Positions 1 through 55,012 of a stretch of 55,012 nucleotides of DNA are shown piece after piece. Made by a program: the position numbers and the translations under genes. How positions within the stretch are numbered: position 1 is the first letter of the stretch; the number at the start of each line of letters is the position of its first letter. Under the pieces are notes generated by a model. That model saw nothing but the letters and a program-made list of their open reading frames with translations, searched no databases and was not told the origin of the DNA. This stretch comes from Sutcliffiella horikoshii DSM 8719. Lineage in GTDB: Bacteria > Bacillota > Bacilli > Bacillales > Bacillaceae_I. The stretch spans positions 1 through 55,012 of the forward strand of contig LQXN01000004.1 of assembly GCA_001648575.1 (NCBI GenBank), read 5' to 3'.

Positions 1-131
1 GTTTTCATCACTCTGAAAAGCTTGACAGGGGCGAAGTGATGATTGCCCAATTCACCGAACATACCTCGGCGATCAAAATCAGAGGAAAAGCACTGATTCA
101 ATCATCCCATGGAGAAATGGAAACAGACTGA
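1..131 (+). CDS. mtrB: TRAP, trp RNA-binding attenuation protein (3' end only)
   Basis: This is the C-terminal 42 residues of the tryptophan-activated RNA-binding protein that forms an 11-subunit ring and wraps NAG triplets in trp leader RNA. The visible frame runs from [16 protein letters not shown] to the stop at 129-131. It keeps the residues matching Lys37, Lys56 and Arg58 of the B. subtilis protein (EKLD, then IKIRG), which contact the RNA bases. The 5' end lies outside the window. Its target, an 11-triplet leader, is present at 8195-8248, so regulator and target are about 8 kb apart. Recognition rests on near-identity to the known C-terminus. Confidence 0.93.
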
Positions 132-169
132 TTAATACAATTAAATCCAACTCAAAGGCAAGACGCTGG

Positions 170-200
170 AAGCAGAAGAATATTTATTTTCTCTGCTTTT
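170..200 (+). terminator. Possible weak terminator after mtrB
   Basis: AAGCAGA and TCTGCTT can pair across an AT-rich loop and are followed by TTTCTTATTATC. The stem is only 7 bp and the U tract is interrupted, so this may be partial at best. A hepS promoter follows at 273-280. Confidence 0.3.
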
Positions 201-272
201 CTTATTATCTACTCCATGCAGGGTTAAACTAAAGAAAGAATAGCCCATTTTACCAATATGCTTCACTAATGT

Positions 273-280
273 GCTATAAT
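273..280 (+). promoter_or_regulatory. Extended -10 promoter upstream of hepS
   Basis: TGCTATAAT is a perfect extended -10 (TGnTATAAT). There is no good -35 box; TTTACC lies a little too far upstream. Transcription would begin near 287. This argues against the upstream TTG at 286 as the hepS start and favours the GTG at 364. Confidence 0.5.
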
Positions 281-363
281 TAACTTTGTCTAATTTTATT
301 TCGGCCATATTCGCACATGCGAATCAGCCGTCAGTCAAGAAAAGGGAACAAGGGTGGTCTTTA

Positions 364-1182
364 GTGAGTCATATACATATATCATTGATAAAAGAAAAAC
401 TACATAACTTGATTACGCATCCATACTTAATTAAACATATTGAATACCCTGTCATAGATGAGGACAAGCTACTGCTCCTCTATTCCGTCCTGGAATCCAT
501 CGAGATGTCTGAGGAAACAAAAGAACAATACATATTATCAACCATGTTGGTCCAAATCGCCCTTGATACCCATGATATGGTTACTAATGCAAAAACAGGT
601 CAGTTGGAAGAAAATGATGCTAAAAGCCGTCAACTAACCGTACTTGCCGGCGACTATTATAGCGGTCTTTATTACCGGCTGCTGGCCGATGTGAACGATA
701 TTTCCATGATAAAAACATTGGCACATTCCATCAAACAAATTAACGAACATAAGATTGCCTACTACCATAAGGAACTAGAAGGCATAGAAAACTTGATGGA
801 TAGTTTAGGTAAAATAGAATCATCGCTGATACAAGCTGTTTCCAGTTATTTTTCTAACACGCTCCTTAAGGATTTAAGTGTTAACTTCCTTTTATTAAAG
901 CGCTTAATTCACGAGCGGAAGTATTTCTGTCTGGAGAAATCTTCTTTTCTATTCGAAACGTTAAGGCGGATCGCCTTCTCTAAAGGAGAAAAAAACGATC
1001 CCTCGAAGGATCAAGAAACTTATATGTTATTCCTGATGGATAGATATATCGACCATGTGAAAGGAACGATTGAGCAGTTAACTCGTTCTATTCCAAAGAT
1101 GAATAACCTATTAGAAACAAGAATACAGGAGCTTTTTTATGAAATTCCATTTTCATCGAAAAAGTATGCGGAAGAAGGGTAA
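364..1182 (+). CDS. hepS: Heptaprenyl diphosphate synthase component I
   Basis: HepS is the non-catalytic small subunit that pairs with HepT to make the C35 isoprenoid side chain of menaquinone-7. The 272-residue product contains the family blocks THPYLIKHI, IDEDKLLLLY, ALDTHDMV and QLTVLAGDYYSGLYY. The frame is open from a TTG at 286, but I chose the GTG at 364. It follows AAGGGTGG at good spacing, it starts about 18 residues before the HPYL block as in B. subtilis, and the TTG would sit on the transcription start. The gene lies 3 nt before menG, in the usual order hepS-menG-hepT. Component I is poorly conserved, so identification leans on these blocks plus position. Confidence 0.92.
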   Translation: MSHIHISLIKEKLHNLITHPYLIKHIEYPVIDEDKLLLLYSVLESIEMSEETKEQYILSTMLVQIALDTHDMVTNAKTGQLEENDAKSRQLTVLAGDYYSGLYYRLLADVNDISMIKTLAHSIKQINEHKIAYYHKELEGIENLMDSLGKIESSLIQAVSSYFSNTLLKDLSVNFLLLKRLIHERKYFCLEKSSFLFETLRRIAFSKGEKNDPSKDQETYMLFLMDRYIDHVKGTIEQLTRSIPKMNNLLETRIQELFYEIPFSSKKYAEEG

Positions 1183-1185
1183 GCC

Positions 1186-1899
1186 ATGCAACATCCATCA
1201 AAAGAAGAGCGAGTGCATAATGTATTTGAAAAAATATATAAAAACTATGACAAGATGAATTCCGTCATCAGCTTTCAGCGTCATGTAGCATGGCGGAAAG
1301 ATACAATGAAAAGAATGAATGTGAAAAAAGGTTCACAAGCATTGGACGTATGCTGTGGTACAGGGGATTGGACCATTTCCATGGCTGATGCTGTAGGAGA
1401 AAACGGCAAAGTGGTTGGTTTGGATTTCAGTGAGAATATGCTTTCAATCGGAAAAGAGAAAGTAAAACAGTTAGGCGCTGAAAACATCGAACTCATACAT
1501 GGTAATGCCATGTCGCTTCCTTTTGAGGATGACACCTTTGATTATGTAACCATTGGTTTTGGCTTGCGAAATGTTCCTGACTATTTTCAGGTCCTGAAAG
1601 AAATGTACCGGGTCGTCAAGCCGGGCGGAAAGGTGGTCTGTCTGGAAACTTCTCAGCCAACCATGCCTGGTTTCCGTCAAGTTTATTTTCTTTACTTCCA
1701 ATACGTCATGCCGATGCTCGGAAAAGTATTCGCAAAGAGTTATAATGAATACGCATGGCTGCACGAATCGGCCAAAGACTTTCCGGGAATGAAAGAGCTG
1801 AAAGAAATGTATGAAAAAGTAGGTTTCCGACCAGTTGAGGTAAAAGCTTATACAGGTGGAGTCGCTGCCATGCATTTAGGAGTTAAACCCAGAAAATAG
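1186..1899 (+). CDS. menG: Demethylmenaquinone methyltransferase
   Basis: Class I SAM-dependent methyltransferase of 237 residues that converts demethylmenaquinone to menaquinone, the last step of the pathway (UbiE/COQ5 family). The SAM-binding motif I is [10 protein letters not shown] near residue 53. An acidic strand-2 end (VVGLDFS) follows, then the UbiE signature FGLRNVPD and the post-motif [12 protein letters not shown]. The N-terminal [17 protein letters not shown] block is typical of the family. Its Shine-Dalgarno lies in the end of hepS and the genes are 3 nt apart, so they are translationally linked. Older names are menH and ubiE. Confidence 0.97.
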
Positions 1900-1917
1900 T
1901 TTGTAAAGGTGACCTAC

Positions 1918-2880
1918 ATGAAATTAAAGATGATGTATTCCTTTTTAAATAATGATTTGCAAATAATTGAAGACGAACTGGAAGCCACCATTCAGACGGA
2001 GCGGACTTTGCTTCAAGAGGCTTCCTTGCATCTCTTGCAGGCAGGCGGGAAACGGATACGCCCTGTCTTTGTTTTGTTGGCTGCTAAACTTGGCACATAC
2101 GACATTCATAAAGTAAAGAACGTTGCGGTGGCACTTGAACTCATGCACATGGCATCACTTGTCCACGATGATGTCATTGATGATGCTGAGTTAAGGCGGG
2201 GTAAAGCGACAATCAAAGCTAAATGGGATAACCGCATAGCCATGTACACAGGAGATTATATTTTTGCCAGATCCCTTGAAATGATGACCAAAGTGGAAGA
2301 CATCGAAGCACACCGCATTCTTTCCAATACGCTTGTCGAACTCTGTAAAGGTGAAATCGAACAGATCCGGGATAAATATAATTATGATCAAAACCTGCGG
2401 ATATACCTGAGAAGGATCAAAAGGAAGACTGCGATCCTTATCGCTGTCAGCTGTCAGCTCGGAGCCATCGCTGCAGGGGTACCGGCCAGTGTTCATAAAA
2501 GTCTTTATTGGTTTGGTTATTATGTCGGGATGTCCTTTCAAATTACCGATGATATACTTGACTTCACATCTACTGAAGAACAACTGGGTAAACCTGCGGG
2601 AAGCGATCTTCTGCAGGGAAACATCACCTTACCGGTTCTTTACGCAATGGAGAATCCAGGATTAAACAAAAAAATCAGGGAAGTCCATGAGCAGAGCGAT
2701 GCCAATGAAATAAGGGAAATCATTGATCTTATTAAAGGCTCAGACTCTATAGACCGTTCTTTTGAACTAAGTGACCGTTATTTGGAGAAAGCATTTAAAG
2801 AACTGGAAAACCTTCCAAACGGCATCGCCAAACGAACCTTCAACAATGTAGCTAAATATATTGGGAAACGTAAATACTAA
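1918..2880 (+). CDS. hepT: Heptaprenyl diphosphate synthase component II
   Basis: This is the catalytic trans-prenyltransferase subunit of heptaprenyl diphosphate synthase, 320 residues. The first aspartate-rich motif is HDDVIDDAELRRG and the second is DDILDFTS; both bind the Mg-diphosphate of the substrates. GGKRIRP is the usual isopentenyl diphosphate-binding block. The frame extends upstream to a GTG at 1909, but that codon lies inside the Shine-Dalgarno AAAGGTG. The ATG at 1918 gives the family N-terminus MKLKMMYSF. Together with HepS and MenG it supplies the quinone used by the qcrABC complex encoded later in the window. Confidence 0.96.
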   Translation: MKLKMMYSFLNNDLQIIEDELEATIQTERTLLQEASLHLLQAGGKRIRPVFVLLAAKLGTYDIHKVKNVAVALELMHMASLVHDDVIDDAELRRGKATIKAKWDNRIAMYTGDYIFARSLEMMTKVEDIEAHRILSNTLVELCKGEIEQIRDKYNYDQNLRIYLRRIKRKTAILIAVSCQLGAIAAGVPASVHKSLYWFGYYVGMSFQITDDILDFTSTEEQLGKPAGSDLLQGNITLPVLYAMENPGLNKKIREVHEQSDANEIREIIDLIKGSDSIDRSFELSDRYLEKAFKELENLPNGIAKRTFNNVAKYIGKRKY

Positions 2881-2930
2881 ACCCAATTTCATGAACTTTG
2901 TAAAATATTACGATAATTCTCCATCTTCTG

Positions 2931-2959
2931 TTGCGAAACTGTAAAAACCGTGATATATT
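2931..2959 (+). promoter_or_regulatory. Sigma-A promoter of ndk
   Basis: TTGCGA (2931-2936), a 17-bp spacer, and TATATT (2954-2959) preceded by TG at 2951-2952, making an extended -10. Transcription is expected near 2966, at the foot of the 2965-2985 hairpin. No clear terminator separates hepT from this promoter. Confidence 0.7.
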
Positions 2960-2964
2960 TTGGT

Positions 2965-2985
2965 AGGTTAGGGTTTACCTAACCT
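2965..2985 (+). promoter_or_regulatory. Perfect 8-bp hairpin at the 5' end of the ndk transcript
   Basis: AGGTTAGG, loop GTTTA, CCTAACCT. It starts within a base or two of the predicted transcription start. It may be a 5' stem-loop protecting the mRNA, or an operator read as double-stranded DNA. The sequence alone does not decide. Confidence 0.5.
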
Positions 2986-3016
2986 TACATATTCGTAATG
3001 GGGTGGAGAAATTATT

Positions 3017-3463
3017 ATGGAAAAAACATTTTTAATGGTAAAGCCTGATGGCGTACAACGTAACCTAATCGGTGAAATCGTTTCTCGTTTTGAAAAAAAA
3101 GGTTTCCAACTTGTCGGTGCAAAATTGATGCAAATTCCAACTGAATTGGCAGAAGAGCACTACGGTGAACATAAAGAGCGTCCTTTCTTCGGAGAGCTTG
3201 TAGACTTCATCACTTCTGGTCCAGTGTTCGCAATGGTTTGGCAAGGTGAAAATGTAATCGCTACCGCGCGTCAAATGATGGGTGCAACAAACCCTAAAGA
3301 TGCAGCACCAGGAACAATCCGCGGCGAGTACGGCGTAACTGTCGGTAAAAACATCATTCACGGATCTGATTCCCCTGAGAGCGCTGAGCGTGAAATCGGT
3401 CTTTTCTTCAAAGGCGAAGGCCTTGTTGAATACAAAAGAGACGTAAATAACTGGATCTACTAA
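3017..3463 (+). CDS. ndk: Nucleoside diphosphate kinase
   Basis: Transfers the gamma phosphate of ATP to nucleoside diphosphates through a phosphohistidine. The product is 148 residues, normal for the family. The active-site histidine lies in [16 protein letters not shown], the family signature, and the N-terminal [13 protein letters not shown] block is intact. The ATG follows GGGGTGGAG. The gene has its own promoter, a 5' hairpin and a strong terminator, so it can be monocistronic although it follows hepT on the same strand. Codon use is more biased than in its neighbours, as expected for an abundant enzyme. Confidence 0.98.
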
Positions 3464-3491
3464 TACGCAGAATTGAAAACGCTTTATCATG

Positions 3492-3534
3492 AACACCTCC
3501 CTCAAATGTATAGATTTGAGGGAGGTGTTTTTTT
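3492..3534 (+). terminator. Strong intrinsic terminator of ndk
   Basis: AACACCTCCCTCAAAT pairs with ATTTGAGGGAGGTGTT across a 6-nt loop, followed by a run of seven T. The stem is perfect. Confidence 0.95.
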
Positions 3535-3621
3535 GTTTATTGCGAGGGGCAGTTGGGATTGAAAATCATACAATTAGAAATTGGCTAGTTGATGGGGCGG
3601 AAGGTAGAGCTTGATTGTGGA

Positions 3622-4115
3622 GTGGTAGAGGTGAATCTGGGAAATGGAGAACTGGGCCTGGGAAATGGAGAAGTAGCACGATGAGTGGTAGAAACCATAG
3701 CTGGAGTGGCAGAAGTATGCTTGGGAAATTGAGAAGTAAGATTGGGAAATGAAGAACTAAGACTTTGAGTGGTGGAAGCACGCGGCGTGGTAGAGGTGAA
3801 TCCGGGAAATGGAGAACTGGGCCTGGGAAATGGAGAAGTAGCACGATGAGTGATAGAACCATAGCTGGAGTGGCAGAAGTAAGCTTGGGAAATTGAGAAG
3901 TAAGACTGGGAAATGAAGAACTAAGACTTTAAGCGGTGGAAGCACCCGGCGTGGTAGAGGTGAATCCGGGAAATTGAAAAGTAGGACTGGGAAATGAAGA
4001 AGTATCGCAATAAATAGTAGAAACAACAGCTGGAGTGACAGAAGTAAACCCGGGAAATTGAGAAGTAAGACTGGGAAATGAAGAAATAAGACTATATACC
4101 ATAAAAGCAGCAGCT
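3622..4115. repeat. Hierarchical purine-rich satellite (3 x ~164 bp, 6 x ~82 bp, about 24 monomers)
   Basis: The ndk-cheR gap is a tandem array. Units starting GTGGTAGAGGTGAAT occur at 3622, 3787 and 3951 (periods 165 and 164). Each unit is built from about eight monomers of 20-21 bp of two types. Type A is GGGAAATKGARAAST (about 12 copies); type B is GTGGYAGAARYA (about 12 copies). They alternate in the order B-A-A-B, giving an 82-bp super-unit repeated six times, with the third 164-bp copy the most diverged. The plus strand is strongly G+A rich. Open frames on the minus strand through it are translations of the repeat and not genes: the period is not a constant multiple of three and no ribosome binding site is present. 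Confidence 0.85.
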
Positions 4116-4222
4116 AAAATGATAGAATCCCCAAAAATACCTTCCACAGATTCACAAAAAAATCCTCTCCCCTCCAATCCTAAATCAGCTATACTGTAGT
4201 TATAGAAATAGAGAGAAAGTAG

Positions 4223-5005
<783 letters not shown>

Positions 5006-5008
5006 GTT

Positions 5009-5030
5009 AATCCCTGTTGATACAGGGTTT
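5009..5030 (+). terminator. cheR terminator, left copy flanking element E1
   Basis: CCCTGT-TGAT-ACAGGG then TTT, directly after the cheR stop. The T tract is cut short by the start of E1 (CAGACTG at 5031). A sister copy lies at 5234-5253. Confidence 0.75.
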
Positions 5031-5233
5031 CAGACTGTCGGCAAATTAAAAGATAGTTAAGTTATCTCTTGGAGCGGTTGATCTTCGTTCCAGGAGCTTT
5101 GCTTATCCGAAGGGCGGTCCGTAACCTCCTTGTCTTACGCCTGCTGGGTCTTCCCCCAGGTGTCTACGCTCCTTCCGCTACGGATCAACAGGGGAATTTA
5201 TAACTCGAAAATAACTTTGTCTACAACACACTG
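5031..5233. mobile_element. Terminator-nested repeat element E1 (203 bp)
   Basis: Starts CAGACTGTCGGCAAAT and ends with the complement of CAGTGTG...GACAAAG, giving CAG...CTG ends. A G+C-rich imperfectly palindromic core runs 5077-5189 from GTTGATC to GATCAAC and holds the family blocks TCTTCGTTCCAGG and GGGCGGTCCGTAA. It is flanked by AATCCCTGTTGATACAGGGTTT and AATCTCTGTTGATACAGTTT. No transposase is encoded. Orientation: TTCGTTCCAGG strand is plus. Confidence 0.8.
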
Positions 5234-5258
5234 AATCTCTGTTGATACAGTTTTTTTT
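5234..5258 (+). terminator. Right copy of the cheR terminator
   Basis: CTGT-TGAT-ACAG followed by eight T. It matches the left copy apart from one substitution and loss of GG, and it keeps the full U tract. E1 lies between the two. Confidence 0.75.
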
Positions 5259-5352
5259 ATTTTTGTTCTCGTCATAAAACATCATCTGACCTCATCTTCC
5301 CTAAAATCCCCTCCAACTTGCTTTTTTTTACTAGAACAATCCGCTACACTTA

Positions 5353-5361
5353 TGATATAGT
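5353..5361 (+). promoter_or_regulatory. Likely extended -10 promoter of aroC
   Basis: TGATATAGT fits TGnTATAGT about 60 nt before the aroC start. Only a poor -35 (TAGAAC) is seen at suitable spacing. Confidence 0.4.
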
Positions 5362-5420
5362 ATTACATAATTAATTTTACTTACACGCTTAAAAGCTTTA
5401 AAGAGATAAAGGAGAGGCTG

Positions 5421-6599
5421 ATGACGATGAGATATTTGACCGCTGGCGAGTCGCATGGACCGCAATTGACAACCATTTTGGAAGGTGTCCCAGCAGGGCT
5501 GCCGCTGACTGTCGAAGATATAAATGAAGATCTTGCAAGAAGACAGAAGGGGCATGGCCGTGGCAGAAGAATGCAAATTGAAAAGGATACCGTTGATATA
5601 TTGAGTGGAGTTCGTCATGGTCAAACGTTAGGTTCTCCAATTACCCTGGCTGTAACAAATGATGATTGGAAGCATTGGACGAAGATAATGGGGATTGAGC
5701 CCCTTACTGAAGAACAACAGGATGAAGTCAAGCGTAAGGTCACCAAGCCACGTCCTGGACATGCCGATCTTAATGGTGCGATAAAATATGGACACAGGGA
5801 CATGCGCAATGTCCTGGAGCGATCTTCCGCACGTGAGACGACCGTGAGGGTTGCAGCCGGAGCGGTAGCACGAAAGTTCCTTGCTGAGCTTGGTATCAAG
5901 GTGGCCGGTCATGTAACAGAAATTGGCGGGGTGAAAGCAAAGCCGCAAAATACAACCAATTTAGATGACCTTAAAGCGAAAACCGAAGCTTCCCCGGTTC
6001 GTTGCTATGATGAAAATTCAGAACAGGCGATGATGGATGCAATTGACGCCGCTAAAGAGAATGGGGATTCCATTGGCGGCATTGTGGAAGTCATTGTGGA
6101 AGGAGTTCCCACTGGAGTAGGAAGCTATGTGCATTACGACCGCAAACTGGATGCGAAGGTCGCAGCTGCGATTATGAGCATTAATGCATTCAAGGGTGTA
6201 GAGTTCGGGGTGGGATTCCAGGCGGCTAGCCTTCCGGGCAGTAAGGTCCACGATGAAATTGCATGGAGTGAAGAGCGTGGCTATTACAGGCTTTCCAACA
6301 ACCTCGGAGGATTTGAGGGCGGCATGACAACCGGGATGCCGATTGTGGTACGAGGTGTCATGAAGCCGATCCCGACTCTTTATAAGCCGCTTCAAAGTGT
6401 TGATATCGATACAAAAGAGCCGTTCCAAGCGAGCATTGAACGTTCGGACAGCTGTGCGGTGCCAGCGGCGAGTGTGGTGGCGGAAGCGGTTGTCGCTTGG
6501 GAAATAGCTCAAGCCATCGTAGAACAGTTCGGCCAAGACAGAATGGATCTGATTAAGGAAAATGTCCAAAGGATGCGAGATCATGCAGCACAATTCTAA
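5421..6599 (+). CDS. aroC: Chorismate synthase
   Basis: Catalyses the last step of the shikimate pathway, 5-enolpyruvylshikimate-3-phosphate to chorismate, using reduced flavin. It is 392 residues, a usual length. Family signatures are visible: GESHGPQL near the N-terminus, [25 protein letters not shown], the RSSARETT block, and [16 protein letters not shown] near the C-terminus. AAAGGAG precedes the ATG at 5421; a second ATG at 5427 matches the B. subtilis start and could be used. This is the first gene of the aromatic supraoperon and overlaps aroB by 17 nt. The B. subtilis gene is called aroF. Confidence 0.97.
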
Positions 6600-7677
6600 T
6601 TGGGGTCAGGTCACGGTGGAAACCGCATCAAAGGAGTATCCCATATATTTGGGTGCTGGGGCGAGTGAATGCCTTCCGGAACTTCTTGCTTCTTTCCACA
6701 ACTCGCCAAGCAAAGTGCTGATAGTTACGGATGATTTAGTGGAAAACCTATATCTTTCCCAGATGGTAGCAAGCCTTGGTCTATCCTTTTCCGTTCATTC
6801 CTATATACTCCCGAACGGGGAGAGCGCTAAATCTTTTGAAAATTATTATGCGATTCAGACATTTGCCCTTGAGAATGGGATGGACCGGCATTCTGTCATC
6901 ATCGCTTTTGGCGGAGGAGTGGTCGGGGACATTGCAGGTTTTGTAGCCTCGACTTTCATGAGGGGCATCAAGTTCATACAGGTTCCTACAACTCTCCTGG
7001 CCCATGACAGTGCAGTTGGGGGCAAGGTTGCCATTAATCACCCTCTCGGGAAGAATATGATCGGCTCCTTCTATCAGCCAGAAGCTGTCATTTATGATGT
7101 GAACTATCTAAAGAGCCTGCCTGAAAAAGAATTGCGTTCCGGTTTTGCGGAAGTCATGAAGCATTCCCTCATATGGGATCGTGATTTCTATCAATGGATT
7201 CGTGAAAATATTCAAAGCATGGAGGATCTTACAGAATCTAAACTGCTTGTATGCTTGGAAAACGGGATGAAAATTAAGGCTGAAGTCGTTTCGACGGATG
7301 AAAAAGAAACGGGACTCCGGGCAATTTTGAATTTTGGACATACACTGGGTCATGCACTTGAGGCTGCTTATGGGTATGGAAAAATCACTCATGGTGATGG
7401 GGTTGCGCTCGGAATGCTATTTGCAACAAGGTTGAGTGAGAAGCTGAATCCAAGTCTTCGTTTGGCAGAAGAACTTAAAATAGCCTGGAAGCTTTATGGA
7501 TTTCCTACTGAAATTCGTCCGTCGGTTTCACCTGAAAGTATTTTAAGATGGATGAAGAAGGATAAAAAAACACAGAACAGTCATATACATATGGTATTGA
7601 TCCAATCAGTGGGCAAGGTGGAATTGCGGTCAGTACCTGATGAACTAATTCTTGAAACCTTGAAGGAATTTTATTGA
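6583..7677 (+). CDS. aroB: 3-Dehydroquinate synthase
   Basis: NAD- and metal-dependent enzyme converting DAHP to 3-dehydroquinate, the second shikimate step. The 364-residue protein shows the nucleotide-binding block [14 protein letters not shown], the [13 protein letters not shown] catalytic stretch, and the metal ligands in [18 protein letters not shown] and HGDGVALGM. The frame opens at an ATG at 6562, but that start has poor Shine-Dalgarno spacing. The ATG at 6583 follows AAAGGATGCGAG and gives a family-like N-terminus. The start lies inside the end of aroC, suggesting translational coupling. Confidence 0.95.
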
Positions 7678-7709
7678 AAAGAGGGTTCAACAAGCAAAGG
7701 GGGAATTCT

Positions 7710-8090
7710 GTGATCAGAGGTGTAAGAGGAGCCACAACCATACTGGAAGATTCGGAAAAAGAGATTATCAGTAAAACCGAAGAATTATTACGGTCCATGA
7801 TTAAAGCAAACAGCATAGTGGCAGAGGATGTCGCCCAAGTCTTGATATCAGTGACAGCAGATATCACAGCCTGTTTCCCGGCAAAAGCCCTGCGAAACTT
7901 AGATGGTTGGGACTTTGTTCCCGTAATGTGCACGAAGGAAATAGCTGTGCCAAAATCCCTTCCTTCCTGTATCAGGATCATGATGACAGTGAATACGGAA
8001 TTGGCACAACAAAACATCCAGCATATCTATCTCCATGGAGCGGTAACCTTGAGACCGGACCTTGCAAAATCATTAACGGTTGACAATTAG
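7710..8090 (+). CDS. aroH: Chorismate mutase, AroH type
   Basis: Monofunctional trimeric chorismate mutase that turns chorismate into prephenate for phenylalanine and tyrosine. The 126-residue protein aligns along its length with B. subtilis AroH. Key residues are present: Arg in IRGVRGATT, Glu in CTKEIAV, Arg in CIRIMMTV and Tyr in HIYLHG. The open frame begins upstream at 7674, but the GTG at 7710 sits 6 nt after AAAGGGGG. The trp promoter -35 box overlaps the last codons, so aroH marks the boundary between the upstream aro genes and the TRAP-controlled trp genes. Confidence 0.95.
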   Translation: MIRGVRGATTILEDSEKEIISKTEELLRSMIKANSIVAEDVAQVLISVTADITACFPAKALRNLDGWDFVPVMCTKEIAVPKSLPSCIRIMMTVNTELAQQNIQHIYLHGAVTLRPDLAKSLTVDN

Positions 8091-8109
8091 CAATCTTTTA
8101 TCATATAGT
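8080..8109 (+). promoter_or_regulatory. trp operon promoter
   Basis: TTGACA (8080-8085), an 18-bp spacer, and TATAGT (8104-8109). The -35 overlaps the 3' end of aroH. Transcription should begin near 8116, giving a leader of about 250 nt before trpE. Confidence 0.8.
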
Positions 8110-8194
8110 ACTTACAAGCAAGGCAACAGTTTAGAGATTAGTATAGAGATTCAAGTTGAGGGCTATAGAGCCAAGAAAGAATTTTGAAGTTTAT

Positions 8195-8248
8195 GAGTCG
8201 AGTTGAGAAGAGAATAGCTGAGAATGAGTTGAGATTAGCTGAGGTTAG
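8195..8248 (+). promoter_or_regulatory. TRAP binding site: eleven NAG triplets in the trp leader
   Basis: GAG or TAG triplets start at 8195, 8200, 8205, 8210, 8215, 8220, 8226, 8231, 8236, 8241 and 8246. Spacing is 2 nt throughout except one 3-nt gap before 8226. Eleven triplets match the eleven subunits of the TRAP ring. The last triplets overlap GGTTAGA, which can pair with TCTACC at 8265-8270 as an antiterminator. Bound TRAP would free the terminator at 8268. Confidence 0.95.
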
Positions 8249-8267
8249 AATGTATGTTTATAAATCT

Positions 8268-8303
8268 ACCCAAAGACTATCCTCTGTCTTTGGGTTTTTG
8301 TTT
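8268..8303 (+). terminator. trp leader attenuator
   Basis: ACCCAAAGAC pairs perfectly with GTCTTTGGGT across an 8-nt loop, followed by TTTTGTTTTTT. It follows the eleven-triplet TRAP site and should form when TRAP and tryptophan are present. Confidence 0.93.
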
Positions 8304-8341
8304 TTTCCTCATTCTGTAACACCTCGTTACAAACACTCATT

Positions 8342-8362
8342 CTCCATTTGGTGAAAATGGAG
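8342..8362 (+). promoter_or_regulatory. Hairpin masking the trpE Shine-Dalgarno
   Basis: CTCCATTT, loop GGTGA, AAATGGAG. The 3' arm includes the first GGAG of the GGAGGAG ribosome binding site of trpE (8359-8365). A similar TRAP-dependent structure limits trpE translation in B. subtilis; the same role here is inferred. Confidence 0.65.
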
Positions 8363-8371
8363 GAGATTAAC

Positions 8372-9886
8372 ATGCAACAGTTTGCGGAATTTCTTCAAGC
8401 AAGCAAACAGTATAATACCATTCCCATTATTGAAAGTTTTTTCGAAGACACCTTAACGCCCGTTTCCATTTTTCAAGCATTAAGAAAAGAAGCGGTATAT
8501 CTTTTAGAAAGTAAAGAGCAAAATTCTGCATGGGCGAAATATTCCTTTATCGGATTGAATCCATTTTGGAAAATATCCGCAAAAGATACGACAATTTCCT
8601 TGCAGGAAGAAAAGACAAACAGGGTGATATTTCAATCAAAGCAATTAAAGCAGGTCATCCAGCATGCAAATGAAAAACTAAATGTAAAATTTCTTGATAG
8701 AAAGATCGGGTTTACTGGAGGGGCGGTCGGTTATTTAAGCTATGATTTCATACCGACTATAGAAAAAGTCCCTATGCACCCCTCTTACGCCGGAGAACAC
8801 ACGGCCAACCTTATGTACTGCGAGGATATTGTGGTATGTGACCATAAAGAGAATGAATTGCATTTTATTCATTATATCCGGCTGGATGGGACGGAGAGTA
8901 TGGATCAGCTGCGTGAAAAGTTTGAAGAAGCAAAAGAATCGATTGCGACAAAGCTGAACCACATCAAAAAAAGAACTGACATGGAAGCACTGATTGAAGT
9001 GAAAGGAAAGAAAGATCCATTGCCTGTCCATTCCAATTATACAAAAGAGCGATTTATCGAACATGTAGATAAAATCAAGAATTATATCCAGGCGGGAGAC
9101 ATTTTTCAGTGTGTCTTATCTCAACGTTTCGAGCTTGAAGCGGACCTCGAAGGGTTTGATGTTTACCGTGTATTAAGACGACAAAATCCTTCTCCATACT
9201 TGTTCTATCTGAAATATGACGAGATGGAACTGATAGGGAGCTCTCCTGAGAGGTTGATTCAGATACAGGATAACAAGCTTGAGATTCATCCCATTGCAGG
9301 AACAAGGAAAAGAGGCTTAACAGAACAGGAAGATAAAAACTTGGCAGCAGATTTGCTGCAGGATGAAAAAGAACAGGCGGAGCACTATATGTTGGTTGAC
9401 CTTGCTAGGAATGATTTAGGGAGGGTTGCATCGTACGGTTCCGTACACACTCCAGTAATGAAAGAGCTTGTCTATTTTTCTAGGGTCATGCATCTTATTT
9501 CTATTGTTAAAGGGGAGCTATCTTTGAATTACACCCCTGTTGATGCATTGCTTGCAGCATTTCCTGCAGGTACGGTGTCAGGTGCACCAAAGGTAAGGGC
9601 AATGCAGATCCTGCAGGATCTCGAGCCGACCGTACGTAATACGTATGCAGGAGCCATCTGTTATATAGGTTTTGACGGCAATATTGATTCTTGTATTACC
9701 ATTCGTACCATTCAAAAACGAGAGAACTCTTTTTATGTTCAGGCAGGAGCAGGAGTAGTCGCAGATTCAGTTCCAGAGCTGGAATGGAAAGAAACGATTA
9801 ATAAAGCGTCCGCCTTGATTGAAACCATCCAAATAGCCAATAATTATTTTGCTAAAAAGACGGGAGGGTCATGCAGCTATGTTTAA
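8372..9886 (+). CDS. trpE: Anthranilate synthase component I
   Basis: Converts chorismate and ammonia or glutamine-derived nitrogen to anthranilate. The 504-residue product has the tryptophan feedback site LLES near residue 44, and the chorismate-binding C-terminal blocks GDIFQCVLSQRFE, GSSPERLI, PIAGTRKRG, DLARNDLGRVA, AAFPAGTVSGAPKVRAM and AGAGVVADSVPE. The frame extends upstream to a TTG at 8348, but GGAGGAG before the ATG at 8372 sets the start. No trpG lies in this operon; as in Bacillus, the amidotransferase subunit is probably pabA elsewhere. The gene overlaps trpD by 8 nt. Confidence 0.97.
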   Translation: MQQFAEFLQASKQYNTIPIIESFFEDTLTPVSIFQALRKEAVYLLESKEQNSAWAKYSFIGLNPFWKISAKDTTISLQEEKTNRVIFQSKQLKQVIQHANEKLNVKFLDRKIGFTGGAVGYLSYDFIPTIEKVPMHPSYAGEHTANLMYCEDIVVCDHKENELHFIHYIRLDGTESMDQLREKFEEAKESIATKLNHIKKRTDMEALIEVKGKKDPLPVHSNYTKERFIEHVDKIKNYIQAGDIFQCVLSQRFELEADLEGFDVYRVLRRQNPSPYLFYLKYDEMELIGSSPERLIQIQDNKLEIHPIAGTRKRGLTEQEDKNLAADLLQDEKEQAEHYMLVDLARNDLGRVASYGSVHTPVMKELVYFSRVMHLISIVKGELSLNYTPVDALLAAFPAGTVSGAPKVRAMQILQDLEPTVRNTYAGAICYIGFDGNIDSCITIRTIQKRENSFYVQAGAGVVADSVPELEWKETINKASALIETIQIANNYFAKKTGGSCSYV

Positions 9887-10904
9887 AGCCTATTTGACCA
9901 AGCTGATTGATGGGGCCAACCTATCAGCATCCGAAGCCGAAAAAGCGATGGACCTAATGATGAAAGGAGAAGTGACCTCAAGTCAGATTGCAAGCTTTAT
10001 TTCCATACTAAGGTTCAGAGGAGAAACAGCAGAGGAGATGCTCGGATTCACCAAAGCCATGCGGGGGCATATGAAGCCGATTGCCTACGAGCACCCCCAT
10101 TTAATAGACACTTGTGGGACAGGTGGAGATGGAGCATCCACTTTTAATATTTCCACTGCGTCCGCATTACTTGCTGCATGTGGTGGGGCAAAAGTCGCCA
10201 AGCACGGGAATAGGGCTGTTTCTTCCTCGAGCGGAAGTGCTGATGTGTTGGAACAGCTGCAACTACCAGTTCAACAGACACTAGAGGAAGCAACAGTTAA
10301 CCTTAAGGAAAAAGGGATGAGCTTTTTGTTTGCCCCGATTTACCATGAGGCAATGAAGCATGCGGTGGCTCCAAGAAAGGAGATCGGATTTAGGACTATT
10401 TTTAACCTTCTGGGTCCGCTTGCCAATCCTGTGCGCTGTAAAAAGCAGGTGATTGGTGTTTTTTCCAGGGAGTATGCACATAAAATGGCGGAGGTACTAA
10501 AGGAACTTGGTTCTGAGCATGTACTGATTGTAGCAGGGCATGACGGGTTGGATGAGATAACCATTACATCTGAAACGCATGTTGTAGAAGTTAAAAATGG
10601 AATGATATCATCTTACACGATCGCACCGGAAGACTTTGGATTTCCAAGAGGAAACATTGAGGACATCCAAGTGGCAAACAGCATGCAAAGTGCGCATTTG
10701 ATCAAAGAGGTCTTTCAAAATAAATCAACAGGTAGCGCAAGGAATATTGTGTGTCTGAATGCAGGTGCAGCACTTTATGTGTCAGGAATCTCTAAGACGA
10801 TTTTTCAAGGGGCAGAACTTGCCTCTCAAATGATAGAAGCCAATAAACCATACGAATTACTACAACAATTAAAGAAAGTGGGGATGAGTGAGCATGTTAA
10901 CTAA
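9879..10904 (+). CDS. trpD: Anthranilate phosphoribosyltransferase
   Basis: Transfers phosphoribose from PRPP to anthranilate. The 341-residue protein carries the PRPP-binding DTCGTGGDGASTFNIST motif, the KHGNRAVSSSSGSAD block, and FLFAPIYHEAMKHA, all typical of the family. The frame is open from a TTG at 9849, but the ATG at 9879 matches the family N-terminus; GGGAGG lies 11 nt upstream, a slightly long spacing. It overlaps the end of trpE by 8 nt and trpC begins inside its end, so translation is coupled along the operon. Confidence 0.96.
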   Translation: MFKAYLTKLIDGANLSASEAEKAMDLMMKGEVTSSQIASFISILRFRGETAEEMLGFTKAMRGHMKPIAYEHPHLIDTCGTGGDGASTFNISTASALLAACGGAKVAKHGNRAVSSSSGSADVLEQLQLPVQQTLEEATVNLKEKGMSFLFAPIYHEAMKHAVAPRKEIGFRTIFNLLGPLANPVRCKKQVIGVFSREYAHKMAEVLKELGSEHVLIVAGHDGLDEITITSETHVVEVKNGMISSYTIAPEDFGFPRGNIEDIQVANSMQSAHLIKEVFQNKSTGSARNIVCLNAGAALYVSGISKTIFQGAELASQMIEANKPYELLQQLKKVGMSEHVN

Positions 10905-11658
10905 CATTGTTGAGACGAAGCAGAAGGAAGTCGCCAATCTGACCCTTCCTCCCAAAAAACAGGTGCAGCACTTTTCCTTTTATGATGCACTTGCCAAGCC
11001 GAAGCGCCATCTGGGGGTCATTGCTGAGATGAAAAAAGCTTCCCCTTCCAAAGGGATACTGAAAGAAAGCTTTGCCCCAATCGATATAGGAGCGGAATAT
11101 GAGGGGGCAGGGGTGGATGCGATATCTGTCCTGACTGATCAGACATACTTTAAAGGCTCAAAGCATGACCTGATGATGGTAAAGGAGACGACATGCCTGC
11201 CTGTGTTGAGAAAAGACTTTATCATTGATTCTCTCCAGGTGGAAGAAAGTGTGCGCATCGGGGCAGATGCAATATTATTGATAGCAGAGATCTTGAGCGA
11301 TAAGAAATTGGCAGATTTATATAAACAAGCGACAGATTCTGGTTTGGATGTATTGGTTGAGGTCCATAGCATAGAAAGGCTCTCTCAGCTCCTTCAAACC
11401 ATTACACCAAGCATCATCGGTGTCAACAATCGAAACCTGGCTACCTTTGAAACGGATATTCAGACCACAAGAGAGCTTGCAGGCCATGTTCCAAGTTCAT
11501 CCCTCTTGGTCAGTGAGAGTGGGATCCTTACTGTAGATGACCTTAACCATGTAAAAGGGTTTGGGGCAAATGCAGTGCTTGTCGGAGAAGCTTTCATGAA
11601 GGACATTTCACCCGGTACAGGAGTGAGAAGGCTATTCGGAGAACATGAGCATGCCTAG
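10894..11658 (+). CDS. trpC: Indole-3-glycerol phosphate synthase
   Basis: A (beta/alpha)8 barrel enzyme that closes the indole ring. The 254-residue chain contains the catalytic lysine in EMKKASPSKG, VLTDQTYFKGS, LRKDFIID, DAILLIAEI, IGVNNRNL and SESGI, which are the standard substrate-binding loops. Both a GTG at 10888 and the ATG at 10894 are in frame. The ATG gives MLTNIVETKQ, like the B. subtilis start, with GGGGAT at suitable spacing. It starts inside trpD and ends inside trpF. Confidence 0.96.
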   Translation: MLTNIVETKQKEVANLTLPPKKQVQHFSFYDALAKPKRHLGVIAEMKKASPSKGILKESFAPIDIGAEYEGAGVDAISVLTDQTYFKGSKHDLMMVKETTCLPVLRKDFIIDSLQVEESVRIGADAILLIAEILSDKKLADLYKQATDSGLDVLVEVHSIERLSQLLQTITPSIIGVNNRNLATFETDIQTTRELAGHVPSSSLLVSESGILTVDDLNHVKGFGANAVLVGEAFMKDISPGTGVRRLFGEHEHA

Positions 11659-12316
11659 AACGAAAATAAAGTTTTGTGGGAATAAAAGTTTGCAAGATTA
11701 TTCCACGGCAAATGAAACTAATGCAGATTATCTAGGTTTCATTTTTGCCAAGAGCAAACGCCAGGTGCTGCCGGAGCAGGTGGCAGAATGGGTCAGACAG
11801 GTTTCACCAGGAAAAAAGCTTCTGGTGGGTATCTTCGTCAATCAAACCAAAGAGGAAATTATTCATACTGTTCAAACTGTGCCGCTTGATGTCGTTCAAT
11901 GTCATGGTGACGAGTCACCAGAATATATTGAGAGTTTAAAGGCGGAATGTGGTGTGGAAATATGGAAAGTGATTCATCATGAAAATAATAGAAGCATAGA
12001 TAAATTGGAAGCTTATATGGGCATGATAGATGGCTTTGTGGTGGATAAAAAGAGCGGTGATCAATATGGAGGAACAGGAACCAGCTTCAACTGGCAACAT
12101 ATTCCGCTTTACTCCAAGTTATCGGAGCGGTATGGCATTCCATTTTTCATTGCAGGCGGTATAAATGAGGACACGGTAGAAAGTCTATTAGCCTATGCAC
12201 CCACTGGCATTGATATCTCCAGCGGGATTGAAGAGGATTTTAACAAAAGCCCCAAAATAATGAATCTGATAGAAAGTATGGTGATGAAACATGACAAACG
12301 TGCAAACACCAGATAG
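11651..12316 (+). CDS. trpF: Phosphoribosylanthranilate isomerase
   Basis: Amadori rearrangement enzyme of tryptophan synthesis, a (beta/alpha)8 barrel of about 221 residues. IKFCGNKS carries the catalytic cysteine; the acid aspartate lies near [42 protein letters not shown] and GIDISSGIE are family blocks. The usual CGI after the first strand is CGN here, a minor change. ATGs at 11645 and 11651 are both in frame; GGAG at 11638 is better spaced for 11651. It overlaps trpC by 8 nt and trpB by 26 nt. Confidence 0.95.
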
Positions 12317-13490
12317 TTTTGGAAGATATGGTGAGTTCGGGGGGAAATATGTTCCTGAGACGCTAATGTTACCTTTGGAAGAATTGGAACAAGGCTTACG
12401 GGAAGCCATGAAGGACCCTGGCTTTTTAGAAGATTATCATTATTATTTGAAAGAGTATTCCGGCAGACCAACTGCATTGACGTATGCGGAAAAGCTTACA
12501 GAACGTATAGGCGGTGCAAAGATATACTTGAAAAGAGAAGATTTGAACCACACAGGTGCCCATAAAATAAATAATGCCATCGGCCAGGCGTTGCTTGCAA
12601 AACGATTGGGAAAAAAGAAAATCATAGCAGAAACTGGTGCTGGCCAGCATGGTGTTGCAGCCGCAACGGTAGCGGCAAAATTCGGACTTGAATGCAAGGT
12701 CTTCATGGGTGAAGAGGACATAGAGCGGCAATCGCTTAATGTATTTCGGATGAAGCTTCTTGGAGCGGAGGTCGTTCCTGCCACAAGCGGCAATAAAACC
12801 TTGAAGGACGCTACAAATGAGGCGATCCGTTATTGGGTTCAGCATTGCGAGGACCACTTCTATATGATTGGATCTGTTGTAGGGCCGCACCCATACCCTT
12901 TTATGGTTCGTGAATTTCAACGGGTGATAGGAGAAGAATCCAAGAAGCAGTTCCAAGAAAAAGAGGGTGGTTTGCCAGATAAGGTTATTGCCTGTGTCGG
13001 AGGCGGCTCGAATGCGATTGGGATGTTTGCTCCATTTGTAGAGGATGCAGTGAATCTGATTGGGGTTGAGGCTGCCGGCAAAGGCATTGATACCCCTCTT
13101 CATGCTGCAACGCTTACGAAGGGCACAAAAGGTGTCATTCACGGCTCGCTTACTTATTTGATTCAAGATGAGCATGGCCAAATTGTCGAGCCTTACTCCA
13201 TCTCAGCAGGATTGGATTATCCAGGAATCGGACCGGAGCATGCCTACTTAAAAGACAGCAAAAGGGTCGAATACCAAAGTGTGACAGATGATGAAGCACT
13301 GGAAGCGCTTGATATTCTAGCAAAAGAAGAAGGAATCATCCCAGCTATAGAATCAGCACATGCGTTGGCAGCCGCCTATAAGGAAGCTGAGACTATGCAG
13401 AAGACGGAGACGATCCTTATTTGCCTATCGGGTCGAGGTGACAAAGACGTGCATACATTAATGAAGCGACTGGAGGGGACAGTGGAATGA
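12291..13490 (+). CDS. trpB: Tryptophan synthase beta chain
   Basis: PLP enzyme that joins indole and serine to form tryptophan. It is 399 residues. The PLP lysine lies in the motif [34 protein letters not shown] (phosphate loop) and GRGDKDV complete the active site. The N-terminus [15 protein letters not shown] is the family signature of the alpha-associated TrpB1 type. The start lies inside trpF; the stop overlaps the trpA start as ATGA. Confidence 0.98.
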
Positions 13491-14293
13491 CATCATATCT
13501 TGAAAGGCTACCAAAACATGATAAATTGTTTATACCGTTCATCATGTCCGGAGACCCGACCCCTGAACTGACAATCAAACTTGCTCTTCTCCTTGAGGAA
13601 GCAGGTGCATCTGTCCTGGAGCTTGGTGTCCCTTATTCCGATCCCCTCGCAGATGGTCCGGTCATCCAGCGTGCTTCCAAAAGAGCATTGGCACATAATA
13701 CGACCATTTCGGATACCATGAAATTGGCAGGGGAAATGAGAAGGAGAGGTCTGAAAATTCCGATCATCCTCTTTACGTACTACAATCCTGTGTTACAATT
13801 AGGGGAAGAATCCTTTTTCGCTTTAGCGCAAGAAAACGAAGTGGATGGTCTTCTTATTCCAGATCTCCCTTTTGAGGAAAGCGGACGAATACGGGAGAAA
13901 TGTAGCGAACATGCTATAACATATATATCACTTGTTGCCCCGACATCTAAAGAGCGGATGGACAGAATTACCGAGCATGCACAAGGGTTTCTATACTGCA
14001 TATCATCACTTGGCGTAACTGGGGTTCGCAAGGAGTTTTCCGATGAACTGTTCACTTTTCTCGAAGAAGTCAAGCGAAAAAGCAAGGTTCCCACTGCTGT
14101 AGGATTTGGAATTTCCGAGAGTGAACACATAGAAACGCTGAAGCCATATTGTGATGGCTTTGTGGTAGGAAGTGCACTCATTAAAATGATAGAACAAAGA
14201 GAAAAACTATTTAAAGTTGATGAAAAAAATACTTTGCAGGATTTAAAACAAGAAATTGAGGAGCTTATCTCTCCACTTTTAGCAGAAAGGTGA
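13487..14293 (+). CDS. trpA: Tryptophan synthase alpha chain
   Basis: Cleaves indole-3-glycerol phosphate to indole, which is channelled to TrpB. The 268-residue barrel has the catalytic glutamate in [21 protein letters not shown] and the catalytic aspartate in [12 protein letters not shown]. The phosphate-binding end includes [18 protein letters not shown] and VVGSAL. The ATG overlaps the trpB stop by 4 nt, and AGGGGAC lies just upstream, so the two subunits are co-translated. Confidence 0.97.
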
Positions 14294-14302
14294 TTGTCGA
14301 TC

Positions 14303-15397
14303 ATGGATGTTAAAAAACAACTACTTAACCTGACGCCATATCAGCCAGGTAAAACAATGGATGAAGTGAAAAGGGAGTTAGGTTTAGAAAAAATAGTCAA
14401 ACTTGCCTCCAACGAAAACCCTTATGGGTGCTCACCCACTGTAAAACAGGAGCTTATACAACACCTGGGTAAAGCTGCGACTTATCCTGATGGATACGCG
14501 AGAGAACTTAGGGAGACGCTTGCTATACATGCTGGAGTGAGTGAAAGTGAGCTTATTTTTGGGAATGGTTCCGATGAAGTCATCCAGATTTTATGCCGTG
14601 CCATGTTGGAGCCGGGGAAAAATACAGTGATGCCTACCCCTTCTTTTCCACAATATAAGCACAATGCCGTCATTGAAGGTGCAGAAATAAGAGAAATTCT
14701 TTTGAAAGACGGATATCACCAGCTTGATGAAATGCTTAAATCAATCGATGAGAATACGGCTATTGTGTGGTTGTGCAGCCCTAATAATCCGACTGGAACT
14801 TATATCAATGAAGAGTTGTTGGTTTCATTCCTGGAGGAAGTACCGAGGAATACACTGGTTGTAGTGGATGAAGCGTATAAGGAATACGTTACGGCTAAAG
14901 ATTATCCTGAAACTGTAGACTTGTTGAAGAGATTTCCCAATCTCTTAATTACGCGTACTTTTTCAAAAGCATACGGTCTTGCAAGCTTCCGTATCGGGTA
15001 CGGGATCGCTAATGAAAAACTTATCAGGATAATTGAACCTGCCAGAGAGCCCTTTAATACAAGTACAATGGCTCAAGCTGCTGCAAAAGCTGCGGTAGGG
15101 GATCAATCATTTATTGAAAAATGCGTAACCCAGAATAAAGAAGGCCTTGAACAATATTATTCATTTTGCCTGGAGATGAAATTAGCCTATTATCCATCAG
15201 AGGGGAATTTCATATTGATTGACTTCCAGACGGATGCAGATCTATTGTTTCAATATCTCATGAAAAAGGGATACATCGTCAGATCAGGAAAGGCCTTGGG
15301 CTATCCGACATGTCTGCGTATCACTGTTGGGACACAAGAACAGAATGCAGAAATCATTTCCTACTTAAAGGAATATAAAATGAAGCAAGCCATCTAA
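14303..15397 (+). CDS. hisC: Histidinol-phosphate / aromatic aminotransferase
   Basis: Class II PLP aminotransferase. In Bacillus the enzyme serves both histidine synthesis and the final transamination to phenylalanine and tyrosine, which explains its place inside the aromatic operon. The 364-residue protein shows [32 protein letters not shown] and the PLP lysine in [22 protein letters not shown] at 14294 is in frame but lies on the Shine-Dalgarno AAAGGTG; the ATG at 14303 is the better start. It begins 9 nt after trpA. Confidence 0.96.
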
Positions 15398-15420
15398 TAG
15401 AGAGGAGATATCCTCTCTAT
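15397..15420 (+). terminator. Hairpin after hisC
   Basis: ATAGAGAGGA, loop GATA, TCCTCTCTAT is a perfect 10-bp stem that begins at the last base of the hisC stop. Only TTTA follows, so it may be a weak terminator or an mRNA 3' stabiliser. Confidence 0.45.
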
Positions 15421-15451
15421 TTACATTGCTCATTGCACAAGGCTCTTTCTC

Positions 15452-15604
15452 AAAGATTGTTGCTATTTACTTGTAAAAAGTCGGCAGGACTTTTTACTGC
15501 TTTCATACTCTAAATGGTCAAAGAGTTTTTTAAGTACTGCAGAGAGAGCACGACAGTAAGGAAAATAATTGTAGATTTATACATTCGAAACAGCAACAAA
15601 GTTT
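15452..15604. repeat. MITE-like imperfect palindrome between hisC and tyrA (~153 bp)
   Basis: The ends are inverted repeats: AAAGATTGTTGCTATTT at 15452-15468 and AAACAGCAACAAAGTTT at 15588-15604 (about 3 mismatches in 17). Inside lies a smaller hairpin AAAAAGTC-GGCAG-GACTTTTT at 15475-15495 that could terminate transcription. Only one copy is in the window. It splits the otherwise tight operon between hisC and tyrA. Confidence 0.45.
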
Positions 15605-15647
15605 ACATAAACAACTAATTTCACATAGACATCAGGCGGTGAAGCGA

Positions 15648-16760
15648 ATGAAGGGGAAAGTGATGGTAATAGGACTAGGGCTGATCGGAGGTTCCATAGC
15701 CCTTGCTATTAAAAAAGAACACCCACATGCAGAAATAATCGGATTCGACATTAATGGGCAACAGGCTAAGCTTGCTAAGTCATTGAAGGTCATAGATGAT
15801 TATTGTGCGTCCTATGAAGAAGAAGTGGCTGATGCTGACTTTGTTGTCATTTCCGTACCAGTTATCCAGGCGAATGAAGTGTTAAAACAATTAAGCAGTA
15901 TTGATTTTATAAAACCACAGGTGGTGATAACGGACGTAGGAAGTACAAAAGGGAGTATCACCGCCCTAGCTGCTACTCTTTTTCCTCAGAAAAATGTTAC
16001 TTTTATTGGAGGGCATCCGATGGCTGGTTCACATAAAAGTGGAGTGATAGCCGCAAAGAGCCATCTCTTTGAAAATGCCTTCTATGTCCTGACTCCCTTT
16101 CAGGAGGAAGCAAACCCTAAGGAGATCGCCCTGACAAAAATGTGGCTGGCAGGAACCAAAGCAAACTTCATTACGATGTCTGCTACAGACCACGACCTGG
16201 TGGCAGGCGTGATCAGTCATTTCCCGCACGTAATAGCTGCAGGACTCGTTCATCAAGCTGAAGACATGCAAACGGGCAACGCGTATGTGACAAGACTTGC
16301 TGCCGGGGGATTCAGGGATATTACGAGGATCGCCTCCAGTAATCCCACAATGTGGAAGGACATCCTCATACATAACAAGGAGACCATTCTGAAGCTCTTG
16401 GATCAATGGATGAAGCAGATGTCGGAAATAAAAGAAAACTTGACCCAAAACAACGAGGCCTTTTTGCTCGATTATTTCAGCAAAGCAAAGGAGTTTCGGG
16501 ACGGACTGCCTGTAAAGGCAAAGGGCGCGATTCCTTCTTTTTACGATTTATATGTGGATGTACCGGATTATCCTGGTATCATATCAGAAATCACAGGTAT
16601 TCTTGCAAAAGAAAAAATCAGCATAACCAATATACGCATCATGGAAACAAGAGAAGAGATATATGGGGTGCTGAGATTAAGCTTCCAATCGGATGATGAC
16701 CGACAATCAGCAGAGGAATGCTTACGCAAATATACGATGTATGAAACATATATTGTCTAG
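15648..16760 (+). CDS. tyrA: Prephenate dehydrogenase with ACT domain
   Basis: Oxidative decarboxylation of prephenate to 4-hydroxyphenylpyruvate for tyrosine. The 370-residue protein starts with an NAD-binding Rossmann motif GLGLIGGSIALA. The catalytic blocks TDVGSTKG, FIGGHPMAGSHKSG and ISHFPH follow. A C-terminal ACT domain (VDVPDYPGIISEITGILA, residues about 300-370) probably senses an amino acid. A GTG at 15639 is in frame, but AGGCGGTG before the ATG at 15648 sets the start. The 250-bp gap before it contains a palindromic element, unusual for this operon. Confidence 0.95.
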   Translation: MKGKVMVIGLGLIGGSIALAIKKEHPHAEIIGFDINGQQAKLAKSLKVIDDYCASYEEEVADADFVVISVPVIQANEVLKQLSSIDFIKPQVVITDVGSTKGSITALAATLFPQKNVTFIGGHPMAGSHKSGVIAAKSHLFENAFYVLTPFQEEANPKEIALTKMWLAGTKANFITMSATDHDLVAGVISHFPHVIAAGLVHQAEDMQTGNAYVTRLAAGGFRDITRIASSNPTMWKDILIHNKETILKLLDQWMKQMSEIKENLTQNNEAFLLDYFSKAKEFRDGLPVKAKGAIPSFYDLYVDVPDYPGIISEITGILAKEKISITNIRIMETREEIYGVLRLSFQSDDDRQSAEECLRKYTMYETYIV

Positions 16761-16775
16761 ATAGGAGAGAAATTG

Positions 16776-18068
16776 ATGAAGAAGCTAACTAGCACAGCAA
16801 GCGGGTTGAACGGGATCATCAAGATACCCGGCGACAAATCTATATCCCACCGATCCGTCATGTTCGGGTCTATGGCAAAGGGGAAAACAACAGTGGAGAA
16901 TTTCCTTCCCGGGGAAGACTGCCTAAGCACGATCAACTGTTTCACAAAACTTGGGGTCAAAATCGAACAGGAGAACTCCAATGTAACGGTGTATGGAAAA
17001 GGATTGGAGGGGTTAAGTGAGTCATCAGAAGTACTTGATGTAGGAAACTCAGGCACAACGGCAAGATTGATGATGGGGATCTTGTCCGGTTTGCCTTTTC
17101 ACTCTGTGTTGATAGGGGACGAGTCCATTGCAAAACGACCTATGAAAAGAGTTACGGGCCCTTTGCGGGATATGGGTGCCAGAATTCAAGGTAACCAAGA
17201 TGGAAACTTCACTCCAATCTCCATTCAAGGAGGGGGATTAAGAGGTCTTGATTACGTATCACCAGTAGCAAGCGCACAAGTGAAATCTGCCATCTTGTTG
17301 GCCGGATTGCAGGGTGAAGGTGTTACAAGCGTAAAAGAGCCTTATAAATCACGTGACCATACGGAAAGAATGCTCCAAGCATTTGGTGTGGAAGTCAAGG
17401 AAGAGGAAAATGGCACAGTGAGTGTTGCAGGAGGTCAAGAGCTGGTTTCCGACCTGCATATCGTCGTACCAGGAGACATCTCTTCTGCAGCATTTTTCCT
17501 TGTAGCAGCTGCCATAGTTCCTAATAGCAGGGTAACGTTGCAAAGAGTTGGTCTCAACCCTACCCGAACGGGCATACTCGAAGTATTGAAGCAGATGGGA
17601 GCAGAACTTTCCTATTCAACTATTATAGAAGATGGTCCAGAACCTTATGCTGACATTACAGTGACAACCTCAAACCTAAAAGGTGTGGAAATTGGCGGTG
17701 AGATCATCCCTCGTCTGATTGATGAAGTCCCGATCATCGCATTGATGGCGACTCAAGCAGAGGGGACAACGATCATCAAAGATGCCGAAGAACTAAAGGT
17801 GAAAGAAACAAACCGTATTGATACAGTTGTGAACGAGCTGAAGAAAGTTGGAGCCGATATTGAGGCAACAGAGGATGGCATGATCATTAAGGGAAAAACA
17901 AAGTTGCATGGCGGAGCCCTTGATAGCTATGGTGATCATAGGATAGGCATGATGGGGGCCGTTGCAAGCTTGATTGCTGTAGGAGAAACAGTTCTCCATA
18001 ATGATAAAGCCATCAACGTATCCTACCCAAGCTTCTTTGAGCATATGGAAAGTCTGAGAAGAGGGTAA
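16776..18068 (+). CDS. aroA: 5-Enolpyruvylshikimate-3-phosphate synthase
   Basis: Joins phosphoenolpyruvate and shikimate-3-phosphate in the sixth shikimate step. The 430-residue protein has the signature [15 protein letters not shown] with the active-site lysine, [43 protein letters not shown], and DEVPIIA. The ATG at 16776 follows ATAGGAGAG; a TTG at 16773 is too close to be preferred. It lies 15 nt after tyrA and closes the supraoperon. The B. subtilis gene is called aroE. Confidence 0.96.
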
Positions 18069-18199
18069 GGTAGAGTTAGTGCTCTTCCAATTTATTGAAA
18101 AGTATTTTATATGCCTCCCAGTTCTTTTTTAATGTAAAAAGAATATATCTCCCCCCTTTTGCATAGCTTGTCTTAAGACGAATGTAAGAGGGGGATGCT

Positions 18200-19114
18200 A
18201 TGGAATATATTATGGAAGCAGCAAATATAGTCAAGAATAATAAAACACTCCTCAAAAGCAACATACTCGTGAAAAACAATAAGGTCCATTATATGAAAGA
18301 AGGAGCCATTACGAGTTCACGGTCCATGCGAATGGATATTTCCCCTTATGTGCTCACACCTGGTCATGTCATGATTGTAGATAATCTTGAACAGATGCCC
18401 TTTTTATCATTCAAGCAATACATCACAGAGAACTATTTGAAAAAAGGCTGTACAACCCTTCTATCATTGATAACCATCCAACGGGAACAAGATCTTATAC
18501 CAGCGCTTAAAAAAGCCAAGACCACTTTATTGAATAGCCCGATAGATTATTATTTTTCCGTAAGAATTCCTCTAGAAAAACTGACTTCTTCCTTTGTTAG
18601 ACAATGCAGACGCCATAAGATACCAGCTGTCTTTCTGCAGATACAAGATGATAGCGAACTCTCTACTATACCATGGGGATGGATCAAGGATAGCCTTTAC
18701 CAGTTCCCGATCACCTTCCTTCCGTGCTGGCAAAACCTCTCCACATCCAAGAAGAAAATGAAAAAGAAAAAAGAGTGGAACGCAATCATGAAAGAAGAAA
18801 GATTGATACATTCGATCCATTGTCCACAAGCGGGTAAACCCCTTGATTTGGAACTTCTCATGAAATTTGGCATCTATCCGACTAAAGGAGATTTGAGGGT
18901 CGGTGGAGAATTAGACTATAATCTCTATTTGTCACCCGAAGGCCATATTATTGAAACAATTGAAAATCTGGATTATGATAGTCATATTCCAGAAGTTACA
19001 GTTCATAAAGGTACCATCATCAAAGTGGGTGAGGATGTTCTATTCAGACCCGGTTTTGGTAATGAATGTACGGTGACAATGCCCGGCCACTTCTTGTTGA
19101 GCGAAAAAGTTTAA
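18200..19114 (+). CDS. Uncharacterised protein resembling a degenerate amidohydrolase
   Basis: A 304-residue protein I do not recognise with certainty. The N-terminal part resembles the start of amidohydrolases such as dihydroorotase: a beta-sandwich start, then YVLTPGHVMIVDN where active enzymes read PGF-D-H-H. The metal-binding HxH is absent. The C-terminal end has a returning beta-sandwich (EVTVHKGTIIKVGEDV...FRPGFGNECTVTMPGH) with the cadence of the composite domain in that superfamily. A lysine-rich tract lies near residue 195. GAGGGGG precedes the ATG. It sits between aroA and ypiA on the same strand, and a catalytic role is unlikely. Confidence 0.6.
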   Translation: MEYIMEAANIVKNNKTLLKSNILVKNNKVHYMKEGAITSSRSMRMDISPYVLTPGHVMIVDNLEQMPFLSFKQYITENYLKKGCTTLLSLITIQREQDLIPALKKAKTTLLNSPIDYYFSVRIPLEKLTSSFVRQCRRHKIPAVFLQIQDDSELSTIPWGWIKDSLYQFPITFLPCWQNLSTSKKKMKKKKEWNAIMKEERLIHSIHCPQAGKPLDLELLMKFGIYPTKGDLRVGGELDYNLYLSPEGHIIETIENLDYDSHIPEVTVHKGTIIKVGEDVLFRPGFGNECTVTMPGHFLLSEKV

Positions 19115-19173
19115 ATTAAGAAATGTGATGTCGGGTGGTACTCTCGGATTTTAAAACGAAGGGAAGTAGTATT

Positions 19174-20433
19174 TTGTCTTACACAGTAATCGATCAAGCT
19201 TTAGAACTAATAGATAACGGAGAAATAGAAAAAGGACTTTCCTTGTTAAAAGAAAATGAAACAAAGTTCGGAGAAGAGGACCTGTTCCAGACGGCACAGA
19301 TCTATCAGCAGCTTGGGATGCTCGAAGATGCCAAAGAACTTTTTAAAAACCTGCTATACCAGTTCCCAAATGAGTCGGACCTGATCATTTCATTGGCCGA
19401 AGTACACATCGACCTCGATGAAGAGGATGAAGCGATGGCCTTGCTTGAAAATATTCAGGAAGAGGACGATGTTTTTGTCCAGTCCTTGCTTCTTTTAGCA
19501 GATCTTTATCAGACTCAGGGTCTTTTTGAAGTGAGTGAGCAAAAGCTTCTTGCTGCCAAAAAGCTAGCTCCTGATGAACCTATCATCAGTTTGGCACTTG
19601 GTGAATTAAATCTTTCCCAAGGTGATTATAAAAAGGCCATTCCTTATTATTTATCGGTCTTATCCCAAAAAGGGGATTTGGACTTTTCCTTGGAGGAAAG
19701 GTTGGCTGAATGCTATAGTGCAACAGGCCAATTTGAAGATGCAATGCCTTATTTCGACCAAGCCTTGCAGAAAGAGTTGAAAATTGACGTATTATTTCAA
19801 TACGGTTTTACCGCTTTTCAGGCAGGATATTTCAAGACGTGTATCGAAAAACTTAATCAGGTAAAAGAATTGGATTATGAATACTCTTCTCTTTATCTGT
19901 ATCTTGCAAAAGCATATGAGCATGAAGGGTTGTTGGATGATAGCTTGCGCGTGGCAAAAGAAGGTTTAGCGGTAAATGAATATAATAAAGAACTTCAGGT
20001 TTATGGTGCTAAAGTGGCAATGAAGCAGCAAAATGTTGACGAAGCTGAAAGGTTGTTAAGGGAAGCAATTGCCATTGATCCAGGCTATGTTGAAGCAGCT
20101 TTAACTCTTACGAAAATCTTCTTGCAGGAAGAACGCTATGAAGATGTTATAGACTGCCTAAAAGAACTTATCAACTTTGGGGAAACAGACCCTCAATACG
20201 ATTGGGATCTTGCTGTCTCCTACCAGAAAATAGAAAAATATTCTGATGCATTAAATCATTACCGTCATGCATATACTTCTTTTAAAGATGACAGCAGCTT
20301 CCTTTATGATTATGCACACTTCCTTTTAGAGGAAGGAAAACGAGAAGAAGCAAAGCCGCTATTTGAGAAACTAATACAACTAGACCCGACTAACATAGAG
20401 TTGCAGGATCTGTATTTAAATTTACAAGAGTAG
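19174..20433 (+). CDS. ypiA: Tetratricopeptide repeat protein YpiA
   Basis: A 419-residue protein made almost wholly of TPR helical repeats, for example [17 protein letters not shown] and [16 protein letters not shown], matching B. subtilis YpiA in length, order and neighbours. TPR proteins are scaffolds; the partner is not evident from sequence. The frame is open from 19135, but the TTG at 19174 follows AAGGGAAG and gives [17 protein letters not shown], the family N-terminus. It is followed closely by ypiB. Confidence 0.9.
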
Positions 20434-20465
20434 GGAATATTCTACGCAGAGGAGGGACGATAGTT

Positions 20466-21002
20466 GTGGCTACCCCTGTATCTGTCAACGAGAAAAAGGA
20501 CTTTATAAGGTGGTTCTTGGGAAACTATCAGTTAAAAAGACGAGAATGTGTATGGATCTTAAACTATTTGATGAGTCATGACCAGTTAATGAAGAAAGTT
20601 CACTTTGTCGAGCAAGCCCAATTTTGCCCACGCGGTATTATCATGTCAACCCATTGTGTAGAAGAAGTGCCATTCAGATTTTATAAAGAAAATGTCATGA
20701 CAACGGACGCTGAAAAGTCCTTTCATGATATAAGGCTCAATCGAGATGAGGACATCTACATTCAATTGAATTTCCGTTCAGTCTATCACTCGCCGCAATA
20801 TGCTGCCGTATTGGAAGATAATCCTTTCATGCCAAAGCAGTCTCAAATAAATGAGAAGGACAGGATCATAGCAGAACGGATGCTAGAGGAGTCCATCTAT
20901 ACCTTCCAAAAAGAAAAGCTGCTTAATATGATTGACGATGCCCTTGACCGACAGGACGAAGAAGCATTCCGTAAATTGACAAGCCAATTGAAGAGACTAT
21001 AA
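20466..21002 (+). CDS. ypiB: YpiB family protein (UPF0302)
   Basis: A 178-residue cytoplasmic protein of the conserved Firmicute YpiB family. Recognisable blocks are [21 protein letters not shown] near the N-terminus, [13 protein letters not shown], and a C-terminal helical part ending in [16 protein letters not shown]. The function is not established. The GTG start follows GGAGGG with 9-nt spacing. It is 32 nt after ypiA and ends at a strong terminator. Confidence 0.88.
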
Positions 21003-21011
21003 ATTTCTCTA

Positions 21012-21040
21012 ACCCCCAATTCAACCATTGGGGGTTTATA
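21012..21040 (+). terminator. Terminator of ypiA-ypiB
   Basis: ACCCCCAAT, loop TCAACC, ATTGGGGGT, followed by TTATATTTTTC. Confidence 0.88.
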
Positions 21041-21052
21041 TTTTTCTTATGC

Positions 21053-21071
21053 GGGTCACGACGAGTGACCC
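21053..21071. promoter_or_regulatory. Perfect palindrome GGGTCAC-N5-GTGACCC upstream of ypiF
   Basis: GGGTCAC at 21053-21059 and GTGACCC at 21065-21071, 18 bp upstream of the ypiF -35 box. It has the size and symmetry of a protein-binding operator, but no known site was recognised. Confidence 0.35.
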
Positions 21072-21088
21072 TAGGTTCCTTAAAATAT

Positions 21089-21117
21089 TTGACCTCTCCA
21101 ATGACAAAACTTATATT
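21089..21117 (+). promoter_or_regulatory. Promoter of ypiF
   Basis: TTGACC (21089-21094), a 17-bp spacer, and TATATT (21112-21117). Confidence 0.6.
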
Positions 21118-21163
21118 TAAAGAACAACACCAAATCTGAAAAAGAAAGAGCTGAAAACCACTC

Positions 21164-21621
21164 ATGAAATGGACAAGCAAAGATATTTCCCAGTATGTAC
21201 AAGCAAAAGAATATATTGATACCGTCATCATTCCCCTTATACCAATAAGCTTCAGCGACAATATCAAAACAATAGCTTCCCATGGTGAATACATAAACAT
21301 TCTAAGTTATGAATTAGAAAGGCAGTTTAAAGGGAGAGTGATATTATTACCTTCATACAGCTATGTCGATTCAGAAACACCGGAGAACAAAGTGAACCAG
21401 CTTAATAGCCTATCCCTACATATAAAAAAGAGAATATCAAACATGTCTTTCTTATGACATCTGACGCTTCCTGGAGCCAGTCTGAACAGGAACTGGAGGG
21501 GAAGCTGGTATGGCTGCCTGCGATCCCGCTTGAGGACATGGAAGAAAAATATAAACAGAAAATCATCCAGAATCAAATGAATCAGCTACTGCCGATGTTC
21601 ATCCAAAAATGGCAGGACTAA
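21164..21621 (+). CDS. ypiF: YpiF family protein with a -1 frameshift at A-AAA-AAG
   Basis: The N-terminal 90 or so residues (MKWTSKDISQYVQAK..., VILLPSYSYV) match YpiF, a conserved Bacillus protein of unknown function encoded before qcrABC. In frame 0 the product stops at 21455-21457. The missing C-terminal half continues in the -1 frame (ENIKHVFLMTSDASW ... LVWLPAIPLEDM) to the stop at 21619-21621. Reading ATA AAA AAG and then slipping back one base to GAG restores the full family length of about 152 residues. The site is a run of six A (21424-21429). A lost A, a sequencing undercall, or real -1 slippage all fit. A small stem ATGTC/GACAT lies just downstream. Confidence 0.8.
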
Positions 21622-21690
21622 AAGTGTTGTAAATTGCACAAAATACCCCCAGAGGGACCCTTATTAGCAAAATGATATTGAAAAAGCAAT

Positions 21691-21719
21691 AGATACACGA
21701 AAATATTTTCAAAGTATCT
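21691..21719. promoter_or_regulatory. Interrupted AT-rich palindrome upstream of the qcrA promoter
   Basis: Outer arms AGATAC and GTATCT enclose the self-complementary GAAAATATTTTC. The 29-bp site ends 43 bp before the -35 box of qcrA, a typical activator position. The binding factor is unknown. Confidence 0.35.
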
Positions 21720-21762
21720 GAAATAAGTCACAACCTTGCCATTTTTTCGGGTCAGGAGATTA

Positions 21763-21791
21763 TTGACCTTGGGGCAAGATTGATATATCAT
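21763..21791 (+). promoter_or_regulatory. Promoter of qcrABC
   Basis: TTGACC (21763-21768), a 17-bp spacer, and TATCAT (21786-21791). The leader is about 70 nt. Confidence 0.6.
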
Positions 21792-21868
21792 GAGAATGTC
21801 CTAGTTTTCTATGTGTTATCATCTACTGTCCGTATGGACTTAGTTCTTTCTATAGAGGGGGGAAAACA

Positions 21869-22378
21869 ATGAGTGAGAAAAACCATCGTGTGTCTAGACG
21901 TCAATTTTTGAACTATACCCTTACTGGTGTAGGCGGTTTCATGGCAGCAGGTATGCTGATGCCAATGGTGCGTTTCGCAATTGATCCGGTATTAAAAGCT
22001 GGTACAGACCAAGAAATGGTCCTTGTATGTGATGAAAGCGAATTAACAACTGAACCGCAACGTTTTGATTTCAAAATTGATCAAATCGATGCATGGTATG
22101 AATCCGAAGAACCAAGAGCTGCCTGGATATTCAAAAGTGAGAACGGTGATGTAATTGCCTTATCACCTGTTTGTAAACATCTTGGCTGTACGGTGAACTG
22201 GGCATCCGACGAAGCAAATCCAAACAGATTCTTCTGTCCTTGCCACTACGGCCTGTATGAAAAAAATGGTGACAACGTACCTAATACTCCACCACTTGCT
22301 CCACTTGATGTGTACCAACACAAAGTGGAAGATGGAAAAGTATATCTAGGTAGCGCGAAACCTAAAGGGGAGGCGTAA
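21869..22378 (+). CDS. qcrA: Menaquinol:cytochrome c reductase Rieske iron-sulfur subunit
   Basis: A 169-residue subunit of the bc-type complex that passes electrons from menaquinol to cytochrome c. An N-terminal twin-arginine-like segment (SRRQFLNY) precedes a hydrophobic stretch (TGVGGFMAAGMLMPMV) that anchors or exports the folded protein. The [2Fe-2S] ligands are in CKHLGC and CPCHYG, the canonical Rieske pair. GAGGGGGG precedes the ATG. It is first in qcrABC, with qcrB 3 nt after its stop. Confidence 0.97.
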   Translation: MSEKNHRVSRRQFLNYTLTGVGGFMAAGMLMPMVRFAIDPVLKAGTDQEMVLVCDESELTTEPQRFDFKIDQIDAWYESEEPRAAWIFKSENGDVIALSPVCKHLGCTVNWASDEANPNRFFCPCHYGLYEKNGDNVPNTPPLAPLDVYQHKVEDGKVYLGSAKPKGEA

Positions 22379-22381
22379 TAA

Positions 22382-23056
22382 TTGTTAAATAAGATTTATG
22401 ACTGGGTTGACGAACGATTAGATATTACGCCGATGTGGCGCGATATTGCTGACCATGAAGTTCCTGAACACGTAAACCCAGCACATCACTTCTCCGCATT
22501 CGTTTATTGTTTCGGTGGTTTGACATTCTTCGTGACAGTCATCCAAGTATTATCGGGTATGTTCCTGACCATGTACTATGTTCCGGATATCAAAAATGCG
22601 TGGGAATCCGTTTATTATCTGCAAAATGAAGTAGCGTTCGGTCAAATCGTCCGCGGTATGCATCACTGGGGAGCTAGTTTGGTTATCGTAATGATGTTCT
22701 TACATACACTACGTGTTTTCTTCCAAGGTGCATATAAAAAACCTCGTGAACTTAACTGGGTGGTAGGAGTGCTTATCTTCTTCGTCATGTTAGGTCTTGG
22801 TTTTACTGGTTACCTATTACCTTGGGATATGAAAGCGTTATTCGCTACAAAAGTTGGACTGGAAATTGCTGCAGCAACACCGATCATCGGGGATGCAGTG
22901 AAGACGTTGCTTGCCGGACATCCTGAAATCGTCGGTGCACAAACATTGACTCGTTTCTTTGCGATTCATGTATTCTTCTTGCCGGCTGCTCTATTCGGAT
23001 TGATGGGAGCTCACTTCGTCATGATCCGTAAGCAAGGTATTTCTGGACCGCTATAA
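22382..23056 (+). CDS. qcrB: Menaquinol:cytochrome c reductase cytochrome b subunit
   Basis: A 224-residue four-helix b6-type cytochrome b. Haem-ligand histidines are visible in GMHHWGASL and FLHTLRVF (helix B) and in RFFAIHVFFLP (helix D). The loop GFTGYLLPWDMKA is the family quinol-site block. The N-terminus DWVDERLDITPMWRDIADHEVPEHV is nearly identical to the B. subtilis protein. Translation starts at a TTG after GGGGAGG. It acts in the cytoplasmic membrane with QcrA and QcrC. Confidence 0.97.
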   Translation: MLNKIYDWVDERLDITPMWRDIADHEVPEHVNPAHHFSAFVYCFGGLTFFVTVIQVLSGMFLTMYYVPDIKNAWESVYYLQNEVAFGQIVRGMHHWGASLVIVMMFLHTLRVFFQGAYKKPRELNWVVGVLIFFVMLGLGFTGYLLPWDMKALFATKVGLEIAAATPIIGDAVKTLLAGHPEIVGAQTLTRFFAIHVFFLPAALFGLMGAHFVMIRKQGISGPL

Positions 23057-23093
23057 GACTCATTATTTTTGATAACAAAGGAGGGGAACCTAT

Positions 23094-23888
23094 ATGCATA
23101 GAGGAAAAGGTATGAAGTTTGTTGGAGACTCCCGTGTCCCGGCAGTACGAAAACCTAACATCCCAAAAGATTACTCAGAGTTTCCTGGTAAAACGGAAGC
23201 ATTCTGGCCTAACTTCTTATTAAAAGAATGGATGGTCGGTGCGGTTTTCCTAATCGCATTCCTTTGCTTGACCGTCGCTCATGAGCCACCTCTAGAGCGT
23301 ATCGCAGATCCAACAGATACTGCGTATATCCCGTTACCAGACTGGTACTTTTTATTCTTATATGAACTACTTAAATATCGTTATGCTGCTGGACCATACA
23401 CTGTAATCGGTGCAATGGTAATGCCAGGTCTTGCATTCGGTGCATTATTACTTGCTCCATTCCTAGATCGCGGACCAGAGCGTCGCCCAAGTAAGCGTCC
23501 GATCGCAACAGGTTTGATGCTTCTAGGTATCGCGTCCATCTTCTTCTTGACTTGGCAGTCTGTAGATTCTCATGACTGGGAAGCTGCTGCAGAGCAAGGG
23601 GAAATCACGGATGAGCTTGATATTGAAATCGACATGGAGGCTGAAGGATATACTATCCTTCAAGAAAACACCTGTCTATCATGTCACGGTGACAATCTTC
23701 AAGGAAACCCTGGAATGGGTCCAAACTTACTAGATAACCCAGATAGAACAGCCGAAGAATATGCTGATATCGCGGTTAATGGTATTGGTGGAATGCCTTC
23801 CGACCTTTTCAAGGGTACAGATGATGAACTTCAAGTTCTTGCTGACTACCTAGTAGAAATGAACGAACTTGCTGCAGAAGCAGAATAA
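23094..23888 (+). CDS. qcrC: Menaquinol:cytochrome c reductase cytochrome b/c subunit
   Basis: A 264-residue fusion typical of Bacillus. The N-terminal part corresponds to subunit IV of b6f complexes (PDWYFLFLYELLKYR plus membrane helices). The C-terminal part is a cytochrome c domain with the haem-binding motif CLSCH near residue 202 and a distal methionine candidate in GGMPSD. The acidic linker ITDELDIEIDMEAEGY connects the two. AGGAGGGGAAC lies before the ATG. A strong terminator follows, closing qcrABC. Confidence 0.97.
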   Translation: MHRGKGMKFVGDSRVPAVRKPNIPKDYSEFPGKTEAFWPNFLLKEWMVGAVFLIAFLCLTVAHEPPLERIADPTDTAYIPLPDWYFLFLYELLKYRYAAGPYTVIGAMVMPGLAFGALLLAPFLDRGPERRPSKRPIATGLMLLGIASIFFLTWQSVDSHDWEAAAEQGEITDELDIEIDMEAEGYTILQENTCLSCHGDNLQGNPGMGPNLLDNPDRTAEEYADIAVNGIGGMPSDLFKGTDDELQVLADYLVEMNELAAEAE

Positions 23889-23892
23889 TGAG

Positions 23893-23920
23893 AAAGCTGG
23901 CTAATTTAGCCAGCTTTTTT
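23893..23920 (+). terminator. Terminator of qcrABC
   Basis: AAAGCTGGCT, loop AATTT, AGCCAGCTTT, then further T. A TATAAT box for the next gene lies just downstream at 23922. Confidence 0.92.
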
Positions 23921-23960
23921 GTATAATGGAAACATCTATCGATAAAAGTGAGGATATATC

Positions 23961-24557
23961 ATGTTAACTTGGTTTATACACCTTCTTAAAACACCTGTTA
24001 TGTTATGGCTGGTGTTGATTACCAACGTATTAGGTACGATCTATGGTTATATCTGGTATGGATATCAACTGGAACAAACACCTGCCATCTTTCTTATTTT
24101 TGTTCCAGACAGTCCCACCGCAAGTCTGTTTTTCTGTTTTGTATTGGTAGGATTCATTTTGAAAAAGAACTTCAGGCTTTTTGAAGCACTTGCGATTATT
24201 ACACTCGTAAAATATGGCATCTGGGCGGTTGTGATGAACATTCTGACCCTGTTGGAAACGGGTTATTTGCCGATAGAAGGCTATATGCTGATCGTTTCCC
24301 ATGGTGCGATGGCTGTACAAGGCGTATTATATAGCCCATACTATCGCTTTAAATTATGGCATCTTGTTGCGGCAGGTATTTGGACTTTACATAATGATGT
24401 TATTGACTACGTTTTCGAAATGATGCCTTGGTACGGCAGTCTCATGAAATATTTACCACAAATCGGCTATTTTACCTTCTGGCTTAGTATATTTTCCATT
24501 GCGGTCGCGTATTATTTTTCTTTAAGGCAAAACAGGATGAAGATATCCTTGGATTAA
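23961..24557 (+). CDS. ypjA: YpjA family membrane protein (DUF1405)
   Basis: A 198-residue integral membrane protein with about six hydrophobic segments, such as MLWLVLITNVLGTIYGY, SLFFCFVLVGFIL and FTFWLSIFSIAVAYYF. Conserved polar residues lie in WYGYQL and in LHNDVIDYV. It matches B. subtilis YpjA in length and in position after qcrC. The function is unknown. A weak Shine-Dalgarno (GTGAGG) precedes the ATG. A TATAAT at 23922-23927 could be its -10 box. Confidence 0.88.
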   Translation: MLTWFIHLLKTPVMLWLVLITNVLGTIYGYIWYGYQLEQTPAIFLIFVPDSPTASLFFCFVLVGFILKKNFRLFEALAIITLVKYGIWAVVMNILTLLETGYLPIEGYMLIVSHGAMAVQGVLYSPYYRFKLWHLVAAGIWTLHNDVIDYVFEMMPWYGSLMKYLPQIGYFTFWLSIFSIAVAYYFSLRQNRMKISLD

Positions 24558-24616
24558 TGTTCTAACCTTATCCACCCTCTCATAACATGTAGTAGAGAAT
24601 ATGGGAGGGACAAGCG

Positions 24617-25414
24617 ATGAAAGCAAAAAAGATTATTATTGTCATACTACTTTTACTACTAATATTTCCTGCAGGAATTAAGGCACACTCTCATGAATCA
24701 TTGCAGCCATTTGCTTTAAATTTCATCATGGATGATGCTCTTCAACTTGTGAGAACAGAAAGATATGTGGAGGCGCATAATCTTCTTGATATATTTTCTG
24801 ATGAATTTACGAAACTGATGGTTGGTAATCAGCAGATACCGATGAGTGAAATGCGGATCATTTCGGTTGCCCATCAGCAATCCCTCAGTTCGCTCAGCGA
24901 TGTGACCTTGCCACATGAGGAAAAGGTAAGGGCTGTCATAAAATTACGCTTAGCTGTCGACGCTATGACATCCGAGCACCAGCCCATGTGGGTGGAGATG
25001 GAAGATGCGATGGTGATGACATTTCTACAGTTGAAAGATTCCGTAGACACTCGTGACAGTGATAGCTATGAACAGTTATATAGACGTCTCTTGCTTGAAT
25101 ACGATATGATCCACCCAAGCATCAGGTTGGATGTTAAACCTGAACATATCCAAAAGGTGGATGCTCACATCGACTATTTGGACAAAAACAGACAAGCATT
25201 ACTTTCCCATAGTGAGGAATTCAATGACATGGAAGTAATTGAAGCCGACCTGAAAGCCCTCTTTAAGGAACTTAAGGAAGATGAAACAGATCCTTCGCTT
25301 TTGTGGGTGATGATTTCCACAGGAAGCATTATTTTGCTGACACTGTCCTATGTAGGTTTCCGCAAGTACTTAGGTGCCAAAAAGCTGGAAATGCGGAAAA
25401 AGCTTAAAGATTGA
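24617..25414 (+). CDS. ypjB: Sporulation-associated protein YpjB
   Basis: A 265-residue protein with an N-terminal signal sequence (basic MKAKK then a run of I, V and L, ending near AHS), a mainly helical extracytoplasmic domain, and a C-terminal membrane helix (LLWVMISTGSIILLTLSYVGF) followed by a basic tail. This bitopic layout and position match B. subtilis YpjB. The molecular role is not known. GGGAGGG precedes the ATG. Confidence 0.85.
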   Translation: MKAKKIIIVILLLLLIFPAGIKAHSHESLQPFALNFIMDDALQLVRTERYVEAHNLLDIFSDEFTKLMVGNQQIPMSEMRIISVAHQQSLSSLSDVTLPHEEKVRAVIKLRLAVDAMTSEHQPMWVEMEDAMVMTFLQLKDSVDTRDSDSYEQLYRRLLLEYDMIHPSIRLDVKPEHIQKVDAHIDYLDKNRQALLSHSEEFNDMEVIEADLKALFKELKEDETDPSLLWVMISTGSIILLTLSYVGFRKYLGAKKLEMRKKLKD

Positions 25415-25494
25415 CAGGGATAAAAAAGAACAAATAAAATAATCCTAATAGGAAGACTACATTTAGCGAATATTTGCTAAGGAGGGACTTACTA

Positions 25495-26175
25495 ATGGGA
25501 TTGGGATTGTATCTGGTCTATTTCGCTATCTTGCTGATTGTCCCATTGTGGGCACAGTCAAGGGTCAAAAACGCTTATAAAAAATACTCCAAAGTTGCCT
25601 CCTCTTCTGGAATGCCAGGGGCAGAGGTTGCAAGAAAAATATTACATGACAATGGTATTTACGATGTGAAGGTGGAGGAAACAAGGGGACATTTGACAGA
25701 TCACTATGATCCAAGGTCAAAAACAATCCGTCTTTCTTCTCATAACTACCATGGAAATTCCATTGCGGGGGCAGCGATTGCCGCGCATGAGGTTGGACAT
25801 GCCATTCAGGATAATCAGGATTACGCGTTCCTACGCTTCCGCCATTCACTTGTACCTGTGGCAAGCCTGGGATCTAATATGTCGTTCTTCCTTATTTTTG
25901 CCGGCCTGATATTTGGTGCAAGCAACCTGATTCTAGTCGGAATCATCTTTATGGCTGCAGCTGTATTGTTCCAGCTTGTCACACTGCCAGTGGAGTTTGA
26001 TGCTTCCAACAGGGCAATGGACCAAGTGGTGTCACTCGGGATCATTAATAACTACGAGGAACGGGAAACGAAGAAAGTATTGAATGCGGCCGCGTTGACA
26101 TATGTTGCAGCGGCAGCTGTAGCTGTTGCGGAGTTGACGAGATTCATTTTGATTTATTTGGGAAGTCGGGAATAG
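25495..26175 (+). CDS. Membrane zinc metallopeptidase (YugP-like, Zn_peptidase_2)
   Basis: A 226-residue membrane-bound peptidase. The zinc motif is AAHEVGHAIQ (HExxH), preceded by SSHNYHGNSIAGAAIA and followed by a glutamate in VEFDASNRAM, as in the YugP family. Membrane segments lie at the N-terminus (LGLYLVYFAILLIVPLW), in the middle (MSFFLIFAGLIFGASN, LILVGIIFMAAAVLFQL), and near the C-terminus. The frame is open from a TTG at 25474, but AAGGAGGG before the ATG at 25495 fixes the start. B. subtilis has yugP elsewhere; here it follows ypjB. Confidence 0.93.
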   Translation: MGLGLYLVYFAILLIVPLWAQSRVKNAYKKYSKVASSSGMPGAEVARKILHDNGIYDVKVEETRGHLTDHYDPRSKTIRLSSHNYHGNSIAGAAIAAHEVGHAIQDNQDYAFLRFRHSLVPVASLGSNMSFFLIFAGLIFGASNLILVGIIFMAAAVLFQLVTLPVEFDASNRAMDQVVSLGIINNYEERETKKVLNAAALTYVAAAAVAVAELTRFILIYLGSRE

Positions 26176-26195
26176 GATAGGTAGATGATTTTACG

Positions 26196-26222
26196 GAGCA
26201 GCTCTTTTAGGGGCTGCTTTTT
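26196..26222 (+). terminator. Terminator after the zinc peptidase gene
   Basis: AGCAGCTC pairs with GGGCTGCT (with one G-U pair) around TTTTAG, followed by TTTTT. Confidence 0.85.
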
Positions 26223-26250
26223 GGATTTTAAAGAGGAACATTGGAAGGAT

Positions 26251-26940
26251 GAAGACACTCTCAAGTGGATTTGGCGGTTGGAATTGTCATCATAGCAATC
26301 ATGAAGACACTCTCGAGCAAGTTTGTGAGTGGAATTGTCATCATAGCACCCATGAAGACAATCTCGAGCGGATTTTGTGAGTGGAATTGTCATCATAGCA
26401 ATCATGAAGACAATCTCGAGCGGATTTTGTGAGTGGAATTGTCATCATAGCAATCATGAAGACAATCTCGAGCGAATTTTGTGAGTGGAATTGTCATCAT
26501 AGCACCCATGAAGACAATCTCGAGCGAATTTGTGATTGGAATTGTCATCATAGCAATCATAAAGACAATCTCGAGCGGATTTTGTGATTGGAATTGTCAT
26601 CATAGCAATCATGAAGACAATCTCGAGCGAATTTTGTGAGTGGAATTGTCATCATAGCAATCATAAAGACAATCTCGAGCGGATTTTGTGATTGGAATTG
26701 TCATCATAGCAATCATGAAGACAATCTCGAGCGAATTTTGTGATTGGAATTGTCATCATAGCAATCATGAAGACAATCTCGAGCGGATTTTGTGATTGGA
26801 ATTGTCATCATAGCAATCATGAAGACAATCTCGAGTGAATTTTGTGATTGGAATTGTCATCATAGCAATCATGAAGACAATCTCGAGCGGATTTTGTGAG
26901 TGGAATTGTCATCATAGCAATCATGAAGACAATCTCGAGT
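26251..26940. repeat. 52-bp tandem repeat array, 13 full units plus a partial one
   Basis: Units start at 26251, 26303, 26354, 26406, 26458, 26510, 26561, 26613, 26665, 26717, 26769, 26821 and 26873, with a partial unit at 26925. Eleven are 52 bp and two are 51 bp. Each contains GAAGACAATCTCGAGCG, a variable GATTTTGTGAKTGG stretch, and ATTGTCATCATAGCAATCAT. Across each junction ATTGTCATCAT can pair with ATGAAGACAAT (10 of 11) around a 7-nt loop, so the array is a chain of hairpins with a CTCGAG palindrome between. Variation is confined to a few positions. The length is not divisible by three, so it is not coding. Confidence 0.93.
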
Positions 26941-26958
26941 GAGTCATTTTTCCAAGAG

Positions 26959-26993
26959 AAAAGGTCTTCATCGCATCGATGAAGACCTTTTAC
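26959..26993. terminator. Bidirectional terminator between the 52-bp array and ypjC
   Basis: AAAGGTCTTCATCG, loop CAT, CGATGAAGACCTTT, a perfect 14-bp stem with A and T tracts on both sides. It can serve the minus-strand ypjC and any rightward transcript from the array. Confidence 0.9.
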
Positions 26994-27024
26994 AGCAAGA
27001 AAAAGTCAGCGAACAGCAGAAAAC

Positions 27025-27900
27025 TTATCGCTCCATCGGATTCTTATTCTCATCCAATGTAAAACCTTCACCAAGCACGTCATGCACATCGCTGACTGCC
27101 ACAAATGCATGAGGGTCGACAGAGGTGATTACATTCTTCAGCTTGACCAGCTCATTTTTCGCGACAACACAATAAAGAACATTGCGTTCCACCTTTGAAA
27201 AAGATCCCTGTCCACGTAGGATGGTTACCCCGCGGTCCATTTCCTGATGCACTTTAGATGCTATTTCTTCATGCTTATCGGAAATGATGGTGGCACCCTT
27301 GGCAGCATAGGCACCTTCCTGCATGAAGTCGATCACTCGTGCTGCCACAAAAACGGCCACAAGCGTATACATGGCTTCCTGATAGGTAAGATACATGATG
27401 AGTGAAAGTACTATGACCACTGCGTCAAACAGGAACATTGCCTTCCCCATGCTCCATCCAATATATTTATGAGCAAGACGTGCGATGATATCGACTCCGC
27501 CTGTCGTACCTCCGTATCTGAAAATGATACCAAGTCCAATACCTATGAACACCCCGGCAAACAATGCAGCCAAAGTTAAATCATCTGCAAGTGGCGGGAA
27601 CATTAAAGGGACCCTTTGAAAGATCCATAAGAAAAGAGACAAACTGAATGTTCCAATCAGAGTATAGAAAAACGTGTTCCTTCCAAGAAGCTTCCATCCG
27701 ATAAAGAATATCGGAATGTTGAGCAAGAGATTCGTGTAAGATGGATCAAACCTAAGAAGAAAGTATAACAGCAGGGTAATACCGGTAAAGCCGCCTTCTG
27801 CAAGATTGTTTTGCATATTGAAATTCACTAAACCAAAAGCGAAGATCGCAGATCCAATTAAAATGTAGATGATGTTTTTGATTTTTAAGCCTTTTAACAT
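27025..27900 (-). CDS. ypjC: YitT/YpjC family membrane protein
   Basis: A 291-residue protein of the YitT family (DUF161 membrane domain plus C-terminal DUF2179). About six N-terminal hydrophobic segments include IIYILIGSAIFAFGLVNF and LFAGVFIGIGLGIIF; GGTTGGVDIIARL is the family signature. The cytoplasmic end (GATIISDKHEEIASKVHQEMDRGVTILRGQGSFS) is the ligand-like DUF2179 domain. The physiological role is not established. It is the only minus-strand gene in this stretch, and its start follows GGAGGTTCACC. It lies divergent to ypjD. Confidence 0.9.
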   Translation of the reverse strand: MLKGLKIKNIIYILIGSAIFAFGLVNFNMQNNLAEGGFTGITLLLYFLLRFDPSYTNLLLNIPIFFIGWKLLGRNTFFYTLIGTFSLSLFLWIFQRVPLMFPPLADDLTLAALFAGVFIGIGLGIIFRYGGTTGGVDIIARLAHKYIGWSMGKAMFLFDAVVIVLSLIMYLTYQEAMYTLVAVFVAARVIDFMQEGAYAAKGATIISDKHEEIASKVHQEMDRGVTILRGQGSFSKVERNVLYCVVAKNELVKLKNVITSVDPHAFVAVSDVHDVLGEGFTLDENKNPMER

Positions 27901-27938
27901 GGTGAACCTCCAAGACCTAGATAGTTTACAGCCTCTCC

Positions 27939-27967
27939 ATTATAATAGACAGGGAGAAGAGAAGTAA
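27939..27967 (-). promoter_or_regulatory. Promoter of ypjC
   Basis: On the minus strand TTACTT (27967-27962), a 17-bp spacer, and TATAAT (27944-27939). The -35 is weak and the -10 perfect. Confidence 0.5.
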
Positions 27968-27994
27968 ATGGGTTGTTCAATCAAGCTCAAACAT

Positions 27995-28023
27995 TTGTCA
28001 AATGATAGGCTTTTAGCTAACAT
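27995..28023 (+). promoter_or_regulatory. Possible promoter of ypjD-dapB
   Basis: TTGTCA (27995-28000), a 17-bp spacer, and TAACAT (28018-28023), placed shortly before the ypjD ribosome binding site. Confidence 0.35.
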
Positions 28024-28043
28024 GATAAAGTGAGGTGACGTGT

Positions 28044-28376
28044 ATGAGTGAGAAAACAATACAAGAGATGCAACAGGAAGTGGACAAGTATATATCCCAG
28101 TTCAAAGAAGGCTATTTTAGTCCTCTTGCGATGCTTGCGAGAATGACGGAGGAACTTGGGGAACTATCAAGGGAAATCAACCACTTTTATGGAGAAAAGC
28201 CGAAAAAGAGCACAGAAAAAGAGAATACGATTGAAGAAGAGTTAGGTGACATGCTGTTTGTCATGATCTGCTTCGCCAATTCTTTGGATATAGATCTGCA
28301 AGAAGCGCACGACCGTGTGATGGAAAAGTTCAAGACACGGGACAAAGATAGATGGACAAGAATCGAGGAGGAATAG
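28044..28376 (+). CDS. ypjD: MazG-like nucleotide pyrophosphohydrolase YpjD
   Basis: A 110-residue all-helical NTP pyrophosphohydrolase of the MazG/YpjD type. The Mg-binding acidic motifs are [14 protein letters not shown] (ExxE) and [16 protein letters not shown] (ExxD), the fingerprint of the family. The substrate is not predictable. A GTG at 28035 is in frame but lies in the Shine-Dalgarno GAGGTG; the ATG at 28044 gives [14 protein letters not shown], like the B. subtilis protein. The stop lies 5 nt before the dapB start. Confidence 0.92.
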
Positions 28377-28381
28377 AAGTA

Positions 28382-29185
28382 ATGGACAACATCAAGATAA
28401 TACTGGCTGGTCCGCGTGGACGCATGGGCCGTGAAGCGGTAGATTTAATACATAATGTAGAACATTTTCAATTAGTTGCCTGCCTGGATAGGGTGAACGA
28501 GGGAAAGCTGCTTTCAGAGGTAGACGGGTTTCCATCCATTGCCGCACCTATCTACAGCGATCCGGAAAAATGCTTTCAAGAAGTGGAAGCGGATGTCCTG
28601 ATAGATCTTACCACTCCAGAAATCGGAAAAATCAATACAAAGCTTGCGGTGGAGTATGGCATTCGTCCGGTTGTCGGTACGACAGGATTTAATGAAGAGG
28701 AGCTTCAAGAATTGACAGAGCTAGCCGAATCAAAAAGAATCGGAGTCATCATTGCCCCAAACTTTGCTGTGGGTGCCATTTTGATGATGAAATTTGCACA
28801 AATGGCAGCAAAGCATTTTCAGGACGTGGAAATCATGGAACTGCATCATGATCGAAAATTGGATGCCCCTTCTGGCACCGCCATCAAGACAGCTGAACTG
28901 ATTTCAAAAACAAGGGAGCCGAAACATCAAGGCCACCCTCAGGAAGAGGAAACAATCAAAGGTGCAAGAGGGGCGGAAACAAAAGACGGAATCCGTATAC
29001 ACAGTGTCAGGCTTCCTGGCCTAGTTGCGCACCAAGAGGTGATGTTTGGCGGGGGAGGTCAGTCCTTGACAATCAGACACGATTCATACAATCGTGCAAG
29101 CTTCATGTCAGGTGTAAAACTATCTGTCGAAACCATTATGTCCTTGGAAGTATTAGTATATGGATTGGAAAATATTATCGAGTAA
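28382..29185 (+). CDS. dapB: 4-Hydroxy-tetrahydrodipicolinate reductase
   Basis: NAD(P)H-dependent reductase of the diaminopimelate-lysine pathway. It feeds peptidoglycan, lysine and, in sporulation, dipicolinate. The 267-residue protein opens with the nucleotide-binding motif [13 protein letters not shown]. The catalytic segment is [15 protein letters not shown] (His and Lys). [11 protein letters not shown] and a C-terminal substrate loop complete the match. The frame opens at an ATG at 28352, but GAGGAGGAA before 28382 sets the start. It is the second gene of ypjD-dapB-mgsA-bshB1-bshA-cca-birA. Confidence 0.95.
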
Positions 29186-29199
29186 AGGGGGAAATGGTC

Positions 29200-29619
29200 A
29201 TGAAGGTAGCGTTAATTGCCCACGATAAGAAAAAACCGGATATGATACAATTTGCTACTGCTTATAAAAATGTCCTGGAAAAGCATGAGATTTTTGCTAC
29301 AGGTACAACTGGTTTAAGAATATCTGAAGCTACAGGTCTGCCTGTTCATAGATTCCAATCAGGACCACTTGGGGGAGATCAGGAAATTGGGGCATTGATT
29401 GCACAGAATAAAATGGATATGGTCATCTTCTTCCGCGACCCATTGACCGCTCAGCCGCATGAACCGGATGTTACGGCCTTGTTGAGACTGTGTGATGTTT
29501 ACTCCATCCCGCTTGCAACAAATATGGGAACAGCGGAGATATTGATCCGCGGGCTTTCTAGGGGAGAACTAGGTTGGAGAGATATCGTACATGGCAAAGA
29601 GGCGGAGAACGATGACTGA
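29200..29619 (+). CDS. mgsA: Methylglyoxal synthase
   Basis: Converts dihydroxyacetone phosphate to methylglyoxal and phosphate, a bypass of lower glycolysis. The 139-residue protein has the N-terminal [10 protein letters not shown], the phosphate-binding [21 protein letters not shown], and the catalytic [15 protein letters not shown]. ATGs at 29194 and 29200 are both in frame; the second is 8 nt from AAAGGGGG and matches the family start. Methylglyoxal is toxic, and the next two genes make bacillithiol, the thiol used to detoxify it in Bacillus, so the linkage is sensible. Confidence 0.97.
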
Positions 29620-30322
29620 TCAATTGGATATCCTGGCATTTGGTGCTCATCCGGATGATGTCGAAATCGGAATGGCCGGTACTCTTGCAAAATATAAAGA
29701 ACAAGGCTATAAAACGGGTATTTGTGATTTGACATATGCTGAAAGGTCATCCAATGGCAATGTTGAGATCAGACAAAAGGAAGCAAGTGAAGCTGCAAGG
29801 GTCCTGGAATTGGATGCGCGAATCCAGCTTTCCTTGCCGGATAGAGGCCTTTTTATGAAAGAAGCCTACATACTTGAAATTGTATCTGTCATCCGGAAAT
29901 ACAAGCCTCGTCTTGTTTTTGCCCCATACTGCGAAGATCGTCATCCAGACCATGGGAATTGTGCCAGGCTGGTAGAGGAAGCGGTGTTTTCCTCAGGTAT
30001 CAAACGGGTGGAGGATGCGAAGTCTCAAGGGGCACATAAACCGGGAAACCTATATTTTTATCAGATTAACGGGTTACATAAGCCGGATTTCCTTATAGAG
30101 ATATCCAGCCAAATAGAAAAGAAGGCAAAGGCGCTTGAAGCCTACACAAGCCAGTTTGAGAGGGATCCAAGTGGAGTGGACACACCTTTGACCAACGGGT
30201 ATGTGGAGGCGGTCATCAGCCGTGAACGTGCATACGGAAAACAGATCGGCTCCATGTATGCAGAAGGATTTTTTGCAAAAGGACCAATTGTCCTCAATCA
30301 TGATTTATTAGGTGGGATTTAA
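29612..30322 (+). CDS. bshB1: Bacillithiol biosynthesis deacetylase BshB1
   Basis: Zinc-dependent deacetylase that removes the acetyl group from GlcNAc-malate, the second step of bacillithiol synthesis. The 236-residue protein has the LmbE-family motif [12 protein letters not shown], with the zinc ligands His and Asp, and the second histidine block [19 protein letters not shown] and YAERSSNG are further family blocks. An upstream ATG at 29591 is in frame, but the ATG at 29612 matches the family and follows GAGGCGGAG. It overlaps mgsA by 8 nt and abuts bshA. Confidence 0.95.
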
Positions 30323-31462
30323 TTGAAATTGAAAATTGGCATTACCTGCTATCCGACGGTGGGTGGATCAGGGGTAATTGCGACGGAATTGGGGAAGCTT
30401 CTGGCAGAAAAGGGGCACGAGATCCACTTCATCTCCTCTAGCATGCCTTTTCGGCTGAATAAAGTATATAGCAATATCTATTATCATGAAGTACAGGTAA
30501 ATCAATATTCCGTTTTCCAGTATCCGCCGTACGATTTGGCATTGGCAAGTAAGATGGCTGAAGTGGCAAAACGGGAAAAATTAGACTTGTTGCATGTGCA
30601 CTATGCCATACCGCATGCTGTGTGTGCTTACCTGGCAAAAAAAATGACAGATGATAAATTGAAGATTGTGACGACCCTTCATGGCACTGATATTACAGTA
30701 CTTGGGTATGATCCATCTCTTAATGATATGATCCGCTTTGGAATCGAGGGGTCAGACATAGTAACAGCAGTTTCCGAATCACTTGTCCAGCAGACATATG
30801 ATTTATTGCAACCTAAGAAATCCATTCAAACCGTATATAATTTTATTGATGAACGAGTGTATTTCAAAAAGGATACTCTTGCTCTTAAAGGGCAATATGG
30901 AATTGCTGCTGAAGAAAAAGTCGTCATTCATGTCTCTAATTTCCGGAAAGTCAAACGGGTGCAGGATGTGGTGAAATCTTTTCACCTCATTGAAAAAGAG
31001 GTTCCATCCAAGTTGCTGCTTGTCGGCGATGGGCCAGAAATTTCGGTGGTATGCAACCTCGTAAGGGAACTTGGCCTAAAGGATAAGGTGTTGTTTCTTG
31101 GTAAACAAGAGAACTTGGAGGATTTATACTCTATCAGTGATCTTATGCTTCTTCTATCAGAAAAGGAGAGCTTCGGCCTCGTCTTATTAGAAGCAATGGC
31201 TTGCGGCGTTCCTTCTGTCGGGACAAGGATCGGAGGCATACCGGAAGTGATTGAGAATGGCAAGACTGGTTTTCTCAGTGACGTGGGGGATGTAGAAGAT
31301 ATTGCCCGGAATTCCATAAAGATATTGAGTGATACTACTATACATAAAACGTTTGCGGAAAATGCGATTCTTAGAGTTAAAGAGAACTTCAGCTCACAAA
31401 GCATAGTACAACAGTACGAAGATATGTATAAACAATTAATCGATAACCCAAGTGAAAGTTGA
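30323..31462 (+). CDS. bshA: N-acetyl-alpha-D-glucosaminyl L-malate synthase BshA
   Basis: GT4 glycosyltransferase that joins UDP-GlcNAc and L-malate in the first step of bacillithiol synthesis. The 379-residue, two-domain GT-B protein starts [21 protein letters not shown]. The nucleotide-sugar half contains [34 protein letters not shown] (ExxxxxxxE motif), and [16 protein letters not shown]. The TTG start immediately follows the bshB1 stop, with AGGTGGG upstream. Adjacent bshB1 and bshA supply two of the three pathway steps; bshC is not in the window. Confidence 0.96.
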
Positions 31463-31472
31463 GGGAGAAGCG

Positions 31473-32684
31473 ATGAACAAAGCCTTCCATCAAGGTATTC
31501 TCATTATTGAAAGTCTTGAGAAAAACGGACATGAAGCTTATTTTGTGGGGGGCTCTGTTCGTGATACTTTAATGAATAGAGCAATAGGTGATATAGATAT
31601 TGCAACTTCTGCCACTCCTGAAGAAATCCAGGCTATATTCCCTAAAACGATAGATGTCGGGGCAGAACATGGAACCATCATTGTTGTCACCTCTGAGCAA
31701 GAAAGCTATGAAGTGACGACGTTTCGGACAGATGGAATCTATACAGATAATCGTCATCCTGACAATGTGACTTTTGTGAAAAGCTTGGAGGAAGATCTGA
31801 AGCGCAGAGACTTCACCATGAATGCTATTGCCATGACTAAATACGGGGAAATAGTAGACCCTTTCGATGGGGAAAGTGATATTAAACGAAGAGTTATTCG
31901 GACAGTGGGGAAAGCAACAGAGCGGTTCAAAGAAGATGCATTAAGAATGTTGCGTGCCGTTCGTTTTTCCAGTCAACTGTCCTTTTCAGTGGAAAGGGAT
32001 ACGTTTGACGGTATTCGGAAGGATCAAGCCTTATTAGAGATGGTTTCCGTTGAAAGGAAAACGGCGGAATTGGAAAAACTGCTAATGGGACAAGGCGTTA
32101 AAGAGGCGCTCGAGCTTTTGGTGACAACAGGGCTTTTTGCTTACCTTCCTCATCTTGGAGAAAAGAGCAAACCTTTAAGGGAACTTGCAAAATTACCTTT
32201 ACATGAATTTCATAGCCGTTCAGCCATATGGACATTATTGGTCATTGTTTTAAAAGTGGAAGATGTGGAGTGTTTCTTGAACAGTTGGAAGCTGCCCAAA
32301 AAGGTGACGAAGGCTGTAAATGAGAATATAAAGGTTATAGAGCAGGTTCAACGTACCGGATGGGTAAAAGAAGTCATCTACAGGACAGGACTTGATCAAT
32401 CTCTGGAAGCTCATCAAGTAATGAATGCCCTAGGGTGGGACTTACAGGGGATGAGCGTTCAAATCCGCAAAATGTACAACTCTCTGCCCATTCACAGTTT
32501 GAAAGATATCGTAATCGATGGTAATGAGCTTATAAATATCGCGGGAGAGAAACGAGGAAAATGGATCTCTCTGCTTTATCAGGATTTAGAAATGGCGTTG
32601 ATTCATGAGGAAACAGAAAATGAGAGAGCGGCTTTGAAGGAGTGGGTATGTAATTGGCTACAGAAATACGATCAAAACTACTGA
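31473..32684 (+). CDS. cca: CCA-adding tRNA nucleotidyltransferase
   Basis: Adds or repairs the 3' CCA end of tRNA without a nucleic acid template. The 403-residue class II enzyme has the nucleotidyltransferase signature YFVGGSVRDTLM and the metal aspartates in GDIDIATSA. It also has RRDFTMNAIAM and the EDALRMLRAVRFSSQL block (motif D/E region that selects C and A). The helical neck, body and tail follow. A GTG at 31452 is in frame, but GAGGGAGAAGCG before the ATG at 31473 sets the start. It overlaps birA by 31 nt. Confidence 0.95.
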   Translation: MNKAFHQGILIIESLEKNGHEAYFVGGSVRDTLMNRAIGDIDIATSATPEEIQAIFPKTIDVGAEHGTIIVVTSEQESYEVTTFRTDGIYTDNRHPDNVTFVKSLEEDLKRRDFTMNAIAMTKYGEIVDPFDGESDIKRRVIRTVGKATERFKEDALRMLRAVRFSSQLSFSVERDTFDGIRKDQALLEMVSVERKTAELEKLLMGQGVKEALELLVTTGLFAYLPHLGEKSKPLRELAKLPLHEFHSRSAIWTLLVIVLKVEDVECFLNSWKLPKKVTKAVNENIKVIEQVQRTGWVKEVIYRTGLDQSLEAHQVMNALGWDLQGMSVQIRKMYNSLPIHSLKDIVIDGNELINIAGEKRGKWISLLYQDLEMALIHEETENERAALKEWVCNWLQKYDQNY

Positions 32685-33640
32685 AAATGTTTACGGAAAT
32701 TGAGGGCGATTTCCTATCTGGCCAAAAAATCAGTGAAGAACTCGGCTGTTCGAGGACGGCTGTGTGGAAGCATATTGAAGACTTGAGGCAGGAGGGCTAT
32801 GAGCTTGAGGCAGTGAGAAGAAAAGGATACCGTATTAAAACGATTCCGGATAAGATCTCCCACAATGAAATCTCATTGGGATTGAAAACGGAAATACTCG
32901 GGCGGAAAATCCATTTTGAGGAATCGGTCACTTCTACTCAAAGGATTGCCCATCAACTAGCATATGACGGCGCACCCGAAGGAACCTTGATTGTCGCGGA
33001 AGAACAAACTGCCGGGAGGGGAAGATTGAGCAGGGAATGGTATTCACCAAAGCACACAGGTGTTTGGATGAGTCTCATCCTCCGTCCTAATCTTCCACCT
33101 GCAAAAGCTCCTCAATTGACCTTATTAACAGCAGTTGCAATTACTCAAGCCATTGAAGAAGTGACAGGTTTACGCCCGGATATCAAATGGCCGAATGATA
33201 TTTTGATTAATAAAAAGAAAACGGTTGGCATCCTGACGGAAATGCAGGCAGAGGCAGACAAAATAAATTCCGTCATAATTGGCACTGGAATCAATGTGAA
33301 CCAAGCAATAGAGCACTTCCCGGAAGAACTTCACTCCATTGCCACCTCTCTTTCTATCGAGCTTGGTGAATCTGTAAACCGTGCAGAGCTTATACAAGTA
33401 ATTTTGTTGAAGTTTGAAACTCTATACCATAAGTATTTGGAGCATGGTTTTTACCCGATTAAGTTATTATGGGAGTCATATGCCATCAGTATTGGGAAGA
33501 GGATCATCGCCCGGACCATAACAGGCTCTCTTGAGGGCAGGGCAATAGGCATTACAGATGATGGGGTCCTGATGTTAGAAGATGACAAAGAGGAGATTCA
33601 TTATATTCACTCCGCGGATATTCAAATTGGGAGCGATTAA
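32654..33640 (+). CDS. birA: Biotin-protein ligase and biotin repressor
   Basis: Bifunctional protein of 328 residues. An N-terminal winged helix (GQKISEELGCSRTAVWKHIEDLRQEGYELEA) binds biotin operators. The central domain makes biotinyl-AMP and transfers biotin to carboxylases: GRGRLSREWYSP is the biotin and ATP loop, followed by KWPNDILINKKKTVGIL and GIGTGINVN-type stretches. The C-terminal beta domain completes the fold. Translation starts at a TTG in the end of cca, after AAGGAGTGG. It is the last gene before the panB leader. Confidence 0.95.
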   Translation: MATEIRSKLLKMFTEIEGDFLSGQKISEELGCSRTAVWKHIEDLRQEGYELEAVRRKGYRIKTIPDKISHNEISLGLKTEILGRKIHFEESVTSTQRIAHQLAYDGAPEGTLIVAEEQTAGRGRLSREWYSPKHTGVWMSLILRPNLPPAKAPQLTLLTAVAITQAIEEVTGLRPDIKWPNDILINKKKTVGILTEMQAEADKINSVIIGTGINVNQAIEHFPEELHSIATSLSIELGESVNRAELIQVILLKFETLYHKYLEHGFYPIKLLWESYAISIGKRIIARTITGSLEGRAIGITDDGVLMLEDDKEEIHYIHSADIQIGSD

Positions 33641-33666
33641 TGATGGCATCTTTTTGAAACATATTT

Positions 33667-33811
33667 TATAATAGTGGTGTTGGGCAGTATCTCATAGAAC
33701 TGCACCTGCTGAACTATTTTAGTTATGAAGTAAAACCAACCAAATATCTGCCTTGATCCAAAGGACTGGGACAGAGGGATTGAACTGAATTTGTTTATTA
33801 CGTTATACAAC
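33667..33811 (+). ncRNA. Putative pan-type leader of panBCD
   Basis: A TATAAT at 33667-33672 (no good -35) is followed by about 140 nt of structured, non-coding sequence and then a terminator before panB. Short pairings are visible: GCAGT with ACTGC near the 5' end, and AACT with AGTT across TATTT. A conserved pan RNA motif is known from panB leaders in Firmicutes. Position and the attenuator fit, but I could not match the consensus from memory. Confidence 0.45.
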
Positions 33812-33850
33812 CATCCTTCTTTCGCATGCGCAAAAGAAGGATTTTTTTCG
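33812..33850 (+). terminator. Attenuator-like terminator before panB
   Basis: ATCCTTCTTT and AAAGAAGGAT form a 10-bp stem around CGCATGCGCA, followed by seven T. It lies downstream of the leader promoter and before the panB start, so it may attenuate panBCD as well as end birA transcripts. Confidence 0.85.
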
Positions 33851-33855
33851 GTTCA

Positions 33856-33882
33856 TTTCCTCCCCTTATTAAAAAGGAGGAA
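33856..33882 (+). promoter_or_regulatory. Hairpin covering the panB Shine-Dalgarno
   Basis: TTCCTCC (33857-33863) can pair with GGAGGAA (33876-33882), the ribosome binding site of panB, around an AT-rich loop. This suggests translational control in addition to the terminator. Confidence 0.5.
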
Positions 33883-33887
33883 GGAAA

Positions 33888-34718
33888 TTGAAAACTACGT
33901 CGGATTTTTTGAAAATGAAGAAGAATGATGAAAAAATCGCCATGCTTACGGCATATGACTATCCATCCGCCAAACTGGCAGAGGAAGCGGGGGTGGACTT
34001 GATTCTTGTGGGAGACTCCCTTGGGATGGTTGTCCTTGGGTACGAATCCACTGTACCTGTGACGGTCGATGATATGATCCATCATACAAAAGCTGTTAAA
34101 CGCGGGGCCCCATCCACATTTGTAGTCACTGACATGCCATTTATGTCGTACCATCTGTCCATGGAAAACACTCTTCTTAATGCTAAAAGGATTGTGCAGG
34201 AGTCGGGGGCGCATGCGCTTAAAGTGGAGGGCGGCGGAGAGGTCTTCCATGTCATCTCTTCGCTGACAATTGCAGGGATTCCGGTCGTGGCACATCTTGG
34301 ACTTACACCTCAATCAGTTGGAGTGCTTGGAGGCTATAAAGTCCAAGGAAAAGATGTGGAAAGTGCCAAAAAAATGATCCAAGATGCCAGGACTGCAGAA
34401 GAAGCCGGTGCCATGGCGCTTGTCCTTGAATGCGTGCCAAAACAGCTTGCAAAGGATATTGCCGCACAGCTTTCCATTCCAGTTATCGGGATTGGGGCAG
34501 GTGTGGAAGTGGACGGTCAAGTACTGGTCTATCATGATGTGGTCAAATATGGAGTTGACCGTGTTCCAAAGTTTGTCCAATCATATGCGGACGCCCAATC
34601 GGTAATGAAGGAAGGGTTGCAGCAATATGTAGGGGAAGTGAAAGCTAAAGCATTTCCTAAGGCAGAACACAGTTTTACCATGAAAGAGGAAACATTGCAT
34701 CGACTATATGGGGGATAA
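33888..34718 (+). CDS. panB: 3-Methyl-2-oxobutanoate hydroxymethyltransferase
   Basis: Adds a hydroxymethyl group from methylene-tetrahydrofolate to ketoisovalerate, the first committed step to pantothenate. The 276-residue barrel shows [16 protein letters not shown], the metal-binding [13 protein letters not shown], the DMPFMSYH segment, ALKVEGG, and IPVIGIGAG with the catalytic glutamate region VLECVP. The start is a TTG, 5 nt after GGAGGAAGG. It is followed closely by panC and panD. Confidence 0.96.
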
Positions 34719-34723
34719 GTAGT

Positions 34724-35593
34724 GTGAAAATTATAGAGAAAATTATAGACATGCAAGATGTCATGAAAATAGAGAAGGAAACAGGGAAAAAAATCGGCTT
34801 TGTACCCACAATGGGTTTTTTACATGAAGGTCATCAGACATTGCTTAAGGAAGCACGGGATAATAATGATATTGTTGTCTTAAGCATATTTGTCAACCCT
34901 CTGCAATTTGGACCAAATGAAGATTTTGATGCCTATCCCCGAGACATCTTGCGGGATGAACAAATTGCCAAGAACATGGGAGTGGACTATCTTTTTTATC
35001 CAAGTGTGGATGAAATGTACAAAGATGAGAAGACAACCATCATCAAAGTGGAGAAGCGGGTCGATGTCCTTTGCGGAAAACACCGACCTGGCCACTTTGA
35101 TGGGGTTGCAACCGTCGTCATGAAGCTTTTTCAGATCGTGACTCCGCATAAAGCTTATTTTGGAATGAAAGATGCCCAGCAGGTTGCAGTAATTGACGGT
35201 CTTATAAATGATTACCACCTGCCAATCGAATTGGTGCGTGTCGAAACCGTCAGGGAAGAAGACGGTCTCGCGAAAAGCTCAAGGAATGTGTACTTGAACG
35301 AATCTGAAAGGGAGAAGGCTCCAAAGCTTTTTCAGGCGCTTTGCCTGGGCAGAGATAAATTGGCAGATGGAGAAAAGGCCATTCACGAAGTAAAGAAGGG
35401 AATGGAGGAATTCATCGCTCTTCAAACTGGAGCCAAAGTGGAGTATGTGGAAATATACGCATACCCGACACTTGAGGAGCTAACATCGCCAATAAGAGAG
35501 GGTAAATTCAACATCATCATTGCCTTGGCAGTGAAGTTCTCTAAAGCAAGACTGATTGACAACATTGTCTTTTCATATAATAAGGGGGAATAG
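34724..35593 (+). CDS. panC: Pantoate-beta-alanine ligase
   Basis: ATP-dependent condensation of pantoate and beta-alanine to pantothenate. The 289-residue protein has the HIGH-like nucleotide motif PTMGFLHEGH, FVNPLQFGPNEDFDAYPR, the RPGHFDGVATVV block, YFGMKDAQQ, and the KSSRN stretch that stands in for KMSKS. The GTG start lies 5 nt after the panB stop, with GGGGGAT upstream. Its substrates come from PanB (through ketopantoate reductase, not in the window) and PanD. Confidence 0.96.
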   Translation: MKIIEKIIDMQDVMKIEKETGKKIGFVPTMGFLHEGHQTLLKEARDNNDIVVLSIFVNPLQFGPNEDFDAYPRDILRDEQIAKNMGVDYLFYPSVDEMYKDEKTTIIKVEKRVDVLCGKHRPGHFDGVATVVMKLFQIVTPHKAYFGMKDAQQVAVIDGLINDYHLPIELVRVETVREEDGLAKSSRNVYLNESEREKAPKLFQALCLGRDKLADGEKAIHEVKKGMEEFIALQTGAKVEYVEIYAYPTLEELTSPIREGKFNIIIALAVKFSKARLIDNIVFSYNKGE

Positions 35594-35596
35594 CAA

Positions 35597-35980
35597 GTGT
35601 TTCGTACATTAATGAATGCAAAAATACATCGTGCAAGAGTTACTGAATCTAATTTGAATTATGTAGGCAGCATCACAATCGATGAGGATATTTTAGATGC
35701 AGTGGGCATGGTTGCAAATGAGAAGGTTCACATCGTAAATAACAACAATGGTGCTCGCTTTGAAACTTATATCATTCCGGGCAAGAGAGGCGGGAAGGAC
35801 TTCTGCCTCAATGGCGCAGCAGCAAGATTGGTGCAGGAAGGTGATGTCATCATTGTCATTTCGTATGCAATGATGGCAGAGGAAAAAGTAAAAGGACACC
35901 AGCCTAAAGTTGCAGTAATGAACGAATCCAACGAAATTGTAGAAGTGCTGGGCACAGAACCGGCTGCAACGATTATGTAA
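35597..35980 (+). CDS. panD: Aspartate 1-decarboxylase
   Basis: Makes beta-alanine from aspartate. The 127-residue proenzyme self-cleaves at Gly24-Ser25 (NYVGSITID) to form the pyruvoyl cofactor. Other family blocks are [24 protein letters not shown], and [21 protein letters not shown]. Translation starts at a GTG 3 nt after the panC stop; AAGGGGGAA is the ribosome binding site. The gene ends near a degenerate hairpin that borders repeat element E2. Confidence 0.97.
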
Positions 35981-36000
35981 CACTCTTTTTGATAGAAGGA

Positions 36001-36021
36001 AAATCCCCCTCATATGGGTTT
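36001..36021 (+). terminator. Degenerate left copy of the terminator flanking E2
   Basis: AAATCCCCCTCATATGGGTTT. It matches the right copy at 36240 but has lost part of the 3' arm, so it is now a weak hairpin. It follows panD. Confidence 0.5.
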
Positions 36022-36239
36022 CAGGGTGTAGACAGAGTTAATTATTATTCAAAATAATGAGATTCTCGTGTTGATCGTAGTGGAAGGTGCGCAGACTCCC
36101 GCGGGAGGAAGGGACATGTAAGACCCCTCAGGCGTTGCCGAGGAGGCTTACGGACCGCCCTCTGGAAAGCGAAGCGCCTGGAACGAAGATCAACAGTTAC
36201 TTTTAAATCTTATAATATGCAATGTTTGTCTACAATCTG
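36022..36239. mobile_element. Terminator-nested repeat element E2 (218 bp)
   Basis: Starts CAGGGTGTAGACAGAG and ends GTCTACAATCTG. The core is in the opposite orientation to E1: it reads GTTGATCGTAGTGGAAGG, then GACCGCCCTCTGG and GCGCCTGGAACGAAGATCAAC. It lies between panD and dinG, flanked by two versions of the AAATCCCCCTCAT hairpin. Confidence 0.8.
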
Positions 36240-36267
36240 AAATCCCCCTCATTAATAGGGGGTTTTT
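36240..36267 (+). terminator. Right copy of the terminator flanking E2
   Basis: CCCCCT, loop CATTAAT, AGGGGG, then TTTTT. This copy has an intact stem and U tract. Confidence 0.8.
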
Positions 36268-36367
36268 CTCTTCCTACTATGGGAAAAATAAAAATACATA
36301 TTACTTTCAGTGGGTGTCTATGGTACCTTTTATATATGCTTAAACAGATGTAATGAGGTGTAGTTAA

Positions 36368-38941
36368 ATGAAACAGCGATTTGTGGTTCTCGACTTGGAA
36401 ACGACAGGGAATTCCCCGAAGAAAAATGACAAAATAATACAAGTTGGCGCTGTTTTGATTGAAGACGGGGAAATAGTAGAGCGCTTCTCTAGCTTTGTTA
36501 ATCCTGAGTGTGCCATTCCACCATTTATTGAGCAGTTAACAAATATTGAACAGGAAATGGTTGACCGTGCACCTACCTTCCATCAAATTGCCCCAATGCT
36601 TATTGAAATGTTGGACGGTTCCTCATTGGTTGCACACAATGTACCTTTTGATCTTTCTTTTTTGCAGCATGAATTAAGATCAAACGGCTATCCTGCTTTT
36701 TCAGGTAATACTTTCGATACGGTGGAACTAGCGAGGATTCTATTACCGACTCAAAAGAGTTATAAACTAACAGATTTATCCGTTTATTATCAGCTTGATC
36801 ATGATAACCCACATAGAGCAGACAGTGATGCGGAAGCCACCGCTATCATCTTCTTGAAACTTTTAGAGAAGATACATAGGCTTCCTTCCATCACAATCAA
36901 GCAGTTGTTTACATTTTTACATACAATGAAAAGTGATATCCACCTTTTGTTTCAAACAGAAAGCGAACGGATTTCAGATGATCATGATCTATTTGAAGAT
37001 AAGCTTGTAGTGAAAAAGGTCCGGAATTATGGATCGACCCCTAAGGACCATCACCCAAAAATGATCCTTGAAAAAATGACCAATCATCTAAAGCAAGTGG
37101 GGGATGAAGTTAATAAACTTCTGGAGTCCCGTCAACATGGGCTTTTAGAGTTCCCTCCTTCAATAGCAAAGGAAATCAACCATGTTTTCGGTGCTTTAGT
37201 ATTTGCGCTTGAAAAGGATAAGCAAGTTGCCATATCCTCATCCAGATCAGATACTAAACACATTCTTGAAAGGTTGCTTCAAAAGTGTGCACCGACATCT
37301 GTTTTCCTCTCTTCTGAAATAAAAGGCAAGTATTATTATCTTAGTTTGCCTAGATTCTCTGCTTCGTTGGAAGAGAAAGATGATAATTATGATGCAGTCC
37401 TTACAAAAGCACAGATTTTAGTATGGTTGACAGAAACGGAAACTGGAGATATGGAGGAACTTTCTCTTTCATCAGGAGGAAGATTATTTTGGGATTCCAT
37501 AAATTGTTCATACGATATAGGAGATGGACATGGAAAAGGTAGTTTTTGTTTTTATCGGCAGGCAATAAATAAGATGGATAATGCATCCGTTATCTTTACT
37601 AATCATCAATTCCTCGCAAAAGAAATATGGAGGCCTGATGTTTTTGTGGAAATAGATTATTTTATCGTAGAAGATGCAGACTCCTTTCAACATACCGTTA
37701 GCAGATTTCTTGGAAAGCAAATTAGCTACCTAGATCTCTACTTTGCCTTATCAAAATTAAAAGAAACCACTTTAGTTTCACAGGCCAAAGAAGAACTTGA
37801 TGAAGCATTTCGCATGATAAGAAGCTACTGCCTCTCAAGGACTAAGAAAAACAAGCAAAGGGCCGTTTATAGATATAACCCGCTTAAAGAAAGCTCGCCC
37901 GGCTGGTTTGCTGTCTTGGAAGCTGCTCAGCGCCTTCACATGAAGCTCACAGAAGTTCTTATTTCATTGAAAAAACAGGGAAATCATAGCGGGGATCCCC
38001 ATATGCCAGATATTCTCCCATTACAGCAAATGAGGGACACCTTTTATACCCTTTTATTCGAAGGAGGGAGAAATGGATTAACATGGTTTGATGTGCTGGC
38101 CAAAGGAGCAAAGAATTCCGTTACGATTTATGAGCAACCAATGGATATCTCTCAGCTACTAGCTGAAAAGTTCTACCAGCAAAAGAGCAGTGTATTATTC
38201 ACTTCACAAGCAATGAGTGTGGATGATAAGTTCGACTATATGGTGGAAGAACTCGGGTTGAGTGATTTCTATCCAAAGACGGTCCATTTTAAAGAAAGCG
38301 ACAAAGGAACGCTGCCGGGAGTTTATATACCGATTGACATGCCTCCTATAACAAGAGGGAAAAATGAACCTTTTATTCAAATGGCCGCCATACAGATAAA
38401 AGAACTTTTGGAAGATAAGGGAGGACGGATCCTGGTCACCTTTTCTTCACTTGAAATGCTGTCTGCCGTCTACCATGAAATCAAATCCCTTCCGAATTCT
38501 GAAGAAACAGTAGTTGTGAGTCAAAGCAGTATGTCAGGTGGAAAGCAAAAAATTCTGAAGGCTGCTTCTAATTTTGATAAAGCCATTCTTTTAGTGTCCA
38601 ACAGTTTCCTTGAAGAGGTATCTCTTGCAGAAGAAGGAATAGACACATTGGTGGTCATGCGCTTGCCTTTCAAAGCCATGGATGAACCTGTGATGGCTGC
38701 TAAAATCGCGAATGTGGAAGGTCAAGGAAGAAACTCCTTTACAGATATATCATTACCTATAGCCGTGCTTAGGTTCAAAAAGATGGTGGGGATGTTTCTC
38801 GAAGGAAACGGTACTAAGAATATTTTTATTTTTGATATAAGAGTGATTGAAAAAAGATACGGCACCACATTTATAGAAGCTATTCCAAATGCCATTGTAA
38901 AAAAAGATTCCTTTTTTTCCATATTGAATAGTATGAATTAG
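36368..38941 (+). CDS. dinG: DinG-family protein with intact exonuclease and degenerate helicase
   Basis: An 857-residue homologue of the Gram-positive DinG fusion, somewhat shorter than the roughly 930 residues of B. subtilis. The N-terminal DEDDh 3'-5' exonuclease is intact: DLETTG (Asp9, Glu11), HNVPFD (Asp95), and HRADSDAE (His149, Asp154). The superfamily 2 helicase half is present by similarity (DDNYDAVLTKAQILVWLTETETGD; FTNHQFL) but its ATPase motifs are gone. Where motif I should read EAGTGTGKT the protein has LEFPPSIAKEI (about 260-270). The DEAH box is FIVEDADSF. Motif VI arginines are lost in FKKMVGMFLE. ATP-driven unwinding is therefore unlikely. The S. aureus protein is reported as mainly a nuclease, which fits this trend. 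Confidence 0.93.
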   Translation: MKQRFVVLDLETTGNSPKKNDKIIQVGAVLIEDGEIVERFSSFVNPECAIPPFIEQLTNIEQEMVDRAPTFHQIAPMLIEMLDGSSLVAHNVPFDLSFLQHELRSNGYPAFSGNTFDTVELARILLPTQKSYKLTDLSVYYQLDHDNPHRADSDAEATAIIFLKLLEKIHRLPSITIKQLFTFLHTMKSDIHLLFQTESERISDDHDLFEDKLVVKKVRNYGSTPKDHHPKMILEKMTNHLKQVGDEVNKLLESRQHGLLEFPPSIAKEINHVFGALVFALEKDKQVAISSSRSDTKHILERLLQKCAPTSVFLSSEIKGKYYYLSLPRFSASLEEKDDNYDAVLTKAQILVWLTETETGDMEELSLSSGGRLFWDSINCSYDIGDGHGKGSFCFYRQAINKMDNASVIFTNHQFLAKEIWRPDVFVEIDYFIVEDADSFQHTVSRFLGKQISYLDLYFALSKLKETTLVSQAKEELDEAFRMIRSYCLSRTKKNKQRAVYRYNPLKESSPGWFAVLEAAQRLHMKLTEVLISLKKQGNHSGDPHMPDILPLQQMRDTFYTLLFEGGRNGLTWFDVLAKGAKNSVTIYEQPMDISQLLAEKFYQQKSSVLFTSQAMSVDDKFDYMVEELGLSDFYPKTVHFKESDKGTLPGVYIPIDMPPITRGKNEPFIQMAAIQIKELLEDKGGRILVTFSSLEMLSAVYHEIKSLPNSEETVVVSQSSMSGGKQKILKAASNFDKAILLVSNSFLEEVSLAEEGIDTLVVMRLPFKAMDEPVMAAKIANVEGQGRNSFTDISLPIAVLRFKKMVGMFLEGNGTKNIFIFDIRVIEKRYGTTFIEAIPNAIVKKDSFFSILNSMN

Positions 38942-38992
38942 AGGCTTTTTAGTTAGGTTAATACAGTATCAATACACTAAAAAGTGGAATGG

Positions 38993-39835
38993 ATGAGCCA
39001 GATGTGGAATATGATGACCGTTTGTTTGCTGCTGTTCAACTGGGGGATTTTCCAACCTGAGATCCCTCATGATGTAGAAAAGATCGACTTAAACCTGTCG
39101 GAAAATGAAATAGCTTTTACATTTTTAGACCTCTCCCAAGGGGAAAGTACATTGATACAATCCAATACAGGAGATAATATTCTTTTCAATACAGGTGGCC
39201 CCGAAGCAGGAGAAGAATTACTATATTTTCTTGATATATATGGTGTAGACAAGCTGAAGGCAGTGATTGTGACAAATGAAACGGGTGAATACATCGGTAA
39301 TCTAAATAGTATTGTCAAAAACATTGAAGTCGAGCGCATCATCCTGCCTGACCCTTCATTTGATAGTACTTTACAAACCAAGGAAGAAGTATGGAATACA
39401 GGGGAAATAACAGAGCTTTTAAACGGCCTGACTTGTGAAGTGTTAAGCAAAGGGAATAAAGAGAGTCATTTTGCCATGGACTTGTTATTGGAATTCAGAG
39501 GAACGAATATTCTTTATATGACAAGCGCAGAAAAAGAAGTGGAAAGAAACCTCATGGAGAAAAAAGAGCTGAGCATGGTGAACATATTAAAAGTTGGGGA
39601 CTTTGGTAACCCGTCCGGCACCACGGAAGCTTTTCTTGATGAATGTGATCCACAAGTGGCGATTGTTTTCCATAAGAATGAACAAAAAGGAGTTTCAGAT
39701 GTGCTGGAGCGGCTCCATGAGACTTGGATGGATATTTATCAGACACGCCAGGTAGGGAATATTTCTGTTAAAGCAAGAGATCATGATTATCAAGTGTTTA
39801 CGATTACACTTGATGCCTACCGTTCCATCTCATAA
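38993..39835 (+). CDS. ComEC-like metallo-beta-lactamase-fold protein lacking metal ligands
   Basis: A 280-residue protein with a short hydrophobic N-terminus (MMTVCLLLFNWGIF), possibly a signal or anchor. The next part resembles the ComEC/Rec2 soluble MBL domain: AFTFLDLSQGESTLIQS matches F-D-GQGD-LI, and ILFNTGG matches the following strand. The metal motif that should read THxHxDHxGG is VTNETGEYIGN, so no histidine ligand remains there. It is probably non-catalytic. A GTG at 38984 is also in frame. It follows dinG by about 50 nt. No closer family was recognised. Confidence 0.65.
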   Translation: MSQMWNMMTVCLLLFNWGIFQPEIPHDVEKIDLNLSENEIAFTFLDLSQGESTLIQSNTGDNILFNTGGPEAGEELLYFLDIYGVDKLKAVIVTNETGEYIGNLNSIVKNIEVERIILPDPSFDSTLQTKEEVWNTGEITELLNGLTCEVLSKGNKESHFAMDLLLEFRGTNILYMTSAEKEVERNLMEKKELSMVNILKVGDFGNPSGTTEAFLDECDPQVAIVFHKNEQKGVSDVLERLHETWMDIYQTRQVGNISVKARDHDYQVFTITLDAYRSIS

Positions 39836-39911
39836 AAAAGGGTGAACCTTCCCTGTGGAAAGATTCACCACTCAAATTGGTGTGGGATAGGAGTAAAATT
39901 TTATACTTTCA

Positions 39912-39927
39912 AGTACATCAATGTACT
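39912..39927. promoter_or_regulatory. Perfect palindrome AGTACAT-CA-ATGTACT upstream of ypmA
   Basis: The 16-bp inverted repeat ends 18 bp before the TATAAT at 39946, so it overlaps the -35 position of the promoter. It has the form of a repressor operator. The regulator is unknown. Confidence 0.45.
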
Positions 39928-39942
39928 AAACTGAATATAAAC

Positions 39943-39951
39943 TGTTATAAT
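39943..39951 (+). promoter_or_regulatory. Extended -10 promoter of ypmA-ypmB-aspB
   Basis: TGTTATAAT is a perfect extended -10. The -35 region is poor and covered by a palindrome. The leader to ypmA is about 90 nt. Confidence 0.55.
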
Positions 39952-40049
39952 GTGTTTGAACACTATAGGTGATTCAGTACTTATATTCTAACCGACTAAA
40001 GGGGTGAGTATGAGTAACAAAAATTGTTTGAACGCAGGAGGATTTTGGG

Positions 40050-40220
40050 ATGGAAAGCAAAATCGAAGTTTTATCAACTGTAACAGTGGAGAATTCATCC
40101 GATTTGTATAAAATCGTGGATACATTGAACAGGACGTTGAAAAGAGAAAATTTGATGTTTGGTCTTGCACTAGATCAGGAAGATCAGGAAAAAGCAGTAT
40201 TTACAATATATCGTACATAA
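40050..40220 (+). CDS. ypmA: Small conserved protein YpmA
   Basis: A 56-residue protein that closely matches B. subtilis YpmA: MESKIEVLSTVTVE at the start, DLYKIVDTLNRTLK in the middle, and AVFTIYRT at the end. The function is unknown. A strong ribosome binding site (AGGAGGATTTTGGG) precedes the ATG. It lies 12 nt before ypmB in the usual ypmA-ypmB-aspB order. Confidence 0.9.
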   Translation: MESKIEVLSTVTVENSSDLYKIVDTLNRTLKRENLMFGLALDQEDQEKAVFTIYRT

Positions 40221-40232
40221 AGAAGTGATGAA

Positions 40233-40706
40233 ATGAAAAAATGGATTATCTTAAGCATTGCCTTGGTTGCCATCATTATTTTATGGCAAGCCATCAGCAT
40301 ATATCAAACAGCCATGTCCCCGGTTAAGGACGAGATGGAGCGGGCAACAGAAATTGCTAAGCAGGATGCAGGTCTCATAACAGTGGAAGAAGCATCGACA
40401 TACAACGGAACACAATCTTACATTATCGTGCAAGGGATCAATGGGGAAAACGAAAAGATGGTAGCATGGGTGAATGAGGAGAATGAAATTGTCCATTTGA
40501 CTAAAGCGGAAGATGGGGTTCCAAAAGAAGATGTGTTGAAATATCTTCAAACAGACAGGGAACCGAAAGAAATCATCTCCATTACATTGGCCATGGAAAA
40601 GAATACACCATTGTGGGAAATCAAATTCAAAGATAACAATGATCAATATAACCTTCATTACATCAAATATGATAATGGAGAATATTTCCAACGAATAATT
40701 TTTTAA
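40233..40706 (+). CDS. ypmB: YpmB family membrane-anchored protein
   Basis: A 157-residue protein with one N-terminal transmembrane or signal-anchor helix (WIILSIALVAIIILWQAISIY) and an extracytoplasmic alpha/beta domain with two PepSY-like halves (ATEIAKQDAGLITVEEA..., ISITLAMEKNTPLWEIKF). Position and length match B. subtilis YpmB. The function is unknown. The start follows AGAAGTGATGAA, a modest ribosome binding site. Confidence 0.87.
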   Translation: MKKWIILSIALVAIIILWQAISIYQTAMSPVKDEMERATEIAKQDAGLITVEEASTYNGTQSYIIVQGINGENEKMVAWVNEENEIVHLTKAEDGVPKEDVLKYLQTDREPKEIISITLAMEKNTPLWEIKFKDNNDQYNLHYIKYDNGEYFQRIIF

Positions 40707-40727
40707 TGGTAGCGGGAGGACACACTA

Positions 40728-41915
40728 ATGAAATTAGCCAAGCGGGTATCGACATTAACATCATCAACAACATTAGCAATTACAGCAAAAGCGAAAGAAT
40801 TGAAGGATGCAGGTCATGATGTGATCGGTCTTGGTGCAGGAGAGCCGGATTTCAACACCCCTGCTCATATTTTGGCTGCCGCCAAAGAAGCGATGGATAA
40901 AGGCTTTACCAAATACACCCCGTCTGGTGGATTACCAGTTCTTAAAAAAGAAATAATCAGTAAACTTGAACGTGATCAAGAGCTAACGTATAAGCCTTCA
41001 GAGGTAATCGTATGTATTGGTGCTAAACATGCCCTTTATACATTGTTCCAAGTAATACTGGATGAGGGGGACGAGGTAATCATCCCGACTCCATATTGGG
41101 TCAGCTATCCTGAACAAGTGAAATTAGCTGAAGGTGTACCCGTATATGTAGAAGGCAAGGAAGAAAATCAATTTAAAATAACAGCAGAACAATTAAAGGC
41201 TACGATCACAGATAAAACCAAAGCAGTCGTACTGAACTCCCCAAGCAATCCTACTGGAATGGTTTACAGCAAGGTAGAACTGGAGGAGTTAGGGAAAGTA
41301 TGCCTGGAACATGACATCTTGATCGTTTCTGATGAGATTTATGAAAAACTTTTATATGATGGAAACCAACATGTCTCCATTGCTCAATTGTCTCCAGAGC
41401 TTAAAAATCAAACAATCATTATCAATGGGGTGTCCAAATCCCATTCAATGACAGGCTGGAGAATAGGCTATGCAGTAGGAAATCAGACCATTATCAGTGC
41501 GATGACGAACTTGGCGAGCCACAGCACATCCAACCCGACTTCCATTTCACAGTACGCAACGATCGCTGCATACCAAGGACCTCAGGATGATGTGGAAGTG
41601 ATGAGAAAAGCATTTGAAGAACGACTGAACATCATGTTTGAAAAGCTGAATCAGATTCCCGGCTTCCAATGCCTAAAGCCACAAGGTGCCTTCTATCTGT
41701 TCCCAAAAGCGATAGATGCGGCTAAAATGGCAGGCTTTGACGATGTGGACAGCTTTGTAAAAGCGCTATTGGAAGAAGAAAAAGTGGCACTTGTCCCGGG
41801 CTCTGGCTTTGGTGCGGATGACTATGTACGACTTTCATATGCCACAAGCCTCGACCTTCTGGAAAGCGCCGTGGAAAGAATCGCAAACTACATGGCGAAA
41901 GTAACGGCTAAGTAA
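40728..41915 (+). CDS. aspB: Aspartate aminotransferase
   Basis: Class I PLP aminotransferase (subgroup 1-gamma) that interconverts aspartate and oxaloacetate. It is 395 residues. GLGAGEPDFNTP, the NSPSNPTGMVY stretch, VSDEIYEKLLYDG, the PLP lysine in GVSKSHSMTGWRIGYAVG, and VRLSYA (substrate arginine) are all in place. GCGGGAGGA precedes the ATG. The stop codon lies within the terminator hairpin. Aspartate from this enzyme feeds asparagine, lysine and pantothenate synthesis, genes for which are nearby. Confidence 0.97.
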   Translation: MKLAKRVSTLTSSTTLAITAKAKELKDAGHDVIGLGAGEPDFNTPAHILAAAKEAMDKGFTKYTPSGGLPVLKKEIISKLERDQELTYKPSEVIVCIGAKHALYTLFQVILDEGDEVIIPTPYWVSYPEQVKLAEGVPVYVEGKEENQFKITAEQLKATITDKTKAVVLNSPSNPTGMVYSKVELEELGKVCLEHDILIVSDEIYEKLLYDGNQHVSIAQLSPELKNQTIIINGVSKSHSMTGWRIGYAVGNQTIISAMTNLASHSTSNPTSISQYATIAAYQGPQDDVEVMRKAFEERLNIMFEKLNQIPGFQCLKPQGAFYLFPKAIDAAKMAGFDDVDSFVKALLEEEKVALVPGSGFGADDYVRLSYATSLDLLESAVERIANYMAKVTAK

Positions 41916-41938
41916 AACTTAGCCTTTCTTTTTGTTTG
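41906..41938 (+). terminator. Terminator overlapping the aspB stop codon
   Basis: GGCTAAGT, loop AAA, ACTTAGCC, then TTTCTTTTTG. The stop TAA at 41913-41915 is inside the hairpin. Confidence 0.85.
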
Positions 41939-41951
41939 AATAGAAAAGTGT

Positions 41952-41980
41952 TTGCTTACGATATTACAGGCTTGTATAAT
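41952..41980 (+). promoter_or_regulatory. Promoter of asnS
   Basis: TTGCTT (41952-41957), a 17-bp spacer, and TATAAT (41975-41980). No T-box element lies in the short leader. Confidence 0.75.
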
Positions 41981-42041
41981 AGAGGATATGTACATAAAAA
42001 GTGTTAATTTTAGTTAGAACAGTCTTGGAGGGAACATAGTA

Positions 42042-43334
42042 GTGAAAACAACGATTTCAGAAGTATATAAACATGTTGGGGAAGAAGTAACCATTGGTGC
42101 TTGGATTGCCAACAAACGATCAAGCGGAAAGATCGCTTTCTTACAACTAAGGGACGGATCAGGCTTCATTCAAGGAGTTGTTGTGAAAGCGGAAGTGGAC
42201 GAGTCTGTATTCCAGGCAGCGAAATCAGTCACACAAGAAACATCCGTTTATGTTACGGGAGTAGTGCGTGAAGATGAAAGATCCCCATTTGGATACGAAT
42301 TAGGAGTTACTGGAGTGGAAGTCATCCATGAAGCAGTGGATTACCCGATCACACCAAAAAATCATGGTACTGAATTCCTTATGGATAACCGTCACCTATG
42401 GTTGCGTTCCAAGAAGCAACACGCAATCATGAAAATCAGAAACGAAGTAATTCGTGCAACTTACGAATTCTTCAACGAAAATGGATTCTCTAAAGTCGAT
42501 CCGCCAATCCTGACAGGAAGTGCACCTGAAGGTACATCAGAACTATTCGCAACTAAATATTTCGATGAAGATGCATACCTTTCTCAAAGTGGACAGCTTT
42601 ACATGGAAGCAGCAGCGATGGCTTTAGGAAAAGTGTTTTCCTTTGGACCGACATTCCGTGCGGAAAAATCCAAAACTAGACGTCACCTGATCGAGTTCTG
42701 GATGATTGAACCGGAAATGGCGTTCTACGAATTCGATGACAACCTTGTTGTCCAGGAACAATATGTCTCCTACATTGTTCAGTCTGTTGTGAAGAACTGT
42801 AAATTGGAACTCGGAATTTTGGATAGGGATGTATCAAAGCTAGAAAAAATCCAAGCTCCATTCCCAAAAATCTCATATGACGATGCAATAAAATTCTTGA
42901 ACGAAAAAGGCTTTGACGATATTAAGTGGGGCGACGATTTTGGTGCACCTCATGAAACGGCGATTGCCGAAAGTTATGATATGCCTGTATTCATCACGCA
43001 CTATCCTGTAGGAATCAAGCCTTTCTACATGCAACCACATCCAGAACGTGATGACGTGGTATTGTGTGCGGACTTGATTGCGCCAGAAGGCTATGGAGAA
43101 ATCATCGGGGGATCTGAACGTATCCATGATTATGAACTCTTAAAACAGCGATTAAAAGAACACAATCTGGAGTCTGATGCTTATAAATGGTACTTGGAAC
43201 TTCGCCAATATGGTTCTGTACCTCATTCCGGTTTCGGACTTGGGTTAGAACGTACTGTTGCATGGATCAGTGGAACAGAGCACGTACGTGAAGCCATTCC
43301 ATTCCCAAGATTATTAAACCGCTTGTATCCTTAA
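42042..43334 (+). CDS. asnS: Asparaginyl-tRNA synthetase
   Basis: Class IIb aminoacyl-tRNA synthetase of 430 residues. The N-terminal OB-fold anticodon-binding domain ([26 protein letters not shown]) is followed by the catalytic core: motif 1 near [14 protein letters not shown], motif 2 [16 protein letters not shown], and motif 3 [13 protein letters not shown]. The GTG start follows GGAGGGAAC. The gene has its own promoter and terminator and lies between aspB and dnaD as in B. subtilis. Confidence 0.97.
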
Positions 43335-43355
43335 TAGTGTTTTTGTTTTTAATGG

Positions 43356-43390
43356 GTCACCCGTTATTTATGCGGGTGACTGTTTTTTTT
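43356..43390 (+). terminator. Terminator of asnS
   Basis: GTCACCCG and CGGGTGAC enclose TTATTTATG, followed by TGTTTTTTTT. Confidence 0.9.
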
Positions 43391-43403
43391 CACTTGGTCG
43401 CTG

Positions 43404-43498
43404 TGACGACTGACTTTCTTGTTTTTTGGGGGATGGTGGTTCCATAGGGCGTCTATGACGACTGACTTTGCCGTTTTGCAGGATCTGGTGGTTCCATA
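43404..43498. repeat. Two diverged direct repeats of 52-bp period
   Basis: TGACGACTGACTTT ... GGTGGTTCCATA occurs at 43404 and again at 43456. The copies match well at both ends and differ in the middle. They lie between asnS and dnaD; nothing coding was seen there. Confidence 0.7.
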
Positions 43499-43611
43499 AT
43501 GAAGCATCTGTGAAAAAATAAACAATTATCAGTACCATCAAAAATCTTTCTTTCACTTATTGACAATCTTCGCATTGAAAAATATTCCCCTAGGAAGAAC
43601 ACCAACAAATT

Positions 43612-43620
43612 TGTTATACT
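43612..43620 (+). promoter_or_regulatory. Extended -10 promoter of dnaD
   Basis: TGTTATACT fits TGnTATACT about 20 nt before the dnaD start. No -35 box at proper spacing. Confidence 0.4.
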
Positions 43621-43639
43621 TATCGGAGAGGTGTCTCAA

Positions 43640-44341
43640 ATGAAAAAAGAGCAATTTATTGAATTTATGGAGGAGGGGAACCTTTCTGTTCCTAAATACC
43701 TTCTAAATAACTATGTCAATCTTGGATTAAATGAAAAAGAATTTTTACTTCTCCTACATGTGCATTCATTTGTGGAAAGCGGAATTATTTTTCCAACGCC
43801 GATGGAAATCGCAGATAAGATGACGATAGATCCAACTGAATGTATGGAAATCTTGCGTCATCTACTCCAAAAAGGGTACGTATCCATCAGTGATGAAATG
43901 GATGAATACTCCATCAAATACGAACGCTATTCTCTCCAACCCCTATGGGAAAAAATGATTCATTATATGATGGACCAAAACAAGCAAGCCTCTCACCAGG
44001 TGAACCAGGAGCAGGAAGTTAATTTGTATACGGTATTCGAGCAGGAATTTGGTCGGCCATTATCACCTTTTGAATGTGAGTCTTTAAATATGTGGATGGA
44101 TCAGGATCACCATGATCCTACCATTATTAAAGCCGCTCTAAGAGAAGCGGTCATATCAGGCAAATTGAACTTCAGGTATATTGACAGAATTTTATTTGAA
44201 TGGAAAAAGAATGGTATCAGAACAATAAACCAAGCTAATGAATATGGCAAAAAATTTCGTAAAAATCAACAAAAACCTACTTCTGTTCCGTCCAATAAGA
44301 CGAGCAATAACACGGTTCCATTCTATAATTGGCTTGATTAA
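43640..44341 (+). CDS. dnaD: DNA replication initiation protein DnaD
   Basis: Primosomal protein that acts with DnaA and DnaB at the origin and at restart forks. The 233-residue protein has the N-terminal winged-helix oligomerisation domain (PKYLLNNYVNLGLNEKEFLLLL). The C-terminal DnaB-like domain includes FEQEFGRPLSPFECESLNMW and ends with the family motif YIDRILFEWKKNG. A basic tail ends in VPFYNWLD, as in B. subtilis. A GTG at 43631 is in frame, but GGAGAGGTG before the ATG at 43640 sets the start. Followed by nth. Confidence 0.95.
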   Translation: MKKEQFIEFMEEGNLSVPKYLLNNYVNLGLNEKEFLLLLHVHSFVESGIIFPTPMEIADKMTIDPTECMEILRHLLQKGYVSISDEMDEYSIKYERYSLQPLWEKMIHYMMDQNKQASHQVNQEQEVNLYTVFEQEFGRPLSPFECESLNMWMDQDHHDPTIIKAALREAVISGKLNFRYIDRILFEWKKNGIRTINQANEYGKKFRKNQQKPTSVPSNKTSNNTVPFYNWLD

Positions 44342-44350
44342 AAGTGACGG

Positions 44351-44385
44351 GGGACACGTAATGCTTAAATTGCGTGTCTCTTTTT
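44351..44385 (+). terminator. Possible terminator between dnaD and nth
   Basis: GACACG and CGTGTC enclose a loop with further AAT/ATT pairing, followed by TCTTTTT. Confidence 0.65.
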
Positions 44386-44416
44386 CCATCAAAAAGAGAA
44401 AGGCAGGATTTATCCA

Positions 44417-45070
44417 ATGCTTAACCTTAAACAGATAAAAGAGGTAGTCGAGGTGATGGGGGAGATGTTCCCTGATGCCCATTGCGAATTGAATCATAAA
44501 AATCCATTTGAACTAGTGATTGCTGTAGCTCTCTCAGCACAATGTACTGATGCACTTGTCAACAAAGTGACAAAAAACCTGTTTGAAAAATACCAAAAGC
44601 CTGAGGATTATCTTGCAGTGTCATTGGAAGAGCTGCAGCAAGACATCCGGTCGATTGGTCTTTTCAGAAACAAAGCGAAGAACATTCGAAGTCTTTGTGA
44701 ACTCCTTTTAGAAGAGTATGGAGGGGAAGTTCCAAGAGAACGTGATGAACTTGTTAAGTTACCTGGTGTGGGAAGGAAAACAGCTAATGTAGTAGTGTCT
44801 GTAGCCTTTGGAGTACCTGCAATCGCAGTAGATACCCATGTAGAAAGAGTGAGTAAACGCTTGGGGATTTGCAAGTGGAAAGATAGTGTGCTGGAAGTAG
44901 AAAAAACATTAATGAGAAAAATTCCGATGGAAGATTGGTCAGCCACTCATCACCGACTTATTTTCTTTGGCCGCTATCACTGTAAGGCTCAAAATCCTCA
45001 ATGTGACAGTTGCCCTTTGCTTGAGATGTGTAGAGAAGGAAAGAAGAGAATGAAGAAGAAGGTGGGGTAA
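44417..45070 (+). CDS. nth: Endonuclease III
   Basis: Bifunctional DNA glycosylase/AP lyase for oxidised pyrimidines. The 217-residue protein contains the helix-hairpin-helix LPGVGRKTANVVVSVAFG with the catalytic lysine, the catalytic aspartate in AVDTHVERVS, and the C-terminal [4Fe-4S] cluster pattern C-x6-C-x2-C-x5-C (HCKAQNPQCDSCPLLEMC). The N-terminal NPFELVIAVALSAQCTDALV is typical. The ATG of ypoC overlaps its stop. Confidence 0.97.
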   Translation: MLNLKQIKEVVEVMGEMFPDAHCELNHKNPFELVIAVALSAQCTDALVNKVTKNLFEKYQKPEDYLAVSLEELQQDIRSIGLFRNKAKNIRSLCELLLEEYGGEVPRERDELVKLPGVGRKTANVVVSVAFGVPAIAVDTHVERVSKRLGICKWKDSVLEVEKTLMRKIPMEDWSATHHRLIFFGRYHCKAQNPQCDSCPLLEMCREGKKRMKKKVG

Positions 45071-45570
45071 TGAAGGTACCAGAAGCGTTTGTTCATTCAT
45101 ACTTTTATACTAAACATGATATCCTCCATATCACTCACTTTAATCTGAAGGATGTCATTACAGAGCCCTTTAAATATGATATTGCATACTATCTTGGAGC
45201 AGCCCCATCCATTCTCCCTTGGGAAAATACAAGCGACAGCATTCCTTTGATCCTGATGAGCTGGAAAGCTAAGGAGAGCACCCTCAATGAGTTGCATGAA
45301 TTAAGAGATAGAAAACGGGCAAAGGAAGAAATGATACCAGCAATAGCCTGGTATCTTCAAATGCAGTTTTGGATGAATGGCCAGCCTGTTAGGAGTATAA
45401 CAGATTGGAAAAGGGATATGGAGTTGCTGAAGTGGAAACCTGTGAATGTGGACGAGAGGCTAGACTTTATAGTAAAAAAACCTGATTTATTTCATTCCTA
45501 TATCCAATTACAACAACTTTTTACTGAGAGTACAAAGCTCTTTTACAAAAGTAAGGCTTTAAAGAAATAA
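45070..45570 (+). CDS. ypoC: YpoC family protein
   Basis: A 166-residue soluble protein of the Bacillus YpoC family. It is recognised from its position between nth and ponA and from blocks such as PWENTSDSIP and VNVDERLDFIVKKP. No catalytic motif is evident and the function is unknown. The start overlaps the nth stop (TAATG), so translation is coupled. It ends just before a palindromic terminator that faces the converging ponA gene. Confidence 0.82.
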   Translation: MKVPEAFVHSYFYTKHDILHITHFNLKDVITEPFKYDIAYYLGAAPSILPWENTSDSIPLILMSWKAKESTLNELHELRDRKRAKEEMIPAIAWYLQMQFWMNGQPVRSITDWKRDMELLKWKPVNVDERLDFIVKKPDLFHSYIQLQQLFTESTKLFYKSKALKK

Positions 45571-45574
45571 CAAG

Positions 45575-45598
45575 AGGCTACCGTTAATTCGGTAGCCT
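45575..45598. terminator. Bidirectional terminator, left copy flanking E3
   Basis: AGGCTACCG-TTAATT-CGGTAGCCT, a perfect self-palindrome directly after ypoC. An identical copy lies at 45722-45745. Confidence 0.88.
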
Positions 45599-45721
45599 CA
45601 GTGTGTAGACGAAGTTATTTTCGAGATTGAAATTCCCAGTTGATAGTAGCGAAACTCCTGCAACGGAAATCAACTTGTTCCAACAGATAACCTTACAATT
45701 TAATGGTTTATCAACAATCTG
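45599..45721. mobile_element. Internally deleted terminator-nested element E3 (123 bp)
   Basis: Starts CAGTGTGTAGACGAAG and ends TATCAACAATCTG, so both ends match the full-length copies. The core is reduced to GTTGATAGTAG ... CTCCTGCAACGGAAATCAAC; most of the G+C-rich middle is missing. It is flanked by exact 24-bp direct repeats, each a complete terminator hairpin. Confidence 0.85.
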
Positions 45722-45745
45722 AGGCTACCGTTAATTCGGTAGCCT
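45722..45745. terminator. Bidirectional terminator, right copy flanking E3
   Basis: Identical to 45575-45598 over 24 bp. On the minus strand it follows ponA and can terminate it. Confidence 0.88.
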
Positions 45746-45756
45746 CTTGTTTCGTA

Positions 45757-48440
45757 TCAGTCGTTGTCTTCCGAGTCGTTATTGTTTCCACGCTGACCCT
45801 GGCCATTACGATTAGTATTACCCTGGGTGCTGGCACCGTCGGTTTCTTCATCGTCGCCTGGGGGTTCTTCACCGTCACCAGGTGGTTCTTCGCCATCCCC
45901 TGGAGGTTCTTCACCGTCACCAGGAGGCTCTTCATCGCCATCTCCGGGAGGTTCCTCACCGTCGCCAGGAGGCTCTTCTTCACCATCTCCTGGAGGGGTA
46001 GGGATTTCAGGGATTTCTTCTTCCTCTTCTTCGACAGCTTCAGGTATTGTTACTGTTTGAGAGGCTGCATCGCTTCTATTTTCGTTGTTGTCATCCTGTA
46101 CGGCAATAAGTTCAAACTTAAATGTTGCGCCAGGATCTGGAGATTCCACAACCAATCCAAGATCTTTCGTTTCTGTCAATGGTTGAGGAGATCCTTCATT
46201 AACAGCTACTCTAATAGCGAAGGTTACACCTTCCCGACGGTCTTCTGGATACTCCCAATTTAAGTTGATCACATTTGCTTCTTCATCGTATTCAGCTGTG
46301 AATCCTGTAGGTGCAGGAAGTTTGTCATATTCTTTAGATACCTCTGTAGGCTCAGTTCCTTTAACAAAATACTCATTCGTAACTTGATCGGAAGGAGTAA
46401 ATTCGCTAGCTTTTAACGGAGGGTTTGATCCCTTCTCGATTGGGACACGGACAACGCTGTTGGGGACAGGGAAGTCTGCTTTGTCTTCGCTCGATGTGGA
46501 GATGTTCTCCATTAACTGCTTAAAGATGATACGTGATAGATACTGATCCTGATCTACCCCATTAATCGGACGCAAGTAATTGTCCTCGCCTGTTCTCCTG
46601 AACCCGGTCCATACTGCGGCAGTATAGGATGGAGTGTATCCGGCAAACCATGTGCTCGGTACCCCGCCATTAGGAATTCCAAATTCATTGATTGTATCTT
46701 TTGAGAAGTTGGTTGTTCCTGACTTACCGGCTATGTTTAATCCAGGTACGTTAGCCGCCGTTGCTAAACCACTTCTTACAGATGTTTTCAGCATATCTGT
46801 AATCATGAAAGCAGTGGAGTCTTTCATCACCGCTTCTGATTCTTTCGTTAAATTTACGCTAGTACCATCTTGAAAAACCACTTTGGTTACAGCGTATGGT
46901 TCTGTATAAACCCCGCCACTGCCAAAAGAGCTGTAAGCTCCGGCCATTTGAAGAGGGGAGACGCCATTTGTGAAGCCACCGATGGCATATGCCTCATTGA
47001 TTTCTTCTTCGAGTGGGATGCCTAATTTAACAGCAAAATCTCTGGCACGGTCAAGTCCGACCTCTTGCAGGGCTTTTAGTGCTGGAATATTTCTTGAGTC
47101 GGCTAAATGCTGTCTCATGCTAAGATACCCTTTGTGCTTGTTATCCCAGTTATTCAACTCGGTACCAGATGAATACTTGTATGGTTCGTCATTGATTTGA
47201 TGGTATGTGGACCAATCCAGGTATTCTATAGCTGGTGCATAGTCAAGGATAGGTTTAATTGCTGAAGCGGGCTGAACTTTGATGTCAGTTGCATAGTTTG
47301 TACCCGTCTTCATATGGTTGCGTCCGCCACCTATAGCGCGGATCTCCCCGCTTTGTGTGTCAATCAATGCAATACCTGCTTGATAATCTTCATTATCCAA
47401 ATGTGGTATTCCACTTTCATCTGATAAAATATGTTCCACTTCTTCTTGAGCGTTTACATCTAGAGTTGTATAGATCTCCAACCCATCCGATTGAGGATCG
47501 ACATCGCCTAATTGGTCGGAGATTTCTTCGATGACACGATCAATAAAAGCATTATATTTATTGGAATAGTTAGTTTTCTCCACGTCGTCGGTTAAGGTGG
47601 AATCTACCGGTATGGCTTTAGCCTCATCGGCTTCCTCCTGTGAGATCTTGCCATGCTTCACCATCAGACTTAACACAATATTACGTCGTTTTTCTGCGTT
47701 TTCAGGGTTTGTGACAGGATTATAACTATTTGGGCTCTGAGGAAGCCCTGCAAGCATTGCTGCTTCATGCAGTTCTAACTCGTCCAATGATTTACCATAA
47801 TAGTTGTTGGCAGCATTGGAAATTCCATATGCATAGTTAGAAAAATAAATACGGTTCAAATACATTTCAAGTATTTCATCTTTTGTAAAACGTGACTCCA
47901 GTTGGTAGGCTAAATAGAATTCTTGCGCTTTACGCTTCAAAGTTTTATCGGTAGATAGGAAGGACAACTTTACAAGTTGCTGGGTTATTGTACTACCACC
48001 TTCCGCTCCGAAACCTCTTGTGACGTTTGCCAATACTGCTCCACCAAGTCTTCGGTAATCGACCCCGCTATGCTCATAGAAACGTACATCCTCTGTTGCA
48101 AGGAAGGCATCTTTGACAAGCTCGGGTATATCATCTGCATCTACATATTCTCTTGCTTCGTGGCCGCCAATTTCGGCTGCAAGCTCACCGTCCATTCCGT
48201 AAACCTTTGACGGTACAGGAACTTTGAGCAGCGTTTCATCTAGGGGCGGGGTGCTTTGTACATAATAAGCAAATGTGCCAATACCTGTTAATAAGCCAAC
48301 AAGTCCAATAATAAGTGCGGATAAGAATATCTTTTTGAAAAGTCCTTTTTTAGAACTTTTTTCTTTGATCCTTTTCTGGCATTTCTTTCATCTTCCATCG
48401 CTTTTCTTCTTTGTTCTCTTGATTGATACTTTTCAGTCAT
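45757..48440 (-). CDS. ponA: Class A penicillin-binding protein 1, with a -1 frameshift near the N-terminus
   Basis: Bifunctional peptidoglycan transglycosylase and transpeptidase. The transglycosylase domain has EDVRFYEHSGVDY and GAEGGSTITQQL. The transpeptidase domain has SAIK (active serine), SRN, and KSGT. A C-terminal fibronectin-like domain and a low-complexity PPGDGEE tail follow. The ATG at 48440 starts MTEKYQSREQRRKAME. The frame then needs a -1 shift at CTA AAA AAG (48353-48345) to reach KKGLFKKIFLSALIIGLVGLL, the membrane anchor, and the rest of the protein. Shifted, the product is about 894 residues, near the 914 of B. subtilis. An internal ATG at 48195 would lack the anchor. It follows recU by 45 nt. 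Confidence 0.92.
45851..45996 (-). repeat. In-frame tandem repeat encoding PPGDGEE units in ponA
   Basis: About seven 21- to 24-bp units encode PPGDG followed by two or three acidic residues at the C-terminus of PBP1. Codons differ between units, but the protein sequence is constant. This tail would be outside the membrane, in the wall. Confidence 0.85.
48345..48362 (-). other. Frameshift site of ponA (slippery A-AAA-AAG)
   Basis: Two runs of six A (minus strand 48362-48357 and 48351-48346) lie where the reading frame must shift by -1. The second is in the exact phase nnA-AAA-AAG and gives the family-like KKGLFKKI after the shift. Confidence 0.8.
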
Positions 48441-48485
48441 CTTTCAGACCTGCCTTTCTTTACTCTTGCAAATATTCCAGGGCTG

Positions 48486-49082
48486 TTAATAATACATCTC
48501 GATAATTTTAATGTAATCGATTCTAGGCTGGTAACCTTGTGGAATCAAGTAACCATCACGTTCCACTTCAAGTTTGGTAATCGATTTTCTTTCCCCGGAT
48601 TCTTTCCTTTCCCAATAATGAAATAATTTTTCTGCCGGCAGCAGATATACTTCATTAAAAAGACGGAACATTAATATGACGAAACAGATTCCATTTTGTT
48701 TCACTACTTGGCGCATATGTTGTATTTGGTGTTCATGGAAATTTTGAAGGGGAAAGGATGTCTTGTTTTTTGTCTCTTTCGCTTCAAAGTCGATATACCT
48801 TCCTTTGAACACCCCATTGAAGTCTGTAGTCGACGCCTGTTTGAAATAAGCTTCTTTGATCACAGCAGCACTTCTCTTCGGGTAATGTACATCCACTATC
48901 TGAATGGGTGTCGGCTTTTTATGGACAACTGCTATTCCTTGATGAAGATAATACATATTGGAATCATGCAGATCATCCTCTAAACTCATCCCTCGATTAC
49001 CATACAAAGTAGGTCCAGTCTTTTTGGAAGATGTATTGGCGTTTGCCTGAAAAACCTTGCCGTTAGGGTAACGGATATTCAT
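48486..49082 (-). CDS. recU: Holliday junction resolvase RecU
   Basis: Type II restriction-fold resolvase of 198 residues acting in recombination and chromosome segregation. The catalytic acidic and lysine residues lie in [21 protein letters not shown] (D...ExK). The N-terminal [25 protein letters not shown] and [11 protein letters not shown] blocks are typical. GAGGGGGAAATTT precedes the start. It is transcribed leftward ahead of ponA, the conserved recU-ponA pair, and diverges from yppC. Confidence 0.96.
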
Positions 49083-49179
49083 AAATTTCCCCCTCTAGAC
49101 TAAAACTAATCTTATATTAGAAAAAAACGTCGTCTTTGCGTAATCTTTGTCATTTCTTGTATGAAAGGGGCTTTATGGC

Positions 49180-50193
49180 ATGAAGCATGTTTCTCTCTAT
49201 TTAGATATAAAAGAAAGAAGGAAAAAGGGTAAGCACTCCTTTCAAGAAAATAAGTTTATCACTACTATTAAGAAAAATACAGCAAAATACAATCTCGATA
49301 ATATCTCCCGTACCAAAGCTTATGCGACCTACTATAATAGGAATCCTGATGTCAAATGGGCTTTCTTGGCGAGCATGGTATCCCGCAATGCCGGGTGGAA
49401 TATGACAGACCTTCAAGGTAGGTGGTATACCCTTGCATTGGATTGGGAAAAACGATATCCGATTTTTCTTACATATGAAATGGCCAATTGGCTCATATTT
49501 GATGATGCCTATCCTCAGTTACTACTTTATGAATTATCCCTTCATTATAACAGACCACTTTTTCATTTACTGAAAGAATTCAATGTATCTTGCTTTATGG
49601 AAGCAGAATGGCAATATTTTTGGGAAACTGGCGACAAAGAAAGATTGGTTACATCCTTGATAATAAATGAACAAAATTTAATTCAAGAACCTGTTTTAAA
49701 TAATAGGAAATTTCAAAGAAAAGTGTTTGGTACAAGTGTATATCTATTCCAAGACCTAGGACATTTTAGTTGTGTCGTATTTCCAACACTTGATGGCAGA
49801 CTTTATGGACATTCTGTACATGGTTTTCAAAAACTTACTAATCGTATTGAATTAGGTAAGAAATTAGCAGCCCTATTGTTTTCCGAAGAATTAAAGGATT
49901 CTTTCTTTCATTTTTCTTTGCAAACAGAGCCAACTGGATCGCGGTTTGATTATGAACGATATTTGGATGCAAGTTTATACCGGGAAACTCCTTTTTTAAG
50001 GGGTGTATATCCCGTCATTCCACATTGCAAAGAGAAGCGAGCAAAAGATTGGGTGTTTACCCAGGCAAAGCACTTAGAAAAATGGAGAAAGCCAGTATCC
50101 CTAAAAAGAAATGAAAGAATGGAATTAACGAAGTGGTTTATTCACAAGCAACATCAAATGCATAGTTTAATCGCAATGAAAAATTGGTTGTAA
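49180..50193 (+). CDS. yppC: YppC family protein (DUF2515)
   Basis: A 337-residue protein of the Bacillus YppC family. Characteristic blocks are NISRTKAYATYYNRNPDVKWAFLASMVSRNAGWNMTDL near the start, then LFDDAYP-like, FLREVYP-like (FLRGVYPVIPH) and HLEKWR segments. No enzymatic motif is recognised and there is no clear membrane segment. AAAGGGGC precedes the ATG by 9 nt. It diverges from recU and ends at the hairpin that holds E4. Confidence 0.85.
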   Translation: MKHVSLYLDIKERRKKGKHSFQENKFITTIKKNTAKYNLDNISRTKAYATYYNRNPDVKWAFLASMVSRNAGWNMTDLQGRWYTLALDWEKRYPIFLTYEMANWLIFDDAYPQLLLYELSLHYNRPLFHLLKEFNVSCFMEAEWQYFWETGDKERLVTSLIINEQNLIQEPVLNNRKFQRKVFGTSVYLFQDLGHFSCVVFPTLDGRLYGHSVHGFQKLTNRIELGKKLAALLFSEELKDSFFHFSLQTEPTGSRFDYERYLDASLYRETPFLRGVYPVIPHCKEKRAKDWVFTQAKHLEKWRKPVSLKRNERMELTKWFIHKQHQMHSLIAMKNWL

Positions 50194-50195
50194 AA

Positions 50196-50218
50196 ACAGC
50201 TCCCAATGAGGGAGCTGT
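50196..50218. terminator. yppC terminator, left copy flanking E4
   Basis: ACAGCTCCC-AATGA-GGGAGCTGT just after the yppC stop. An identical 23-bp copy lies at 50430-50452. Confidence 0.85.
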
Positions 50219-50429
50219 CAGACTGTTGACCAACTAAATATTAGGTTAGGTTATCTGTTGGAACGAGTGATCTTCGTTCCAGGCGCTTCGCTTTCCTGCG
50301 GGCGGTCCGTAAGCCTCCTCGGCTACGCCTGCGGGGTCTTACATGTCCCTTCCTCCCGCGGGAGTCTGCGCGCCTTCCACTACGATCAACTAAGGTTTTC
50401 TATCAAATTTGAGCTTTGTCTACACACTG
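50219..50429. mobile_element. Terminator-nested repeat element E4 (211 bp)
   Basis: Starts CAGACTGTTGACCAAC and ends TTTGTCTACACACTG. The core contains TGATCTTCGTTCCAGGCGC, GCGGGCGGTCCGTAAGCC, CCTCCCGCGGGAGTCTGCGC and TACGATCAAC, with the same orientation as E1. It is flanked by exact 23-bp copies of the yppC terminator. Open frames inside it are not genes. Confidence 0.87.
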
Positions 50430-50455
50430 ACAGCTCCCAATGAGGGAGCTGTTTT
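50430..50455. terminator. yppC terminator, right copy flanking E4
   Basis: Identical hairpin followed by TTTT. It can also serve the minus-strand sspM, which ends at 50468. Confidence 0.85.
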
Positions 50456-50467
50456 AGATTGAATAAA

Positions 50468-50575
50468 TCATGTTGAAGGACGGTTTGGGCCTTTTAACTT
50501 TTTATCTTCTTGACCAGGTGCACTTTCAACCTGATTTTTACGTTGCTGTTGTTGTTTTTTCTGTTCTTTGGACAT
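50468..50575 (-). CDS. sspM: Small acid-soluble spore protein M
   Basis: A 35-residue basic and glutamine-rich protein ending in DKKLKGPNRPST, which matches the C-terminus of B. subtilis SspM (DKKLGGPNRPST). SspM is a minor spore-core protein made under the forespore programme. A strong ribosome binding site (GGAGGGATTTCC) precedes the ATG. A longer frame on this strand begins upstream but lacks support. It sits between yppC and yppD as in B. subtilis. Confidence 0.88.
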   Translation of the reverse strand: MSKEQKKQQQQRKNQVESAPGQEDKKLKGPNRPST

Positions 50576-50764
50576 GGAAATCCCTCCTCTTAACTTTTGG
50601 TTCATTGTTATTTTTATCAAATCGTGGTTCAAACATGCGGAAAAAGGGTGGAGAACTGCAAATAAACACTTTCTTTGCCGAATTGCTTCTAGTTTTGTCA
50701 TACGGGAAGGGAGAGGAAGTAGGACGGCGAATCTTAGTATTAATAAAGTATGGAGGGGATTTCT

Positions 50765-51022
50765 ATGTCCAAAGTATTGGTTTCTAGAACGGAGATTACG
50801 GGCTTGTTCCATGAAATGATGCTTCAAATGGATTTATTGGAGGAAACGATGTCAAGTTCGCTTAAAATAGAACGGGAAGAAATGGAAGAGGTTATGAAAC
50901 ATCAAATTAACCGGCTGCACTTGACTCTGGATGAAGTGGAAAAAGTGATGGCCGAACACCGTATGCCAAAGGTACAGAACCAAAAGCAAATTAACTTTAA
51001 TCAGAATGCTTACTCTGTATAA
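50765..51022 (+). CDS. yppD: YppD family protein
   Basis: An 85-residue, mostly helical acidic protein beginning MSKVLVSRTEITGLFHEMM and matching B. subtilis YppD by position and N-terminal sequence. The middle (EEMEEVMKHQINRLHLTLDEVEKVM) is likely a coiled coil. The function is unknown. GGAGGGG lies 6 nt before the ATG; an upstream in-frame ATG at 50750 overlaps this site and is less likely. Confidence 0.78.
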   Translation: MSKVLVSRTEITGLFHEMMLQMDLLEETMSSSLKIEREEMEEVMKHQINRLHLTLDEVEKVMAEHRMPKVQNQKQINFNQNAYSV

Positions 51023-51061
51023 GGAGATATGGTAATATGTATTGCTAGAGGTGAGTGTAAA

Positions 51062-51424
51062 ATGTCTGGCAATCATCAAAGTGTTAAAGAATGCACTGTT
51101 AAAATCTTAAAGGATTTGGAAAGAATAGAAGAGACTTTTGTATTATCACGAGATAAAAAAGAGGCACCCGATTTTTTCCAAACCGTTAAGCCTTTTGCGG
51201 ACGAAGTTCATATTACAGTGCAGGACTGGGAAAAGTATGTAAAAGAATGGATTTCAGCAGTTAGGCCTAAGAATATTCATACTCAACAAATTGATAGCAC
51301 TGTGGAAAACATAAATATGGTTTCTGTACAATGCTTTTATCCAGATACTAGGGAGAAACGTTTTAAGGGTATGATTCAATCCATTAAATATGTAATGAAT
51401 GATGTGCTGACAAAAATCCATTGA
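51062..51424 (+). CDS. yppE: YppE family protein (DUF1798)
   Basis: A 120-residue helical-bundle protein of the YppE family. The conserved part is FFQTVKPFADEVHITVQDWEKYVKEW, followed by RPKNIHTQQIDSTVENI and VQCFYPDTREKRFKG. The function is unknown. The frame is open from an ATG at 51029, but GAGGTGAG before the ATG at 51062 gives a better start. It ends just before the hairpin holding E5. Confidence 0.88.
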   Translation: MSGNHQSVKECTVKILKDLERIEETFVLSRDKKEAPDFFQTVKPFADEVHITVQDWEKYVKEWISAVRPKNIHTQQIDSTVENINMVSVQCFYPDTREKRFKGMIQSIKYVMNDVLTKIH

Positions 51425-51430
51425 AAAAAA

Positions 51431-51455
51431 AGCCTATCCAATAAATGGACAGGCT
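51431..51455. terminator. yppE terminator, left copy flanking E5
   Basis: AGCCTATCCA-ATAAA-TGGACAGGCT. One mismatch in the stem; the right copy at 51676 has the perfect stem. Confidence 0.82.
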
Positions 51456-51675
51456 CAGTGTGTAGACAAAGTTATTTTATCTTTGAGACATGCAAAACCT
51501 GTGTTGATCGTAGTGGAAGGCGCGCAGACTTCTGCGGGAGGAAGGGACATGGAAGACCCCGCAGGGCGTAAGCCCGAGGAGGCTTCCGGACCGCCCGCGA
51601 AAAGCGAAGCGCCTGGAACGAAGAACAACTGTTTTAACAAATAACCTAACTAATTTATAGTTTGTCAATAGTCTG
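51456..51675. mobile_element. Terminator-nested repeat element E5 (220 bp)
   Basis: Starts CAGTGTGTAGACAAAG and ends TTTGTCAATAGTCTG. The core reads GTTGATCGTAGTGGAAGGCGC through GCGCCTGGAACGAAG, opposite in orientation to E4. It is flanked by 25-bp hairpin copies that differ at two positions. Confidence 0.87.
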
Positions 51676-51700
51676 AGCCTGTCCAATATATGGACAGGCT
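51676..51700. terminator. Right copy of the terminator flanking E5
   Basis: AGCCTGTCCA-ATATA-TGGACAGGCT, followed by TTTC on the plus strand. It also follows the minus-strand gene ending at 51710. Confidence 0.82.
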
Positions 51701-51709
51701 TTCATGTGA

Positions 51710-51877
51710 TTAAGATCGGTCTTTTTCGGCTTTGTTGGTGACAGGTGCATCTTCGGCTGTTGCAACCGGCTCAATTGCGTATTCCACTTTTTCAAAGACT
51801 TTTTTCTCTGCAGGTTTTGCACCTATCGTAGGTTCATGTCCTTTTTTCTTGTGATTGAAGTTTTTGCCACGACTCAT
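51710..51877 (-). CDS. Small hydrophilic protein of unknown function
   Basis: A 55-residue lysine- and glutamate-rich protein, MSRGKNFNHKKKGHEPTIG at the start and ending NKAEKDRS. The ribosome binding site AGGAGGGAATGA is strong, which supports a real gene and fixes the ATG at 51877 over longer upstream frames. It has no hydrophobic segment. Size and composition resemble minor spore proteins, but no family was recognised. It lies between yppE and yppF. Confidence 0.6.
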   Translation of the reverse strand: MSRGKNFNHKKKGHEPTIGAKPAEKKVFEKVEYAIEPVATAEDAPVTNKAEKDRS

Positions 51878-51986
51878 TTCATTCCCTCCTTTACTCAATT
51901 TATCTTTCCACGAGAGTGTTAATCTCATTACTTCAAATTCCAAATAAAAAAGGAGACCAGTAAAGGTCTCCAAGTATCATGCATTA

Positions 51987-52190
51987 TCAGGTTAATTCTA
52001 ACAGATCTTCAAATGTATCAGGCGGAACAGCACCTTTTAGTTCTAACTCACGAATCAAATTTCGGAAATGACCAATAGTGAGTTCTCCTCTAAGATAAAG
52101 CTGTCTGGCAAAATCCATTAACTCGTTATGCTCCAGCGGTTCATAGCTTTTACAGGTGATAAATTTTTGACGCAACTCTTCTAGTACCAT
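51987..52190 (-). CDS. yppF: YppF family protein
   Basis: A 67-residue protein with the YppF-like core YEPLEHNELMDFARQLYLRGELTIGHFRNLIRELELKGA, likely a two- or three-helix bundle. The function is unknown. GGGGGGATATACG precedes the ATG at 52190, so the longer upstream frame is not used. It is divergent from yppG. Confidence 0.8.
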   Translation of the reverse strand: MVLEELRQKFITCKSYEPLEHNELMDFARQLYLRGELTIGHFRNLIRELELKGAVPPDTFEDLLELT

Positions 52191-52339
52191 CGTATATCCC
52201 CCCACTTTTGAAGTTAAGTTAATGATAGCATGCATTTGGAATTTTTCTCGTTTTTGAAAAAGTGAAACTTCCGACAAAATAAGACAAGTTTCGTCGCGAA
52301 TGTAGTCATCCTATTAGTTTTTATATAGATATAAATAGG

Positions 52340-52368
52340 CACCTTTCCTGTTTTGAGTTCATATGTTA
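52340..52368 (+). promoter_or_regulatory. Candidate sigma-K promoter of yppG
   Basis: CACC (52340-52343), a 16-bp spacer, and CATATGTTA (52360-52368), which fits the mother-cell pattern AC...CATAnnnTA. A spore-coat-like product downstream is consistent with this. Confidence 0.5.
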
Positions 52369-52397
52369 TGTATAGCTAGAAAAGAGGAGGGGTTTGA

Positions 52398-53009
52398 ATG
52401 TTTAGGAGAATGTACGGCAGACCTAGACATTTATCATATAACCGCAACATGTCATTATTTAATCAACTTCCTTTCTTGAATAACTTTCTGCCTAACGGAA
52501 ACGGTGGAGGAATGCAAGGAATGTTCCCGCAACAGTATATGGACGCGGGCTGGATGAATCAACAGGGGATGCCTTCTAATTATATGAATATGATGCCTCT
52601 TACGGGAGGTAATGCATCTTCATCCGGTTTTCCATTTGCTATGATGAACCAAATGGGACAGAACCCATATTCATCAAATATGCAAATGGGTGGGGGAGGA
52701 CAGAATGGATTTCAACCGAATATGGCAATCGGCCAAAACGGATTTCCAATGGGAATGCAGATGCCTGGTATGCCTCAAGGCGGGGGAATGCCTAACCAAA
52801 TGGGCACTCCTTTTATGAATCCTTACCCTACACAGGCACAATCAACAAAAACTCAGACATCCCAGGTCAATTCCTTTATGAACCAATTCAAAGGACAGGA
52901 TGGCAATGTCGATATGAAAAAAATGATGGATACTGCAGGCCAGATGATGAACACCGTCAATCAATTGAATAGTATGTTTAAAGGTCTTGCAGCAACATTT
53001 AAAGCGTAG
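52398..53009 (+). CDS. yppG: YppG family coat-like protein
   Basis: A 203-residue low-complexity protein rich in Met, Gln, Asn, Gly and Pro. It starts MFRRMYGRPRHL and has repeats such as QNGFQPNMAIGQNGFPMGMQMPGMPQGG. The C-terminal 45 residues (VNSFMNQFKGQDGNVDMKKMMDTAGQMMNTVNQL) form the conserved YppG helical end. Such composition is typical of spore coat or surface proteins. AGAGGAGGGG precedes the ATG, and a possible sigma-K promoter lies upstream. Confidence 0.85.
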   Translation: MFRRMYGRPRHLSYNRNMSLFNQLPFLNNFLPNGNGGGMQGMFPQQYMDAGWMNQQGMPSNYMNMMPLTGGNASSSGFPFAMMNQMGQNPYSSNMQMGGGGQNGFQPNMAIGQNGFPMGMQMPGMPQGGGMPNQMGTPFMNPYPTQAQSTKTQTSQVNSFMNQFKGQDGNVDMKKMMDTAGQMMNTVNQLNSMFKGLAATFKA

Positions 53010-53029
53010 CTGACCCGATTGAATGTGAG

Positions 53030-53052
53030 GATGCCCGAGGAGGCATCTTTTT
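53030..53052 (+). terminator. Terminator of yppG
   Basis: GATGCC, loop CGAGGA, GGCATC, then TTTTT. Confidence 0.85.
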
Positions 53053-53113
53053 CCATTCTATAGAGAAAGCCCCATATGCCCTTTCTCCATGGAATTTTCT
53101 CACCATTATTAAA

Positions 53114-53138
53114 GGGAGAGAACGAAGCATTCTCTCCC
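53114..53138. terminator. Hairpin downstream of the minus-strand gene at 53167
   Basis: GGGAGAGAA and TTCTCTCCC around CGAAGCA. On the minus strand it is followed by TTTAATAATGG, so it probably terminates the small gene to its right. Confidence 0.65.
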
Positions 53139-53166
53139 AAAAATATTCCTCTAAGGGAACAAATAG

Positions 53167-53358
53167 CTATTTATGATAATCGCCTTTTGGATCCTGCTCA
53201 AAAAAGAAGTTGTCAAGCTTCTCCTCTTCTTGGTGGTTAATAGAAGAGCTGTAATAGGGATTTTCATCTTTTTCTTTATCATCAAGATTTGTTTTAATGA
53301 CAAGTGACGGAGAAGTGGATGGACTTGCGTACACTTTTTTATATTTTTCTTTGCTCAT
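53167..53358 (-). CDS. Small hydrophilic protein of unknown function
   Basis: A 63-residue charged protein, MSKEKYKKVYASPSTSPS at the start, rich in Ser, Asp, Glu and Lys, and ending DPKGDYHK. A strong ribosome binding site (GAGGAGGTG) precedes the ATG at 53358; an in-frame ATG at 53367 lies on that site. No family was recognised. It is in a cluster of tiny proteins near sspM and yppG, so a spore role is possible. Confidence 0.6.
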   Translation of the reverse strand: MSKEKYKKVYASPSTSPSLVIKTNLDDKEKDENPYYSSSINHQEEEKLDNFFFEQDPKGDYHK

Positions 53359-53491
53359 AATGTACACCTCCTCACGTTTATCCTTTGTAGCGGTGATAAT
53401 AATATGTAGGTAACAAATTGAAATTCATTACCAGACATAAAAAAACAGCTACTATCCATGCTAAGAACGTACTATGAAAGGAGGATTTCAA

Positions 53492-53641
53492 ATGACAAAT
53501 AGAAACGATAACAGAGAGCGGAAAAATAAATTCCCAAGTAATCAACATAGAGAAGAAGTGGCTAAAGAAATGGCAACCATTCAAATGGACTCCACTCCAG
53601 AAGATAACGAAAAATACGGTTCAAAATCACATAAAAATTAA
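53492..53641 (+). CDS. Small hydrophilic protein of unknown function
   Basis: A 49-residue highly charged protein, MTNRNDNRERKNKFPSNQ at the start and ending KYGSKSHKN. It is preceded by a very strong ribosome binding site (AAAGGAGGATTTCAA), which supports translation. A central EEVAKEMA helix is likely. It resembles spore-core or coat-associated small proteins in size and composition only. The stop is followed within 7 nt by the hairpin next to E6. Confidence 0.62.
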   Translation: MTNRNDNRERKNKFPSNQHREEVAKEMATIQMDSTPEDNEKYGSKSHKN

Positions 53642-53647
53642 AATAAA

Positions 53648-53673
53648 AACAACGCAGCAAATCTGCGTTGTTT
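53648..53673. terminator. Terminator at the left end of E6
   Basis: AACAACGCAG-CAAAT-CTGCGTTGTT then T. It ends the 49-residue gene. No second copy is found on the right of E6. Confidence 0.85.
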
Positions 53674-53970
53674 CAGACTGTTGACAAAGCCCTAAATATT
53701 TTTAAATTTTGCATCCTGCTGTTGATCTTCGTTTCAGGCGCTTCGCATTTCGCGGGCGGTGCGGAAGCCTCCTCGGGCTTACGCCCTGCGGGGTCTTCTC
53801 TGTCCCTTCCTCCCGCAGAAGTCTGCGCGCCTTCCACTACGATCAACACTGGTTTTGCATATCTCAAAGTATAATCTTTAAAAACATTTGCAATACCCAA
53901 GTGATCTCGTATAAAGTGAAGCGCCAATTACTATAAAATTTTTAAATCTATAAGGTTTGTCGACACTCTG
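53674..53970. mobile_element. Repeat element E6 (297 bp), without a right terminator copy
   Basis: Starts CAGACTGTTGACAAAG and ends TTTGTCGACACTCTG. The core (GTTGATCTTCGTTTCAGGCGC to TACGATCAAC) is close to E4 and E5. About 80 bp of extra AT-rich sequence lies between the core and the right end. The right end abuts the stop codon of the small heat-shock gene (53973). Confidence 0.78.
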
Positions 53971-53972
53971 AG

Positions 53973-54437
53973 TTAGTCTTGGATATTAACCTTTTTTATG
54001 TTTTTCTTAGGTATGCGGATCTGTAATAAACCATCTCGATAATTTGCTTGCAGAGCATGCAGTTTCACATATGGCGGGACAGGGATCGTTCGTTTGGCTT
54101 GCTTCATTGAATAGCTGTTACTTATAAAATGAGTCGATTCATCAATCGTCTCTAACTGTTCTTCATTTTTGACCGAGATTGTTAAATATTTGTCAAAGGT
54201 TTCGATACTGATCTGTTCCTTTTTTATTCCAGGAAGCTTGCAGATTATAATAAGTTCTGTTGCAGTTTCCCTTGTTTCTACAGATAGGGAAGCCTCTGCA
54301 AAGGAGTTACCGAAAAAATCATCCATCTGTTGCAATAGACCTTTTATAGGGGAACTGCTGAAAAAAGCATCAATGGACGTCATTAGGTTGTTTTGGGTAG
54401 GTCTTTTCTGTGGTAGCTTTTCCTGCTCGTCTTTCAT
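53973..54437 (-). CDS. Small heat-shock protein (Hsp20/alpha-crystallin family)
   Basis: A 154-residue ATP-independent chaperone-type protein. The alpha-crystallin domain begins near SLSVETRETATELIIICKLPGIKKEQISI and ends in the signature YRDGLLQIRIPK. The N-terminal part is rich in Phe and Ser, as usual. In Bacillus such proteins include CotM- and CotP-like coat proteins; I cannot say which type this is. AAAGGAG precedes the ATG at 54437. Its stop lies 3 bp from E6. Confidence 0.9.
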   Translation of the reverse strand: MKDEQEKLPQKRPTQNNLMTSIDAFFSSSPIKGLLQQMDDFFGNSFAEASLSVETRETATELIIICKLPGIKKEQISIETFDKYLTISVKNEEQLETIDESTHFISNSYSMKQAKRTIPVPPYVKLHALQANYRDGLLQIRIPKKNIKKVNIQD

Positions 54438-54592
54438 GGAAATGCTCCTTTCTTACTCTTTATCATTACTATATTGAAATCGGCTTTCATGGGTTCCATC
54501 TTTTGTAATAGGATAAACGACAAAATTTTCATGGTAAGCGTGTTCAATGTATGATATTTTTGGAATTAAGAAGTTAAAAAAGGAAGTTTGAC

Positions 54593-55012
54593 ATGCATGT
54601 ATTAAAAAACACATATTTTCTAAAAGTACTAAAGGTCGTATTTCCATTGACGATCTTAATAGTTTTATACATTGAAGGAAAAAAGCAGATTCAGACGATA
54701 AACATGAATCTTGTAATGGCAAAAATCCGTGATATCGGATGGTTCTCATTTACTTGGTTGATTATCTTAGGGGTTCTGGCGGTTTCAACCATGATATTCT
54801 ATGATATGTTTGTCTCAAGACGCCTGAAGCTGAATATAGCGGAGAGAAAACTGATGGTTTACGGATTCTCTGCTAACTCCTTTGCGAATTTCTTAGGATT
54901 TGGCGGGTTTGCTGGTGTGGGGCTGAGAACGTTGTATTATCGTAAGTATACGGGTGATATGAAAGGTTTGCTGAAGAATGTAACCATCATTTTACCGTAT
55001 ATGTCTTTGTGG
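54593..55012 (+). CDS. mprF: Phosphatidylglycerol lysyltransferase/flippase MprF-like (5' part)
   Basis: The first 140 residues of an integral membrane protein that runs off the window. Hydrophobic segments VLKVVFPLTILIVLYI and WLIILGVLAVSTMIFYDMF match the N-terminal flippase half of MprF. GFGGFAGVGLRTLYYRKY is the family motif. MprF adds lysine to phosphatidylglycerol and flips it to the outer leaflet, reducing binding of cationic peptides. AAAGGAAG precedes the ATG. The catalytic C-terminal domain is not in view. Confidence 0.88.
   Translation, partial: MHVLKNTYFLKVLKVVFPLTILIVLYIEGKKQIQTINMNLVMAKIRDIGWFSFTWLIILGVLAVSTMIFYDMFVSRRLKLNIAERKLMVYGFSANSFANFLGFGGFAGVGLRTLYYRKYTGDMKGLLKNVTIILPYMSLW

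Follow-up and report, generated by a model that had tools for sequence, protein, structure and literature searches.

The window considered here, a stretch of 55,012 nt of Sutcliffiella horikoshii DSM 8719 (contig LQXN01000004.1, positions 1 to 55,012), contains six short repeat elements, E1 to E6. The preliminary description had proposed that they share CAG...CTG ends and terminal inverted repeats (TIRs) of approximately 16 bp; the sequence bears this out at all six with unchanged boundaries, E1 being the poorest fit, with two mismatches at its left end and three extra bases in its right TIR. It had further placed five of the six between two copies of a terminator hairpin, which also holds, as only E6 is one-sided, with a left hairpin alone. 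The flank matches claimed at E3, E4 and E5 were all reproduced, and the homology claimed at E1 and E2 corresponds to diverged homologous hairpins at both. The features are listed below, with strand given for the elements and G002, G012 and G015 denoting related genomes.

5009..5030: E1 left terminator hairpin copy (AATCCCTGTTGATACAGGGTTT), from sequence; G012 has one hairpin at the orthologous site, and in G015 the hairpin is duplicated around an element
5031..5233, minus strand: E1, MITE, 203 bp, from TIRs and profile match
5234..5255: E1 right terminator copy, diverged, from sequence
36001..36021: E2 left terminator copy, decayed, from sequence and flank comparison
36022..36239, plus strand: E2, MITE, 218 bp, from TIRs and paired-end search
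36240..36265: E2 right terminator copy, from sequence and flank comparison
45575..45598: E3 left terminator copy, 24 bp, matching the right copy at 24/24 positions
45599..45721, plus strand: E3, MITE with internally shortened core, 123 bp, from TIRs and paired-end search; the copy at the same site in G015 is 91 bp longer
45722..45745: E3 right terminator copy, from flank comparison
50196..50218: E4 left terminator copy, 23 bp, matching the right copy at 23/23 positions
50219..50429, minus strand: E4, MITE, 211 bp, from TIRs and paired-end search; site empty with a single terminator in G012 and G002, filled in G015
50430..50452: E4 right terminator copy, from flank comparison
51431..51455: E5 left terminator copy, 25 bp, matching the right copy at 23/25 positions
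51456..51675, plus strand: E5, MITE, 220 bp, from TIRs and paired-end search
51676..51700: E5 right terminator copy, from flank comparison; the site has one hairpin in both G002 and G012
53647..53673: E6 left terminator copy, right copy missing, from sequence; G012 and G015 carry both copies around an element
53674..53970, minus strand: E6, MITE, 297 bp, from TIRs and paired-end search

E6 was considered as a counterexample to hairpin duplication and rejected, since G012 and G015 keep both copies at this site; most simply, the right copy has been lost here.

The family extends well beyond the window. Allowing at most one mismatch, the genome contains 318 occurrences of the TIR pattern versus 3 of the reversed pattern. 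The search for paired ends covered 1,645,569 bp (1.65 Mb) of the 4.68-Mb genome, made up of contigs C3 and C4 in full, the window contig C14, and 400 kb from the start of each of C5 and C67; it yielded 52 elements, versus a single pair for the reversed control. The similarity of left and right flanks exceeded the 99th percentile of cross-locus flank pairs (a score of 11; mean 6.0, maximum 26) in 49 of these 52, and 11 surpassed the cross-locus maximum; E6, C4:70801 and C4:80561 fell short of the percentile, and C4:80561 is probably a false pairing. With the element profile as the only criterion, 49 of 50 full-length copies were bordered on both sides by direct repeats of a locus-specific hairpin, as expected if the duplication seen in the window is general. 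The elements lie almost exclusively between genes: only 1/52 falls inside an ORF call, and the 51 with an ORF on both sides comprise 21 convergent, 30 co-directional and no divergent contexts. In four places, neighbouring elements have a common intervening hairpin.

If each insertion duplicates its target, an empty orthologous site should hold one terminator. Such sites were drawn from other species of approximately 80% DNA identity rather than from sister strains, using 28 elements of C4 and C14 (29 in a preceding comparison). Among 48 site-by-species comparisons, 34 in which the relative was smaller by at least 150 bp were kept; the other 14 were left out because the relative carried an element or another insert, or because the size difference was smaller. 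One hairpin was detected in 25 of the 34, none above threshold in 9, and two in none. The detector has limited sensitivity, finding both own copies at only 9/21 sites; at these nine, 13 of 15 comparisons gave one hairpin, two gave none and, again, none gave two. The orthologous size differences fit the length of an element plus one repeat: −234/−235 at E4 (211 for the element and 23 for one repeat), −209 at C4:20065 (181+28) and −481 at C4:107251 in G012 (450+31). Hairpins on both flanks of nearly all copies could also be explained if they were part of the element, or were doubled by recombination instead of insertion; however, flanks of different loci do not match as a rule, all 93 repeats of the set described below differ in sequence, and the empty sites hold single hairpins, which makes this explanation extremely improbable.

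The suspicion that an IS1182-like element carries the same inverted repeats proved correct. An IS of the IS1182 family with matching ends (NF033551 match) is represented in this assembly by two degenerate copies and one solo end; no intact copy was found in the assembly, and the genome may lack one or have it concealed at contig breaks. One degenerate copy, at C4:393188-394685, has the same TIRs and a hairpin copy on either side, of which the left is approximately 7 nt shorter. An intact IS with the same TIRs, located on a Sutcliffiella horikoshii plasmid, is bordered by a perfect 30-bp duplicated terminator. This IS is thus the likely autonomous partner of the repeat family, whose members (210-bp profile consensus) are short, have TIRs in common with an autonomous IS and are flanked by a target duplication, as is characteristic of MITEs. 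The partner transposase, P0001, scores 477.4 bits against NF033551 (cut-off 270) and contains the Pfam domains DUF772 and DDE_Tnp_1_6. Within the own genome, no match reaches this value: the degenerate copies are matched only piecewise, and another IS, at C67:28445, scores 262 bits. Asp147, Asp274 and Glu401 are invariant in 18/18 aligned transposases and are candidates for the catalytic DDE triad. An AlphaFold2 model of the transposase built from 18 sequences was discarded (pLDDT 47, pTM 0.36). IS1182-like fragments at contig ends were also rejected as the partner, as the six compared are 98.9–100% identical to the IS at C67:28445, and no TIR match within three mismatches occurs in the 4.3-kb locus around that IS.

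Terminator duplication accompanies related IS as well. A flanking repeat of at least 12 bp with at most two mismatches was found at 63 of 80 IS loci, several of which come from one genome, and 61 of the 63 repeats are perfect. Of the 17 remaining loci, 13 have no detectable TIR pair, several of them lying at contig edges, and four have TIRs only. The duplication recurs across Bacillota: in a phylum-wide sample of 26 loci (30 minus four own-genome loci), it is present in 18, with the ends chosen partly by the repeat itself. The eight without it include two that start at a contig end, two partial matches and four others (L297, L298, L301 and L302). A copy of ISEfa7 in E. faecium, 59% identical and with both ends resolved, shows no repeat at its flanks; a cut IS256 gene lies to its left and a terminator-like hairpin to its right. 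The right end could not be resolved in two further E. faecium relatives. More distant members of the family differ: an ISCfr1-like element, ISShsp2 and a Sinorhizobium member, each examined in one copy, also encode IS1182-family transposases (25–28% identical), but have other TIRs and best direct repeats of just 4–6 bp. Among the MITEs, 30 of the 52 paired elements have a repeat by the same definition, and it is imperfect in 15 of these 30; many MITE insertions are therefore old.

The 63 IS and 30 MITE repeats together form a set of 93. Their length ranges from 19 to 42 bp, with every value from 19 to 33 represented and no helical phasing visible by eye. The duplication is centred on the hairpin dyad exactly in 85/93 and within 1 nt in 92/93; with wider or asymmetric context, the centring remained exact in 85 and within 1 nt in 91–92. 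Complementary ends of at least five pairs are present in 71% at the true position, versus 0–4% when the interval is slid by 1–4 nt. The correlation between duplication and hairpin length, using the stem measure of this analysis, is only moderate (Spearman 0.48). The cut context is A-rich, with A at 79% of −1 and 86% of +1 positions (n=186 pooled cuts). As terminators carry A- and T-tracts, this could mean that double-stranded DNA is read, each subunit of a dimer recognising an A-rich terminator flank on its own strand (pooled AA|AR at the cut), with the hairpin being incidental; tracts of at least 6 of 9 on both sides, at 39/93 sites, would agree with this. However, dyad centring within 1 nt persists at all 28 sites that have a tract on one side or on neither, the spacing is variable without visible phasing, and exact centring in 85/93 would require a coincidence, so that this reading is improbable. 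The geometry suggests instead that the transposase reads its target by shape rather than by sequence.

Another view is that insertion is broad and that only terminator copies survive selection, for which the intergenic location at gene 3' ends offers a benign place. Selection cannot, however, create repeats that are themselves hairpins and dyad-centred, also in IS copies with perfect repeats; this view is thus quite unlikely, and selection among hairpins is possible.

We consider it very probable that the MITE family is mobilised in trans by IS1182 transposases, is targeted to hairpins, and has the whole hairpin duplicated by gap repair. According to this proposal, E1–E6 would belong to a non-autonomous family of approximately 210 bp, mobilised by IS1182-family DDE transposases; the partner IS and the MITEs have the same ends, CAG..TGTWGACAAA. 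Intrinsic-terminator hairpins would serve as insertion sites regardless of their sequence, being recognised as an extruded cruciform or a single-stranded hairpin whose two feet are close together. The element ends would be joined at points symmetrical about the dyad (the 5' feet), which mostly lie 1–3 A:T pairs beyond the outermost G:C pair, and gap repair would then double the entire hairpin. Because the stagger would span the hairpin, the duplication length would vary with it. There is about an even chance that the DDE transposase attacks a four-way junction: the 5' feet being adjacent in a cruciform, short-range strand transfer would yield a stagger of 19–42 nt, with its length set by DNA secondary structure, and one terminator per strand would be kept as one target becomes two. 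If so, the element would multiply at terminators with little harm. A single-stranded hairpin, exposed on the lagging strand, in an R-loop or behind RNA polymerase, is a tentative alternative to the double-stranded cruciform; dyad-centred duplications fit it equally, and terminators are sites at which transcription and supercoiling occur. As read from the DNA, the T-tract stays with the right copy and the A-tract with the left (6.0 T per 9 nt after the right copy versus 3.3 after the left), so that, where tracts exist, each strand would keep a hairpin and U-tract beyond the element; the insertion may thus spare termination.

Group IIC introns are retroelements that also insert at intrinsic terminators and read the stem-loop; unlike E1–E6, they insert after the hairpin, lack TIRs and do not duplicate it. 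Within the IS1182 family, IS1272, TnSha1 and TnSha2 of staphylococci have hairpin targets of unrelated sequence (PMC5678879, PMC4923244), several of which are terminators confirmed by RNA-seq (PMC4923244). In the parts of these papers considered here, the stem-loop is removed or partly deleted without target duplication (PMC5678879, PMC4923244), whole-hairpin duplication appears as a hypothetical pathway only (PMC5678879), and both papers, citing Siguier 2015, state that some IS1182 members target palindromes (PMC5678879, PMC4923244). As described there, IS1272/TnSha resemble the E1–E6 family in belonging to IS1182, in their 16-bp TIRs, in their hairpin targets and in some insertions just 3' of genes; they differ in that the stem-loop is lost, whereas here duplication is the rule, and nearly all copies in this genome are non-autonomous. 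The IS1272 pattern, in which the hairpin is replaced and no target duplication arises, does not fit our IS and MITE loci, given direct repeats at 63 of 80 IS loci and hairpin centring within 1 nt in 92 of the 93 repeats. A Staphylococcus aureus plasmid protein annotated as IS1182 family, which may not be IS1272, is 25% identical to the partner over approximately half of the protein.

The preliminary description knew of no earlier account of the terminator duplication. Hairpin targeting by IS1182 elements was already published for IS1272 (PMC5678879, PMC4923244), and whole-hairpin duplication had been modelled only (PMC5678879); the latter is the well-supported addition made here. In the portions of the open-licence literature covered, no description of whole-terminator duplication beyond that model was found; ISfinder and the Siguier et al. 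2014/2015 reviews, outside this scope, could hold an earlier notice. Bacterial MITEs in general are likewise short, non-coding, TIR-bearing, intergenic and derived from IS ends, and the part of the review considered mentions no terminator-targeting MITE, with IS1182 and Bacillus occurring 0 times in its text (PMC10969869). What had been a model for IS1272 becomes a quantitatively supported rule across a broad IS1182 clade: shape defines the target, and the length of the duplication depends on that shape. Structure-guided DDE transposition becomes testable with designed hairpins in a standard laboratory Bacillus, and a source is provided for duplicated terminators and inserted 3' untranslated sequence. 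Dyad-centred repeats of variable length are, in addition, diagnostic of IS1182 ends that fixed-length TSD searches would miss.

No element from E1 to E6 reached the Rfam gathering score, the sole match in the window being a pan motif. The G+C-rich core was rejected as a definition of the family, since the sample also contains 30 complete cores that belong to neither the paired nor the full-length set; on visual inspection, approximately five of these are decayed copies of the family, and the majority of the others are bordered differently. G002 likewise contains many G+C-rich cores and few TIRs of the E1–E6 family.

Re-reading of the window sequence bore out the existence and coordinates of six short non-autonomous elements (E1–E6) of a miniature inverted-repeat (MITE) family. 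As the preliminary description stated for five of them, the flanking hairpins are paired within a locus and unlike across loci at E1–E5; at E6 only the left copy is present. The left and right hairpin copies agree at 24/24 positions in E3, 23/23 in E4, and 23/25 in E5, and are diverged in E1 and E2. Since both copies are retained at the E6 site in the congeners G012 and G015, the right copy in the window was, most simply, lost after insertion. The E1 site carries the element and the duplication in G015 and a single hairpin in G012. At the E4 site, the element is present in G015 and missing from both other congeners, G012 and G002. The G002 site orthologous to E3 (L256–L259) bears a core without terminal inverted repeats (TIRs) beside a terminator, either a decayed copy or a different element; G015 has a full element there. 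Contig C32 duplicates window positions 47681-50218 at 99.96% identity and stops at the start of E4, and is probably an assembly artefact bounded by MITE repeats.

The assembly (4,677,891 bp, 67 contigs, the window being C14) contains 318 matches to the TIR pattern with at most 1 mismatch, compared with 3 for the reversed pattern. A sample of 1,645,569 bp yielded 52 paired elements, against 1 in the reversed-pattern control, and flank similarity exceeded the cross-locus 99th percentile in 49 of the 52. A profile built from 40 paired copies gave 147 hits; those of at least 30 bits comprised 50 full-length copies, 30 with one end, and 50 with no end. Duplicated hairpins, proposed as a general property of the family, were recovered as matching flanks at 49 of the 50 full-length hits. 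Pairwise identity among full-length copies has a median of 0.79 and a maximum of 0.995, and length scaling from the sample suggests about 140 such copies genome-wide.

If a terminator is duplicated upon insertion, empty sites should hold one. Elements of C4 and C14 were compared with three congeners at ~80% DNA identity, giving 48 site-by-species comparisons, of which 34, at 21 sites, lacked the element as judged by size. These 34 showed one hairpin in 25 cases, none above threshold in 9, and two in 0. The detector recovers both own-genome copies at only 9 of the 21 sites, where one hairpin was found in 13 of 15 comparisons, none in 2, and two in 0. The size gap between own genome and congener is consistent with the element plus one repeat (E4, -234/-235; C4:20065, -209; C4:107251, -481 in G012).

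An insertion sequence (IS) with the same inverted repeats had been anticipated, and one of the IS1182 family (C4:393188-394685; ends CAGCTTGTAGACAAA and CAGACCGTAGACAAA) matches the MITE ends in detail, including the left ...ACAAAGT and right ...ACAAAC. It contains in-frame stops and is flanked by two copies of one hairpin, the left being shorter; a second, damaged copy lies on C58. The intact congener IS measures 1,513 bp, encodes 445 aa, and is flanked by a terminator duplicated at 30/30 positions. An IS in the congener G001 encodes a transposase that agrees, both in its coordinates and at 100% sequence identity, with a transposase of Sutcliffiella horikoshii plasmid pBH-BAT-167, which makes Sutcliffiella very probably the genus concerned. 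A similar G+C-rich core is found in Bacillus sp. OV166 and SG-1, where it sits between the left end and the transposase gene of such an IS, making a core-bearing IS of this type a plausible ancestor of the MITE. At locus L326 (NZ_CP082921.1 63981-68315), the neighbours of the intact IS include one gene with an FRG domain and one of the phosphoadenosine phosphosulfate reductase family, both possibly serving in defence. Another IS1182-like IS (C67:28445-29743) falls below the family cut-off; its copies at contig ends of C4, C31, C49, C53, C57, and C67 (98.9-100% identity) probably break the assembly.

A scan of named genomes returned 455 relatives of the IS, of which 80 were kept, several from one genome. 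A direct repeat (at least 12 bp, at most 2 mismatches) abuts the TIRs in 63 of the 80 loci; the TIR pair was not detectable in 13, and TIRs were present with the repeat absent in four (L189, L241, L245, and L246). The two sides of L246 bear unlike hairpins, the pattern expected if two copies had recombined. In a phylum sample of 249 genomes, 13, own genome included, have relatives at E 1e-60 or better, and hairpin-centred repeats occur in 18 of 26 loci outside the own genome (transposase identity 45-66%). Three distant IS1182 members (25-28% identity) show repeats of 4-6 bp, and one ISEfa7 copy (59% identity) has no flank repeat; thus, whole-hairpin duplication is a trait of a large group and not of the entire family. 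For two additional relatives from E. faecium, no clear right end emerged.

The geometry of the duplications was assessed in 93 distinct repeat sequences (63 IS and 30 MITE) of 19-42 nt (median 25). The repeat centre coincides exactly with the hairpin dyad in 85 and is off by at most 1 nt in 92; broader or asymmetric context leaves 85 exact and 91-92 within 1 nt. Complementary ends of at least 5 pairs occur in 71% of the repeats at the true position and in 1-4% after a 1-nt slide. The cuts fall mostly 1-3 A:T pairs beyond the last G:C pair, the repeat beginning with A in 76/93 and ending with T in 84/93, and no helical phasing of the 93 lengths is visible by eye. Dyad centring, end complementarity, cut positions, and the lack of visible phasing together favour a transposase that would recognise structure.

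Targeting of hairpins by IS1182-family elements, with loss of the hairpin, has been published (PMC5678879, PMC4923244), whereas the present IS/MITE group duplicates the hairpin as a rule. Whole-hairpin duplication is drawn there, as an alternative pathway (PMC5678879); judged from the sequences compared here, that pathway is now observed as the rule, and a MITE uses it at high copy number. A description of such duplication as a rule was not found in the open-licence literature searched, although reviews or ISfinder could hold one.

The elements lie where terminators are found: among 51 with ORFs of at least 100 aa on both sides, 21 separate convergent and 30 co-directional genes and 0 divergent ones, and just one of all 52 falls within a called ORF. 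T-richness per 9 nt is 6.0 after the right hairpin copy versus 3.3 after the left, and A-richness is 5.8 before the left copy versus 3.8 before the right; therefore, where tracts exist, either strand would retain a hairpin and U-tract beyond the element, and transcripts would include the element as 3' untranslated RNA. Because two adjacent elements have one hairpin in common at four places, an already duplicated terminator can be targeted again.

Hairpins common to two adjacent elements
C4:35650-35681, hairpin between two elements
C5:162851-162881, hairpin between two elements
C5:353918-353943, hairpin between two elements
C67:347993-348017, hairpin between two elements

In four elements of ~440 bp, a MITE of this family contains a second core-bearing element, placed close to the apex of the MITE's core palindrome at profile positions of about 102-107. 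The inserted element has ends of about GGCCACTGAAAAA and is possibly another hairpin-seeking element.

Composite elements
C3:122386-122822, composite MITE of ~440 bp
C4:107251-107700, composite MITE of ~440 bp
C67:115430-115865, composite MITE of ~440 bp
C67:147097-147536, composite MITE of ~440 bp

The core also occurs without MITE TIRs in the own sample (e.g., C67:46389 and C4:356545) and at G002 loci L260–L275, with at least two other border sets (CTGTTGATTGGAGC..AATCAACAGCGG and CCTGTAGATTG..ATCTACAGG) and, in some cases, near start codons; it resembles a repeat family in its own right, common to several carriers. Elsewhere in the window, a pan motif (RF01749; 33681-33778, 66 bits) precedes ORFs that, from the motif alone, are presumably pantothenate genes.
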